64,000 nt of DNA from Asterochloris sp. CNOR1 (Eukaryota > Chlorophyta > Trebouxiophyceae > Trebouxiales > Trebouxiaceae), in the NCBI GenBank assembly GCA_963969365.1, contig OZ017756.1:930001-994000 (forward strand). Direction: 5' to 3'. Position 1 is the stretch's first letter, and every line of letters begins with the position of its first letter. The notes under the pieces are model-generated. The model was not told the DNA's origin and did not search any database. It worked only from the letters and a program-made list of their open reading frames with translations. Positions 1 through 64,000 of this stretch are shown here, piece after piece. Position numbers and translations under genes: made by a program.

Positions 1-255
1 ATTTCAATGTATTTATACAGATCAGCCACGATGGGGATGTGACTGTGTGTCACCCAGCAATGGTTCCGCACCTTGAGAGCTGACATGTCACTGCCACCAT
101 GCAAGTGCTAGTCAGCCTCCTGAGGGTTTCAGTCATCCAAACTCAAAGGCTTGATAAAATGCACAGTACAACAGCAGCACTCTCAGTGAGCTGCACGCAT
201 GGCATGGCCTCGGCCACTCCTGCTGGAGACGATGCAGTGCAGGAGGTGCCCAGAC
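1..255. other. Non-coding flank at window edge
   Basis: Sequence downstream of the stop of the minus-strand disordered-protein gene. Only short open frames without splice support are visible, so this is probably its 3' UTR or intergenic DNA. Confidence 0.4.
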
Positions 256-3200
256 TCACACTGAGTGCATCAGCCTGGTCGTAGACAGGGACACGAGCTG
301 CCTGGAGGCGGCGCGGGACTTGAGACGCTGCAGTGCCCAGCGCTTGTTCCTGCCGACCACCAGATCACACTCGCCTGCATCCCGTGCCTCGTGCTGCTGT
401 GCAGCCAGCCCCTGTGCGCCTGCAGGCTCTGGCTCCGTTGCAGCAGGCCACAGTGAGCCTTCAGCATCCTCATGGGCCATGGGGCCCTGTGAAGTTGCAG
501 CGGTTTCACAAGGCTGTCTGCTCAGCTGCCGGTCCTGCAGCCCATCCACGGAGGTTGCTGCCCCCTCAAGTCTGCTGTCAGGTGCTGCGTTTGCCCCCTC
601 GGCTGCTTGAGATTCATCAGCATCAGCCTGCAGGCTGGTGCTGGCCTCTCCCTCTGCCCTCTGCTGCACAGCAGGCCGCACTGGAGCAGCAGCACCATTG
701 GGACTGCTGCCCACAGAGTCGCCATGGCTCCTCCGAGTGATCAGCCCCCGCAGGCTGCCAGGCAGCAGGCTCCTCAAGAATGCGTGCCTGGGAGAGCCGG
801 TGGACTCATGTGCGTCGCTGCCAAGGGTGCGCTCAGGCCTGCTGGGCGATCCAAGCCCTGCTGCGGCAGCTGTGCCTGGCATGCAAGGCTCTGCCACGCC
901 CTTGCGCTGGCCAGGCCTGCTGGCAGGAGTTGTGGATGCATTGCCTCCCAGGTTTGCTGCCGCTGCTGCCAGCGCACCAATCCCCTGGCCGTCCTTGCCA
1001 TCACTGGCAGTAGAGCTGTCATGTTGGCAAGACTCCATCGCAGCCGCGGCGGCTCCCCTCTTGTTCCCAGTGGTGGCAGCACTTCCAGCTGTTGTCGCTG
1101 CCTCATCCCCCGCCTCCACATAGCCCTGTGCTGGGGCAAGGCCGGCCTCTGCAGGCCTCTCAGCGGCAGTCAGGGGCCATGCGCCTGACAGCACCCGAGC
1201 CAAGCCGCGCTTGGGGCTCTCAGAGGCTGCGCGGGCACCCTGCTGGCCCCGCAGCAGGCGCTGCGGACTACCCAGCGGGGTCTGCAGGCTGCGACTCCGC
1301 CCAGGGAAACACCCAAGGAATAATGCTGCAGCCTCCCACTCTGCGTCCACATCTGCTGGCGGTGCAAGTACAGCGTCCCTGCCTGCACGCCCCTCGTGCT
1401 CTGGATCTGCTGGGGACAGCACCCCAGCCAGAGGCACATCCTCCCGGTGCTGCACAGCATGCGGCTTGGCAGCACCAGCTACCCAGGCAGCATGTGCTGC
1501 TGGTCTGCCGCTGGCCTCCAAGGCAAGCTGCCCCAGGGAAGGCCCGCTGAGCTCCTGCAGGCATGTGCGAGAGCAGCAGGCAGTCAGCCAGCCCCCGCCC
1601 GCGCATGTAGTCTCCGGCTACACATCACCCGACATCGACCAACACCTCAGAGAAGAAGTGTCAACCTTTTTTATCACATGCTTTGACATTGCCACAATGT
1701 GCCAGGCACCAGTGTCAGAGGCATTGATGTGTGCACCTGGCAAGACGGCGCCGTGCCGACCTCATCGCCACAGTCGGCAATATCACAGTCACCCGCTGTG
1801 CTCAGCCTGGGGCTGGCAAGTTGCTTGGCCAGTGTAGTGGAGCGAAGCCTCTCCAGGGCTTGCCGCTTGGGGGAGGGTGCTGCCGCCATGCTGCTGAGCG
1901 TGCGTTTTGGCGATGCCACTGGTGCGGCAGGTGGGGCATCCCCACCCAGAGGCGCTGGCGGCAGCAGCTGACACAAGGCACTACCGCCAGCATTGCTGCC
2001 CTGGTGGGCAGGGGCATCCCAGGCTGGCCCTGCGAGGCTCCCATCGGCTGGCTCCTGCGATGCATCAGACAGCTTTGCGGGCAGAGTGCCAGCCGCCTGC
2101 AGCAGCCCTTGTGCCTGAGCATCTGGCGGCCGCTCCAAGCCCAATACATCCTGAGCCATGCTGGCAGGCTCAGCCGCTGGCTGTGGCTGCTGGGCTGCCG
2201 CTGACGCTGACACCTGAGCTGCAGCAGGCTCAGCAGACCCGGCAGCCGCAGCACCGCCCAGCCTGCCTTCAACGCCACCCCTTGCGTCCTCTTGCCCTGG
2301 CACAGGCTGCCTCATAACTGCCTCCATGCTGAAGGTCGTGGCCTGTGGAGGATAATTGCTCTTCAGAGCTGACAGCACATGCAGACGCTCTGCTGGCAGC
2401 GAGCCACTTGGCCTCAAGTCCTCATGAGAACGCTCAGGGCTCTCAGCCAAAAAAGAGACTTCAGCTGGCATGGTAGCCTGCTGCAGCAATCCAGCGGTGC
2501 TGAGAGACTGTTCAGCGCTACGAGAGACGGCCTGCTGCCTTGGCTGCTGAAGCACCTCTGCAGCCTGGCTGCCCTGCTCCTTGCCAGAAGGCGCAGATTC
2601 TTTGCTGGGCGTCTCAGAGCTGCACAGGAGCCCAGCCTCTTCAGCCACACTGACAGCTGAGGCCTCCTCCTGTGGCTCAGCCTGATCCGCTTCACTCAAA
2701 TCCTCTGCCACTGTCTGTGCTGAAGGCTCGGCGCCAAGCCCTGCAGCCCTGCTCAGTTGCACTGCCACTGTGTCGGCTGAGGGCTCAGCAGTGACGCCTG
2801 CAGCTCCGCTCGGCTCAGCAGGGAGCGCAGGTGCGCTGCCAGACTCAGGAGTGGCCGCCTCAGTCTGGCAATGCACAGACTCAACAGCAACTTCAGTGGC
2901 CCTGCTCAGCCCTGCAGCACGATGCTGCGCAGCACCTCGCAGATGGTCCTCCATGCTCTGGCGCAGGTCATCTGCATCCACCGGCCTGGATTGCCACCCA
3001 GAGCTGACCTCCGGGGGGCTCTCTGCCACTGGCTCATCAATTGGCGCCTCGTCTGTGCTGAGGTCATCCCCTGAGGCCAGGGATGCTGCCTCCAGAGGGT
3101 GGCTCCTCACACTGTCTGCTGGGGTGGCTGCACGCAGCAAGGGCCACAGTGACAGATGGACTGCAGCTGGGATAGCAGCCAGACAGCAGAAGTTTCACAT

Positions 3201-5725
3201 CTTGGGAGCCTCAGATGTCTCGCACACAGGGCAGAGTACAACATGAAGGTGGCAATCCTGAGGCTGAAGGCCAGTGCTGCCATGTGCCGACAGGCAGCCA
3301 CTGCTCAGCTGAAGTCCTCTGACGATAGAGCAAGCTTGGGCCTACCTGCTCCATGGTGAGCGAGCAGTGGGCTTCCCGCTGGTGAGCGTGGGGAGCCGGC
3401 CTCTGCATCCTCTGCAGCCAGAGCCCGCACTCTGGCATGCAGCACCGGTGGTGCGGCGAGCACGCCAGCAGCAGAGGTACCGACTCCTGTGGCAGCTCTG
3501 ACCCCAGGCGGGCCTGCAGGGGCCTGCTCAGCTACCCCTGCAGCTGCCCTGCTGGGCGCGGGACCATGAGCGGCTGTCTCCTGGGGGAGGGGCATTGCTT
3601 GGGAGCCACTAAGCTGCTCCTGATGGCGCTCCCTGGCCGAGACAGGTGCCACACTGCCTTCAGAGGATGCCAGGCTCTCGCGGATGGTGGCCAAGCTCCC
3701 CATGGCTGTCAGCTCGGTGGCAGAGTTGATGCTGGGTTTCCCCTGAGCCTCTGCTGCTGCCACTGGCACCACAAATGCCTCTGGCAGATCACTGGTGGGC
3801 CCTGCTGCCGCTCCCTGGTTGCCACTGCTGGCCTGAGGCAGCGGCTTGCCAGTCTCTGCAGTCTCGCTGCCAGGCAGGGCGCCCCATCTGTCCATCCTGG
3901 GCCCAGGGGAGAGTGCTGGGCTGTCAGCAGCCCCTGCAGCTCTCCTGGGCGGCGGCGTCCTGAAAGGACTCGCATTGGAACGCAGCGAGGCCCTGCTCAG
4001 CTTGGTTGGCGTGGCAAAGCTGGCAGCTGAGCTGTGCACCGCACCTGCAGCCGCACCGACCAGGCCAAGCTGGTGAGGCTCACATGCAGTGGCTTCAGCA
4101 GCACCCAGAGGTGGAAGTAGATTGCATATGTACTCACATAAGAGGCGCTGCAAGCTCGGCAGTACAGCAGCAGCAACTCCGATGTGTGGCGGGTGCGTGA
4201 CGCCTGCATCCACTCACCTCGCACAGGGCTGGCCATCAGCACCATGTCGCCATAGGACTGGTCAGCCTCGCTCATGTAGGAGCCCTCACTGAGGGCTGGG
4301 TCCATGGTGACCGAAGCCATGGGGTTGAATCCATACCAGTCTGACATGTTCAGATCGTGACTGGAAGACTCATGGTCACCTGCAGTGCATCGCACAGCTG
4401 CTGCAGAGCATCAGGAGCCACCTGAAGATTGCAGCAACAGACTGGGCAGCCATTGCATTGTCCGCTTGTTGTACAGGATAGTGCATGCCAGCGACACAGG
4501 AAACAGAAGCACACCTGAACAATTGTGGGGCCTGGCTCGCAGCACGTTCAGTGGGGGGCTCACAGCAGCCTGCTCCTGGAGGGTGTCAGGGCCGGGGCCG
4601 GGCACAGCCGCTGCCTGGGCTGTGCAATCTGGGGCTCCCCTACAGCCAGCTGGTGGCCTTTCTGCCTGTTCCACAGCTCCCTCAGCCTCTGGCTGGTCAG
4701 CGGCAAGCTCTGACGAGCTCTCAGCTTGCTGCAGGGTTGGCCGTGCTGTCGATGCAGGAGCAGGCCCCTGCTGGCCAAGGCCCACAGCAAAGCCCTCGAA
4801 GCTGCTGCCCAATCGAGCCGCACTGTCCTGACTGCTCGCTGCTGTGGCCGCCGGGAAAGCAGCACTCATGCTGCCCTGGCTGGGCACAGCATGCTGCTGA
4901 GCAGCATGCTTAGCAGCTGGCACAGCCTCCACAATGAGAGAGCCAGCAGCTGGGGGAGCCTGCGCGCCAGGGGCTGGCACTGCCCCCGCTGCCAGTGCAG
5001 GGTGCAGCACCAGGCTGATGGCTGCTACGCTGACACTGCCGCCTTCAGGCCCCGCATTGGGGGGTGCCTGCATGGTGCTGACAGGAGGCAGCAGGGGCTG
5101 GTGCTGCCGCCCCTTGGGGGGAGCCGCCTGGCTCAAATCAGCAGCTTCAGGCTCCGTAGCCAGCAAGCTGGCCCCCTCAGCATCCACTGCTGCAGGGGCA
5201 GCCTCAAGCATCGCCTGAGCTGTGGCTCCCCCGCTGCAGCAGCTGCTAGTCTCTGACTGGGCTTCGCCCCCTTTGGGCAGCGCCTCTGGCAAGTCGTGCA
5301 AGTTGCTGGGGCTAAGCTCCAGCTCTGTGGCTTGCCTGCTAACAGAGCTCCGCCTGTTGCCTCTCGACAGTGACACCTGCAGAGACAAATGCTTACACTT
5401 TCCACAGCAATATGCATGCTGTCGCTGCATACACATCTTGAGGCCGGCTGCCCTTAGGTGGGCGACCTTACTCTGCAGCACACCTGGGAGTGCTCTGCTT
5501 CCACTTCGTCCAGTAATCTGTGCATCCTGTGGAGGTAGTGCTGCATGTCGCCATGCCTGACACTGGTGGAGGTGTTCTGCATGCCAGTCAGCTGGTGCCC
5601 TGAGCCAGCACAGAGCACCTCCTGATTGCTGCATCACAAATCCTTACCAGAGCTTGTGCAGGCAGTGCCTGGCCAGTCTCTGCATTGAGGTCCACCATGC
5701 CCCCTTGAGCGTCCTCTCCAGGCAT
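256..5725 (-). CDS. Large intrinsically disordered protein, function unknown (1,527 aa, 7 exons)
   Basis: Exons on the minus strand, 5' to 3': 5648-5725, 5484-5576, 4515-5376, 4218-4379, 3346-4044, 1737-3127, 256-1554. All phases close and give 1,528 codons including the stop. The start is the first ATG of the open 5' exon. Exon 2 encodes a short probable amphipathic coil (residues about 27-57, with LHRMHRLLDEVEAEHSQ). The rest is Ala-, Glu-, Ser-, Pro- and Gln-rich low-complexity sequence without a recognisable fold. The fourth exon is different: acidic and aromatic (SDWYGFNPMASV), which suggests a short interaction motif. The C-terminus turns basic (KRWALQRLKSRAASRQL). I do not recognise a family. 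A scaffold or regulatory role is only a guess from the composition. Confidence 0.7.
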
Positions 5726-5981
5726 CTGCCCAGTCTCAGGGCGGCACGAGGCAGGCGATCAGGCTGTCAATATGCTGCGTTGAGGGGGATCGGCATGTGT
5801 ATTCTGGCTTAGGTTGCTCTCTGGCAAGCATCAGATGCACAGCCTCCTTAGCACGCTGCCAGCATGAGCTGAACCCGCTCATGTCAGCTGGGCGATGAGT
5901 CACGCATGAGGATCTGGAAACCAGTTAAGGGACGAGATTGTCGCTGCAGTTGAACAAGCCATACGCGCGCGGCATGTGTCC
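5726..5981. promoter_or_regulatory. Short divergent intergenic region, probable bidirectional promoter
   Basis: 256 bp separate the start codons of two head-to-head genes (5725 minus, 5982 plus), so both promoters and 5' UTRs must lie here or overlap. No clear TATA box was recognised. The role is inferred from layout only. Confidence 0.4.
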
Positions 5982-6623
5982 ATGCCGGAGGATTCAGTCC
6001 CATGGCTGTACCTATTGAGGGCGTTGGGACTTGTGGGGGCTGTGCTGTCAGTGCTTGGCTCCCTGGCCGTGTGTGAGTAGCTGCAGGCCTGCTGCTTGCT
6101 CTGAAGCTGCATGCAGTGTTGTTTGACTTGAAATGTTCCGTCATCATGCTGATTCGCTGTCCCTATACAGGCTGGAGCTTGTTATGGAGGACAACCATTT
6201 CAAAGTTCAAGTTTGTGCAGGATCTGCTGGGCAAAGGGTGAGTCTTGCTGGCAGCTTTGGGCGAATACCTCAAGAAGAGTCTCCTTGACCTCAACTCTCA
6301 AATGGTCATCGCCTGTGCAGGGGCAAATCACCAGAAGAGAAAGCTAGGATCCAGAAAGAGATAGCTGCCATCAAGGTGACGCATCTCCTTATTGCATGCC
6401 AAGCTGTTCATGCACGTCTGCTCAAAATGCCATCATGGTCTTTCGCCTGCAGAGACAGCATCGCCAGCGTGGTCCGCCTATCCAGAGGTCCACATCTGTT
6501 GGTAGAAGTGCAGCAATGACCCTCCCAATAAGCACACGCCGCAGACCATCAGTGATGCCTGAGCTTGACATGCTACATAATCAGCCAAGTCAGGAGTCTG
6601 CCGTGCACAGAGAACATAAATGA
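5982..6623 (+). CDS. Small single-helix membrane protein, unknown (127 aa, 4 exons)
   Basis: Exons 5982-6072, 6171-6237, 6321-6375 and 6453-6623 join with consistent phases (1, 0 after the third junction). Residues about 8-38 form one strongly hydrophobic helix (LLRALGLVGAVLSVLGSLAV), followed by a charged segment (GKSPEEKARIQKEIAAIK) and a basic Ser/Pro/Arg-rich tail. This resembles a single-pass membrane protein with a soluble tail, but I cannot assign a family. The reading frame is open upstream of this ATG to an in-frame stop at 5907 without another Met, so either this start is right or an upstream exon is missing. Confidence 0.55.
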
Positions 6624-6784
6624 ATCAGCTGAAGCCTGGATACAACCAAGCCAGAAAAATCATCCGCTGGGCTCGGCAGAGTCATGTATGCTGTGCTGAA
6701 TCATGAGAAACGTGGCTGCGTGGCCCCTTGATGCCTTGTATCACCGTGACATGGGCTTAGAGGTCGCAGGGCCGGTGCCCCAGC

Positions 6785-9700
6785 ATGACTGACAGGACTT
6801 CGCTGGTGCTTACCTGCACAGCACAGGACAGACCTGCAGGCACCCCGCAGACCATCCACCTATCCCTGGAAGCTCTGAGCGCACCAGGAGGGCTGACTGT
6901 GGGGCGCCTGCAGGGCAGCAGAAAGTTGGTGCTGGACTCGGGCCCTGGGCTGCCAGGGCTCCTCAGCAGGTCACATGCCACCCTGCACTTGAAGCCAGGC
7001 GGGGGGGTGCTGCTGTCAGGTCCGCCTGGATCTTGGCACATTATGTCGTCCTCTTGGCAGACAATGCCTCAGACTCAGACCATCCCTGCCCATGCAGACC
7101 ACAGCACCAATGGCTGCTATGTGAATGATGCCAGGATGGAACCTTCCCAGCCAGTGAGCCTGCAAGATGGAGATAGCATCAGCTTTGGCGCGCACAGGTG
7201 GGTAGCCCCCGTCCCTTCCCCTCACACTCAGTACAGAGCCAGTCTGTGCCCAAAGCTCATGAGTACCAGCCATGCATGCGTCCTTTGCGGGGCCACAAAC
7301 CCATGGCTAGGCGTGATGGAGTCATGTCTGTAGTCCTGACGGTCTGGGTAAGGGAGCGTTGCTGGGCTGCAGGACAATCATCAGGGGTGCTGCAGGCGCC
7401 CTGGAGCAGGTGGCCAATCCACTGGTGTTCAGAGTCAGTGGGGTGGCAGACCTTGTGACGGCAGCAGCTCAGCGGGGCATGCCATCTCAGCAGGCACAGC
7501 AATCAGAGCAGACAGCAGCGGCGACCCTGCCAGACAGTGTCCCCCAGGTTGAGCTGGAGCCAACAGAGCGCCAGCACCCTCCTCCTGTGGCTGACTCTGC
7601 TGCCGAGGAGGGGCCGCCAGGCCTGCCTGCTGCCAGTGCGGCTGCACAGCAGGAGGGGCCTGCTTCGGCTGACATAGTCAAGCAGACCGCAGCTGCCCTG
7701 GCCACCGCACAGCAGGCTGCGGTTGCTTCAGCTGTGCAACTTGCGACACACCAGGCTGCTGAGGCCCTGGCATCAGCACAGCAGGCCGAGGCTGCCCAGG
7801 CAGGAGGGCCCTGTGAAGCAGCAATGCCTGCTGCGGGCACAGCAGAGGGCTCAGCAGCAGCTGCTGCCTTGGGCATCACTGGCTCCATGGCAGCAACGCA
7901 GGCTGATAGCCAGCCTCTGAGTGCCACATGGGCAGAGAGCGTGCATCGCCAGAGCCAGGATGCTGCGAGCGAGGACCACCCACCTTGTGAGCCAGAGTTT
8001 CTGATGCAGCAGGAGCCTGCCTGACTGTGGGCATATTGCAGGCAACACCTGCTAACCTCTTGCTGTGCTGCTGTGCAATGTCTCTGTCTTGAGCTGCCAT
8101 GCATTCCAAGGCTGAGGGCTTGAAATAAGCTGGCATGGCATGCTCAAGTGGCAGACTGCATGTTATGACCGTGTAGCCTGTCCTTCAGCATGCGCTGTTC
8201 ATGCTGCTGGTCCACATGTTTGGAGCCAGCGCAACACAGGCCAGAGCGAGGCAGTGACTCATGCCCATGTCGCACTGCAGTGCGTAGGCGCACTCGGCGA
8301 GCACGGAGCCAACTTTCGGCTGTCGAGGAGGTGCCCAGCTCCCTGGCAGACCCCTGGGCTCCGGCAGGCAGCGACAGCATGCTGCAGGCGCCCTCCAGCC
8401 AACTCCCTTGGCCACGAGGACATGCCTCAACCTCCTACCAGCAGGACTTAGGCAGCGTGGGCACGCAGCATGCACCCTCGCGGCAGCTACCCTGGCCGCC
8501 TGGGCACGCTGCAGCTGGCATGGCCCCCGACCAGCAGGGCTCAGGCACAGGGGCGGGGCTGGTGCAGTCGACAGGCAGGGCGGGCGCAGATGCAGGGCAT
8601 GCCACCTGGGATGACTGGATGGGTGGGCTGCAACACGTGGGGTCCCCGCCAGGGGTGGACGCGTGGGGGCAGGCACCCCGCTTGCAGCTCCCGGGGCCAG
8701 GCTCGCACCCGCCTGAGCAGCAGCCGCGGCTGATGCCTGAGCAGCCACACCTCCCCAGGCCTCCCACGCCCATCCCTGGGCCCCACCAGCCAAGCATGGT
8801 GCGGCATCTCATCGCCCAGCAGGGACAGACGCAAAGGGCGGAGAGTGAGCAGGCCCACCGCTCCTTTGTGCGGGACTCAGCTGCCAGCCTGCCGGGTGGC
8901 GTTCCGGGTGCACAAGGCCCCTTTCAGGCAGCACTCTGGCCTGGCTTCCAGGGGTCAGCAGGAGGTGGAGGTGCACCTGTACCCTCCTTCCAGAACACAG
9001 GCTGGGGTAGCCACCCAGAGCCGGCAGGAGAGGGCAGCACGGCCGACGATCAGCGGCCCCAGTCTGTCCTGCAGGACGCAGGCTGGTCAGGGCCCCACAG
9101 CCCGGCAGGGAACAGCAGTGCGGCCCATAATCAATCGTGCCACTCTGTCACCCAGGATGCAGGCTTCAGGCCCTTCCCCCTGCGGCGTGCACAGACGGAC
9201 TCAGTGCAGCAGGCGCTGCGCTCGGTGCTGCCGCCCCGGCCCCCGCCTGCTCCGGAGTGCCCCCCTGCCGACTCTGTATGCCAGCAGAGGCCTTTAGACG
9301 CCTCTGACGAGGTCCTGGACTTGACCCTGGTGAGCAGGCAGCCAATCCCAGTGCTGACAACCTTCTGTACACATGCGCCACTTTTGGCACACCTTGAGGC
9401 TCTGATCAGGCAAGCATCATTTATCTGGGCATTTAGCATCCTGATGTCAGCCTGGCTTGGCTTGAAGCCGCACTGCATGGCTCTGCTTGATTGAGATTTC
9501 TTCTCTGCACTGCCTCACATTGCACAGCAGGGCGCTGCATGTATACATGGTCCAACATGGTTGGCTCAACACCGATTCGGTGCCCGTCATGTGGCTTTGT
9601 GAACTCTGCAATTACCAGCTCGATCGTATGCCAGCTCGCTGAGTCCTCTGATGACCCATCAAAGCTGCTCACTTCGCCGGTTGACCACATGACCATGCAC

Positions 9701-12700
9701 TTGTCAACAAGTATTACGGTTCATCAGCTTGCTGCATGCCAGCCAAGGGCACAAGCACATGAAGGGGCGACCCGGGCTGCCTTTTGCTTGCTGGGCAGTA
9801 TGCACTGTCATTGCAGTCGCTCAGCTGCATGCTGTTCAGTGTACCACAGCTTGGAAGGCCATAAATGTCACAACCTGTTGTCACGCAGGACTCGGATGAC
9901 AGCAGCGATGACTCCATTCCCAGCGTGCAAGTGACAGGCACCTCCAAGCGTGCTGGCACCCCCAGGCAGGTGCGCTGCAGCAGGGCAGTGTACCTGCTTG
10001 CAAATGGGTGCAGCCGCTGTCAGTCAAGAGGCACAGACTGGATAGCTCTGCATGCAGTGCCTGCTCTGGCCTCCCCAATTTCTGTGGCCATGCCTGAATG
10101 CATGCACCATGGGCCTGTGTTTGCTGCTATGCAGTAGCAAGGCGCCCTGCCTGGCCTGTGCAGCTTGATCTCGGACCCTGACATGCGCATCAGCTCTGCT
10201 GAGTGCCTACCCTCTGGCAACCAGGTTGCCGCTCTTCTTGTGTGTGAAGATGCGGGCCCCTGTCCTGTGTCAGCAGCCAGGACCTCCCAGCTCTGCATAC
10301 TGCCTCCCCTCTGGTCTCAGGCTTGCAGCTGCCTGTACGCCTGCAGATGCAGTGGGCCAGGCGCTCGCGCCCTGGGGTGTCAGGAATGCAGGCACGGCTG
10401 TGCTCACTGCCACCCATCTGGCCACTCAACCCTGTTGACTGTGTGTGCAGATGAAGTGTGCGAGCGCTTCCCCAGCCAGAGGACCCCCTCTCCCCTCTAA
10501 CCACTGTCACTCCTAGGGCCTGAACCTCAATGCTGTCTGCTGTGTCTGCAGATGATGCCGGTCAAGCGCTCGCGCCCCACGTCTCCAGTTTTCATTGACG
10601 CAGACGATCCCGAGGAGCAAGGGCGCCCTGCTGCGCCTGCCGAGCCGGAGGCGTACGAGGGCTCGCACGAGTGCCCCATCTGCAAGGAGGCAACTGTGGC
10701 GGCGCACAGCTTTGTGCCCTGCGGCCACTGCTTCTGTGGGGAGTGCATCGGCGACTGGCTGACGCGGAAGACCACGTGCCCAGAGTGCAGGTGGGCCCCT
10801 GCACCTGCTGGCCCTTTGGCAGCTGCTTGTGTCCACCAAAACACGCTGCACTGTTCTTCTTCTTCAGCCCCCTAGCTTGTGGTGGTGTGCTCAAGCTTGT
10901 GGTGTTGTCTGCCGGGTCCTACCCTCCCCACACTGGGATGCGGTCTGCCTGAGGCGGGGAGATTGCCGGGCCATGCCTTAGCTTAGTGCTGCCCACTGTT
11001 CCTTGCGGCATCATGTGTGGGAGAGTCTGAAATGTCAAGCACCTTCAGGTCCTGCTCCAAGATCAGGCTTTGTGTGGTGCTTCATCACAAGCTTCACCCA
11101 CGGCTGCAGGGTCCAGGCGGCGCCCTGCACTCCATGGACTCCATGCTGTGTCATCCACAGTTGTGCCTTTCAGACACCCTGTTGTTGAGCATCATGTTGT
11201 ACCTCAGGACTCAGGAGCGCAGCACACATGGTCACCCGTGTGCTCACAAGGATGCTGTGCTTCCTGCAGGGTCGAGGCGCCGCATGTGCCAATGTGCAAG
11301 ACAGCGCTAGACAGTGTGCTGCATGTCAGGCAGCCTCCTAAGCTGCAGGGTTGGGCAGAGACTCTGCTTAGGCTGCACCTGGCAGAGACCAGGCCATTGC
11401 AGGGTACAGCGGCGCATGTGCCCGCACACAATGTGGCACTGGCCAAGCACTGCATGGGTTGTTGGCAGTGGGCTGTGTGCTGTGCGAAGCTGTCGCACAA
11501 TGCCTGCAGCAGCATGAGTCAATGCGCAACAGGCTGCTGTTCCGCCTGCAGGGTGAAGGCAGCGCACGTGCCCACGCGCAATCGGGCGCTGGACGATGTG
11601 CTGAACCGGGAGGAGGCTCGAATGCCGGCAGAGGACTTGGTGGTGCGCCGGGTGCGGTGGCAGCAGTGGCAGGCAAAGGAGAAGACCATAACCCAGGGGA
11701 TGGAGCGCGCCCTCAACCTCCAACAAAGTTTGGGGGGCCCTGCAGGTGAGTGTGGGTGATGTTTTGCGTGGTAGCCTGGGCAGTCTGTGCAGGCTGGGAC
11801 TGCAGAGCTGCACGCCCTCAAAGCCCCGCCATGGCCCCTCTGGCAGCCCTGCAGGGAGAGACTGATAAATTCAGCTTGGGCAGGCTCTTTCCTGCTATGC
11901 AGAGCAGACCTTGGAGTGCCTATGCCAGACAGCCCTGTCTTGGAACCTAACCTCATCACAAGATGTCTGATCTTGGGGCATGAGGTCCAGGGGGTGGATG
12001 GTGGTTGTGCACGGCACTCTGCAGCTTGTGGTGGCTTGGTCGGTGCAGGGCTGCAGGTTGTTCAGCGGTCCTGCAGATGGGTGGTGCAGGCCGCCTGCGC
12101 CTTGGGCTGCAGAGGAGCGACGTGGACATCATGCCCAGGCCTGGGTAATAGCACTGCCCATGCACTGAAGAAACTCAACCCGGCTGCTGTGTTTGTTGTC
12201 TCTAGAGCAACTAATCAATCCGCATGAGCTCCACGCCTTGATGATGATGATCTTTGTCCAACAGCTATCTTCCCTGTCCCTGTTGGTTTCCAGTTCCCCT
12301 CCCAGGTGGGCCATGCCACACGCTCTGCTGTGCATGCTGTCCCGTCCGCAATGCTCATGCCTGTCCTTGGCAGAGGTGGCTCTCCCCTCACAGGCTGGCA
12401 GTGCACACCCCTTCATGCCATTATTGCTGCCTGCCTTCACTCTGCTGGCTCCTGACACATTGCACCTCATCACAGGGTCATATACATTGCCTGAGCATTT
12501 CCTCTTGAACGGGAAAGGGCTGTGCGGGCACTTCTTGTGATATGCCCAGAACGGACTGAGCAAGGACAAGCAAGGACTGCACAACTGGCTGCATCATGCA
12601 TGTGCTGGCAGCTGAAAGCTTGATTCTCCCTGCCCACAGGCCTCATTCGTGGACTGGGGATGCCTACTGACCTGGCCTGGGGCATGGCCTTGGGCAACCC

Positions 12701-12974
12701 CAGTCTGCATCAGCTCAGACCGGGGCCAGCTCTGCCAAGGCCATTCAACGCCTGGGACCAGGCCATGCATGGCCATGTGGCGGCTGGCCCATTGGCACCA
12801 GGCAACAGGGGCATGGGGTCCCCCTACGGGAGCCTGCAGGCCACTGTGAATGCCCAGATGGCGGCGCAGCAGGGAGCCAGGCGGGCCGCGCATCGAGCCA
12901 GGGGGCAGGTGCCCGCAGCGCCCCCTCCTCTCCCTGCAGGCCCACCCCCTCCCCCACCAGTCCCCGTTAGGTGA
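6785..12974 (+). CDS. FHA and RING-finger E3 ubiquitin ligase, CHFR/RNF8/Dma-like (974 aa, 7 exons)
   Basis: Exons 6785-7197, 7373-7986, 8281-9329, 9889-9969, 10552-10790, 11552-11745 and 12640-12974; all phases close. An N-terminal forkhead-associated domain (about residues 35-160) shows LTVGR, LLSRSHATL and HSTNGCYVN, the phosphothreonine-binding signature, ending with NPLVFRVSGV. A long Ala/Gln- then Pro/Gln-rich linker follows (about 160-720). A C3HC4 RING finger lies at about 760-798 (CPIC, CGHCFCGEC, CPEC). After it come a basic helix and a polyproline C-terminus. FHA plus RING in one chain is typical of mitotic or DNA-damage checkpoint ligases (CHFR, RNF8, fungal Dma1). The linker is unusually long, and the PAR-binding zinc finger of animal CHFR is not seen. 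Substrates are unknown. Confidence 0.87.
10341..10551 (+). repeat. Decayed tandem copies of the RING-exon acceptor junction inside intron 4
   Basis: The true acceptor and exon start (CTGCAG at 10546-10551, then ATGATG and GCGCTCGCGCCC) is preceded by a close copy at 10341-10373 (CTGCAGATG followed by GCGCTCGCGCCC) and a second, more diverged one at 10445-10480 (TGCAGATGAAG followed by GAGCGCTTCCCC). Spacing is about 100 bp each. See the findings. Confidence 0.75.
11043..11551 (+). repeat. Four decayed copies of the exon-6 acceptor junction in intron 5
   Basis: CTGCAGGGT-type junction copies begin near 11104, 11264, 11343 and 11397, before the true one at 11546. The copies at 11264 and 11397 keep the GGCGC-CATGTGCC core, and the 11264 copy also keeps the GCGCTAGACAGTGTGCTG stretch matching the exon (GCGCTGGACGATGTGCTG). 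Confidence 0.8.
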
Positions 12975-14235
12975 GAGCTGGGTGCATTTTGCAGGGTGTC
13001 GCTTCAGGTGTGTGGCTGCAGCAAACCCTTATGTGGCTGCAGCGCCGCCCCCATCCTCAACCGTCCTTGCTGCAGTGTCTTGTTTGAGGCGTGTAGCTGG
13101 AGCTTGATCCCATCCTGAAAGACCCTGCTTAGCGTCATTGGCCATGGCGTTCACCCCCACCAGTTACTGTCACAGGTCAAAGGCAACAGTGTTGCTTGCT
13201 TGGTCACGTAGACACACTTCATCCAGCCTGAAGCAGCTGGTCGCTGCTTTTGGAAAGCTTGGTGCACAAGGTTTCTCCTTGCTTCTGAAGGTTGTTGCCG
13301 CGCCCTCTCATGCCGTGCAGCTGAGTTTGATGTGTTTCGCAGAGACACCGCTGTTCACACCACATGCTATGCTGCTCCAGCAGTGCTGTGCCTTTCTGCA
13401 GCCTCTCAGCGACCACAGCTGCCAACTGGACGTGCTTCGTCTGCCAATCAACTTCACGCAGTCTGCAGACCCGTATTGCCTGCAACATGTGAGCTGATTG
13501 TTGAACAGGCTTGGTCTGGAAGCGCCATTATTGTGATGCTTTGTGAACGTTTGGTGAGCAGGCAGGATGTTGTGCAGCATCTGCACTGCATTGGGCCCTG
13601 TCATATGTCACGTTGTTTATATATCATTCAGTCCAGCTGTGCTCAGTCTAACTGCTGTTTGCAGGTCCAATGGCATCACTGACATGATGCATCTGGGCTG
13701 TGTACCTCAGGTGGGCTTGACCATCAACCAGTGCATTTGGGCTAATGATCTGCCATGACAACAGTGACGTCATGCTTCGCATGCTCCTAGTACAGTGCCA
13801 TCCTGCAGAGCCCAGCTGCTCACCACCCTGGTGTGGCACAGAGGTGGCCTGCCTCTGACCAGCAAAAGTGAGCAGCAACGGCTTACCAGTGCTGATCATC
13901 TGCTGCAGCGCATCTGGCAGCAGTGTGGGCAGAACAACACTATTGTGGGAGGGCTGAGCAGGCTTCCGCCTGAGGACCTGGTGAGGCTGTGGCAGGGTGC
14001 AAGATGATGCCATACAGGCTGGGATCAATGAAAGTGCTGCTGCCTATTCAAAAGTATAGCTAGCTGGGTGCTCCACATGCATAACTATGCATGCAGGTGT
14101 CAATTCAGGCGAGTCTGGCAGGTGTATCATCCAGAGGAAGTAGGCGAGGCTGAGAGCTCAATCAACGCATGAAGAGACAGTGTGTCACCAGTGTTCATTG
14201 CAGACAGTGCATTTTCAAAAGTTGGAATGGCAGAA
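12975..14235. other. 1.26-kb region without a firm gene model
   Basis: This lies between the FHA-RING stop and the OHP1 stop, which converge. It contains one open frame at 13144-13497 and splice-like segments at 13667-13710 and 13911-13980 that do not join in phase. It probably holds 3' UTRs, perhaps with a small gene. Confidence 0.4.
13144..13497 (+). CDS. Hypothetical small ORF (117 aa), doubtful
   Basis: The open frame starts MAFTPTSYCHRSKATV and is Leu/Gln/Cys-rich. A possible GTGAGC donor sits just before its stop. A following segment with good splice borders (13667-13710) would terminate at once in phase 0. No recognisable domain. In a GC-rich genome an open frame of this length can arise by chance. 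Confidence 0.22.
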   Translation: MAFTPTSYCHRSKATVLLAWSRRHTSSSLKQLVAAFGKLGAQGFSLLLKVVAAPSHAVQLSLMCFAETPLFTPHAMLLQQCCAFLQPLSDHSCQLDVLRLPINFTQSADPYCLQHVS

Positions 14236-14625
14236 TCAGATCTCGAAGGGCAGCCCTTGCCCTACCTTGAAGCCAAGCATTTCCAGCAGTCCCCTTTTTG
14301 CAAAAAGTTCAACAATCAGCAGAGCAAAGAAGCCAATCTGCAGACCAGCAGCTCCATCGTCAGCATAGATCTGTGTATCAAAGGTATCAATCATGTGAGC
14401 TTTGAGACACTCACCATGCAAGCCCTGCTGTTCCACCTCTCTGCCTTCTCCACGAACCCAAAAGTTGGCGGGCTGATCTCTGGGGTCTTGCGGGGCGGGG
14501 TCACGCCCTGCACATGGCCCAAGAGAGGTTGGCGCCTGCGGAAGGCTCCCCAGCTGGTGCCTCACCAAGTGCACCGCAGGCCAGCTTCTCCCCTTGTAAC
14601 AGCAGCTGTGGCTGCTCCTGGCCAT
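14236..14625 (-). CDS. OHP1: One-helix protein 1 (OHP1/LIL2), LHC-like thylakoid protein (84 aa, 3 exons)
   Basis: Minus-strand exons 14566-14625, 14415-14507 and 14236-14337 join in phase 0 at both junctions. The protein ends with the OHP1 signature: FGFVEKAERWNSRACMIG, then one transmembrane helix (FFALLIVELFA), then KRGLLEMLGFKVGQGL. The E-x-x-N-x-R pattern in ERWNSRACM is the chlorophyll-binding motif of the LHC superfamily. Plant OHP1 pairs with OHP2 and HCF244 in assembly of the photosystem II reaction centre. The N-terminus is short (about 36 residues before the signature) but basic and Ser/Cys-rich, so it may be a minimal transit peptide; an in-frame stop lies upstream of this ATG. 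OHP2 is excluded by the C-terminal sequence. Confidence 0.93.
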   Translation of the reverse strand: MARSSHSCCYKGRSWPAVHLVRHQLGSLPQAPTSLGPCAGRDPAPQDPRDQPANFWVRGEGREVEQQGLHGECLKAHMIDTFDTQIYADDGAAGLQIGFFALLIVELFAKRGLLEMLGFKVGQGLPFEI

Positions 14626-15424
14626 AGGCTCAGCAGGTCTGGCAAGCCTGTCACATTACAACGCCTGCTTGCTGCCTGTCAAGCTCAACAGCGACACGAG
14701 CTCCACAATCTTTCTCAATGGACAATGGTGACAGCCTCTATCACCGCACCTCTGGCACAGGCACTGTTTGCTGGGCTTCGGCTGCCATCTCAGATGTCAG
14801 GTCTGCCCTGACAATGCATGCCCTCCGCCGCTGGAGGGGTGTACTGGAGAGAAGAGCATGTCTTGGCTGCCTGCAGCGCAAACGTCAGTAAGATGCAAAA
14901 ACTTGTGGCTCAGGCAGATGAAAGGCTCCATTTGAGCTGCAATATGCAGAAGAGACTTGCCCTTGAAGTCTGCAGCAACTGCCTGCCCTTTGGCAGAAGG
15001 CGGATATGATGGTGCTCATTACAGGATTGCTGGCCCCTGCTGATCAGATGTCTGGGATCCTGAGTCAGTGTGTGCTTCGTGCGAGTGCACGTCTGCAAAG
15101 GGATCGCTCGTGGGATTCTGAAATGACCTACGGCCTGAAAGCTGACTTGGAGGCTTGCTGCGGTTCCGGAGAGATCAACGGGAGCCTCCAGACATGGGCA
15201 GGCAGGCTGTCAGGTGACTGGCTGCGCCTGCATGGCTGCCCGAATGCATTTATGCACTGACCTCCATGCTGCATGGATGAGTTCATCAGGACGTGATGTG
15301 ATGGGGCACTCGTTGCGCTAGCCATGCCACTATCAAGGCATGAAGGCTTCAGTCTGCAGGACATACAGCAAGCCTTGCAGCTGCAAATTAACCCCCCTGC
15401 CTGCAGGGTCCAGCCAGGCTCAGC
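14626..15424. promoter_or_regulatory. Divergent intergenic region between OHP1 and a membrane-protein gene
   Basis: About 800 bp between head-to-head start codons. No coding segment with splice support was found. Promoters and 5' UTRs of both genes are expected here, but no motif was recognised. Confidence 0.35.
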
Positions 15425-17743
15425 ATGACAGACTACAGCAGATGGATTCTAGGAACAAGTGCCTGCCTGACGCTATGGTGGTTCGGGTTCACACCCCAGT
15501 GGCTGGTCCTCAAGATCTGGCGCAGCATTGCAGCGGTGCTCGGCATCTTTCTGGGTCCTGTCGTGGCTCTGCTGCGGGGCTCGCCTGATGAGGAGGAGCT
15601 GCTCACCCTGAAGGCTTCCATGCGCAATGTCACCAGGGACTATGACCAGGTGGGCAGCCTTACCCCCAGGTGCAATTTTGTGCTTCCTCAGGTTTTTAAG
15701 GTTACAATGTCACCATGGACAGATGAGCTGGCCATTGTGTGCTAGCTGGGCAGTTTCTGTTTCCTGGGAGGCACATCTGAGGCCTGCAGGTCGCAGGTGC
15801 AGTGTGGGACAGGGCCCAGCAAATGTGTAACTGCTGCCTCATCTTGGTTGTGATGGGCACTCCCTATCATTGCCGCCGCAGGCCGGCAATGGGGCAGTGT
15901 GGGGCAGTCCCCATCAGCCCGCCATGTCCTGTCCAGTCAGAGGGCCTCCATTGCCCATGAGTGCAGAAACATGATATGTGTGCCTGTCCTGCCTGCTGCT
16001 GACCAATACAATCCAGATGCACTTGATTGGCAAGATTGGCACAACCACTGCTCATAGCTGGCCATCTTTGTGGCTGGAGGGTGACATTTTGCTAGGAAGG
16101 AGTGTCTTTGCTGCCTGCAGCTGGCCACTCTTGTCTGCAGCTCCTTCACTGCACAGTGCAGCTGGCCACCACTGTCCAGGAGCATGTCATTGTGGCACAC
16201 AAGCATGTGCTCACTGCCCCGTGGCGGTGGCACTGTAGCAGCAAGTCTGACACGCATGTGCTCACTGCCCTGCAGCTGGCCGCCAGCGTCCACAGCTTGT
16301 CATTGTGGCAGCAAGCCTGACAAGTACGAGCCCTCCTTGTAGCTACCAGTTCCAAGACTTCGCTGCCCTGCAGCTGACAACTATGGTTCAGCCACCTCAC
16401 TGTGGCAGCAGGCCTGACAAGCATGTGTTGCCACCCTGCAGCTGGCCACCATCGTCCAGGAGTACTTCACTGTGAGGGACCCGGCCTCGGAGCAACGCTT
16501 CAGGGACTTCCTGGCTGCCAAGGCCGCCAGGTGGGGGCCAATGCACCGCTCGACAGCATCTGGATCCTGCCTGTCGCCTGCCGCTGACCGGCTTGGCGAG
16601 GGCCACTGCCCTATCTGTTGTCTGCCAACTTCTCAGGAGCCGTTGGCCTCCCATTACTGTCTGGCCAGCTTAGGCATAGCCTTTGGCTTGCCTGTTGCAG
16701 GCGTCCTGCTTGATGGCTTGATGGCAGTGCCCATGCCCAGCAATTCCATGGTCAAGCTTGTAGCTATTCCATATGGGATTGGCACCAATATGCATGACAG
16801 GGAGTGCAACTCAGCAGCTGCACCATGCAACCCCACGCTGCGCACCTGGGCTGCCGGACTCACACATGAGCTGTGCACGGTCTGCCACCAGCTGCCTTGT
16901 TCACCACAAGGGCAGCTGCTGTGTTGTGGCGTGTAGCATCTGCCGTGCTAGTGAGCAGTAGCCTCAGTGTGACAGTGCTACACCAGGCTGGTCAGCCTCA
17001 CAGTGTGCTGCAGGAGCCATGCTGGACTGGAGCTGGTACTTGATTGGCTCCTCACTGCCTTTAAAATCCTTACACCCTTCCTGGTGAGCCTGGGTGTTGC
17101 ACTGCACCCTTTGAGCATGCAGCACATGCTACTAGCAGCTCACATGGCAGAAAGTCGGCCGCAGACCAGCACACAGTTGTCTACTTGACAAGTACAGCCC
17201 CTGTTGGTACACAGATTCAGTGGATATGTTCATGCACTTGCTGGGCCACTTGCATGCAGCATGAAGTGGTTGCACAAGCCAGGGCCAGTGCATGCTGCCC
17301 ATGACTTGTCTGCTGGCACCACCGGTGCATCTGTCAGACCTGTCTGTCTGCTGCCGAAGCTGAGGCAGGGCCCTGGGTGCGCCCATTGCTGCCAGCAGAC
17401 TGCCGTCTGAGATGTTGTCCTGCCTGCCTGCAGATCTTTCTGATTGCTGTGAAGTCTTTCAGCAGCCAGGCAGCAAACACCTCGTCTGAGCGGCCAGTTC
17501 CATCGCAGCGCCTCACCCGAGCAGCCCTGACGGCCGCGTCTGAGCAGGACATGACCTCAGAGCAGTTCACCAAAGCCCCTGCAGTCTCTGGGCAGCAGGT
17601 GCACCACCTCAGAGCGCAGGGCGGCGTCAGGTGTGCTGCTGTGCAGACTTGACTGTCCCCATCACTTTGCTGGCTTACTTTGTATGTGCATCTGCAGGAA
17701 GCCTGTCAGATCCCTCAGCAAGAGCAACCTTTCCGCAGGATGA
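15425..17743 (+). CDS. Membrane protein with three hydrophobic segments, unknown (208 aa, 5 exons)
   Basis: Exons 15425-15649, 16442-16530, 17014-17083, 17434-17630 and 17698-17743 join with matching phases (0, 2, 0, 2). The start is ATGACAGACTACAGC. Hydrophobic segments lie at about residues 7-25 (GTSACLTLWWFGF), 28-52 (an IWRSIAAVLGIFLGP helix) and 110-140 (LELVLDWLLTAFKILTPFL running into IFLIAVKSF across a junction). Between them is a soluble helical stretch with QEYFTVRDPASEQRFRDFL. The C-terminal third is polar and Ser/Gln-rich. I do not recognise the family. Continuity of a transmembrane helix across the exon 3/4 junction supports the model. Confidence 0.68.
16115..16441 (+). repeat. 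Tandem junction copies before exon 2 of the membrane-protein gene
   Basis: Copies of CTGCAGCTGGCCACC with following GTCCAGGAG- and TCACTGTG-like words occur near 16115, 16157, 16270 and 16369, before the real junction at 16436. A second shared block (GCAGCAAGCCTGACAAGCAT type) alternates with it near 16240, 16310 and 16405, so the unit is roughly 60-110 bp. Confidence 0.8.
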
Positions 17744-18874
17744 ATGAATGCATGCACGCTGAATAACATGATGACCAGAGGTCTTTACTTCGAAGTCTAT
17801 TGCGACATGTTCACACTAAAACCTGAAGATTGAAACATGCCAAGCCCTTTACTGACCAGTCAAGGGCTCGCTGTTGCTGCGCACTGTCCTGCATGGCTCT
17901 GATGGCAAGCCAAGGTTGGCATATGATACAGTGTTGCTGGCGTGATGCAGCAGCTACAGCACATTTGCAGTGCCCTGTACCAGAACGGGTCTGTTTGCTG
18001 GTGGTGCACAGTTCAGGGCTCAGCTTGCAGACTGGTTATGACACCTGAGCCATAGGTGGCACCAACAACTTGGGTAGCCGTGCTGGTGGACATGCCACAC
18101 AGAGCAGATGTCATCAAGGTAAATCATTGGCGCTTTGGCGGTGACATGCACACATGATCTCACTTTGCTGGCCAAAGAGATTGGTGTTGTGTAAGCCAAA
18201 TTGATGTTTGGCCCCAAATGTGCAGCATGCAAGTCTTTCTCAACAGCCCCTGCGGCAGGCAGGTCATTGCCAGGTGCAAGGGCCTTGAAGGTGAAGTAGC
18301 ACGCAGTGTCTCAGGTGACCGCCAGGAGGGGTTTCTGGGGATGCCACGTAGTCTGTGTTGCGGTGCCCTGTCATGCAGCTGAGCTGCTACACATATTTCC
18401 CGGGGGGAGAGTATCATTCCTGCCATGGAGGCTTAGCGATGTTTGCAGCCCCTACAAGCTGTATGCCTCCATCACTCATGCAGGTCAGTTGGTTGCATGG
18501 TGCAATCTGCCCAGCACATGAGGAGACTGGTCTGCTGCAGGCACTGCAGGTTCAGGAACATCAGGCATTTCAGACCTGCTTGCAATCTGACTCCCAGGAT
18601 CCGAAGAGGACTTTGTAGACTAGCCTGCTCCCGTCATGTTGTCAGTATGGCATATTGCACATCATGCCTTCTCAGTGGTTGAGTCACAGGTGGTTTGACT
18701 TTACGGTTTATAGCTTCTTGGCAGAGAGAAACAGAGGCCTTAGTGAAATCCTGCTGCCAGATTGCTACAGATCTGCTGCCTCTGTTCAGAAAAGAGCCCA
18801 GCAACCAGCTTCGGACAAGAGTCCAAGGGCATCTCACCCACCAGGCTCGGCCTCACCCCTCAAGGCCCAACAAG
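17744..18874. other. 1.1-kb intergenic region
   Basis: Open frames here lack splice support and look like noise. The 3' part presumably carries the promoter and 5' UTR of the BAR-like gene. Nothing else was recognised. Confidence 0.35.
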
Positions 18875-21800
18875 ATGCCGTTCAAAGCCTTCAAGGAGAA
18901 GGTGCGAGATCTGGCACGGGATCGTTGATGCATCGCACCTGGGCCAAGTCGGGTAACTTTGCTTCACACCCGAGGCCAGGCCCCCAGGAGCAGGCTCAGG
19001 CCTCCTTTAGAACACTTGCTGTGGTGTTGTTGGGGGCCAGGGCTGCCTCAGCAAGCTTTTCTAGGGCATTCTGTCAGCTCTCCATGTTTGGCGCTGGAGA
19101 GCCGTGCTGGAGACTGGTTGGCCTAGCATGGGCCTGCGAGACCAGCAGCATGCCACTCATGGTCTAGGCGAGAACACAGCTGGCGATGGGGAGTGTGGCG
19201 ATGGGTGGTGCGGAGCACATCACGTGCGTTCATTTCCCCTTCCACAAAGCCTTGCAAGCCTGCCTGGTTGCCCTGCCTGCAGACTGCCCAGAAGTTTGGC
19301 AGCAAGAAGACGTTCACAGCAACCTTGAGCAACCGGACGGAGACAACGTACAAGGAGGCAGAGGCCTTCTCTGTGGAGCTCAAGCATGCTCTGAAGCAGA
19401 TCAGGGCCCTGCAGACAGCGACAGCAGGTGTGTGGAGACCAGGAGATACGACAGCACAGCCTGGGTGCTCTGATGTTGCCCAACAGATACCATCTGTGCG
19501 CTCGTGGTGTTTGTCAAGGCCTTGGGGCAGAGGGTGGCTGCTTAATGCACCCGGCCTACCATGCCTCAGCTGACCTGAGCTGACCTGCGTGGCTGCCATG
19601 TAGAGTGCTGACAGCGTCGTACAGGCTTCCACGCCCTGTTCTGCAGGCATGCTGTCGGCCACTGCTAAGACCCTGTCCACCCCCCTGCCACGCGTGTACG
19701 ACAAGGACGTCCGCACTGGCCAGGCTGTGGCCACTTTTGAGAGCCTGAGCGAGCGGGAGCGTCTGGCGCTGACTGAGGAGGAGATCAACCTGAGGGATCT
19801 GGAGGCCATCAAGCACCACACCGTGAGTGTCAAGGGCATGGGGGAGCAGCGGGATAGCAGGTGCCAGGGGTATCCCTTTGACACAGAGGTGGCTCAGCTT
19901 GAGGGATCTGGATGCTATCATCCCACACAGTGAGTGGCAGGGCATAGGGTAAAACATGGCAAGTACCTCGGGGCCTGAGTTCAACCTTGAGGACAACATC
20001 AACCTGAAGGACCTGGATTCATCAAGTAAGACCACCACACAGTAGTTGCCAGGGTTGGTGTGCGTCAGGAGAGCTGGGGTGCCTCATGGCATCATGATGC
20101 TTGTGCTGGCCATCGTCACCACACAGCGATTGTAGGGCTATGCTTTGGACATGCATGTTGCCTTTGAGCATATATCACAAGGGGCAGGGAGTGGTGGAAC
20201 ATGGGTTGCTTTGGCACCAAGTTGCCATAGGCTGTGCTCAAAAGTGGAGTGCTGAACTCGCAGTGCTGCTGTGCTGGCTGGTATACATTTGCTGATTTGC
20301 ACATCATGGACACAAGGTGACTTGTCAGCAGCAGATTGCACCCTCCACCACGCAGTCCCAAGCTGCCAAAATGAGGTTTGGGCATCGATAGCTGAGGTCA
20401 CAGCAGCCCATTTTGGCCTGCCCCTCCTGTCTGCATGGTGGCTGCAGGCCTCACTGTTAAGCTCCTTGTGCCACTTGTCCTGCCTGCAGCTGAGCCGTAC
20501 GGAGATACCTGTGCTGCCAGGTCGCTCAGTGAATGCTGGGCCTTATTGTGCTCTTCTCTGTCCATCCTGGTTCTGCACATGCTGAGCTCACTCATCCTGC
20601 CTGTAGACCTGCTGCATGGAGGTGGGCATTGTGCGCCCTGCAGTGGCCAAATGCTGCACTGGCTTGAACGTCATTCTCTCATCCCTGCGTCTCCTGCCTG
20701 CTCAACGTCTGCATGGAGGTGCCTGTGGCGCCAGATTGCAGTGTTGGTGCTGGCCCTTAGCGCCACGCTCTGCACATGCTGTGTTGACCCTCTCCACTAT
20801 GCCTGCAGTGTATGCCTGCAGTCAAGCCGTATGGACATGGATGTGCTGCGCTCATGAAGCAGTGGCTGATGGCTGCACACGCCGACTGACCCATTTGAAG
20901 ATCCCTATACCTCCTGCATGCAGACCAGCCGCATGGAGATGGATGTCCTGCGCCCCATGGAGCAGTGGCTGAGGCTGTACAAGACCTTCCCCATGAAGCT
21001 GCAGCGCATCGAGAAGGAGCGCCTGACCTACGACCACGAGAGGCGGCTGTACAACAAGGTAGCAAGCCAAGTGCGCGCCCCAGTAGGACCTCCGCCTCCT
21101 GCACAGAGACCTCCACAGCTGGCAATGTGGCTGGCTTTTGTTGCAGTAAGGGCGTTTGTCGCTGGGTCTAGGCACCTAGACAGCTGGTTGAGGCAACTGT
21201 GCAAGCCGGCAAGCCAAGCTGGCTGGCTGGCTTCAGGTGGGACCACAAGCTTGCTTACCTGGCGCAGGCATCTCATCTGGAATGTATGTATTAAGATAGG
21301 TAATGGGCAATGGTATGAAGTATGCCTTCTGCAGTGGCACTGATATGCTTGCCAACAGGCATCAACTTGGGCTCCTGGTGCATGTCTGCATTTGCAGCAA
21401 CATTCTGTGTGCGCTGCACACACTAAGCAGGATCATCTGCCAGATAGACTGTGCAGTCTCCTGTTTGCAAGGGACTTGCTGAGCAGTCCTCCTGCAAGGC
21501 TCTGCTGCATGGTGCACTGGAAAAGTTGGATGCATCGTCTTTTTGTCTGAAGCAGGGCTATGATCCAGTTGGCCCGGAGGTTGACCCCAACCTTGTCATT
21601 TCTGCAGGTGGAGGTGAAGAAGCTGAGGAGAGCGCAGGGCGAGAATCCTAGCCCCAAGATTGAGGCAGAGATGAAGCACCGTCAGATCTCCATGGATGGT
21701 GAGCAGGCCTTCTAGTACAGCCCTGTGCTGCAGTCAAGTAACATACTCAGAGCTGTTTCAAACAGCCAATTTGAGCTTCTCACCTTCCCGTTCTTCTGTG

Positions 21801-23884
21801 CTGCAGCCAAGCAGAAGTCCTTTGAAGAGTATGAGCAGGATGTGTGGCAGGAGCTGAGCCAGCTGGTGAAGGATGCCAAATCACTGAGGACTTACCTGGT
21901 GAGAGGCAGAAACCCTGCGTGACAGCCTCATGTGATTCACCTGCTTGACAGGTCTGGGTCGTGTACCTTGCCTGGCAACTGAGAGGAGTCCAGGCATCAG
22001 CAAGGAGAGCTGCGCCTCTACCAACATGTCACTCACGTCACACAGGCACCAGGCAGCACCTGTGTCTCTCAAGCAGGAGTCTGCTTACCACAGCTATGCT
22101 GTTGAATCATGAGGGAGGTTTTGACAGCAAAGCTTTGGGCTGTCATGGATGTGCAGGTGCAAATGGCTCAACTGGAAAGTCCTGACAGCAATGTTGACAC
22201 CTGGCTCACCCAGCGCTATAGGCAAGGCGCTTGGCTGCAAAATCCTGCCACCGCAGGTGGTGGCCATCAGGGTTCAGCAGCGCACAAAGTCCTTTGCAGC
22301 TCGACTTCCCCTTTGCTGACGGCCGTCATCCCTGTGCAGGTGGCGGCCATGAGGGTGCAGGAGCAGGCGTTCAGCAGCGTGACTGTGGGCGAGACAGAGA
22401 AGGTGGACCTGACCGATGCCCACAAGGCTCCTGTCACTGCCAATGGCCTGGCTGCTGGCGCTAGCACCAGCGGGCTGCCTACCCCCATCAGCGAGGACAC
22501 CAGCCGCAGCCATGTTGCGCATGGCGCCACAGGTGGCCATTGCCTTTGGTCCTTCTCAATGAGCCCCTTTACACAAGCAGTGTACAACTCGGCGGGGTGG
22601 GCGGAGCATGGGCGTGGGTGGGGGGAGATGCGGGACGGGAGACATAGCAACTTCTACTGATCTCTTGCACCCCACCTCCCCACACTGCACTGCTGTGTGC
22701 TACCAAACATATTCATTCTGCTCTGCAGCATGCACATTCCCTTCTCTGTCATCTCCTGCTCACACAGTGCAAGGTGTAATTGCAGAGGGTCGGTTCGGCA
22801 CCTTGATCAGCCACACCCCCCTGACTTCCAACGCACCACACGCCCTGGCCTCGCACGCTGACCCCTCTCCCAGCGAGATCTCAGCCAGTGAGGTGGAGAC
22901 CCACGCCCCCATCATGCGCAAGGAGCCCCCCCAGGCTGAGGAGGCTGTTCGCTCCAGCGGCGCCGGCAGTGTGACCCAGCCCAGCACCCCCGTGCAGACC
23001 TCCAGGTGGGCACAGCTGTGTGTTATTGGAAAGTACGTTGGCATCACTCAGACCTACACATTTGTGTTCAGCATGTTTCGGCACCTTGCCTGGGCAGGGC
23101 TGGCAGGCACAGTGCTTGGTGGCAAGACGGCCCAGTGCTGGGCTGTGTCGCCATATGGCCGCCCACTACTGACTGCAGCACATCAGGGCGGCCTGCTGCC
23201 ACTGGGTGGGGCCAGCTGGCTGAGCCAGGCATGGCAGGCAATGCCAGACAGCGGCCATGACAACAGGCTGCTATCGCCGCATGGGCTCAACAACATCCTG
23301 AAGAATGCAAACAACACAGCAACTGCTTCTGGGCTGATCAAGAGGCTGCTACCCATAGTCACATGTGGCAAGGCAGAGCAGCTGCTGCAATGCCGGCTTG
23401 GGTGTGCTGCAGGGCTGAGGAGAACCACCACCAGGAGAGGCCCAACTTGGACATCCCCCCTCAGCTCTCGCTGGAGGAGGAGTTGCCCTCAGGTGGGGGT
23501 CCCCTTCATCTGGGTGCCTTCATGTTGCAGGCAGTGCCCATCATACAGTTTGGGTTTGCTGTCTGGTCGAGCTTGCAGGGCCAATCATCCGCGGCTGCCT
23601 CTGCTTGTTTGCAGGCTGCGCTGTATCATCAGGCAGCATTGTGCACTTGTAATTGTCATCTGTGTTTGACAGGCATCTTGCTGTCTTTTGGCCCCTAATG
23701 ACAAGGTTGAGGCGCCAGATTGCCACAAGCAAGATTCGGCACTGATGCAGCCAACAGCAGGGTCTCACTTGCTGCTCCTTGTTCCATGCCTGCAGTGCCC
23801 CAGACTCCAGTGACACAGAACCCTGAGAAGGTTGAGGAGAAGAAGAACAGCTTCATGGGCAGGCTGCTTGGCGTGGGCGCATAG
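18875..23884 (+). CDS. BAR-domain-like membrane-remodelling protein (415 aa, 10 exons)
   Basis: Exons 18875-18901, 19283-19427, 19647-19822, 20924-21058, 21608-21698, 21807-21898, 22340-22532, 22786-23005, 23413-23492 and 23796-23884; phases close to 416 codons. An alternative acceptor at 22774 would add four codons. The first ~220 residues are long charged helices in the order expected of a BAR fold: MPFKAFKEK, a KEAEAFSVELKHALKQIRAL helix, then EMDVLRPMEQWLRLYKTF, an ERLTYDHERRLYNK helix, and SFEEYEQDVWQELSQLVKDA. The C-terminal half is disordered and ends in NSFMGRLLGVGA. BAR proteins dimerise into curved modules that bind and bend membranes in trafficking. The assignment rests on the pattern of helices and the PMEQWL-type core, not on an exact motif. 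Confidence 0.68.
19886..20060 (+). repeat. Two decayed copies of the exon-3 donor junction in the BAR-gene intron 3
   Basis: The end of exon 3 (ACCTGAGGGATCTGGAGG, then CACCACACC and GTGAGTG) is echoed at 19886-19950 (GAGGGATCTGGATG, CACACAGTGAGTGGC) and at 19988-20055 (ATCAACCTGAAGGACCTGGA, CCACCACACAGT). Spacing is about 105 bp. Confidence 0.8.
20484..20923 (+). repeat. Four decayed copies of the exon-4 acceptor junction in the same intron
   Basis: The real junction (ATGCAG at 20918-20923 then ACCAGCCGCATGGAGATGGA) is preceded by copies near 20484, 20600, 20700 and 20816. The copy at 20816 extends over about 60 bp and keeps GCAGTGGCTGA. Spacing is about 100-120 bp. Confidence 0.85.
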
Positions 23885-24269
23885 GGCGCCACTATATCCA
23901 CACTTGGAACAAACAAAAACCGCTACGCAGCGATCTCTGCGCCCAGCAGCCAGCTGTGACACACGGTCACAATGTCATGATTCCGACCACTCGCCACCCC
24001 TCTTGATCCGTGGGCTCCCACAGCCCACACACGCTTCTTGGCCACACCGCCCTCCTGCCAGCAAGCCTTCACAGCACATAGGCACCTCTTCCTAATGACA
24101 GCCAGGTAGCTGACAATGAACAAACATTTGATTTGAGCTCCTGTTTAAGTGATCTCTTTCTTGCTTCCAGGTTTACTGGTCCTGATCTCTGCAGTTGTTT
24201 GAGTCTTATGTTGATGTAATCCCTGCCGCTCTGCGCTGTGCTCATGTGTGACCTAGAGCACTCAGCATC
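23885..24269. other. Intergenic region between BAR-like and DRC8-like genes
   Basis: About 385 bp between two plus-strand genes: 3' UTR of the first and promoter of the second. No further coding signal was seen. Confidence 0.4.
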
Positions 24270-25825
24270 ATGCCGGCACCTGTGGATGCCGCTACGCATG
24301 AAGATGCAAAACGAATTGCCAGGGAGAGCTTCCTGGTCTTCGAGCACAAAGAAGGCTCCCGGCTTGTAGATGAGAAGTAAGCAAACAGCCATACCTCGAC
24401 AGCATGCTGCAAGATGCCCTGCTCCTGCTGCTGAGGGCTGCGCTGCTGCAGAGAAATTCCCACTGTGGTGCGGTCCATGGGCATCAACCCAAGCAATACT
24501 CAGGTGGCGCAAATTCTGCAGCAGCTGAAGAGCGGGCAGGAGGATGAAAGCCTCAACCTCATTCCAGTGGAGCGCTTTGAGGAGGTGGGCCCTGGAAGCA
24601 CAGCCACGCGTGTTGGCAGGCCTGGTCAAAGTAGTGGTGAAGTCACAGCCCCAGCAGGCAGCACGTGGCCCGCCATCAGGGGACCCTGCTCGGCCTACTA
24701 AAGTTGAAGGCAGGTTTTGAATGACACTGGGGCTATGATCAGTGCACCTGCTGCTGAGCCCCGTGCAGGGTCCAGGTGCAGGTAGCACTGGGGCTGCCAT
24801 GAGGCTCCTGCTGCCCAATCTGACTTAACATGGCGGCCCATCTGGCATGATGGCTGCTGTCATGCCTCAACCTGTCCCAAATGCAAGCAGCATTGGCCTG
24901 CTGCCAGGCCTGGCATAGACTCAGTGTGTTTGATTGATGTGGGCAGGATCAGGCTGTCATCACAGTTCTTGCTGTCAGACAGGCTTGGGACAGCAAGCAA
25001 ATGCAGAGTTGACAGGGTTGTGACCCACCAGTGCAGTTGCCGCCAGGACCTGCAAGTGCTGACATGCCAGTGGTGTCTCCCCAGTTGCAGCTGCACTCCT
25101 TGCGCCACCTCACATGCAGCTCCTGAGATGCCTGCATCACCTTCACATGCAGCTGCTGGGACTATGCATTGCCTGACTTGCAGGTGATCACAACATATGC
25201 TCTCGACATGAAGAACGAGCTGATCAGAGACGACTACCACAAGCTGCTGAGGGCTTTCAGGGCCTTCGACCCCGAGGGCAAGAACTTCTTGGAGGCAGAG
25301 ACCCTGAGGGGTATTGTTATGAGCTGTGGGGAGGCCTTCAGCAGCCAGGAGGCCGGCAACATGTTAGCGTGAGGGGCGGAGCATGTTCCAGGGGGCCTGG
25401 GGAGCACTGTGATGGCTTGCAGGAGGCCGGCAACGTGTGCATGGCTGCACATGTGTGTAGGGTTGGGGCATGAGAGAGGCAGGCAACCCAAAGTGGTACT
25501 TGATGTGCATGCCTGCTGCTGGCCTGGCACTTGCTGCAGGGAGCTGCGGAATGTTGGTGTGTGTGAAGCTGTAATGCACTGAAGGCTCGCTTTGGCAAGT
25601 GCGCTTTGATGCATGCTGCGCCAGGCACACGACATGTGCACAACACCTCCTCTCCTCCTCCTTGTGTCTGTTTGGGAAGCAATGAGCCTAGACGTACAAC
25701 ATTCCCTCCTAATTGCCATCAACTGGCCTCTGCTGTGCTGCAGGGCTTGCACAGATGCAACCACCGGCAGAGTATACTATGAGGACCTCTGCTTTGCACT
25801 GGCTACAGACGGCCGCAAAATCTGA
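24270..25825 (+). CDS. DRC8: EF-hand protein, dynein regulatory complex subunit 8-like (EFCAB2/FAP200; 4 exons)
   Basis: Exons 24270-24376, 24452-24584, 25184-25368 and 25744-25825 join in phase (2, 0, 2), giving about 168 residues. The protein shows two calmodulin-type EF-hand pairs in degenerate form: ARESFLVFEHKEGSRLVDEK with EIPTVVRSMGINPSNTQV, then LLRAFRAFDPEGKNFLEAE with LRGIVMSCGEAFSSQEAGNM and ending VYYEDLCFALATDG. The spacing and words (VVRSMG, LLRAF..D, GE.FS..E) match EFCAB2/DRC8, a subunit of the nexin-dynein regulatory complex of motile cilia. Several calcium-ligand positions are substituted, so calcium binding is doubtful. Calmodulin or centrin is less likely given these substitutions. 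Presence implies that a flagellate stage persists. Confidence 0.8.
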
Positions 25826-26123
25826 TTTTGCCTACCCGGCTCTATGCAGCCACACGCAGCTTTTGCAGCACGTCCAGCGGTCTACACAGCAGTCTACTGT
25901 GTCACATCTAGTCATAGCTTGAGTTAGCAACTGAGTCAGAACAAAACAGGTGGCGTATTACTGACATCAGCGTCGTCCGCCTGGCCCGAGGGCTTGACCA
26001 GCAGCAGGCCAGGGCTGTTCAGCGGGCAGCACGAAGCTCATCTAAGTATGGCACTGCCTGCAGCATTGAGAGGGTCACTGATGCTCGCAGCAAACATGAG
26101 GCTCACAAAAAGTTTGTCACACG
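25826..26123. other. Short convergent intergenic region
   Basis: 298 bp between the stop codons of converging genes, presumably shared 3' UTR space. Nothing else was recognised. Confidence 0.4.
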
Positions 26124-28029
26124 TCAACAGTTGTCTTGCACAATAGCAATGCTGTCAATTACCTCATCAATGTCATATGCCATTTCTGCGGCGTACATGA
26201 ATCTATCCTCCTCGTCCTCCTCGACCTTCAGATTCACCTGCACATCAAAGGACCTTGTCAGCTGGCCTGCCAGTGCCAAATGCTGCAGCTACATGTTTAG
26301 TCACACTTGCCTCAGGTGCTCGCAGTGTGGCAGGCTGGTGCAGCAGCGCCTCTGTGTTGCTGGGCATGAGACCCTGCCCCCATATGTTGTCCAGCAATGC
26401 TGGCGTCATGGCCTGCAAAGCATGGGGAAACAATGTTACCAATGGCAGGCACACCAGCAGCGGAACAGGGTTGCCCTCAATGTAAGCAACCAGCTGCAGA
26501 TCAGACAAAAGTAAGTTGCAGGCGGCCTGCGCAGTCATTGCAGGCTGTGCCTGCTGCACAACCATGTGCAGCTGCTGCAGTACAGCAAGGGAGCAGCCCT
26601 CAAGGCTGCTGTGCTATCTGCTTGCAACAACAGCCGTCACACTCATCACTCATCATGCTTGCCACATACGTGTGCGCTGCTACTGCTATATACAGGAGGA
26701 GCCGCCTTCAAAGCTGCTGTGCTGGAGGGGATGTCGCCTGGCACATGACGCTTGCCCTGGCCTGTCAGGCCCAGCTCCTGCAGTTCACATATGAGCATCA
26801 GTGCAGAAGTGACACATATCTCAGACTTAAGAATCTGTGTCAAGGAGCAGATGGTTGCACCAGCACAGGCGGGCCTGACATGTCAAGAAGAGGCATCAGG
26901 GTGCAGGTTGGCTGACTTTTGCAGCTGTGACATGGTGTCAATCGTGATTTTACCAGGTCCTCTGCCCCACGACTAGCAAATGCCCCCCGGGCTGTCCTGT
27001 CCATAAAAAGTGCCAGCGCAGGGGCCTGCTTCAGCAGCCTGCCCAGCCAGGGCTGCACAGCAGCTGTATGGCCTTGCGCCTGCTGAATGCCCCAGTGCAA
27101 TGGCTCACTTCAGCTGCCCTCTCCAGGGCCTCTCACGTTCTGTGCACTGCCCTGTTGCATACCAACCACAAGGCAGGCCTCACCCCAGCAGCCCTCTCCA
27201 TGCCTGCCTTGCCACGGCTCCGCAATATTGCCTCCTGGGTAAACATGGGGATCAGGCCACTGCTCCAAGCCCTCTCCTCCAATGTGCGGTCATCTCGCAG
27301 TGCACGTGGTGGCTCCACTGCCTGCAGCAGTCATATGAAGTTGTGCACGGCAGGCTTGGCTACTGGGCTGAACGCAGTGCAGTTTGCCCTTTGGCTGCGG
27401 GCTTGAGCTGGCCATCGATGCCCAGGTTGGCTTCACTGCATGTAGTGTCTCTAAGCATGTATAAATACCAGGCTCAGCTCTTGTGCTGAATGCAGTGTAT
27501 GTTGTCCTCCGGCCATGGGCAATCTCCAGGGTGGCCCTACTGCCTGCACCATGTATGTAGCTGTGTATGCAGCAGGACTGAACAAGTAGTGTAATAGGCC
27601 TGGCTGCAGCACAGTCTGCCTTCAGTCTGAGGCCTTGAGAGGTCTGCATATGTTTAAGGGATCCCATGACAGGTGGACCATGCATTTCACGCCTGTCAAG
27701 CCACAGATTGGACCCATCAAGACCAATCAAGCGCACACTTGTTTTGCAACTGAGTACATGCAAGGCAGCCCCATGGTGGACAGCCACACACATGGGCTCA
27801 GACAAACTAAGGGACAGCTCCAGCCGGGTCTGCGATGGTGTCGTGCAGTGCAGAGTCATGCATGAAACAAGAAGTACGCAGCTGGCTGGCTTCGTGTAAT
27901 AAAAACAGCACAGGGCAGCTGCCTCACCGGCACATCAGGCCAGACTTCCCTCCCTGTCATCACTCGCGCTGTGTTGGTGGGGATGCCGCCCTCTCCAAAA
28001 GCAGTCTTGCCGCGGATGGGCAGCACAGT
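26124..28029 (-). CDS. Unrecognised multi-exon protein, 5' end unresolved
   Basis: Well-supported phase-0 exons on the minus strand are 27928-28029, 27184-27321, 26954-27082, 26694-26777, 26311-26574 and 26124-26237, the last ending in a stop. Another exon may lie between 27321 and 27928, and the start codon was not found; a candidate upstream segment lies around 28180-28310. The exon ending at 26311 uses a GC donor (GAG then GCAAGT). The peptide contains helical segments (LEERAWSSGLIPMFTQEAIL; LGRLLKQAPALALFMDRTA; ACNLLLSDLQLVAYIEG) and a very acidic C-terminus (VEEDEEDRFMYAAEMAYDID). An alpha-solenoid is possible, but no family is recognised. Confidence 0.5.
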
Positions 28030-28316
28030 CTGCAGGCATAGAGTGGTGACCTGCGACCACTGGCAGGTGGCAGCACAGTGTGGGACAGTGGCAGCCAGAT
28101 GCCCACATGAGTGTGCAGGTACTGCTGGTGGACCGCAAGGGGCCACAGTCAGCAGTACACACAGGCAGAGCCGCACTTCCGGGCATTTCCAGCCAAAGCT
28201 CCCAGCACCAGCCGATGAGAGTGTGCGTGTAGTGAACAGTCATTCTCCGCGGTGTCCAACACAGAGCAGACAGCCTTCAGCCCCGCACCTTTTCCATCAA
28301 CTTGGCACTCACGCAG
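28030..28316. other. Region between LEA stop and the unresolved minus gene
   Basis: It holds a minus-strand open segment with an ALAGN-type helix (about 28180-28310) that could be an early exon of the downstream minus gene, plus a copy of the junction near 28029. Not resolved. Confidence 0.3.
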
Positions 28317-31300
28317 TCACTGCATCTCAGGCAAGGCACAGCCAGGCCTTACCTGGTGCAGCCAGCGCTCAAGGCGCTCCACAGCATTCTCCACGGAGTC
28401 CGTCACGGAGCGAGCAGCTGTGTCCACCTCCTCACGTGCCTCCTGAAGGCTGCTGCGCACCCCCTCTGCTGCGTCATGCGCTGTGTCTTGTACTGTGTGC
28501 TTGGCACCTCGGATGGTGCCGCGCACTCCCTCTGCTGCGTCATGCGCTGTGTCTTGCACGGTGTGCTTGGCACCTCGGATGGTGCCGCGCAACCCCTCTG
28601 CTGCGTCATGCGCTGTGTCTTGCACGGTGTGCTTGGCACCTCGGATGGTGCCGCGCACCCCCTCTGCTGCGTCATGCGCTGTCCCCCTGACACTGTGCTC
28701 TGCGCTGCGCACCCCCTCCGCAGCCTGGTGGGCAGAGTCCTGGACAGCGTGCTTGGCACCCCTGACACCATCCTCCACCCTGCAGCAAGTGCAAAGTGTC
28801 AGTGCAGATGACAGGACTGCCAGCCACTGGGCAGGGTCAGCTGCACACAGGAACACACATAAGCCCACATGTCGCGCATAGTTGGCAGGGTGTCAGGAAC
28901 GTGTGGAAGCTAGGTTGGGCAATTGGTCTGGTCCGCCTGGCATTGGCGATGCAGCGCAGGCAGGGCAAGCTCATCAAAGTGAGTGAGCCTCCCCCATGCT
29001 GCCATGCTGAGAGAGGGGTGGGGCCCCTGTACAGCAACCAGCAGCTCACCTGTAGTTTGCATGGCGGGCCTCCTGCCTGGCCTGGTCCCCAGCATCCTCC
29101 GCTGAGCTGATGACATGGCCGGCAGCGCTGCCCAAGCGGGCACCTGCACGCTCGCTGCCTTCATGCACTGTGCCAGCTGCCCTCTCAGCAGACCCCAGCA
29201 CGCGGTGCTTGGCCCTTGCAGCGCTCTCCTGCGCAGAGTCTGCTGCGTCCTGGCCCCAGTGGCGATCACTTTCGGCAGGCTGCCTGCCCCTGTGCCTGGC
29301 CCTGTGTGCAGTCTCCCTGTCCTTCTGCCACGCAGCAAAGTCCTCCGCTGAGTCTGCTGATTCCCTGCCCTTCTCCTTGGCCCAGTCAGCCGTCTCATGC
29401 ACCATGTCTGCCACACGGTGCTGAGCCTGCCTGCCCTTCTCCCAGGCGCTGTCAGCAGTCTTCTCAACTGAGTCTGCTGCCTCCCTGCCCTTCTCCTTGG
29501 CCCAGTCAGCCGTCTCATGCACCATGTCGGCCACACGGTGCTGAGCCTGCCTGCCCTTCTGCCAGGCGCTGTCAGCAGTCTCCTCGACTGAGTCTGCTGC
29601 CTCTCTGCCCTTCTCCTTGGCCCAGTCGGCCGTCTCATGCGCTGTGTCTGCCACACGGTGCTGAGCCTGCCTGCCCTTCTGCCAGGCGCTGTCAGCAGTC
29701 TCCTCAACTGAGTCTGCTGCATCCCTGCCCTTCTCCTTGGCCCAGTCGGCTGTCTCATGCGCTGTGTCTGCCACACGGTGCTGAGCCTGCCTGCCCTTCT
29801 GCCAGGCGCTGTCAGCAGTCTCCTCGACTGAGTCTGCCGCCTGCCAGCCCTTCTCCTTGGCCCAGTCGGCCGCTTCCCGAATGGAGTCTGCTGCATGGTG
29901 CTCAGCCTGCCTGCCCTTCTGCCTGGTGCTGTCAGCAAGCTCGTCTGCGGCATCGGCCGCCTGCCTGCCCGCCTGCCGGGCCCCGGCGTAGGAGCCCTGC
30001 AGCCTGTCCTCTGTGCTGCCCCTCCAGTCTGCTGCAGACTGCCTGGCTCTGTCAGCCCAGTTCTCAGCACTCTGGCTGGAGCGCCTGCCACCTTGCCTGC
30101 TGCGGTCCGCTGAGTCCTCATCTGCCCCGCTGGCACAGCTGGCGCTGCCCTCAGCACCGCCAGCCACACTGCCGGCAGCATGGCCCACGCTGGCGGCTGC
30201 AGAGGCAGCTCCCTCGCGAGCACGATGCGCCGCGGAGGCAGCTGAGTCTGCCGCATACTGCTTGCCGTCCTGCACGCAGCAGCACACCTTGAGGGGCCCC
30301 ATTGCGCAATCCCACCTGCTTCAGGTAAGGCACAGCCCCAGCGGTGCGGAGGTCCCAGAAACGATGCAGGCAGCAAGTCCGCAGCAGGTGAGGTCTACAG
30401 CCTCTTGCCTGCAGGGAGGCCAATGACTCATGCAGGCACTGCTCTGCAGAGCCCCCTGCCCCAGCATTATCTCTGGTGGGTCACCTGTGCTAGAGCGGTC
30501 AGAGCAGGACGTTCAGCCAGCTCTGCAGCCCTTGCTGAAGTTGCAGACACTTGCCCAGTGCACGACTCACAGCACGGCATGCAGCCGTTGAGTGAGGCCT
30601 GAATGCTTGCCTGCAGGCGAGCCCGTGCCTGGTGCAGCCGCTCCTCTGCAGAGCCGCCGCCCCGGGCGTCTGCAGCATCCCCTGCCACGTCTGCTGTGGC
30701 TCGCTTATGCGCCTCGTGCTGCAGCCAGGCCGCGTGGTTGGGGGTATTCCCCCGGGCGGTGCCCTGCTGTTGCTGCAGGCGGCTGGGAGAGGCCTCTCGC
30801 AGCCCCTCACTTGCCCTCTCGGCTGAGTCGCCAGCCCTGTCTGCTGCCCTCTGCGCAAAGTTACGAACCCTCCCCTCTGCCCTGTCGGCACGGCCACCGG
30901 CCTGGCTAACATCTCCAGCAGACTCCCCATGGGTGTTGATACTCGAAGTGGCGTCTGAGTACCGCTGCTCTGCATATCCAGCCCCCGAGCCGGCAGCCGC
31001 GCCGGCTCCGCCGGCAGCCTGCCGCGTGCCGCGCCTGACACCCTGTGCAGCATGCTCAGCGCTGGACTCCACCTCCTCAGCTGCTGCTGAACCCTTGCCG
31101 GCCAGGAGGCCGCCGGCCCTGCCAGCTGCGGCGCCAGCATGCTCGCTGGCCTCGCGGGCACCCCTGCTGGCAGCTATGGCCCCAGAGAGCGTGCTGTCCC
31201 TGGCCTCTTCGGCAGCTGCAGACCCCTTGCCTGCCACCAAGCCGCCGACGTGGCCAGCAGCAGCCCCCAGGTGCTCGGCGGCCTCCCGGCCGCCTCTGGC

Positions 31301-34300
31301 AGCTGCAACAGCGCCGGACAGGGTGCTGTCCTTGGCGCTGTCTGCAGCTGCGGAGCTCTTGCCAACCACGAAGCCTGCAATTGTGCCTGCTGCAGCGCCC
31401 ACGTGCTCAGCCACCGCCCGCCCTGCACTGCTCGCTGCCACAGCACCTGCCAGGCCGGCATCCTTGGCGCTGGCAGCGGCTTCAGAGGCCTTCACGGCTG
31501 CCAAGCCGGCAGCAGTGCCTGCTGCAGCACCCGCATGCTCGACGATGGCACGGCCGCCGCTGCCGGCGGCCTGGGCACCTGCCAGGCCGGTGTTCTTAGC
31601 GCTCGCAGCAGCTTCGGACCCCTTGACGGCGGCCAAGCCTGCAACGGTGCCTGCTGCAGATCCCAGGTGCTCAGCAACGGCACGGCCGCCGCTGCCTGCA
31701 GCTTGGGCTCCAGCCAGAGCAGTGCCCTTGGCAGCGTCAGCAGCATTTGCACCCTTCTTAGCAACCAGGCCAGCAGCATGGCCTGCTGCAGCGCTAGCAT
31801 GCTCCACTACTGCCCGGCCGCCACTGCCGGCGGCCTGAGCACCGGCCAGTGCACTGTCCTTTGCAGCGTCAGCAGCTTCAGACCCCTTCTGGGCCACAAG
31901 TCCAGCAGCGTGGCCTGCTGCTGCTCCGGCATGCTCCACTACTGCCCGGCCGCCACTGCCGGCAGCTTGGGCACCGGCCAGTGCACTGTCCTTTGCAGTG
32001 TCAGCAGCATCAGACCCCTTCTGGGCCACAAGTCCAGCAGTGTGGCCTGCTGCTGCTCCGGCATGCTCAGCTGCTGCCCGGGCGTTGCTGCCAGCTGCCT
32101 GAGCACCTGCCAAGGCACTGTCCCTTGCAGCGTCAGCGGCTTCAGATCCTTTCTGGGCCACCAGCCCGGCTGCATGGCCTGCTGCTGCGCCAGCATGCTT
32201 GGTGGCTGCCCGGCCGCCACTACCAGCAGCTTGAGGCCCAGCCAGGGCGCTGCGCTTCACCTCCTGCAGGCCCTCAGCAGCCTCAGAGCCCTTCTCGCCC
32301 AGGAAGTCTGCGCTGCGGCCAGCAACTGACCCCAAGTGGGCAGCAGCCTGGCGAGCGCCGTCACCAACAGCAGCGGTGCCGGCACGGGCAGTCTGCTGTG
32401 CGTTGCCCGCGGCCTGAGAGGCCTTGCTGCCAGCAAGGTCTGCAGCGCTCCCTGCAGCAGCCCCCGCGTGGCCAGCTGCGGACCCCGCGCTGCTGTCGGC
32501 CCTGCCTCCTGACTCTGTCTGCTTGCCATTAGACAGGAGGCTGGAGTGTGTGAACCTGCAGCACAGCTAAATGTCAGGTGTGGGTGTGGGTCCCAATGCT
32601 CTATGCAAGGTACGGGCTGGGAGGGGTGTGGAGCCAGATGTTGGGTGCAACATGTGACCAGAGGAGGGATGAGCACATGCACTTGATGAGGCGCAGAGTA
32701 AGGCATTCAGACAGCCAGCAGCTACATAAGCACACAGTCAGAGCAGGTCATTGCTCAATGACCTGCACTGGCAGCAATGCAATGCTGTACGATGCTGTCT
32801 GCCAACGTGCTTCCAAGATAGCTGGCAGCACATGCCTGCTGCTTCAGGAAACGGCCCCCCAATAAGCTGGGGTCAGCACCCATGCCTCACCGATCAAAGT
32901 CGTCTTCAGCAGTGTGCCCTGCCTGCTTGACAGTCTCCTTTGCCTTCCGAGCTGCAGCCTCTGCGCTCTCCTTGACATGCTCAGTGCCCTCCTTCAGGGT
33001 CTCCCCCGCCTTCTCAACCGTGCCCTTGAGCTTGCCTGAGTCTATATGGGTGTATCTGCACCAGTCAAAAGCCTATCAGTGTTTGACCTGCACGTCAGAG
33101 CATGAGGGGCACCCTGCCTGGGCCCCCGGACCCATGGGCTCAAGACGGGGTCAGGACATGAACCACAGAAAGGTCTTTGAGCATGCAGGGCATGGGGCAA
33201 TGCACTGCTGGGCCGGCTGACACACAGAGGGGTCCTCATATTAGGTGAGCAGCCATCTGGTACCTTCAGGCACCCTGGCATACGCCGTGCTGCAGGCTTG
33301 AGCTCTCAGCGAATAGCAGACAGCACTGTTTGTGCCCCCATTTGAGTGCTGCACCGCTTGCACCTGCCTGCAAGGGCAGCAGGGGAACATGCTGCGGGCA
33401 TTGAGCACCTGGCAGTGTCCGGCATCATGCTCGTGTTGCAGCCCTCAGGGCCGCTATACCTGTCAAAGTCCTGCTCTGCCGTCTTGCCAGCACTCTTGAA
33501 GGCATCCTTGCCCTGTTGGACTGTCTCCTTGGCTGACTCTTTGAGGCCCTCTGCGCCTCTGCTGGCTGTGTCAGCTGTTGAGCGGGCCTTGTCTGAGGCC
33601 CCCGCTGCGCCATCACCAACTTGTCTGCAAATGGCAGGCAGTATCTATGCTGCTGCCTCCCAGCTGCAGCTGCACGCACCATTTCAGGCTGCGGCGGGTC
33701 CACATGGGTTGCAGCCGGTCAGCATTGCTTACGAGCCTGTAGAACTGCCTGCTCAACGGCGACAAGCCTGTGGGATGGCTGATCTGCCAATGACATGGGC
33801 ACACTTGTTGCCGCTGCATTAATCGCCACCCCCGTGGCCCTCTGGCTTGCAACGCACCTGTCCAGGTCCTGCTCCGCTCCATGAGCTGCCTTGCCAAGGA
33901 CTTCACCACTCCTGACACTGCTGCGTGGCTGCTGCCTGTTGGTGACTATAGCTGCAGAGCATCAGCAATGCCTGAGCAGCCCACGTAATCAGACTTGGGG
34001 CTTACACCACAATGGCAGCCACCTAGTGAGTCTCTTTTGTGGCTGACCAAGCGCTGGTTGAGCAATGGCAGCCACTCATATCCCCAGATTACGAGCAGCA
34101 TGAGGGCCATGCAGGACAACTGCTCTGAGATGCCATGATGCCATGTAGCAGGCTCAGCACCGCCAGCTCCCAAGCAGGCTGTGGCAGGGCTGTGCAATGT
34201 CAGTCAATGTGCTGGCTGCAGCCCCAGAACTGACCTTGGCCTGCCTGAGCTACCTCCCTATTCCCCTGCTCCACAGCAGCCCTGAGACGCTCCCTGGCTT

Positions 34301-35978
34301 CAGCCACTGCCCTATACTGCCTGCAGCAGGACATTGTGACTGTGAGACAGGCACCACAGTGAGCACTGCAGCAGAGGTTGGTTGCATCAGTATGGCAGCT
34401 GCTGGGCACATACACCCTCACATATCCAGCCTCCGCCTGCATCAGCCGCTTGGATAGCTTCTTTGGTGGGTGCTAGCAGCATCCGCCCCTTGCTCATCAG
34501 CCTGATGCAGGAGCTGCAGGTTGTTGACGCAGGCCAGGGCAGGCCCTGCTGCTCTAAGACCTTGAGCAAGGCCCATGCGCAACCCCCCTCAGCTGCTCTT
34601 CCTGCTTTGCTGGGTGCGTCACTTGAGCATTGCATCAGTCAGCTGCTGAAGCCCAGCAGCCAAGCCAGGATGTGCTTGATGGAGAGTGCCAGCTGTCGCC
34701 AGGCATGCACTGCTCTGTAAAGCCCTCATGCATATCACCATTGAAGCCTGCACCTCACCATACATGCGCTGGGTGGCCGAGCAGAAGCAAGGGTTGCTTG
34801 TGATCAGCGGCCCGACTGCAGCCAGCCAGCACCACCTCGTGCACGTCAATGTTGACCCAGCAGGAGACATGCAAGGGTCGCCTGTCAGCAGCCCCCTGAC
34901 TGCAGCTTGCATGAGCTTAGCAACCCAAGAGGGGACATGCAAGAGTTGGGTGTGACCAGCGGCCTGACTGCAGCTCGCCTGTCCGGCAAAGACTGGTACA
35001 TGTCCAAGTCGCTGCCTGACGGCGCAGCAGCCATGGCGTGGCCTGTGAAGGTCTGCTTGGCAGCATCTGCAGCATCCATGAGGGCGTCGCGAGCACCCCC
35101 AAAGATGCTCTCCTTGGGACCCCCCTTGGGTGGGCTGGTGCCAGCGCCAAAGTCCCCCGCGCCCATGCTCCTGCAGTGCAGCAAGGATGACTGGATCAAC
35201 AGGTGCTTCAATGGGTGATGACTTTCTCAAGCTTGACCTGTGCAGTGCAGTGGAGTGTTGTGTGTGGCTGCTACCTGGGGCAACTGGTGCAAGGGACTGC
35301 GCCATGCAGAATTGTGTGAGTCTGCGTCAGCATGCTGAGCTCCCTGGGCTTCATTGCTCCACCTGGCGCGGCAGCAGCAGCCAGCAGCACGGAAGTGCTG
35401 CATGTCTGGCGTGGCCTCACCTGCCGTGCAGATGCTGCCCATGCTCGCTCTGCACTACAGACTTGGCCTGGCTGGCCATGTCCGCTGTGGAGTGAGCAGC
35501 CTGTGCTCCACCAGCTGTGAAGCTGCATAGAACAGCAGGGAATCAGGCTCAGAAAGCAAGCGCACCAACTTGTAAAGTCATGGTAGCCCAGAGCAACAGT
35601 CTTTTGTAGGTGTGCAATCAGCCAGGCCATAGATGATGACTGACTGCAAGAAGATGCCAGACTCGATGCAAGACGGCGGGGGGGGGGGGGGTGTACCTGC
35701 TATTTCCTTCACTTGCAGCCTGGCCTCCCTGGGCTGGCTGCCTGCAACCCAGCGACAGGACGTCAGCGCACGCTCAGGTGTCTGGACAGCCGCTTGAGGC
35801 CGCTGAGTGCACAGATTGTGCTGCAGCACTGTCATAGCTACCTGTTTGTTTCTGATGGGGTGCTCATCTTGTCTGCCAGCACCTGGGCGCCCTGGATGCC
35901 CTGCTTTGCCAGGCTCTGTAGTGAGCCCCTGCCTGTAGGATCCTCTGAGGGTGCCTGGCCCTCCGGCCGTGCACTCAT
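28317..35978 (-). CDS. Giant LEA-like desiccation/stress repeat protein (1,461 aa, 9 exons)
   Basis: Minus-strand exons: 35842-35978, 35697-35741, 34979-35170, 33858-33911, 33460-33624, 32891-33055, 30611-32555, 29050-30269 and 28317-28779. All phases close at 1,462 codons. The protein is extremely hydrophilic, rich in Ala, Gly, Lys, Glu, Asp, Thr and Gln, with no hydrophobic core. Exons 5-6 give CsbD/LEA-like helices (KGTVEKAGETLKEGTEHVKE). Exon 7 carries about a dozen ~44-residue repeats (type KDSALAGAQAAGSGGR then EHAGAAAGHAAGLVAQKG). Exon 8 has 40-residue repeats (WAKEKGREAADSVEETADSA, WQKGRQAQHRVADTAHETAD). Exon 9 has 22-residue repeats (GVRGTIRGAKHTVQDTAHDA). Multiples of 11 and this composition are typical of group-3 LEA proteins, which form helices on drying and protect membranes and proteins. 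Exon 3 and probably exon 7 use GC donors; exon 7 could instead end at 30551. A donor-like GTAAGG near the end leaves a small chance of extra 3' exons. Confidence 0.85.
28431..28740 (-). repeat. 66-bp tandem repeat encoding 22-residue LEA units
   Basis: Four to five near-identical 66-bp units (with GTGCCGCGCAC and TCATGCGCTGTGTCTTG on the plus strand) lie in frame in the last LEA exon. Each encodes a 22-residue helix repeat, two 11-mers. The high identity suggests recent expansion or homogenisation. Confidence 0.9.
29340..29900 (-). repeat. 120-bp tandem repeat encoding 40-residue LEA units
   Basis: The words GCCACACGGTGCTGAGCCTG and CTTCTCCTTGGCCCAGTC recur every 120 bp (for example at 29411, 29531, 29651 and 29771). 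About four and a half units lie in frame inside exon 8 and differ by few substitutions. Confidence 0.93.
31080..32330 (-). repeat. About 132-bp tandem repeat encoding 44-residue Ala/Gly-rich LEA units
   Basis: Roughly nine to ten in-frame units of about 132 bp lie in exon 7. The units between about 31780 and 32200 are the most alike, while those toward 31100 are more diverged. Each unit is four 11-mers long. Confidence 0.85.
35678..35691. repeat. 14-nt poly-G tract next to an LEA splice donor
   Basis: A run of about 14 G on the plus strand lies five bases inside intron 2 of the LEA gene (C-run on the transcript), directly after the donor of exon 2. It is prone to slippage and sequencing error. 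Confidence 0.9.
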
Positions 35979-36444
35979 GTGAGAATTGCTCAAATAGCCT
36001 CACAGGAAACACACAAAGACCTGCAAGCCATAGTTTGCAGTATGTGTGCAGGGAGCTAGCGGGATTGATGAGTCTGCACAACGGCCATGCACTTGACTTA
36101 CAGGACTTACCGAGCTGGTTAATGCGCTATGATGACAATGGTCTGATCAATGGCCTCGACACCTGGCTTGCATTTCTGGGGTGCCTTCGGTGTAGCTGCT
36201 CGCAGGGGGACTGTTGACCTAGCCCCCGCCAGCTGACACTTCTGCCGCGAGATCAGAGGGATCACCCGGCCAATTCTGGAGGAATAGCCGCTGAATCAGA
36301 TCAACGCAGCGCCAGGTCAGTGGCGATCGTTGCAGTGATGAATAGGCCGACCTGAGAACACTCTCAAATTGTCACTTTGCCCGGCTTGCCAGCATCATAC
36401 CCACTCAAGTTTCAATTACTCTTTACAGAGGATCACAAGCAGAC
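35979..36444. promoter_or_regulatory. Divergent promoter region between LEA and SSS transporter genes
   Basis: 466 bp separate the start codons of the LEA gene (minus) and the transporter (plus). No coding signal was seen. A shared stress-responsive promoter is plausible, but no specific element was recognised. Confidence 0.4.
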
Positions 36445-39400
36445 ATGGGGGTCAGCATGGAGCACAGCATGTCCCCACAAGGTTTGGCCCGCAGATTCTA
36501 CCAGCATGCCTTTGTCAGACACCCCTACTGGTGAGTTCTGGTCAGGAACAGCACTCACCTCATTGTGCATGGTGCTGGACGCTGCATGTAGTTTGCACGT
36601 GTGGCGCTTTAAGATTGCTTCATGCTGCTGCCATGCCCGATATGAGCCTTTGAACTGCCATGCTCCCTCACTCAGAAACAGCAAGCGAAGCCTCATAGAC
36701 GTTGCATCCCAGATGCTTTGAACTTCACATGACAGATCTATCTTCCCTCAGCGGTACCGGCGCTGGGGCCCCAGTCACAGGGCGTGTCCTGCTCTTGATA
36801 TGTGCTGACTATACCATGCAGGTTCTTTGGCACATTGGCAGGCTGCATTGTCTGCATGGCCTTCATGGGAGGTTTCAAGGTCGACCTTCAGGCAAGAGCA
36901 ATTGCTGCCAGCGATCTGCCACTCCACAGCAGCTGCAGCAACCGTGGTGCTGACCAGATCGTGCCCTGTCCTGTAGTGGTGGTGGCTTGTGATCTATGCT
37001 GTCCTGATCCTCCCCTTTGCGCCCTACATCAGGGACCCCACCAAATACTTCAGGTCAGCCTGCACAAACAACCCCTGGCCAAGCCTGCCTTGTGCCATTT
37101 TGAGATGAACAAGCCCTGTCATTCCGGCACTCACGGAGATGTCCTGCTGCAATGCAGAGGAGGCCTCACAGATGACAGGCGAGGCGTCTGGCCAGTGCTT
37201 CTGCTGACGTCCTCAGTGTCCATCAGCTGGGTGTTTGCCAAGTGAGAGGGGGGGGTGTAATGCTGCCTGTGTGGATCTCACTCGCGATGCAGCAAGTTTA
37301 GGTGCCTGCCAGCCCTTGCATATCAACCATTGCCAGGAGCAGCCATAAAGGCACCAGGCTTGCCCTGTGCCTGCCTGCTTGTGCTGTCCGATGACTGCCA
37401 GGAGCAAGGATTGAATAGCCTGCTGCCTTAGCTAGCTGCCCCTGCCTGCTGCTTGCACTCAAGTGGACACTGCAGTCCGTGTGAAGACAGGCATGTCACT
37501 CAAAAGGCCTCACCTTATATGCAGGTCAATACTGAACGCCAGCAGCTTGGGTGGCTCCTTTGGCATTGTTGGGTCTGTGGGATACGCAGGTGAGCTTGCA
37601 CTCAGCTGAAGTCTAATGGCACAAAAGCCTTTGTCTGCCAGAACTCTCAGCAGCTAACTCGCAAACAGTACCATACAGCTTGCTGATGCAAAGCATGGCA
37701 CTGCAGTCCCAGACAGCAATGTCTCAAACTCAACACACAGCACTGTACTGAGTGCCTGCTCCTGCAGCATACTACACATCCTTGCCTGCTGCGGGCTTGG
37801 TCATTTACATCCTGCGCACTCGATGTGGGTACAGGAGCTTGCCCGAGGTAGGAGGTGTGACTAGGGCAGCCAGGCCTGATCTCAAGAGCCAGATGTGAAG
37901 GCAGCTGCCGTGAAGGGATGCTCACCAGCCTCCCAATATATATGTATGCCGTGCAGGCCATCAATATGAGATATGGTAGCTTGGCCACGCTCGCATTTGG
38001 GCTGGCAGTGCTGTTCCGGCTGTATCAGGAGGTCTGGAGCAATGCAGTGGTGAGCAGGGGCAGGCTGCATGCTTGCATGAGCGTGCTGCGGCTGTAGCAC
38101 AGATACGAGTGAAATCCTGACATGTAGTGGCTTGGCCGTGCTGCAACTATTGGCGCCCAACTCCTGATCTGAGCTTGACTGTCTGCCTGACATTGTGCAG
38201 GTGGTGGCAAGCTTCTTTGGCACAACGGTGAAAAGTGCTTCTCTCCATTAGGTCACCTGTGCCCCAAGAGGCTGGCCACGCTGCTTTGCAGGCTACCCCA
38301 TTGTCTGCAGCTGCCTCCTGGCAGGTTGAAGTGAAAGGCTTGAAGGCTCAAGCCATTGCTGCCTGTCTGCAGCACTCCGCATCCTGGTGGCTGGGTGCAA
38401 TTTTTTCAACACTGATTCCTGTGATTTACGCACTTTCTGGAGGCATGCGGGCATCCATTGTCACAGATGTTGCGCAGTCTGTGACTGTGGTGGCCTTTCT
38501 GATAGGCCTCCTGGCAGTGCTTGGCTCCAGCAACCCTGCCAGTTTTGGCACCTGGAACGGCTATGGTGAGTCACCTCCATGATCTGGTTATGCTTGGTGA
38601 CCAAAGGGGCCACTGCCTGCTCTGCTTTCATCAGTGGCCACATTGATGGGTCTTTGGTGTGCACAGCGGTCAACCTGCTGTGTGCTGTGCACCAAACAGC
38701 ATTGTACTGGCTGCTACTTTCCTTGATAACACTTCTGCATGCAGGGACATGCAGCCTTGCTGCACCCCAGCCAAGTTACCAACAGTGTGCTGTTGATGCT
38801 GGCGCATCTGTGCTGGCAAATGGCACCCTGACTGATGTCACCAAGGCATCGTCAGTGTTCACGTACTCACCTGCCGCTTGCAACTACCCAAGTAAGCAAT
38901 GCTGTGCTGACAGACGCAATTGGAATACTCTATGAGCGGCTGATCCTTGCTGAGCACCCAAGGTCTACAACAGACAACCACCACACCTGCGTCCAGCCAC
39001 CAAGCAGCACGCTCTGAAGAGCCAAGTCTGAGCCACTAGTACAAAACTGCTGTCAGTGAGCCACCTGTGCAGCCTGACTTGCTGCCCCTGCAGCCATCTC
39101 AGATCAAGGGGTGTGCACTTCTGTTGGTGGGCAGTGGAACACCTCAGCCTGTGCGTTGAGCCAGCAACCGGCTTGCAGCCGTGCTGGCGGAGACTGGGTC
39201 CCTCGCAAGATGTGGTCCCTGGAGGGTGGCCTAGACTTCTTTATTGTTGGCATCTTGCAAGGGTGGGTCTGCCTCCCTCACACCCACTCGTCACACTCAC
39301 GTCGCAGGCTAGCAGGACATGTTGCATGCTGGCATGCTGTTGCACAACTGCATGACTGCCGGGCTGCACAGTATCAGGGTGTGTCTCCTTCTGCAGGTGC

Positions 39401-41202
39401 CTATCTTACCCCTTCTTTGACCCTGTACTGACAGACCGTGCCTTCTTGACAGCCCCTTCCACCATGCTGGTGTCCTTCTGTCTGGCTGGAATAGTTGCCG
39501 GCCTGTTCATCTTTTTCTTTGGCTTCCTCGGCATCTATGGAAACATGGTGGCGGTGCTGCAGCCTGACCGGTGCGTTCTGTAGCCCGCTCGCTGCTCTCT
39601 CAGATAGCCCACCTAGACCATGCAAACAGCCTGCGTGGCAGTCCAATCTTGATGCAGCTTACAGCCTTTTGCGTTCCATGCTGCCGCAGGATATCTGCTG
39701 CAAATTATGCCCTAACTCTGACAGGTATGCAGTGAAAGAGACGCTCAGCATTTGCCTCTCCTTGATCATTGAGATACGTCCAAAACATTTGTTTGCCTGG
39801 GCACCATGCCTGCTGCATGGGCAGGGCGAGATGCCCAAGTGCTGTATGCTCATCGAGGGCCTCAGCAGCGTCACACGCTGCGCAGACATTGAGTGAGGCC
39901 TCCTGTCTTGCTCTCATGCCAGCATACTGAATGCAGGCCAGCCCTCAGCTGTGACCCGGATGTTTGGAACAGCGGTGTTTTCTATTGTCAATCTCATTTT
40001 CATTGTGGAGTCTATGTCAACACTTGACAGCACCTTCACCTCGGTTGCCAAACTGCTGGGTCCCGAGTTCATGGGCATCCTGGAGCACGGCAAGCCTGCA
40101 TCCCCTCAAAATGCCACACGCAGGTGGGGGCCTGCCACATCATGTCACTGTTCACCTCTCTGAATGTGTGCCATGCTTCTCAACCAGCTGGTGGTGTTAG
40201 TGCTGCAGAGCTGACAAGCGAGGGTGCTCCTGTGCAGGCACCTGCATGCTGGGAGGATCCTCATTCTTGTCATCGCAGTTGTCGGCATCCTGCCCCTGCT
40301 GGCAGACCCAACAGCACTGGATGCCACCACCGTGAGCCAGACAGCCCTGACCTGTTGCCTGCAAGTGCATCAAACCTGGCCAGCAGCTGTTTCTCTGTTC
40401 AAGATTCGCATTTTCCATGCTGCAGGTGTCAGGCACTATTGTCATGGGGTTGGGGCCCCCTGTCTTTGCTCTCATGTTTGTGAAGGGGTACAAGCCTCTT
40501 GTCTTCCACATCCCATTCTGGTGGTGAGTTTCTTCCCCTGACCAGGCCACACAGGACTCAGGACACCCCAGCTTCACTGCTCCACGGCGCTACAGCACGT
40601 TGCTGCTGCAGGGGTGTGGGCATGGGAGTCACCTACCAGCTCAGCATCAGCAGCTGCTGCGCAGCCTACATCAACAACACCGGCTTTGCCATGGGCTCCG
40701 GCTCCTACAGTGTTTTGCTGGTGAGTGCTGTTGAGCAGAATCCAGCTTGCCACAGAAAGCAGAGGGGCAGGGAAGCAGGTCTGTGCGGGACCAGTGCAAT
40801 GCTTGGTTGTGTCTGCTCTCTTGCGCTTGGTCAAAGAGGCACTGACCCCTTGCATGCATGCTGCAGGGATTCAATGTCATTGGCGCTATCGTGGCATGGG
40901 GTCTGTGTGGGCTGGCGCTCCTGGAGAACCCCTCGAGTGCAAGCCTGACGGCAGTGCCAGGCAACAGCTTCATCCGAGTTTTGAAGAGAGCCACCCAGCC
41001 CATTGAGAGGTTGCTAGGAGGGCACAAGGACAAAGATGATGCCCTTGGGCTGCCCACAACAGCTGCACAGAGGTCAGCTGACCTCGAGAAAGCCACCAGC
41101 AGCGAGTTGAAGCTGGATGTTCCTCCCTCTCAGGATGGTCAGCTGGGTAGGGCAGCTTCCTCTGTACCGCTGCGCAAATCAGAGCTTGCCATCTCCCGTT
41201 GA
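36445..41202 (+). CDS. Sodium:solute symporter (SSS) family transporter (672 aa, 16 exons)
   Basis: Exons: 36445-36530, 36822-36891, 36977-37053, 37525-37589, 37768-37847, 37957-38049, 38201-38227, 38373-38565, 38745-38891, 39094-39262, 39397-39570, 39923-40123, 40238-40331, 40426-40523, 40612-40720 and 40867-41202. All 15 junctions are in phase. About a dozen or more hydrophobic helices are visible. SSS hallmarks include SASWWLGAIFSTLIPVIYAL followed by SGGMRASIVTDVAQ, SYPFFDPVLTDRAFLTAP, and the core helix ESMSTLDSTFTSVAKLLGPE. A Cys-rich extracellular loop (exons 9-10) and a long polar C-terminal tail frame the core. SSS proteins use Na+ or H+ gradients to import sugars, amino acids, urea, choline and others. 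The substrate cannot be told, and it does not look like DUR3. Exon 2 ends at a GC donor. One 27-nt microexon (38201-38227). Confidence 0.9.
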
Positions 41203-41816
41203 TCTTCCTTGCAATAGCATATATTCCTTGGGTCAACAAGAAAAAAGTTTTGAACTGCACACCGTTTGCCACAACTGGCTGCATGAGCCGAATTCAATTT
41301 ACTCAATAGCAGATGTCCAGGACTCAATAATATCTAAAAGATATGATAAATAGACTACATTCTTTAAGAACCACAATGAATGCCTCAATCAATCACATGC
41401 ACACCAGGCAGAACTTCGCTAAGCGCCCCATTTGCCAGGTGAGGCCAGCGGATGTGTAGATCACGTCGTACATGCTGCTGTCACCCTGTGAAGCGGCATG
41501 CATGGTTGCAGAGATGTTCTCAAGCACAGTCCCAGGCACGGCCTGCGCAGAGCTTGCCCTCTAAGTCTAAATCCATCAGGTCAGTAAAGCTTCGCACCAA
41601 CACATGATCCCTAGCAGATATGCTTCCCAGCATTGGTATGTCCTTGCAGCCGATCTTACAGAGAGCGCTTGAGCCCATGCCACTCAGATCGTTCAGCCAC
41701 GCCCTCTGCAGATCTGGTGAGGCCTAATTGAAAGCAGCACTCCGGCCCAATGCCAATAATGTGATTTACTTGTGTTTGACGGGGCTGGCCCCGCCTCTCA
41801 GGGACCCATAGCATGC
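41203..41816. other. Intergenic region with a possible minus-strand exon
   Basis: The first 200 bp are A/T-richer and look like the transporter's 3' UTR. On the minus strand 41393-41542 is open after a good acceptor and encodes 49 residues (with MYDVIYTSAGLTWQMGRLA) ending in a stop. No partner exon joins it convincingly, so it is not called as a gene. Confidence 0.35.
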
Positions 41817-44394
41817 ATGCAGGAGCCAAAGGCTGGCAGAGCTGCTGTCGATCGCTCAGACACCATCAAGGTGCACATGCTGAGCATCCTGGAAGAAAGT
41901 GACCAGATCAAGTGAGCGCCTGCAATGAAAATGTTGCTCGCAAACTGAGCTCCCTGCAGATGCAATGTGGTGTGCAGCAGCTGTATGTGTAATGCGGGGG
42001 GGGGGGGGGGGGGGGGGGGGGTTTGCCACATATGCATGGCAAGCAGTGGGTATGTCAAGGCTGCAGGCTGCAGCTGTGCGCCTCTGGAGCAGACCCAGCT
42101 TCAGCATCTGTGGTTGTGGTGGATATATAGCGGACTGTGGATTCAGCAGAGCATGCTCATCTGTGTTTGCACAACCTCCTGCAGGCTCAGCAATGTGCCC
42201 AAGGAGCTGCAGGACCTGGTGGATGAGCTGCAGAGCGTGCCCGAAGACCAGCGCAAGAAAGTGAGCACTTGTTATCTAGCACAAAGACTGACTCTTTGTT
42301 AAATGAACAAGCAGGGCTGCTGAACGTCATGGGCATCCCAGGTTAGGGTCTGTACATGCTGCGGCCTGGACAAAAAGTGATCTCAGCTCAGTGCATGGGC
42401 TGTACAACCGCGCACTGAGAGGCTGCCGTGCCCAGCTGGCCTTTTACTCGCCAGTGGTAAGGTAGCTGACAAGATGCCAGGAAGGGCCCTGGGTGTGGCT
42501 GTGCTGGTGCTGCTCCGCACAACGAGGCTCAATGGGCTGGTGGCTGCTGTAGCGCCTGCCTGGTAAGACCTGTTGCTGCACAGCAGCAGTAAATACTTTG
42601 AGTTGTCCAAATCGGCAGCCACTTGGTGATCCCTTGCATGCCCTGGATGTACCTGGCCAGGTGAGCGCTCCTCACCTGAGCCCTGCTAGTCTCATGCCCT
42701 GCAGCTGGAGCCTCACGGCATTGCTGGCGAATGGGTCAGCCGTGTGCAGACCACAGACTTGATCAGCAAGGATGGGAAGGTAAATCTCGGCACATTGAGC
42801 TTCAAGCAGTGGAAGCCCAATGACCTCCAGGTGAGGTTTACAGGCAGCTTCTGGGCACTTGTCAGGGTCCGTTGCCTGTGTGACTCAGCGGTGGCACCTC
42901 AAATTGATTATTGAGCCCACACTGGGCAAGAATGAACTATGTCTGGAACGCAGCAATTATGGGGGTTTGGCCTTCCCTTCTGTTGGGTAGACATGCTGAG
43001 GGTAGTGGCAACCCCTGTGCAATGTGTACCCAGAGATCGGCTGCAGACCGTCTGTCCATCCCCTGCTTGCTGTCTGTGCCCAGAAGGTGGCTGCCAGACT
43101 GGCTGCCCATGCCCTGCTCACAGTCTGCACCCAGGCAGCAGCTGCAGTCCGGCTGCCCGTCCCCTCCCTTCATCTCATGCCAGGACCCGTCCTGGTGATG
43201 CATGTGTACACCCTTTGGTGTCTTCCGACAGGTCAAAGGGTGCCCAAATGACCGGGGGCCCCATGCCCTTCCTGCAGCTGAAGGTCGACGATCATGTTGG
43301 CGGTGTGCAAATTGGAGTTGAGTCAGACGATCACTACCAGATTGACACCTCCTTCACAGTGAGCTCCTCAGACCTGCCTTGCCAGTGAACCTGTTGGAGC
43401 TCCTGGCGCCCAGCACATAAAGCACGCAGAGGCAGCTGCCTGTGCTGGAGCAGGCGACATTGCTTTCTGGCCAAGGTCAAGACTAGCCTGGACGCGCTGG
43501 CCCCGCACAGTGCCGTCTGGCAAATCTGCTGCTGCTGTCGCAGGGCCTGAGGCCAGGCAAGCCAAGCTTGCCTACTGTTGTATGGTATGGTTATGACATC
43601 CAGAGGTGGATGGTTGCAGATTGAGGAGGGCCTGCTCAAGGGTCAGCGGGCAATCTCTTCAGCGTTGGGTAGATATGAGATCGATGCAGAGAATCCAGCA
43701 AGACAGACGGTAAGGACTGGGGCAGCACGCACCTACAGAGTATATCATGAAGGCTTGGGTGCTCAGCGCTTGTTGCTGTAGAGCAGTCTGTTTCGGCTTA
43801 TGTCCTGAGCGATGTGCTGCAGATCTTCTTCACTGGCCTGCGCCTGCAGCCTGCCCCTGGCACAGAGGGGGAGGCGTTGAAGAAGTGGGTGGACATAATG
43901 CAGCCTGAGAATGAGGGCATGGTGAGGCTGAGAGTGCGGCCACCTTGCCCTGCCAGCTGCATGTGTCACACACAGGATGGAGTCAGACCGGCCTGCCCGC
44001 TGCCGGCGCACATGCTGGTGAGGGTGCAGGGCAGGCTGCCCTGTGTTTTGTGCTTGCATGGGGTGACAAGCCAGCAGCACATGAACTCCCGAAGTTTTAA
44101 TGCAGAGGACAACTGGCCATGTGCACTGCCTCGCGGCAAGGAGGTGTACAAGGATGTTGAAAGGCCCTGCTGGAATGTTGTGAGCCTGCATGCTGCCCTG
44201 GCTGCTGTGACGTGGCACATGCACACACACCATCAGTCCAACTCCCTGTTATGCAGGACGACAAGGGCGTCAAGGAAGTCACCTTCCCTCAGCCTGCCAA
44301 GGGGTTCAGAGATTTTCTGTTTTATGACCGAAGCATCCAAGTGTCTGTCGGCAACAGAGGGTCTTTGACAATCCTCGTGCCCAAACAATCCTGA
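41817..44394 (+). CDS. Plastid lipid-associated protein / fibrillin (PAP family), one junction unresolved
   Basis: Supported exons: 41817-41911, 42185-42260, 42705-42830, 43232-43358, 43620-43709, 43823-43921 and 44257-44394. Phases match except between the third and fourth, where an exon is missing or a border is wrong. PAP/fibrillin features in order: an N-terminal helical part (KVHMLSILEES, ELQDLVDELQSVPEDQ), an AGEW segment, beta-strand words SKDGKVNLGTLSFKQWKPND and QIDTSFTIEEG, a TGLRLQPAPG strand, and the C-terminal signature FLFYDRSIQVSVGNRGSL. Fibrillins bind lipids in plastoglobules and thylakoids and help under light stress. No transit peptide is visible at this start, so a 5' exon may be missing. 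Confidence 0.78.
41996..42021. repeat. 26-nt poly-G tract in fibrillin intron 1
   Basis: An uninterrupted run of about 26 G on the plus strand lies in the first intron. It could form G-quadruplex structure and is likely length-polymorphic. Confidence 0.95.
43029..43190. repeat. 51-bp tandem repeat in a fibrillin intron
   Basis: Three units starting with CCCAG at about 43029, 43079 and 43130 share a GGCTGC-CAGAC-GTCTG/GGCTG-CCATCCCC pattern with period about 51 bp, with a partial fourth at 43182. They lie just upstream of the exon at 43232, the place where junction copies occur in other introns. Confidence 0.8.
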
Positions 44395-44748
44395 TTTCAT
44401 TGTTAGGCACAATCCAGCCAACATCTACATTCAATGGATTCGAGCAAGGCTAACCTGGCCAGGCCCATGGTGGGGATGAACTTTCTGAAAGTGGCAGGGC
44501 TCTGCGTTCACATCATATTCACTAGACTGATGTGCCTGTGAACAAGTCCTTGTGAGCCAGAGCCAGGTCCCTGAGCTGGTAATCTGTGTCAAGGCAATCG
44601 CAAATGACTTGGGCTCAGAAGGTTCCTCAGCAGCAGCAGAGTTATGGAGAGGGGCGTGCGTCCATGAGTCAAAATGCACAACAACAGAGGACAGCTGACC
44701 TATGGGTTAGAACCAGTACAGTTCAGTTGTGCTGCTGCCTGGGCCCAG
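44395..44748. other. Convergent intergenic region
   Basis: 354 bp between the fibrillin stop and the stop of the minus-strand membrane-protein gene. Open frames here have no splice support. Probably overlapping 3' UTRs. Confidence 0.4.
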
Positions 44749-46973
44749 TCAGTTGGCCTGCTGTTTGGTATAATTGCCGGGAACACTATGCGCTGCCTTA
44801 TGCAATAGGCGTGAAGCCAACACTCTCTGAACGAGTCGGTGCTGCCAGAAGGTGCCAAGACAGGTGAGTGGTAGCTTGTGGGTGTGCAGAAACTTCATGC
44901 GGCTGCTGCCCTCCAGCACTGTGCTCAGCACCAGGGGCGCCACAGTGCAGATACTAATCAGCAGCACCAGCTGTGCTGCGCTTGCAGGGATGCTCTTCCC
45001 CTGAAAAGCAGTAATCAATTTGATGAGGAAAGCACCAAATTCAGGAACATCGCATTGCTGACAGCGAGTGTGCTAGCGGCTTGTGCAAGTGACGGCCTGC
45101 TGCAGTGAAGCATGAAGCCCCGCTTGCAGGAGCGCCAAGGGAGTGCAGGCAAGCTGCTTGACATGCAGCGCAAGGAGGACTGGGAACGCATGTGCAGGCT
45201 GCTTGTGGACTTGCCCATGCATGCCTGGCTGTCCCACCTGAAGCACGCCGGCCATCTCTATGAAGACAATGGATTCTATGTGCAGAGCATGCAGCAGCAC
45301 TGCGGTGCTCAGCCTACAGTGCAGGGCAGCACATCAAGTTGAGTTTGTGACGCAGAAGCAGACATGAGCCCCTATGTGCAAGGGGCATAATTTGGCCAAG
45401 ACTTAGCCCTGGTGAGTATTGGGCAGCATGGGACTTTGCTCCAAGGCAAAGCGCCCCACAGTCTTGAACACCACATGTGTCTGGCAGCAGGTTCAACCCC
45501 TAAAAGGCAGAGTGGCTCCCTAGCCGCCAAATACCTGAACTTAGCGAGCAGAATAAACCATCCATGGACACTGTAGCAGAGGCGGAGGCTGAGAGGGAGC
45601 TCCTGCACCACAGCAAACTGCCTCTTTAGCAAAGGCTGGCATTTCTGCAGATTGGCGCTGAGCACAACCACATCACAGTCACTGACAATATGAGAGCTGC
45701 ATCGACAAACAGTCCTGGAGAGTAAAGCGTCAGCTCTGGCAAATAGGCTGAAGGGCAGGATGCCTGGCACTGTGTAAACAGCATTCTAGCAGCTGACAAC
45801 ATATGATCTGCACTGCATGGCTTTTCTGGTGTGGTGCTGAAGCATAACACAGCAGAGCAGGCAGTCCTCGACCCCAGGCCTCACAGCCACCAACACTCAG
45901 CAGAAAGGATCACTTTGAGTTGCGGGCAGTGGCACCCCGGGGCCATGGCAAGTAGGGCACCATGTGAGCCCTGCACCGTAGACGAGTCTCAAATGCTTGA
46001 CTCACCGATGGGGCCAGCACCATCTGCACGACCATAGCAAACAGGATGTCTGCCACATGCGCGAAGGCGGCCAGCCTGTCACGGCTCCAGGGAAGCAGCC
46101 CCAGCCAGCTGATGATCACATAGCCCAGGTGCATGCCAACCAATGGGAGATTGAGGGGCAGCAGCATCTGCAGCAGCGCAAGGGGCTTGACCTGCCACAT
46201 TCAAGGCAGAGAGTGGCCTGCAGTTGTCCCCAGCATGGCCCAGGTGCATGGCCACCAGCAGCATCTCAAGGGCAGCGGTACCTGCCGCAAAGCTGGGGCT
46301 TGTTTCTAAGGCAGGTGGAACTTGAGGCACAGACTGAGCGGTGGCAAGCCTGGGCAGCTGGGCTGCTTGGTTGGTGTCAGAGGTGACAAGTGTGCATGTA
46401 CCAAGCAGCTTGCAGCAGGCTATTGCTGACTTCAAACGACCCAGCTGTCAGGGTGCAGATGCCACTCCTCAAGCAGAAGGTATGAGCTGGAAGACTTGCA
46501 CTGTGACGGGCTTGCTGCTCTGGCTCCTATCTGTACACCTCACCTTGGCTGCAGGGCTGCCGCTCTGGCCCAGCTTCGCCCGCCAGAAGCTCCAGATGAC
46601 AATCATGACGATGCTCAGCGGCTGCATGGTGTTGCGCTGCCAATGTGCCTCCTGGCGGGCAAAGCTGCGCTCCGTGTGAGGTGCCTGGAAGGCCATAACT
46701 GCCACCCCTCCCCTGCAACAGAATGCAGGCACAGGTGGACCATGCAGTTGAGTGCACCATTGCAGACCAGTAGGGCAACACCTCTCACTCTCATTCTGCA
46801 GCTGAGTGTTGGGAGAAACTGGGCAGGTTGTGCAAAGCGCTGGTAAGGCAGCCACCAGTGCCTCACCTGGACCCATTGTTGGGTCCTGCTGCCAAGCTCT
46901 CATCGTGCTGTGAGGCACTTTCATCCATATGAGACCAGCTGGTGCTGGCACTGCTGCTGTCTTCAGCAGCCAT
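44749..46973 (-). CDS. Polytopic membrane protein, unknown (285 aa, 6 exons)
   Basis: Minus-strand exons 46867-46973, 46544-46712, 46006-46191, 45535-45602, 45238-45313 and 44749-45000; phases 2, 0, 0, 2, 0 close to 286 codons. A Ser/Asp-rich soluble N-terminus (MAAEDSSSASTSWSHMDESA) precedes about five hydrophobic segments: MQPLSIVMIVIWSFW; LLQMLLPLNLPLVGMHLGYV with IISWLGLLPW; ADILFAMVVQMVLAP; a VLLHALHIESIVFIEMAGVL segment; and QLVLLISICTVAPLVLSTVL. Basic residues flank the helices. I do not recognise the family and propose no substrate. An intron copy of exon 3 lies near 46220-46300. Confidence 0.68.
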
Positions 46974-47302
46974 CGTTGGGCATTGAGAGCTGCAGGCAGC
47001 ATGCCACCGTCATCGGGTGAGAAGGCATGCACATGATGCTTTTCAACCCAGCCAAATTGACATAGGGGCCAGCGACAGATGCGGGGCAGCCAGTCATGCA
47101 GCTGCACACGCAGCTCAGATGTAATGCCAATGTGACACGATTGCCTGATGCAAGGCAGATCATGCAAACTCACAGGAGCTGGCGGGTTGGGGAAGGTACC
47201 CTGTCTAAAGTCTGGTGCGGTGTTCGAAAGAAGCAACGAAAGAAAGCTACACTGTTTTGTGTCTGACACCAAAATATCTTAGCCACCAGGACGCAATCCA
47301 GC
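46974..47302. promoter_or_regulatory. Divergent promoter region (membrane protein / FKBP17)
   Basis: 329 bp between head-to-head start codons. No coding signal or clear element was recognised. Confidence 0.4.
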
Positions 47303-49665
47303 ATGCACGCCAAAGTATCTGGTCAAGCTAAGACATCTTGGCTTCATCATAGCCCTGCATGCAGATGCAACACAAGGTCAAGTCGCTTCATGATACAGGA
47401 CAGCGGGCGCTCCGCGGTAGGCCGCAAGCCTGTGGCAGCCACACAGGGGACTGAGCAGACAGAGGCTGGACCACATGAAATCACGAGAGAGCCTGAGAGG
47501 AAAAGCCTGGCAGGCTCAAAGCGCAGAAGGAAGGCAGACTCCACGGACTTCATTGCCTCTGGGCTGACACGGCGCTTTGGGTGAGCAGTGCTGAAGCCTG
47601 CTATGTCTCTGCACCTTGGAGCCAACTTGCAGAGCATGCAAGCCTGTCTGGGCAGGCCGCCCCCTGTGAGACTGCAGTCGCTTCCATTACGTGACTCTGA
47701 CATGGCTCTGCTGGCCGAGGAATCCCACCTGTGTGGTTTGCTTGGCTTTTGAAGCTTATCGGTGCGCAGTCAACACCTCAGTGCAGCTTCTGACTTGTAA
47801 AGGCTTGTAGACCTGCCCTTGTCTGATCATCACGCTCACAGCGTGATCCTGACCTGTTGAGGAGTGCTGCACTGTGCAATTTCGGGGCAGACCGGGCCAT
47901 CGTGCGTGTCCAAGCTTTGGCAACATCTCAGAATTTCGGATGCGGGTGCTGCTGGCCTGTGCAGGTTGCTTGGAGGCCTGGCTTGGGTGGGCGTCTTGAC
48001 CTTTGGCGTGGTCTCTGAGCAGGTCAAGACCCGGCTGGAGCAGGCACAGGAGGAAAAGGGTGGGAAGGTGACTTGCTGGGCTTTGTAAGACAAGCAAGTG
48101 CGTTCTATGCCAGAAGCGCTGCCTGGCAGCGCTGCCTGGCAGCAATTAGAACTTACATGTTCTTAGGTTTCAACTCATGTTGTGAGCCTCAAAGTCAGGA
48201 AACTCATGGCACGAGATTAGTTTCAGACAGCATGCCCACTTGCTTGCAGGAGGTAACAGATGGCAAAGAGGTCACCCTGCCCAGCGGGGTCCGCTTCACC
48301 GATGAAAAGATTGGAGGCGGTGCTCCCACTCAGCTGGGCTACCTTGTAATCCTAGACTATAAGTAGGTGCGTGCCTGGCCGCCCGCGCTGGAACGCTCTG
48401 CTGTCAGCTCTGATGCCCCGATTGCTGATGTCGTGTTCTTTTGAGCTGCCCAGAGCAAATGGACAGTTTGCAGCCTGTGCGCATTGCGCCGTGGGAAAGT
48501 TTGGTGCATCGAAGTTGCACAAAGCTCCAGACAGCTGCCTGCACGACGGCATTCCCACCATAACAAGTGACACAAGAGGCAAGCAGCACCAGTTGGCGCT
48601 TACTGAGGCGTCACACATGCAGGGCCTATGCCAACGGAGAGTTGTTTCAGGACACAAAGAAGCGGGGCAAGCCAATTGTGTTCATCCTGGGAGCCAGGCC
48701 ACTCACTGGAGGGCTGTGCCCGGGCGTCGAGGAAGCATTGAAGTCCATGCGGGCAGGTGTGCGGAACTGCCTGATTCCGACTAGGCTGTGATATGCCAGC
48801 TAGGGCATGCCGTCAGACAGTTGCATGGCTGTGTCCCAGTTTGAGGCATGCCATGAGGGCAGGTGAACAGCTGCCTGGCAATGCAACACTGCTTGCCGGC
48901 TGGGGTTGCCAGGATCTCATGCCTGCTGGATAGTGCCACCACTGTGCATGCTGAGGCTGCCACCCTGCGCGCATGTGCTGGCTGCCAACACGCCTGAGGG
49001 CGCCATGCAGCCTGCTGCCGGAATTGTCGGTGTCTGTGCATCATGTTCATGCCACACGGCCAGGCACTTGCATGACGGTAGGTAGAGAGCTGCATAGCCC
49101 CAGCTCTGCTAAAGTGCAGGCCATATGGCAGGGCAGGTGGGCAGCTGCATGGCGCCAGCTCTGGCCACCTGCTGAGGGCCACATGGCCTGATCTGCTTGA
49201 GACACTTGGCCTGCTCCTGTCACAAGACAGATAGGTGTAAGGCTACAGCTCCACACATCAGCATGTTGATGCCTTCATTCTGCCTGACTGGTGGTTCCCG
49301 TCGTCTTGCTGTACAGTGCCCTGGGAAGCTTTCATGGTGAAGGAAGTAAAGGCCAGGCCATCATCTCCTGCACCATTACAGGATCGTTGATACACTCCGC
49401 TTATGTTGTGCAGGAGGGAAGCGCACAGTTGTGGTGCCCCCATCTGAAGGCTTTGGTGACAACGGGGTTACTCTGAAGCCCACTGAGCATGTCCCAGACA
49501 AGCAAGGTGCCGATCTGCGTGCTGCTTACCTGGGATGACCTCCGCTGTGGTGTGTCCAGAGCTCAAAACTTCTGATCAGTGAACTGCAATGCAGGCGAAG
49601 TGGCGCCTGGAGCGACACTGACATATGAGCTAGAGCTTGTCAGAGTTTCCATTCCACCATCATAA
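47303..49665 (+). CDS. FKBP17: FKBP17-type thylakoid-lumen peptidyl-prolyl isomerase (6 exons)
   Basis: Exons 47303-47580, 47965-48067, 48250-48362, 48623-48756, 49414-49506 and 49595-49665; phases 2, 0, 2, 1, 1 close (about 263 aa). The N-terminus is basic and Ser/Arg-rich, as in a chloroplast transit peptide. It is followed by the plant FKBP17 words DSTDFIASGLTRRFG and GGLAWVGVLTFGVVSEQVKT (a hydrophobic, possibly lumen-targeting segment), then LPSGVRF, YLVILDYKAYANGELFQDT, and the C-terminal half LCPGVEEALKSMRAGGKRTV, VVPPSEGFGDNG, and LTYELELVRVSIPPS. Lumenal FKBPs catalyse proline isomerisation or act as chaperones for thylakoid proteins. Several aromatic active-site residues of canonical FKBP12 are not conserved, as in the plant subfamily, so activity may be low. 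Confidence 0.93.
48757..49413 (+). repeat. Decayed copies of the exon-4 donor junction in FKBP17 intron 4
   Basis: The real junction (CCATGCGGGCAG then GTGTGCGGAACTGCCTG) is echoed at about 48849-48880 (CCATGAGGGCAGGTGAACAG, CTGCCTGGC) and about 49120-49152 (GGCAGGGCAGGTGGGCAGCT, GCATGGC). Confidence 0.65.
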
Positions 49666-50216
49666 AGCAATATCAGGGTCCTCGAGCAGATTGAAACGTC
49701 CAAGTGTGACACATGCTCTGAGGAGCTGAGTCCATAAATGGTATACTGCCGGGTTTGACGGTTTTTTCCTCATAGCACGGATCTCCCAGTAGAGAACTTT
49801 CCGGGCCGGATGATTTGGCCGTCCAGTAGTTTTGGGAAAACCGGGTCTGGGTTTTGCCCCACCAGTCATAGGGGAAGGAACACTACACGTTAACTACCAA
49901 AATCACTTTTGCAGGACGGGCTGCATTTTAGTGACCCGGTGTCCCCTTGCCAGCTTAGCTTGAGATGCCCTGGCCAATGGATCCATGGGGTTACCCTTGA
50001 CCCACCTGGTGGCTGGGCTCACACTTCTGCGGCTGAGGGTAGTACTGGAGTTGATGCTTAGTTGGAGTCACAGCATCGTCATTGTTTGGGGGCTCTGGAT
50101 CTGTTGCGCCTGGCCAGGTGAGCTTTATCCTTGCAACCTGCGTATGTGTGAGCCACAATGTGCGTAGAGGTTTCCTTGCTGGATGGCACCAGAGTCCACT
50201 AGGACATCCAGAGCTG
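49666..50216. other. Intergenic region with a segment of odd composition
   Basis: Between 49670 and 49930 the text changes character: T/G homopolymers such as GGTTTTTTCC and GGGAAAACCGGG, fewer CTGCAG/GCAGC words, and a minus-strand open frame of 69 codons at 49660-49869 (TGGAKPRPGFPKTTGRPNHP). It could be an inserted or unusually conserved element; no transposon signature or terminal repeats were recognised. Confidence 0.35.
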
Positions 50217-53200
50217 ATGCCTTGCAGTGCTCGCTTGCATCCTCCTGCTCAAGGCATCACCAGCATCCCTGAACCTGCAGGCAATGCTGCCGGCCTGCCT
50301 GAGGCTCGCCGCTATCTGGAGCAGGAGTGCAAGCAGTACGACAAGGAGCATGGGTGAGGAGGCTGCTTGTCACCTGCTTCCCTGCCACAGCGCTGGATGC
50401 TGATTACATTGGCCCTCATCTGCTGCACCCTTGTCCACACTGCGGCATGATCGACCCCACGATGCTGTCAATGCTGCCTGTGAGCAGTGTGCTTCACGCC
50501 GGAGTTGCTGCAGCAGCAGATGTGTCAGTCCTGTCATGCCTGCCAGGCCCTTTGTTTCAGGGGCCAGTTGCTCGAACCAAGCTGCAGAGGTTCCTGGTGC
50601 GCCACTAGCTCAACCTGTTCACCCGGCAGCTGGGGTCAAGCAGCGTGGAAGCAGCAAGCAATGCCTGACCGCCTGCAGGTGTCTGGCAGTCCATGGCTGC
50701 AAAGCCTGCTGCTGGGATCAAGCGGCAGCCCAGGCACTGCCCCTGCATGCCTGCAGGTTCTTGGTGGACCACTGGCTCAGGAGCCTGCTGCTGGAGTCAA
50801 GCAGCGTGTCAGCAGAGGACATGCTGTCCCCAGCGAGCGTGCCCCGCCTGCCATCCTGGTTTGTGGCGCACAAGACGGGCCTGCCACGCCTGCCTTTCGT
50901 GTTTGTGGTCAACAATGAGCTCAGGCTGCACCCCTCCCTGGAGGGCATGGAGGCCATCACCCCCGGCAAGGACCAGCTGAACACCATAGGTGCGCCTGTG
51001 GCTGTGACTCTCAGGCTGAAACTCCCAGCAGGCACAGCATAGTCTCTCTGGCAGGGGTGCGCGTGTGTCTTGCGACGCTCGCTCCAGCACGCACCCCGAC
51101 GACAGGGTGCGCCAGCACAAGCACCTGATGTGAAGCATGCAGCTTGCAGCAGGGGCCACCACACTCTTGCAGCCTGGCGCAGTGGCACATGCTTCGCTGC
51201 CTGCTCTGGGCACCGTGCAGCTCTACACCTGCACTGAGGATGCTTTCGGCAGGCCTGTGCCTGGCAGCAGGTGGCACAAGGTCCGGACCAAAGAGCACAG
51301 CCGAGTCATCCAGCATCTGCACATTGGAGTCACTGCACGTGGGGTCTGTCCTGACGCAGGCAGTCCATCTCAACTTTGCCAGTAACCATCAACTGCCTGC
51401 TTGGGGTGTGCAGGGGATCAGCTTGTTCATGCTTACAAGAGCTCTTTAAGGACATGCAATGCAACCTTGCTGTGACCCCCTTCTGTGCAGGGATGGCTGG
51501 GGAGTACATTGTGCCCATCATTCGGGAGCTGCTGACAATGATGAAGCTGCCCAACATGGTGTTGGCAGGTGGGTGCTAGCACAGCCTTGTTGCTGGCAGC
51601 GCACTGCCCTAAGAGCATGTGCAGATGCTGCTGCGAGGTGGGATTGACTTGACACATTTTGACATGCCTGGGGCCCTCCAGATTCCCTGCCCTTCAATCA
51701 TGTGGCTTGGAAAGCCTTGTGCGGTGCCCTGTATGCATCTTCAACCTGTGGGCCTGCATGCCACACACACATATTCTGCCGGTCACTGGTTGCATGCGGT
51801 CCCTTCTCTTTGCTCAAGCACCTGAATGCCACCCTGTGCATGTGGTGGGCTCCGCTGAGGTCCTGATTGCTGCCAGTGCTGCATGCAGTCCTTGCATTGA
51901 TCTGACCCCAGGCTATGCCCTGTGCAGTGAATGCTTTTGATGAACCCATGCTGGCCCACCTTGGATCCTCCTGGCCCTTCTTTGGCTTCTGCAATGTGGA
52001 GCAGCGAGAGAATAGTGCTCTCATGCCAGCCAACTTGAAATCTGCTGGTGAGCCTGGGCAAGGTGCTGTACATGTGCTGGGCAAAGCCTTCCCTGTACCT
52101 AGGCAGTGACCTCATGCCGGCTCCTTTGGAACCTGCTGGCAAGCTTGAGCATGGTTTCTCAGTCTGCATGCCCGTCGTCTGGCAGTGCTCCTGCGGTTAT
52201 TGTGTTTGACAGCAACTGGTGGGCCTAGATGTGTCCAGGTGGAAGACTAGCTCCTGTCAAGCCTGCCTGCATGGGGTGCCCTGCTCACATTTTGAGCAGC
52301 ATGCCAGAGTCATCTTTCAGTGCTCCTGCGGTGCGCCTGGAGGCTCATGGATGTCCGCAGGACACATCTGTGCACAGCAAGGCAGTCCTGGGGCTTCACA
52401 GCACACATGCCTGCTGCTGACCTGTGGGTTCCTTTGCACCAGCACACCCCTTGTTCGCAGGTCACACCCTGCTCCAGGCTTGCCGTCACGACTCCGATGC
52501 TGTGCAACCACAAGACGCTGCAGTCCCTCTGTTCAGATCACACCCTGCTCCCTGCTGCAGTTTTTGCAGGGAACCGCTCCCACTGTCGTGCGGGGCCGGG
52601 GGACCCTCGCAAGCCCCAGGCGCTGTGGCTGGGCACAGACTCAGGCTGGGGCAATGGGCGGCGCCGGGCCGTCCTCCTGGCCAGCAGGAAGTACCCAGAA
52701 CTGCTGGTGAGTTTCTCTGACTGCATTAGCTCGATATGAGAAGGAGCAGCTCCTGCAGCTGCACACGTCGGTCAATTGAGTGCAGCCAAGCACCTGAGAC
52801 TCAGCAGTGAGGCACTGCTGGAAGAGGCCACCTCACTGTGGGCACAGCCTACCCGCAGTGGGCCAGCATGTCGTTCACCTGGCAGTGATAGATCCTGGCT
52901 CCTCCCAGTCTGCCTGCAGGAGGCCAGCACAGCGAAAAGACAGCTTACACAAAACATCCTGCCTGCCTGCAGTGCGCTGACATCACTGAGGTGGCCTTGC
53001 CATCATAGAGCAGGCCCTGCCTAGTTGCAGGATGCTGGCGTCACCTGAACAAAGAGCTGACATCGTGCACCTGCTCGCCTTGCAGATGGCCGGCATCACC
53101 AAGAAAAATAATTATCTCGTTAGCCAGACTGAGTCAAGGCTCATCGACAGCTTCATGCATGAGCCGCTACCTTACACAGAGCAGATAGACAAACACCAAG

Positions 53201-53890
53201 CCATCGTATATGCTGATGGATGGTGAGTGAGAATCATCAAGTTGTTGGAGGGCTTGCATGCACTGCTAGAAAGACCCTGTGGTCTGCGTGTCTGTGCCAT
53301 GTGCTGACACGGCTGCTACGCCAACATTCGTGGCTGTGCAGGTGTGCCAGTACACGCCTTGATCAGTTACTGTACTCAGATGCCCTCGTCATGCTTGTCA
53401 CCACCCCAAGAGTGCTCTGGTACTTCCCACTGCTGCAGCCCTGGCGCCACTATGTGTGAGTACATGCCAAGTCTGAGCACCTCTTGAGCTCTTGTGCATG
53501 GGTACTTGCCTGTCGGGTTGTGTGTGGGCCAGGCTTTCACTGTCTGCATTGCCCTCACCTGATCTGGCTGTCATCCAGCTTCCCTGCTCGGCCCACGACC
53601 CGCTTCACCTCAGGCTGCTCCCCTGCAGACCGCTGATGTATGAGCCCACCCTCTATCCTCGGGAGCAGGGGGTCAACTTCATCCAGATGTGGTCGTGGGT
53701 TCGACAGCACCCAGAACAGGTTCGCTCTGTGGTCCAGGAGAGCACTCTCTTTGCTGAAAGGCACCTCAGCCGTCAGGGCAAGACCTGCTATAGCGTCCGC
53801 CTCCTGCTAGCCTATGCAGAGAACATTGCAGATGCAGAGCGCATCGAGGCTCTTTTCAAAAAGGCCGATGGCATATATGGGACAGCCTAG
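50217..53890 (+). CDS. Glycosyltransferase family 90 (CAP10/POGLUT-like) protein (405 aa, 8 exons)
   Basis: Exons 50217-50353, 50757-50989, 51491-51568, 51928-52047, 52570-52706, 53086-53222, 53342-53455 and 53629-53890; phases 2, 1, 1, 1, 0, 2, 2 close to 406 codons. GT90-like words in order: PFVFVVNNELRLHPSLEG; SWPFFGFCNVEQRENSAL; a NGRRRAVLLASRKYPELL strand, where GT90 has a basic region before the catalytic core; QIDKHQAIVYADGW; STRLDQLLYSDALVML; and WYFPLLQPWRHYVPL. GT90 enzymes include protein O-glucosyl/xylosyltransferases (POGLUT) and fungal capsule CAP10, normally in ER or Golgi. No signal peptide is seen at this start, so the N-terminus may be incomplete or the anchor lost. Donor and acceptor sugars are unknown. 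Confidence 0.82.
50582..50756 (+). repeat. Two copies of the exon-2 acceptor junction in GT90 intron 1
   Basis: Copies begin at CTGCAG 50582 and 50673, before the true 50751. Each keeps about 60-70 bp of exon-like text (GGTTCCTGGTG-CCACTAGCTC; GGGTCAAGCAGCGTG), spaced 91 and 78 bp. The first copy contains a stop in the exon frame. Confidence 0.88.
52090..52150 (+). repeat. Copy of the exon-4 donor junction in GT90 intron 4
   Basis: The end of exon 4 (CTCATGCCAGCCAACTTGAA, CTGCTGGTGAGC) is echoed at about 52109-52150 (CTCATGCCGGCTCCTTTGGA, ACCTGCTGGCAAGC), about 90 bp downstream. Confidence 0.8.
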
Positions 53891-56133
53891 GCCAGTGCAC
53901 TCGTTCCCTAACACTTTAGTACTGCTTCTTTCATCTCTGCTTCACTAATAACTTGAGGCAATTGCTGCTATTCTTCAAGCTTTTGTCCTTCCTTCACACA
54001 TGTCATTTCCCGACCATCAAATATGCCCAGATGCCCAGGCCCTACTGCTTATGAACGCATCAACTGAAGACAGAAAGATGGCTGTTCTGAGTAAGAGCTT
54101 TGTCAAGGGCAGAGATCAGGGAGCAAATGCAGCTGTAATTGCAAAGGTGGACTTGCTGAGGGCTTGCAGAGCCGCTCAGAGCACATCTGACTGCAGCGTC
54201 TGAGCAGTCGCTTTGAGGACTTGCCAGCAACAAGCAAGCCTGCTACTACTACTAGTCCTCAGCAGAGAGGCAGGGAGTGCTGTGTGGTCTTCCAGGCATG
54301 AGCTAATCATCCATGAGCTGCCGACACCAAGATCTGGCCTTCCATAGGTGCCCTGGAAGAAGGACATGGTGGCACCAGTATTTCATATGGCTGGCAACAG
54401 AGGCAGCTTCTCTTTCCTGTGAGCCTGGGAAATCCTCGCTCCAGGACAGAGGGCTTCCAGCAGTGCAGCAGACCCAGGAGCCTCTTGAGCAGCTGTTGGG
54501 CTTCACGAGGAATGGGTTGCACGGATCAAGTCTCTGCACTGTTGGCACCCAGTGTTAGTGACAGCTCAGATATTTGGCTGCAGCCACCGCAGTCCACCAG
54601 GCCAGCTGACACAAAATCCAAGCATCATGCCTGGTTGGCCAGGTCACCAGAGGGCCAGATTATATTGCTGCACGGTGTGCAGCTGCCACGCCAGAGGCGG
54701 AGCCAGCTAGTTCAGCTACTCGCAGCTGCAATGCCTTGGCAGATGACACAGAACGTCAGCGCCTAGCCAATCTTGATGTCCTGGAACGTCAACAGCCAGG
54801 GAGGGGGCTCGATAGCAGCACACCGCCTCAGCCAGGAAGCGTCCATCTGCCTTTGGTGGCATCACCACATCCGCTGCCAGGCCTGAGGTAAGGCTTGCAC
54901 AGGAGACACACCACTTCCAGCAGTAGAATTTCTGTGAAGCTCAATATGCTGTGGTGCTCCTTCTCAGACCAACTTACATGTAAGTTCAGGCTGGAGTACA
55001 GGTCCATCTTTTGGGACATCAATAGCCTGGGGGCAGTAAGTCAGCATCTGGCCAGCTGGAGGCTTCAAGCAGACCCAGTAAAGATGCCAGTGTGGCAGCG
55101 CGTAGCGTGTTCTGACAGACTATTTAGCTTGTACCACATGCAACCCTCTGCAAACCCTTCAATGAGCCCCTCAGTCAGGTGTCCTCAAGCCGCAGTCATC
55201 ATGAAAAGCTGCCAGATCTGCATTCAGCAACCCCTGCTGCTTGGATGTCTAGCATGCATCTCAGCTGCATAGTGCGCAGCCTGCTCGCTGGCTTTGGCAG
55301 ACCTGCTGATGCAGGAGTTGCAGCAACAGCAGGGGTGTACCATGCTGGGAGCCCGCACATGGTAAACCCCCGCTGCTGCACCAAACAGTCAAGCACTGTC
55401 ACGAGAGAGGATGTGAGGCAGCCGTGCAATAACCAGCTCAAGCGCCCAGTCCTTGGATGCCATGTTTGCAGCTCATGCAGCAGCATCTCTGCCAGACAAG
55501 CCACATTCAGGTGGTGCTGCTGCGTTGCTATTTGCAGGCTGACAGCCAACCTCCCGAGCCTTTGCCTCTGGCTGGCTCCGTGCTTGGTCATCAGCTCGTG
55601 CTGGCGTGACATGGCTCTTCAGCACTGTACTCCAGCACCAGCAGTGCAGTCCTTCTAAGGTAGCTGAGACAATACAGCATCAGCAGTGCTGTCCTCCCCA
55701 AGGGAGCTGAGTCAGAAGCCCTTGAACTCTTTTGACTGTGCCAACTGTCCCATTGACTGGCAGCAATCTGACTGCAGCCGACTTGTGAGCAGTGTGACCT
55801 ACATGTAAGCTCTGGCAGCCAGGTGAGGGCAATTAGCCACCTGCACTGCTACCACTGCCAGTTGGTCTAGGCTTATCCTTGTCAGCACTTGCACAACTGC
55901 TCATAATCACTACCTGCTGCCTGCAGACATCCACATCCAGCTTTCATCTGGTGAGCTGCAGCCCTGCCGCTGCCTCCTCAGTCATGAAGTGCAGTGCGTC
56001 CTTGTCATCATGAGCAGCCTATGAGGCAGGCTCTGGGTGCACGAGTCTGCTGCACTCGGGCTCAGAGCTGGTGAGCTTTTTCAACATTGCTGTGCGGCCG
56101 GCTGCCCGCAGAGCCTGACCGGACACCTGCGAC
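53891..56133. other. 2.2-kb region without a resolved gene
   Basis: Possible minus-strand coding segments are a 137-codon open frame at 55199-55612 (helical, LLHELQTW, VACLAEML) and a segment with a perfect GTAAGT donor near 54970-55015. A following open stretch (54717-54925) reads LAADVVMPPKADGRFLAEAV. They do not join in phase with confidence. The 3' part must hold the HSP20 promoter; I see no clear heat-shock element of three nGAAn units. Confidence 0.35.
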
Positions 56134-59100
56134 ATGGCACTGTTTGGAGACTTCTTCGCTGACCCACTGCTGTCGCCCTTTGGAGACTTTTTGCTCGGTG
56201 CGAGCGACCCTTCCTGCTCAGTCTGTAAGTGGCCGTGGGGCTGCAGCAGGCTCCAGCACTGTCACCACTTTACACACATGGATCGCTTTGCTATGTCACA
56301 GTTGTGTCAGCACAGGCAGCATTGGCAAAGCACCTTGATCTTGCTGCCTGACAGGGCCCTCCGGACTTGCAGATCAGCCTGCAATCGTGACACATGTCAG
56401 CATGCAGGGCCGCTACCACTGGTAGCGGAGAGCCCATGGCAGCTGCTGACTCTCAGGGCGCGCAGGCTGCATGCTGGAGCATTCTTGTCCCCTGCCGTTT
56501 GACTGCCAAGCAGCACTGTGCACTGCCCTGCCCGCATGCAGGTGGCGGCCCAACCTTTGGCAATGGCATGCCCGCCCTGCCGTGGGGTGACACAGGCAGG
56601 GGCAGGGGCCGCAGGGGCGGGTGAGTTGCATGACGTCTGCTGCTGCCATGTACAGTGCCAGTCAGTCTGACCCTCCTGTGCGGCAGTTTGTTGGGGCTGC
56701 AACGTCTTGGTTGAAGGATGCTGAGGCTGACATACGTTGGGGCCTGCCCAACATAGCCATACAGGCTCCTGATCCTTTTCATGGGCTGGCTGTCAGTCCT
56801 CTCACGCAACTGCATTCTGTTGCACAACAGTCATGGAAGCATGACGGGCCAGACCACGCCCTCGGCCGCTGCTGGCATGCCCTGCTGTAGCAGGCAGGTT
56901 TTGTGGCTGCACACGTCAATCTGCCTGGCCACTGCAGTGGCTGCTTGAAGTAAGCAGCACAGCATGCCCAGGGTGCCCTTCTGCAAGCCACCGCGCGTGC
57001 ACAGGCTCGCTTCCAGCAAACCCCTGGCCTGTCCTCCTGTAGACCCCCAAACCCGACCGGCCCCAGCGGGATTCCTGTTGACCTGATTGAGCTGCCAGAC
57101 AAGTGAGCTGGGCTACCTGCCCTGAGCTGCATAAAGTTGGCCACCTGCATGCTCTTTCCTTCCCCTTGTAGCAGCAGCTGTGTCGGCTGACGCTCCTCAG
57201 CATGCACCCCTCTTGGTCTCCACAGTCAGCATGCCTGCTGTATCTCTGTCTCTGTGCAAGGGTGTGACAAGACAAGACAGTGCTGCATACGTACCCCAGC
57301 TCCCCCCCTCCTTTCCACCCCAATCTGCCTAGCTTGGCCCAGCCTCCCACAACTGCTCCAACACTTTGTGCATGTGGGCCATGCTCAACATGGGGCAGCC
57401 TGTTTGCAGGTATGAGCTGAAGGCAGACATCCCTGGGCAGGCAAGCTTTGGCCCTGATCATGCCTTACAACTGCTACAGCATGGTCTCGCTGCATGCAGA
57501 TGCTGCACAACTGGTCCTAAAGGTCATGCCGCTCCTGCTGGCATTGCACCCCTGCTGCACAGTGACCAATTGCTGTGCCTCCCTGCTGGCATCTCTTCTT
57601 GCCGCACACTTTGCTGTGCCTTGGCTGCTGGAGCCTGATTGTGCTGCTGGTTTCAGACCCCTTCCAACAGCATGGTCTGCTGCATGTTCTTCTGCTGACA
57701 ATAGGTGCTGGATACTGCAGGTGCACCCTGCCAGCACCTGTCTGCATGCCGACACGATGTGCTTGTCAGTGCAGAGCAAAAGTTGGCAATGGACTCCTGA
57801 TGTGTTGTGACTGTGCTGCATGCTGCTGCTGCCAGACCTTGCCCTGTGTACTGAGTGTATCTTTTGCGTGCAGAGCAAGGACAAGATCAATGTGGTGATT
57901 GATGGTAGGCTGGCTGCTTTCTAAGGCTCAGCTGTACCACCTGGACACATCTTTTGTACATTAGCCCCTTTTGGGCTCTCACCTGTGCGCCTGAAGCCCT
58001 CCTCTGCAGGCCGTTCCTGCACCCCACATGCATGCCTTGCTCTTACTGTGTGTAGGCGATGTTCTGCGCATTAGCGTGGACAGGACTGAGGACGAGGACG
58101 AGGTGACTGCCTGCTCTCTGGTCTCCTCTGCTGCCCTCCCTGTCCTGTGCCAGTGCAAGCCCAGCTTGAGCAAGCTTCAGGAGCTCGCCTGCTGCATCAG
58201 CCACGTTGCTGGTGCTTCTCTGCTAGTTGAATGAGCAGCTGTCGCCTGCCTGGTGTCTGCTTGGGCAGTTTCAAGCTTAACATTGCAGCTTCTGCGGCTT
58301 ACCTGGTGGAGCGCACAGCACTTCATCCCTAATGCAAACCAGTTGATGTTGTTGGCTGTCCCCTGTTCCAGGACTGGGGTTCACAGTGCAGGTGTCTGCC
58401 CGCCTCAGCATCTGAGTCCCTCCTCTGTACTGCAGGAGAAGGCTGTGTTCCACAGGAACGAGAGACCCAAAGGTGTTGATTGGCAGGCATGAAGTGTGGC
58501 GCATCAAGCTCTTAAGCCAGCTGTGCATGGCCCAACCCAGATGGGCATCACTTGCCTGGCCATTGGGCAGCTGTGCTGGGCACTGCTGAGCTGGTCTGGC
58601 CTCTTGAGCCTAGAAATGGCATTGCTCATCTTTGGCTGACTGCTGCAGGCTTCCTGACCCGCACTACCCGGATGCCCAAACATGCAGACCTGGACCAAAG
58701 TGAGGTGGGGGGCATTGCCTGTTCTGTGAGTTGATCTCGCATTGCAGTGCCCTTGATTCTTAGCAGCTGGTTGCCCGGCCCTTGCTCCTGAGCAGCTGTG
58801 TGTCTGGCCCGTGCCATCACCTAGCCAGCAGCTGGCAGCCCAAAGCATGGACTGCACTGCTCTCACACAGCCAGCTGCATCTAGGCTGTCGCTGCCATGG
58901 TCTCCCCCATGGCTGCCTTGGCCTCCACTTTGCTGCTCTCCGCTTGCTCTTACTCATTGCATGCTCTCGTCTTGCTGTCACAAGCAGGCTGCAGTCCCTG
59001 TGCTCTCAACACGCCCCCTATTGTCTCTCAAAGTGCCCTCTGATATGATGACGTGGCCAGTGCTGCAGGCCAAGTATGACGCAGGGGTGCTCATTCTGAA

Positions 59101-59152
59101 CATCCCCAAGAAAAAGGAGGAGCCTGCGGGCAAGCGCATCGAGCTGCAGTAG
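56134..59152 (+). CDS. Small heat-shock protein, HSP20/alpha-crystallin family (181 aa, 9 exons)
   Basis: Exons 56134-56224, 56542-56620, 57043-57102, 57410-57440, 57874-57904, 58056-58102, 58436-58472, 58649-58699 and 59034-59152; phases close to 182 codons. After a Phe/Leu/Gly-rich N-terminal arm (MALFGDFFADPLLSPFGDFL) comes the alpha-crystallin domain: DLIELPDKYELKADIPG, then SKDKINVVIDGDVLRISVDR, VFHRNERPKG with FLTRTTRMPKHADLDQ, and AKYDAGVLILNIPKKK. These are ATP-independent holdases that oligomerise and protect unfolding proteins. Two 31-nt exons, a 37-nt exon and a GC donor (CAG then GCAAGC after IPGQ) are unusual, because HSP20 genes generally have few or no introns. The last junction inserts about ten residues (PSDMMTWPVLQ) before AKYDAG, so a slightly different acceptor (59067) is possible. 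Confidence 0.93.
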
Positions 59153-60556
59153 ACCATGATGGGCCCCACACATTGAACAGTGCCTCAGCTGTGTATATAT
59201 ACACGTAAAGTCCCATTTTGACTGCCCACCCTGTCCCTTCCTGGTCTGTATAGCTGTGCAGCTGAAGATTGTGCAAGCCAAAGGAGTGAAGCTAAGTGGG
59301 GGTCTGGTGACAAAGAGGCCTGTCACCAAGCTCAGGCCATTGTGTACTGCCTCTAAGAGACAGGAGTGCGCATTGACCAGTGCTACATTGTGACAAAAGC
59401 ATTCAGGGACAGCATCTGACCCTGATTGGAGAACACATGACTTGATGGGGTGCAGTCAATGTTGGTCAGGGAGCTGGTACCAGCTGCTGCCAGTCACTGC
59501 TTTGATTGCGCAATTGTGCATGCACTCTGGCCCTGCGCAGTCTAGCAACAGGTGTGGATGGCATCACATGAACTTGTACAACCGACGAGGGCAACACCAG
59601 ATTCTCTGTTGCGCAAGACAGCCTTAGTGGGTGCTGGGCAGGGTCAGACACAAGCGTCGAGAGGCATACACGGGTGATCAGCTCAGGGGCCAGGGCTGAT
59701 GTAGTCTACAAATTCAACTGCTGAAGGTCTGCCTGCTGCTGGACGGTGACATTGAGGAATGGCTGTGGCTGTGACTCCTTCCAGGGTGATGTGGGTATGC
59801 TGGCTGATACTGGCGCATCTGGTACGACCCTCAACTACCCCGATGCCATGGATCCATGCACACGGGTGCACAAGCTCTTTGCATGCCATGTAGGTCACCT
59901 ACTGGGGGCTGCCTGGATGGAGAGGGGGCACTCTAGAGAGATCTGTAAGCCTGGCTCTGGCAAGCGCATCAGCCCCCCAATCTGTACTGTCAGCAGCGCC
60001 TGGCATGGCCGCCTGGTGTCTGCCTGTTCCACCCTGCAGCCTACACCCCACCCCCTCCATAGGTGATAGTAGAATTGGGGGTTAGAAGCAAACCCTCCTG
60101 TCCAGCAGAGCAGCTGAACTGCATCCCTCCAGAGCCGTAGAGCGTTTGCTTGGGTTAGCAGACAGGCTGACGCCTGGTAGTCAAAGAGAGGGTGGCTATG
60201 CGACAATGAAGTGCAACCCCGCACAGCAGCGCCGCAGCGCATCAACTGTGACAGGCAGGCAGGGTGGACCCGTTGTGTCCACATGGGAGGCTCCCTGCAA
60301 CTGCAGCACCGGGAAGCGCACAGGAGGCAGGCACATTGCCCCTGGGTGCTTTGGTTGGACAGCTGAGGATGCAAGTTGCTGGGGCTGGCTGTGATGGCTG
60401 GCTTGCAGCGGCTGAGACGCTTGAACCAGCTGCCAAATGCCTCCTCGACAAACACTGCGCAGCCTCGATGGCCAAAGTCTGGCAGCACCCTTCCCTGCAG
60501 CTTGCGCAGCTTCCTGGGGGTGTGCCCTGCAGTGATATTGGGCTTCCCCATGCTTG
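59153..60556. other. 1.4-kb convergent intergenic region
   Basis: Between the HSP20 stop and the stop of the minus coiled-coil gene. The minus strand is open for 218 codons (59895-60551), but the composition is Cys/His/Arg-scattered without domain sense and there is no splice or start support beyond its ATG. Treated as non-coding. Confidence 0.35.
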
Positions 60557-62264
60557 TCAGGGCCGCTGCAGATGGGTACGGGGCTCCCTTACGTTGTACA
60601 AGTGCTGCAGCTGCACTTTCTGGGTAAGCTGCAGCCCTGCATGATGCTGTGGCTTGGTCTCAATGGTCATGGCAGCTTCAAGTGGTGCCCACGAGGATGA
60701 TCGGCACCTGCCTGGACCGGCATGCTGCTGCTGACAAAATAGGCAGGGCAGGCTGATCTGGTGCCCTGCTGCCCATAGAGCTGTGCTGCTGCTGACAGGC
60801 TGAGGCAGGCAGGGCAGGCAGGCTAACCTTTGTGGAGTCCTGCACTCTCTCCAGCGCAGTGGCTACCTCCTTGATGAGCTCATCAGCCTCCAAGCGCAGC
60901 TCAGCGGCGTTCAGGGTGAGCCTGGTGGCCTCTGCTGCCAGGCTACTCTTCACCGCTTTCACCCTTCTCCTGCAGCAGCATCAGAAAGACACCTTCACAA
61001 GATGCCTCTGCAAATAAGTGCAAACGCCATGCAAGCCTCTGGTGGCAGGGAGGCGCTGTTGCTGCCAGCCTTGCCCCGCAGCATCCGTTGATGGGTGTGC
61101 TTGCCCCATGCAGAACATGCAGGCTCCTCTCTCCGTTGCCCAAGAATCGCCCCTCCTGCAGCGCAGAGCAGAGAAGGCAGCTGCCTGTGCAGCTCTTCAA
61201 GTCTCTACAAAGCCCCAGCGAGCTGGATGTGCAGCTGTTAGCACGTGGCACAGCAATGCAGCCAGCAATGCCGCAGCGCTTGGCAGCATGACTGCTACCT
61301 CATGCCGACGCTCTCAATCATCATCTCGCTGCTCTCCTCTGTGTTGGCCATCTCGGCTGACTGCTGCAGACGCCCTGCTCTCTGCCGCAGCTGCTCTCCA
61401 CGCACCAGAGATGATGACGCAGGTGTTCTGGCACGCCCGGCGCCTGTGCCTGGGCACGTCCCCTTGACTGGACACTGCCGCAGACGCCCTGCTCTCTGCC
61501 GCAGCTGCTTTCCACTCACCAGAGATGATGACACAGGTCCTGTGGCCTCCAACGCCGTAACTTGTTAGCAGCTCCTCCAGACAGTGCCAGCTCGCTGATG
61601 CTGGTACCCCTGAGTCAACATTGGTCCTGGTCTGCTCAAGCTGCAGCTCCCACTCTGGAATCCTCTCACAGCGCCGCATGACAGCTGTAACAGTGGCTCA
61701 GACTCCTTGACAGTTGTCCTGGCGTCTGCAGATCAGCTGAGGGCTGCTGCTCACGCTTTTCATCCTGACAGTGCAGGCGAGGTGTTGAAACAGACAGCAA
61801 GATACAGAGGGGAAAGAAAGAGTTCCATTTTAGCACTGTTCTGTGGCCAATTTCATGGTGGCCAGCAGCTCCAGATTCTGCTGGCACAAATCCTTGCTCT
61901 CCTGTTGCAGCTCAGTGCCTTGGTCCTCTGGGGCTCTGCAACAGGGGCTTATGGAGCAGCCTAGCGAAACCTGGTCAGGCTGCAGGCCAGCCAATGGAGA
62001 GGGCTGCAGCTGGAGGCACTGGTCACCGGCTGCTGTCCCCTGCCTGCTTTGCTCCTGGCTACCCTGCGCAACATAGCCACATGTCCTGCCCAGAACAGAC
62101 ATGTACCTCACCACATCAACTGAGACTGCTGTCCACACTTGCTTCTTAGTTGCCCTCAGCTGCCTGAGGGTGGGCTCAATGAAGAGCTTGAAAGGTGCAT
62201 CTAGCGTAATGTGTACCATGCCCAGGCCCAGCATGATATTGGCCATTGGCCTTGAGCCTCTCAT
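60557..62264 (-). CDS. Coiled-coil protein, unknown (about 299 aa, 7 exons)
   Basis: Minus-strand exons 61837-62264, 61712-61764, 61520-61684, 61299-61374, 60828-60969, 60593-60619 and 60557-60565; phases 2, 1, 1, 2, 0, 0 close to 300 codons. The first exon could be split by an in-frame intron (61980-62111), giving 255 aa. The N-terminus (MANIMLGLGMVHITL) is mildly hydrophobic. Heptad-like helices follow (GTELQQESKDLCQQNLELL; WELQLEQTRTNVDS; ESSEMMIESVGMRRRVK; AELRLEADELIKEVATALE continuing RVQDSTKKVQLQHLYN). The last coding exon is only 9 nt (Arg-Pro-stop). No family is recognised; a structural or adaptor role is a guess. Confidence 0.62.
61367..61594 (-). repeat. 114-bp tandem duplication across an exon/intron/exon junction
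   Basis: Plus-strand text CAGACGCCCTGCTCTCTGCC GCAGCTGCT starts at 61367 and again at 61481, with nearly identical sequence through ACCAGAGATGATGAC in both. On the transcript each copy carries exon end (GTCATCATCTCTG), a 31-nt GTG...GCAG segment and exon start (GGCGTCTGC). Confidence 0.9.
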
Positions 62265-63015
62265 TGCTCAATATGGTGGCTGTCGCTTGGGACTGCAAGT
62301 GCTGCTTTGAGGAGAATTCTGTTGCGTAGGTCACTGGCACAGGGGCCAATGCTCTAGCTGCTACACGCAGACAATGGAAGCACTGGATGGATTGATGTTA
62401 AGTGCAAACTCTTTCTCTTCAAAGCGGCAGCTGTGTATTCACTTCAGACCAGCCAAGGGCATGTGGGCATTGGCCGACCCACATGGTGCACTGCTTGGCC
62501 TCCTGCACATTTGCCGGCGCCCAGATCTGGGTGCCCAAGGTTGCTTATCAGCAACTTGGAGTAAGCAGTATGCCTGGAAACATCAGATGGTTGTACATCC
62601 AGTGATGGGGATGAACAGGCCGACTGTAGATGGCTGGCTAGCCCCCAAGCCACCCAGCAACAATGCCAGTGCTGCAATACCCCAGTTTGACCCCGAAGAC
62701 ACGCTTTGAGACCTTTGGCTGAGGCAAAACCAGCTGCTTGCTTTGATGTCCGGTTCATTGTAGCCCGATCTGCCCGTCGCTGGCCAGGTCGCTGTGTGCT
62801 TGTAAGTATGCAACTCATGTACTTCGTTCAAAGACTGAACTTGTGGCAGCGCTCTTGATCCCAGAATCTTGCTTGGCAGCTACAGCAGGCAACAGCATCC
62901 CCTTGAACAGTAGGACCTAGTAGCCCCTTGAATCTCAAGGCAGCTGGCCCAGAGATGACCTACCTTAGTACATTGGAGGCTTTCTAAAGAATACCGCACA
63001 AGCACTCAAGGCAAC
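62265..63015. promoter_or_regulatory. Divergent intergenic region (coiled-coil / secreted protein)
   Basis: About 750 bp between head-to-head start codons. Open frames in it lack splice support. Promoters of both genes are expected; no motif was recognised. Confidence 0.35.
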
Positions 63016-63282
63016 ATGGTGGCAGGAACAGCCTTCGTGGCGCTGGCCCTTGTGGCCACCGCGATGGCTCAGGATCTCGCTCCGGCTGCTTCCCCTGAGG
63101 CGGTCACTCTCGAGATGCAGCAGCAGGCGCAGGTGGCCAAGTTCACGCTGGTCGGCCAGAACCTGACCAGCGATGGGGACACCCTGCCCAACCTGCCGGC
63201 CTGGCCCTGCGTCAACACAGGTGGGAATGTGACTTACCCCAGCCACTTGATCCCCTACAGCATGGGCCTCATGGGTTGCTAG
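63016..63282 (+). CDS. Secreted or organelle-lumen protein, first exon only (runs toward window end)
   Basis: ATG at 63016 opens a classical signal peptide (MVAGTAFVALALVATAMAQ, cleavage likely after AMA). A mature part follows with Glu/Gln-rich helix VTLEMQQQAQVAKFTLV, two possible N-glycosylation sites (NLT, NVT) and a Cys. A GT donor at 63221 (ACACAG then GTGGGA, phase 1) probably ends exon 1, with later exons in or beyond 63300-64000; without splicing the frame stops at 63282 after 88 codons. Family not recognised. Confidence 0.55.
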   Translation: MVAGTAFVALALVATAMAQDLAPAASPEAVTLEMQQQAQVAKFTLVGQNLTSDGDTLPNLPAWPCVNTGGNVTYPSHLIPYSMGLMGC

Positions 63283-64000
63283 GAGCACCCTGTGGGGCTT
63301 TGGGGTGCAATGTTTGGCTACTTTTGTGAGATGTAGCGCAAGGGGGTTGTTGCAAGTCAGAACCACTCTGCAACTGCTAGTAGCAGTGGCATGCAGCTGA
63401 TCTGGCTGGAGCCGCTGCATCACCTTTTAGTGGACTGGGCTGGCCGCTTATGTTGCCCTGGGCACACACTGGCCGCTCAGCGTGGCCCCTCAGCAGGGGG
63501 GCCGCCTCGCTCTCTCTCAGCAGCATGCCCATCCAGCATGCTCCTGGAGCATGCCAAGGGGCAGCAGAGGCTGCCAGACGTGGGCAGCAAGGCGGGGCAT
63601 CTCACAGAGCAGCAAGGGGCAGGAGGCTGACCTACACTAGATCTGCCAGCTTGGGGCCCCCTGGCATCCTCACCAGATGCAGGCTGGGCCAGCTGGACAG
63701 CCAGGCCAGTGCCGGCACCATGTACAGGCTCTGCTGCTGGCACCCCCAGAAGGTGGCTTCAGCCGGCTTCAGCCAGCAGGCTGGTGCCAGCAGGCCTCAG
63801 GAGGCTGGGTCGGGTCCTGGCAGGCAGGAGAAGCTGCAAGAGGTTTCTCTGTGCAATTGAGTGGAGCCAAGTGCTGGATCTGCACATGGCCCCTGGGGGG
63901 GATGAACGGAATCCTTAGAAGCGGTGATGCTGCTGCCTGGCAGCGCATCAGAGCTGCAGGGCTGCTGCCCTGAGGTCACCAGCAGTTTTCCACAGCACCA
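63283..64000. other. Window end, probable introns/exons of the secreted-protein gene
   Basis: Several acceptor-like CAG sites and open segments exist (for example after 63397), but none can be chosen without the downstream sequence. Confidence 0.3.

Follow-up and report, generated by a model that had tools for sequence, protein, structure and literature searches.

The window, by which we mean the whole 64 kb stretch of apparently algal DNA analysed here, carries genes whose introns hold short direct repeats, many of them resembling the edge of a neighboring exon. We built gene models by hand, checked them for GT-AG splice sites and phase, and then used them for the intron tests; they comprise 57 introns in nine plus-strand genes. 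Two simple predictors, one scoring exons by codon usage and one chaining exons into genes, performed poorly or predicted too much; they gave orientation only, and the hand models took their place. Three stretches (256-5643, 6761-9330 and 28.3-36.6 kb) were not modelled as introns. The gene labels BAR, PAP, DUR3, LMB, sHSP and FHA were assigned by eye, and a Pfam search with the BAR, PAP, DUR3 and LMB models returned no match. Rfam gave no match at gathering thresholds, and protein searches of viral contigs and genome contigs found no relatives. The features are as follows.

9889-13980, plus strand: RING-finger gene model, six exons (9889-9969, 10552-10790, 11552-11745, 12640-12970, 13665-13710, 13909-13980), both gene ends open; stop-free joined frame, GT-AG introns, Pfam RING matches
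10328-10372 and 10425-10468, plus strand: two acceptor/exon-start copies within intron 9970-10551; they precede its used acceptor (10552) by about 204 and 101 bp
11241-11321 and 11398-11442, with a weaker copy at 11101-11123, plus strand: acceptor/exon-start copies in intron 10791-11551 (used acceptor 11552)
13012-13066, plus strand: exon-end copy (source near 12915-12963) at offset 103 in intron 12971-13664
15425-17743, plus strand: LMB-labelled gene model, five exons
15705-15731, plus strand: at offset 80, a weak match to the end of the upstream exon (score 14; not p<0.01 against dinucleotide shuffles)
16103-16151, 16152-16194, 16235-16292, 16305-16344 and 16366-16391, with weaker members at 15938-15962 and 15992-16029, plus strand: acceptor-copy array in intron 15650-16441 (used acceptor 16442)
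18875-23884, plus strand: BAR-labelled gene model, 10 exons
19879-19949 and 19988-20026, with a weak copy at 20090-20133, plus strand: donor-side copies of exon end 19770-19822 in intron 19823-20923
20478-20517, 20595-20638, 20681-20726 and 20813-20878, plus strand: four acceptor-side copies at about 100 bp spacing (used acceptor 20924)
22253-22281, plus strand: acceptor-side copy at offset 83 in intron 21899-22339 (used acceptor 22340)
25420-25438, plus strand: 19-bp copy (18/19) of exon end 25346-25364, in intron 25369-25743 of a DRC8-like gene (24270-25825)
34787-34981, minus strand: three tandem copies 68-84 bp apart, starting about at a possible GC donor of an incomplete minus-strand model; the array looks intronic
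42517-42570, plus strand: doubtful copy of exon end 42197-42249, offset about 320, intron 42261-42704 (score 14; not p<0.01 against dinucleotide shuffles)
43018-43165, plus strand: three tandem copies of about 50 bp within an intron, touching no modelled exon
47390-49665, plus strand: FKBP gene (Pfam FKBP match)
48856-49163, plus strand: local direct repeats within an intron of the FKBP gene, touching no modelled exon
50546-50585, 50588-50654 and 50664-50726, plus strand: acceptor-side copies in intron 50354-50756 of a GT90 gene (Pfam GT90 match; used acceptor 50757)
52105-52155, plus strand: donor-side copy of 52014-52064, offset 91, in intron 52048-52569
61360-61546, minus strand: pair 66/73 identical at offset 114, with a 41-bp unmatched spacer and sharp edges; it may be a donor copy belonging to a minus-strand gene, itself unconfirmed

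Exon edges and their copies in adjacent introns

The first-pass annotation had reported decayed copies of adjacent splice junctions in nine introns of eight genes on both strands. We probed each intron with exon-only 70-mers from its own flanking exons (n = 114 exon edges), taking 300 random segments of other introns as the null. This test excluded all minus-strand genes, the first two exons of a transporter-like model and, in the small-heat-shock-like model, the connection from exon 3 to exon 4, where no in-frame join results; the other 6 introns of that model were kept, its later exons having a provisional reading frame. For 12 of the 114 edges, lying in 10 introns of 6 genes, the adjacent intron beat all 300 random segments (p<0.01). 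At the same threshold, reverse-complement probes scored in 2/114 cases and the far ends of the same exons in 2/34, while 11/114 edges passed against dinucleotide shuffles. A score of at least 17 was reached in 8/114 adjacent comparisons versus 1/6160 non-adjacent ones, and a score of at least 15 in 8 introns of 5 genes. Decayed direct copies of exon edges are thus present in the adjacent intron far above chance; the extent of the claim becomes ten introns in six genes, all in plus-strand models.

Could GC-rich, low-complexity sequence produce such matches by chance? The words GCTGC and TGCAG are indeed about 7-9 times commoner than the mean 5-mer. However, such scores are not reached at this rate in introns that are not adjacent, on the reverse complement or after dinucleotide shuffling, and the repeats depend on distance. 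Since the adjacent-intron excess holds over all three controls, GCAGC-rich composition is not the cause of the set, and chance is scarcely credible as its origin. The comparison with non-adjacent exons, a check that the annotation itself had proposed, refutes the low-complexity account for the set. Single weak copies, with a score of 14 or less, may be chance matches.

The dependence on distance is marked, and it is confined to one orientation. With 28300-32400 left out, repeats at a score of at least 20 comprised 28 direct pairs at <300 bp, 3 at 300-600 bp and 3 at >5 kb, and no inverted repeats at any distance. Where the spacing was 20-120 bp, exact 11-mer pairs were enriched about 5- to 10-fold in direct but not in inverted orientation. 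Per 100 offsets, we counted 25 direct pairs at 20-60 bp, 33 at 60-90 bp, 43 at 90-120 bp, 8 at 120-180 bp and 3.7-5.0 beyond 450 bp, against 2.5, 6.7 and 0 inverted pairs in the first three classes and about 6-8 far away. The repeats thus have the direct orientation and short spacing of short local duplications.

Splice junctions, intron interiors and unannotated DNA

Perhaps splice junctions are themselves the target? DNA breakage or template switching, linked either to transcription or to TGCAG as the acceptor motif, might for example duplicate exon edges serially and push old copies into the intron. Such targeting would fit the junction copies in 10/57 introns and the 461 occurrences of TGCAG against a mean of 62 per 5-mer. 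However, probes from intron interiors matched at p<0.01 in 26/249 cases, the same rate as the junctions (12/114), so junctions were not struck more often than interiors. Seventeen of the 26 interior matches shared introns with junction copies, which favors targeting and also leaves the interior rate dependent on the junction arrays; the remaining 9 lay in four introns without them. The contrast between introns with and without junction copies (26/88 versus 7/196 probes, one phase) is circular, and we did not use it as evidence.

Placement of the repeats also argues against targeting. When the 30 detected pairs were randomly re-placed, 11.0 +/- 3.1 exon-intron pairs were expected and 15 were seen (P = 0.14); the placement of clusters likewise fits random placement inside genes (P = 0.24). 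Exon-exon pairs were missing altogether (4.5 expected, P = 0.018; 30 pairs, nine modelled genes). Fully coding clusters numbered 0 against 0.77 expected, a lack that is not significant, and strong coding repeats at 28.3-32.5 kb show that some coding duplications are kept.

Near repeats were denser in introns than in unannotated DNA when exons were left unmasked (33/284 versus 13/281, p = 0.003; second probe phase 36/289 versus 8/280, p = 1e-5). With exons masked, the counts were 18/228 versus 12/269 (p = 0.13) and, in the second phase, 20/226 versus 8/268 (p = 0.006). Hence the process may not be uniform, and the apparent excess in introns is a further point in favor of targeting. Interiors, junctions and unannotated DNA were all positive, at unequal density, and the repeats are not tied to one sequence context.

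Copies within an array were compared for age order. Over all 23 within-array pairs, nearer copies were indeed more similar to the used junction (p = 0.018), as serial targeting would have it. This order is lost, however, once three weak far copies are removed (15 pairs, p = 0.19), and three of the five arrays, those of GT90 intron 1, RING-gene intron 2 and LMB intron 1, have a second copy that resembles the used junction more than the nearest copy does. The closest sequence to a given copy was the used junction for 12/17 copies, another copy for 4 and a tie for 1; that the used junction is closest to most copies is expected if the exon is constrained. A simple ageing conveyor is therefore only weakly supported, and we set it aside. 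As to polarity, the annotation had stressed that the used acceptor is always the 3'-most copy and the used donor the 5'-most. This is a logical consequence of what an intron is, because a copy is intronic only if the used acceptor lies 3' of it or the used donor 5'. We conclude that a junction-directed process is not supported; targeting of junctions appears unlikely.

Splice sites and reading frames in the copies

The copies had been described as reproducing the acceptor or the donor together with bordering exon bases. On the acceptor side, AG is kept in 12/15 copies. Donor-side copies do reproduce exon ends, but on the ungapped diagonal GT stood at the expected place in 0/8 of them, although gapped alignment recovered it in 2/3 donor-side copies of the BAR-labelled gene.

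Might the copies be functional, as alternative or mutually exclusive exons or as alternative 3' splice sites? The kept AGs are compatible with such use, and two of the 12 AG-bearing acceptor copies (11270 and 50679) would give an open, in-frame reading into the exon. The other 10, however, are out of frame or meet a stop before the exon, in agreement with the earlier remark that most copies lack an open frame. Mismatches between copy and exon were spread about evenly over the codon positions (80/68/77), so that the coding constraint expected of duplicated alternative exons was not found; this evenness fits neutral fossils. For the set, we reject functional alternative exons, a very improbable reading given the even mismatches and mostly closed frames.

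Probable lengthening of introns by short local duplication

Introns that bear copies are longer than the others (p = 7e-5), and the offset of the farthest copy amounts to 15-73% of intron length (10 introns, including the doubtful PAP case). The proposal that introns lengthen by short local duplication, leaving exon fossils, is supported: the copies keep direct orientation, stay local, show no codon-position bias in their mismatches and occur in the longer introns. Alternatively, these introns might have arisen outright when exon segments were tandemly duplicated, a mechanism of intron gain that has been documented (PMC3443670, PMC4974935). Yet the detected copy offsets leave 123-591 bp unaccounted for in the 10 introns, a remainder that very old copies might have supplied, and we regard intron gain as a most improbable account.

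We favor, with a probability of roughly three in four, the reading that frequent short local direct duplication, random in place, together with selection sparing exons, explains the copies; they are best read as a known mutation class at notable density. Short direct duplications, mostly of units of about 50-120 bp, with copies that abut head to tail or are separated by a few tens of bases, would be frequent and would strike anywhere. Those within exons would be purged by selection, while those in introns, or spanning a junction with the outer copy still used, would be nearly neutral and could persist, decay and lengthen the intron. Their putative molecular source is likely error-prone repair of staggered breaks, or replication slippage. 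Because the exon stays near its ancestral sequence, junction-spanning events should be readable longest.

Several observations touch on this reading. The near-only, direct-only repeats, the adjacent-intron specificity and the equal interior and junction rates agree with it, and random placement both yields the junction count and predicts the exon-exon pairs that are missing. On the other side, AG in 12/15 but GT in 0/8 copies (ungapped) is not predicted by plain neutrality. The intron repeat excess, the kept coding repeats at 28.3-32.5 kb, the nonsignificant lack of coding clusters and the dependence of the interior rate on junction arrays also count against it.

Related duplications are known elsewhere. 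Repair-mediated local duplications described in vertebrates are, like those in the window, short and often intronic, and are stated to have copied exons as well as the splice sites of introns; no constraint was seen in the two full-exon duplicates that were tested there (Pace et al. 2009, PMC2671141). That set, however, was detected via insertion into transposons, with proximal copies averaging 162 bp and donors as far as 5 kb off; pairs no more than 50 bp apart were left out as tandem duplications of other origin, whereas the window has old copies, most of them spaced <120 bp. The commonest short (<100 bp) insertions in the human genome are reported to be small tandem duplications formed at staggered DNA breaks (Schimmel et al. 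2021, PMC8355091). They too are short and direct, but that pathway was shown in mammalian cells, whereas units in the window are often near or above 100 bp. In potato, the unit duplicated in one described event joined the end of an intron to the start of an exon, a unit of the same kind as in the window, and an 83-bp tandem duplication lies inside an intron of the same gene (Ma et al. 2016, PMC4974935); there a new intron was created, whereas here an old one seems only to have been lengthened. In Drosophila regulatory DNA, old local duplications are described as readable since function conserves binding sites (Nourmohammad and Laessig 2011, PMC3188502). Function likewise keeps old duplications legible in the window, but the Drosophila case concerns sites within about 50 bp, not exon edges, and yeast gave no such signal. 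Among the open papers listed as matches, mostly irrelevant, titles and abstract openings pointed to none on serial junction copies in introns, and our literature search found little on how introns lengthen by routes besides the insertion of transposons.

Tandem "acceptor arrays" can be explained without special machinery, as random duplication combined with selection yields the same polarised pattern. Junction-spanning copies should stay legible longer than interior duplications and might serve as a marker for the rate and age of intron growth. A broader view would make short local duplication the chief mode of intron growth in this lineage, with about one-sixth of introns (10/57) holding readable copies of their own exon edges, introns struck more than intergenic DNA, and farther copies older, giving a layered growth record; we find it doubtful. 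Most copies in the window are too old to show their edges, but 20770-20981 is nearly a full head-to-tail unit, and 61360-61546 is the best-preserved pair outside the coding arrays.

Copies of exon edges in adjoining introns

The window is eukaryotic in character, with 54-68% GC per 2-kb step and numerous GT-AG introns. Among solved structures, the product of one of its genes is best matched by dynein regulatory complex protein 8 (PDB 8glv chain EZ, E = 7.9e-42, an algal, Chlamydomonas, axoneme), and further genes encode an FKBP, a RING protein and a family-90 glycosyltransferase (GT90), as judged by Pfam. The algal match and the base composition together suggest that the DNA comes from a green alga. 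Our junction tests rest on nine hand-built plus-strand gene models, of which 67 exons and 57 introns were used. The joined reading frames were stop-free in all models but a small-heat-shock-like one, whose single unclosed intron was excluded.

Exon-only 70-mers were compared with their own adjacent introns, from which the first 10 bases (donor side) and the last 25 (acceptor side) had been removed, and 300 random segments from other introns served as the null. Matches at p<0.01 were obtained with 12/114 probes, 6/57 on the acceptor side and 6/57 on the donor side, and fell in 10 introns of six genes; the controls gave 2/114 (reverse complement) and 2/34 (far exon ends). With a dinucleotide-shuffle null, 11/114 probes passed: two weak donor cases were dropped (intron 1 of the gene labeled LMB by eye and intron 2 of that labeled PAP), and the acceptor of intron 9 of the BAR-labeled gene was added. 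Adjacent comparisons reached a score of at least 17 in 8/114 cases versus 1/6160 for non-adjacent ones (at least 15, 9/114 versus 10/6160). We conclude that introns do contain decayed copies of adjacent exon edges, as the first-pass annotation had claimed, and that these matches are far commoner in adjacent than in non-adjacent introns. The copies are unevenly distributed among genes: a transporter-like gene (by eye; 37525-41202, plus strand) has 12 modeled introns, none of which shows a junction copy at p<0.05.

Splice junctions as possible targets

Are junctions themselves targeted? Probes from intron interiors matched at p<0.01 in 26/249 cases, the same 10% as junction probes, though the two rates are not independent because 17 of the 26 share introns with junction copies; the other 9 lie in four introns without them. 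The 30 pairs detected within gene models comprised 15 exon-intron, 15 intron-intron and 0 exon-exon pairs, compared with random-shift expectations of 11.0 +/- 3.1, 14.5 +/- 3.9 and 4.5 +/- 2.6, respectively. The exon-exon deficit had P = 0.018. The exon-intron excess had P = 0.14, and even a mild excess would need no special cause, since such pairs, in which only one copy decays, should be easier to detect. Clusters touched a junction in 9/13 cases versus 7.3 expected (P = 0.24), and coding clusters numbered 0 versus 0.77 expected, too few to be informative. Hence, we find no evidence for the proposed process aimed at splice junctions.

Near repeats appeared commoner in introns than in unannotated DNA, a class that surely contains unmodeled genes. 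Unmasked, they occurred in 33/284 intron versus 13/281 unannotated probes in the first phase (p = 0.003) and 36/289 versus 8/280 in the second (p = 1e-5); with exons masked, the figures were 18/228 versus 12/269 (p = 0.13) and 20/226 versus 8/268 (p = 0.006).

The used acceptor does lie 3' of all its copies and the used donor 5' of all of its own; this polarity follows by definition, because a copy lying in an intron must sit inside the used splice sites. Over 23 within-array pairs, the nearer copy resembled the used junction more closely (p = 0.018), a trend that disappeared without three weak far copies (15 pairs, p = 0.19). The second copy was more similar than the nearest in GT90 intron 1, RING-gene intron 2 and LMB intron 1.

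Decay of the copies and intron length

Mismatches between copy and exon fell about evenly over codon positions (80/321, 68/310 and 77/314; 12 cases, weak copies included), and the copies are therefore unlike constrained exons. In five aligned arrays, the closest relative of a copy was the used junction in 12/17 cases, which constraint on the exon would explain, and another copy in 4/17, with a tie in 1/17. The remaining copies may point to duplications that took in two or more units at once. In a small sample (15 acceptor and 8 donor copies), AG was kept in 12/15 acceptor copies and GT on the ungapped diagonal in 0/8 donor copies; gapped alignment recovered GT in 2/3 donor copies of the BAR-labeled gene. 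Among AG-bearing acceptor copies, only those at 11270 (RING gene) and 50679 (GT90 gene) would give an uninterrupted in-frame reading through to the exon. A possible GC donor (CAG|GCGAGC) lies at ~34978 on the minus strand, near the start of an apparently intronic three-copy array.

Copy-bearing introns were longer (n = 10, 375-1101 bp) than the 47 others (median, 235 bp; p = 7e-5), and their farthest copy offset equaled 15-73% of intron length. These data support lengthening of introns by duplication, although long introns also offer more room for any repeat.

Local direct repeats across the window

Self-comparison of the window at a score of at least 20, omitting 28300-32400, yielded 28 direct repeats less than 300 bp apart, 3 at 300-600 bp and 3 at more than 5 kb, and no inverted repeats at any distance. 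Exact 11-mer direct pairs (256-5643, 6761-9330 and 28300-33100 masked) stood at ~5-10x background at 20-120 bp spacing and <2x at 120-300 bp; inverted 11-mer pairs in the same masked window showed no rise at short spacing. Among young copies, both spacer-separated and head-to-tail units occur:

61360-61432 and 61474-61546: best preserved pair, 66/73 identical, edges sharp, spacer 41 bp
20770-20879 and 20873-20981: almost complete head-to-tail unit, 103 bp

Slippage and break repair can each give either shape.

Published reports describe local duplications taking in exons and splice sites in primates (PMC2671141), small tandem duplications as the most frequent class of short insertion in human DNA, linked to staggered breaks (PMC8355091), a new potato intron made from a duplicated intron end plus exon start (PMC4974935), and tandem genomic duplication as a recognized path of intron gain (PMC3443670). 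Judged from this window alone, what stands out is the density of events in 64 kb, not their kind. None of the papers listed in our literature searches, which covered few subscription journals, described serial copies at junctions as a feature of a genome.

Local duplication seems to be kept in low-complexity coding sequence as well: direct repeats in a decayed state, offset by 57-84 bp, lie in coding-looking long open frames at 2695-2811, 7629-7795, 8366-8509 and 8991-9165. Adjoining open regions at 28365-32527 (minus strand) are built of tandem repeats whose periods (66, 120 and 132 bp) are each divisible by three; these regions are alanine/lysine-rich and LEA-like by eye, with Pfam matches below curated cutoffs or none. 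TGCAG, CTGCA and GCTGC occur at ~7-9x the mean 5-mer frequency over the whole window, and a run of 26 G lies within an intron at 41996-42021.
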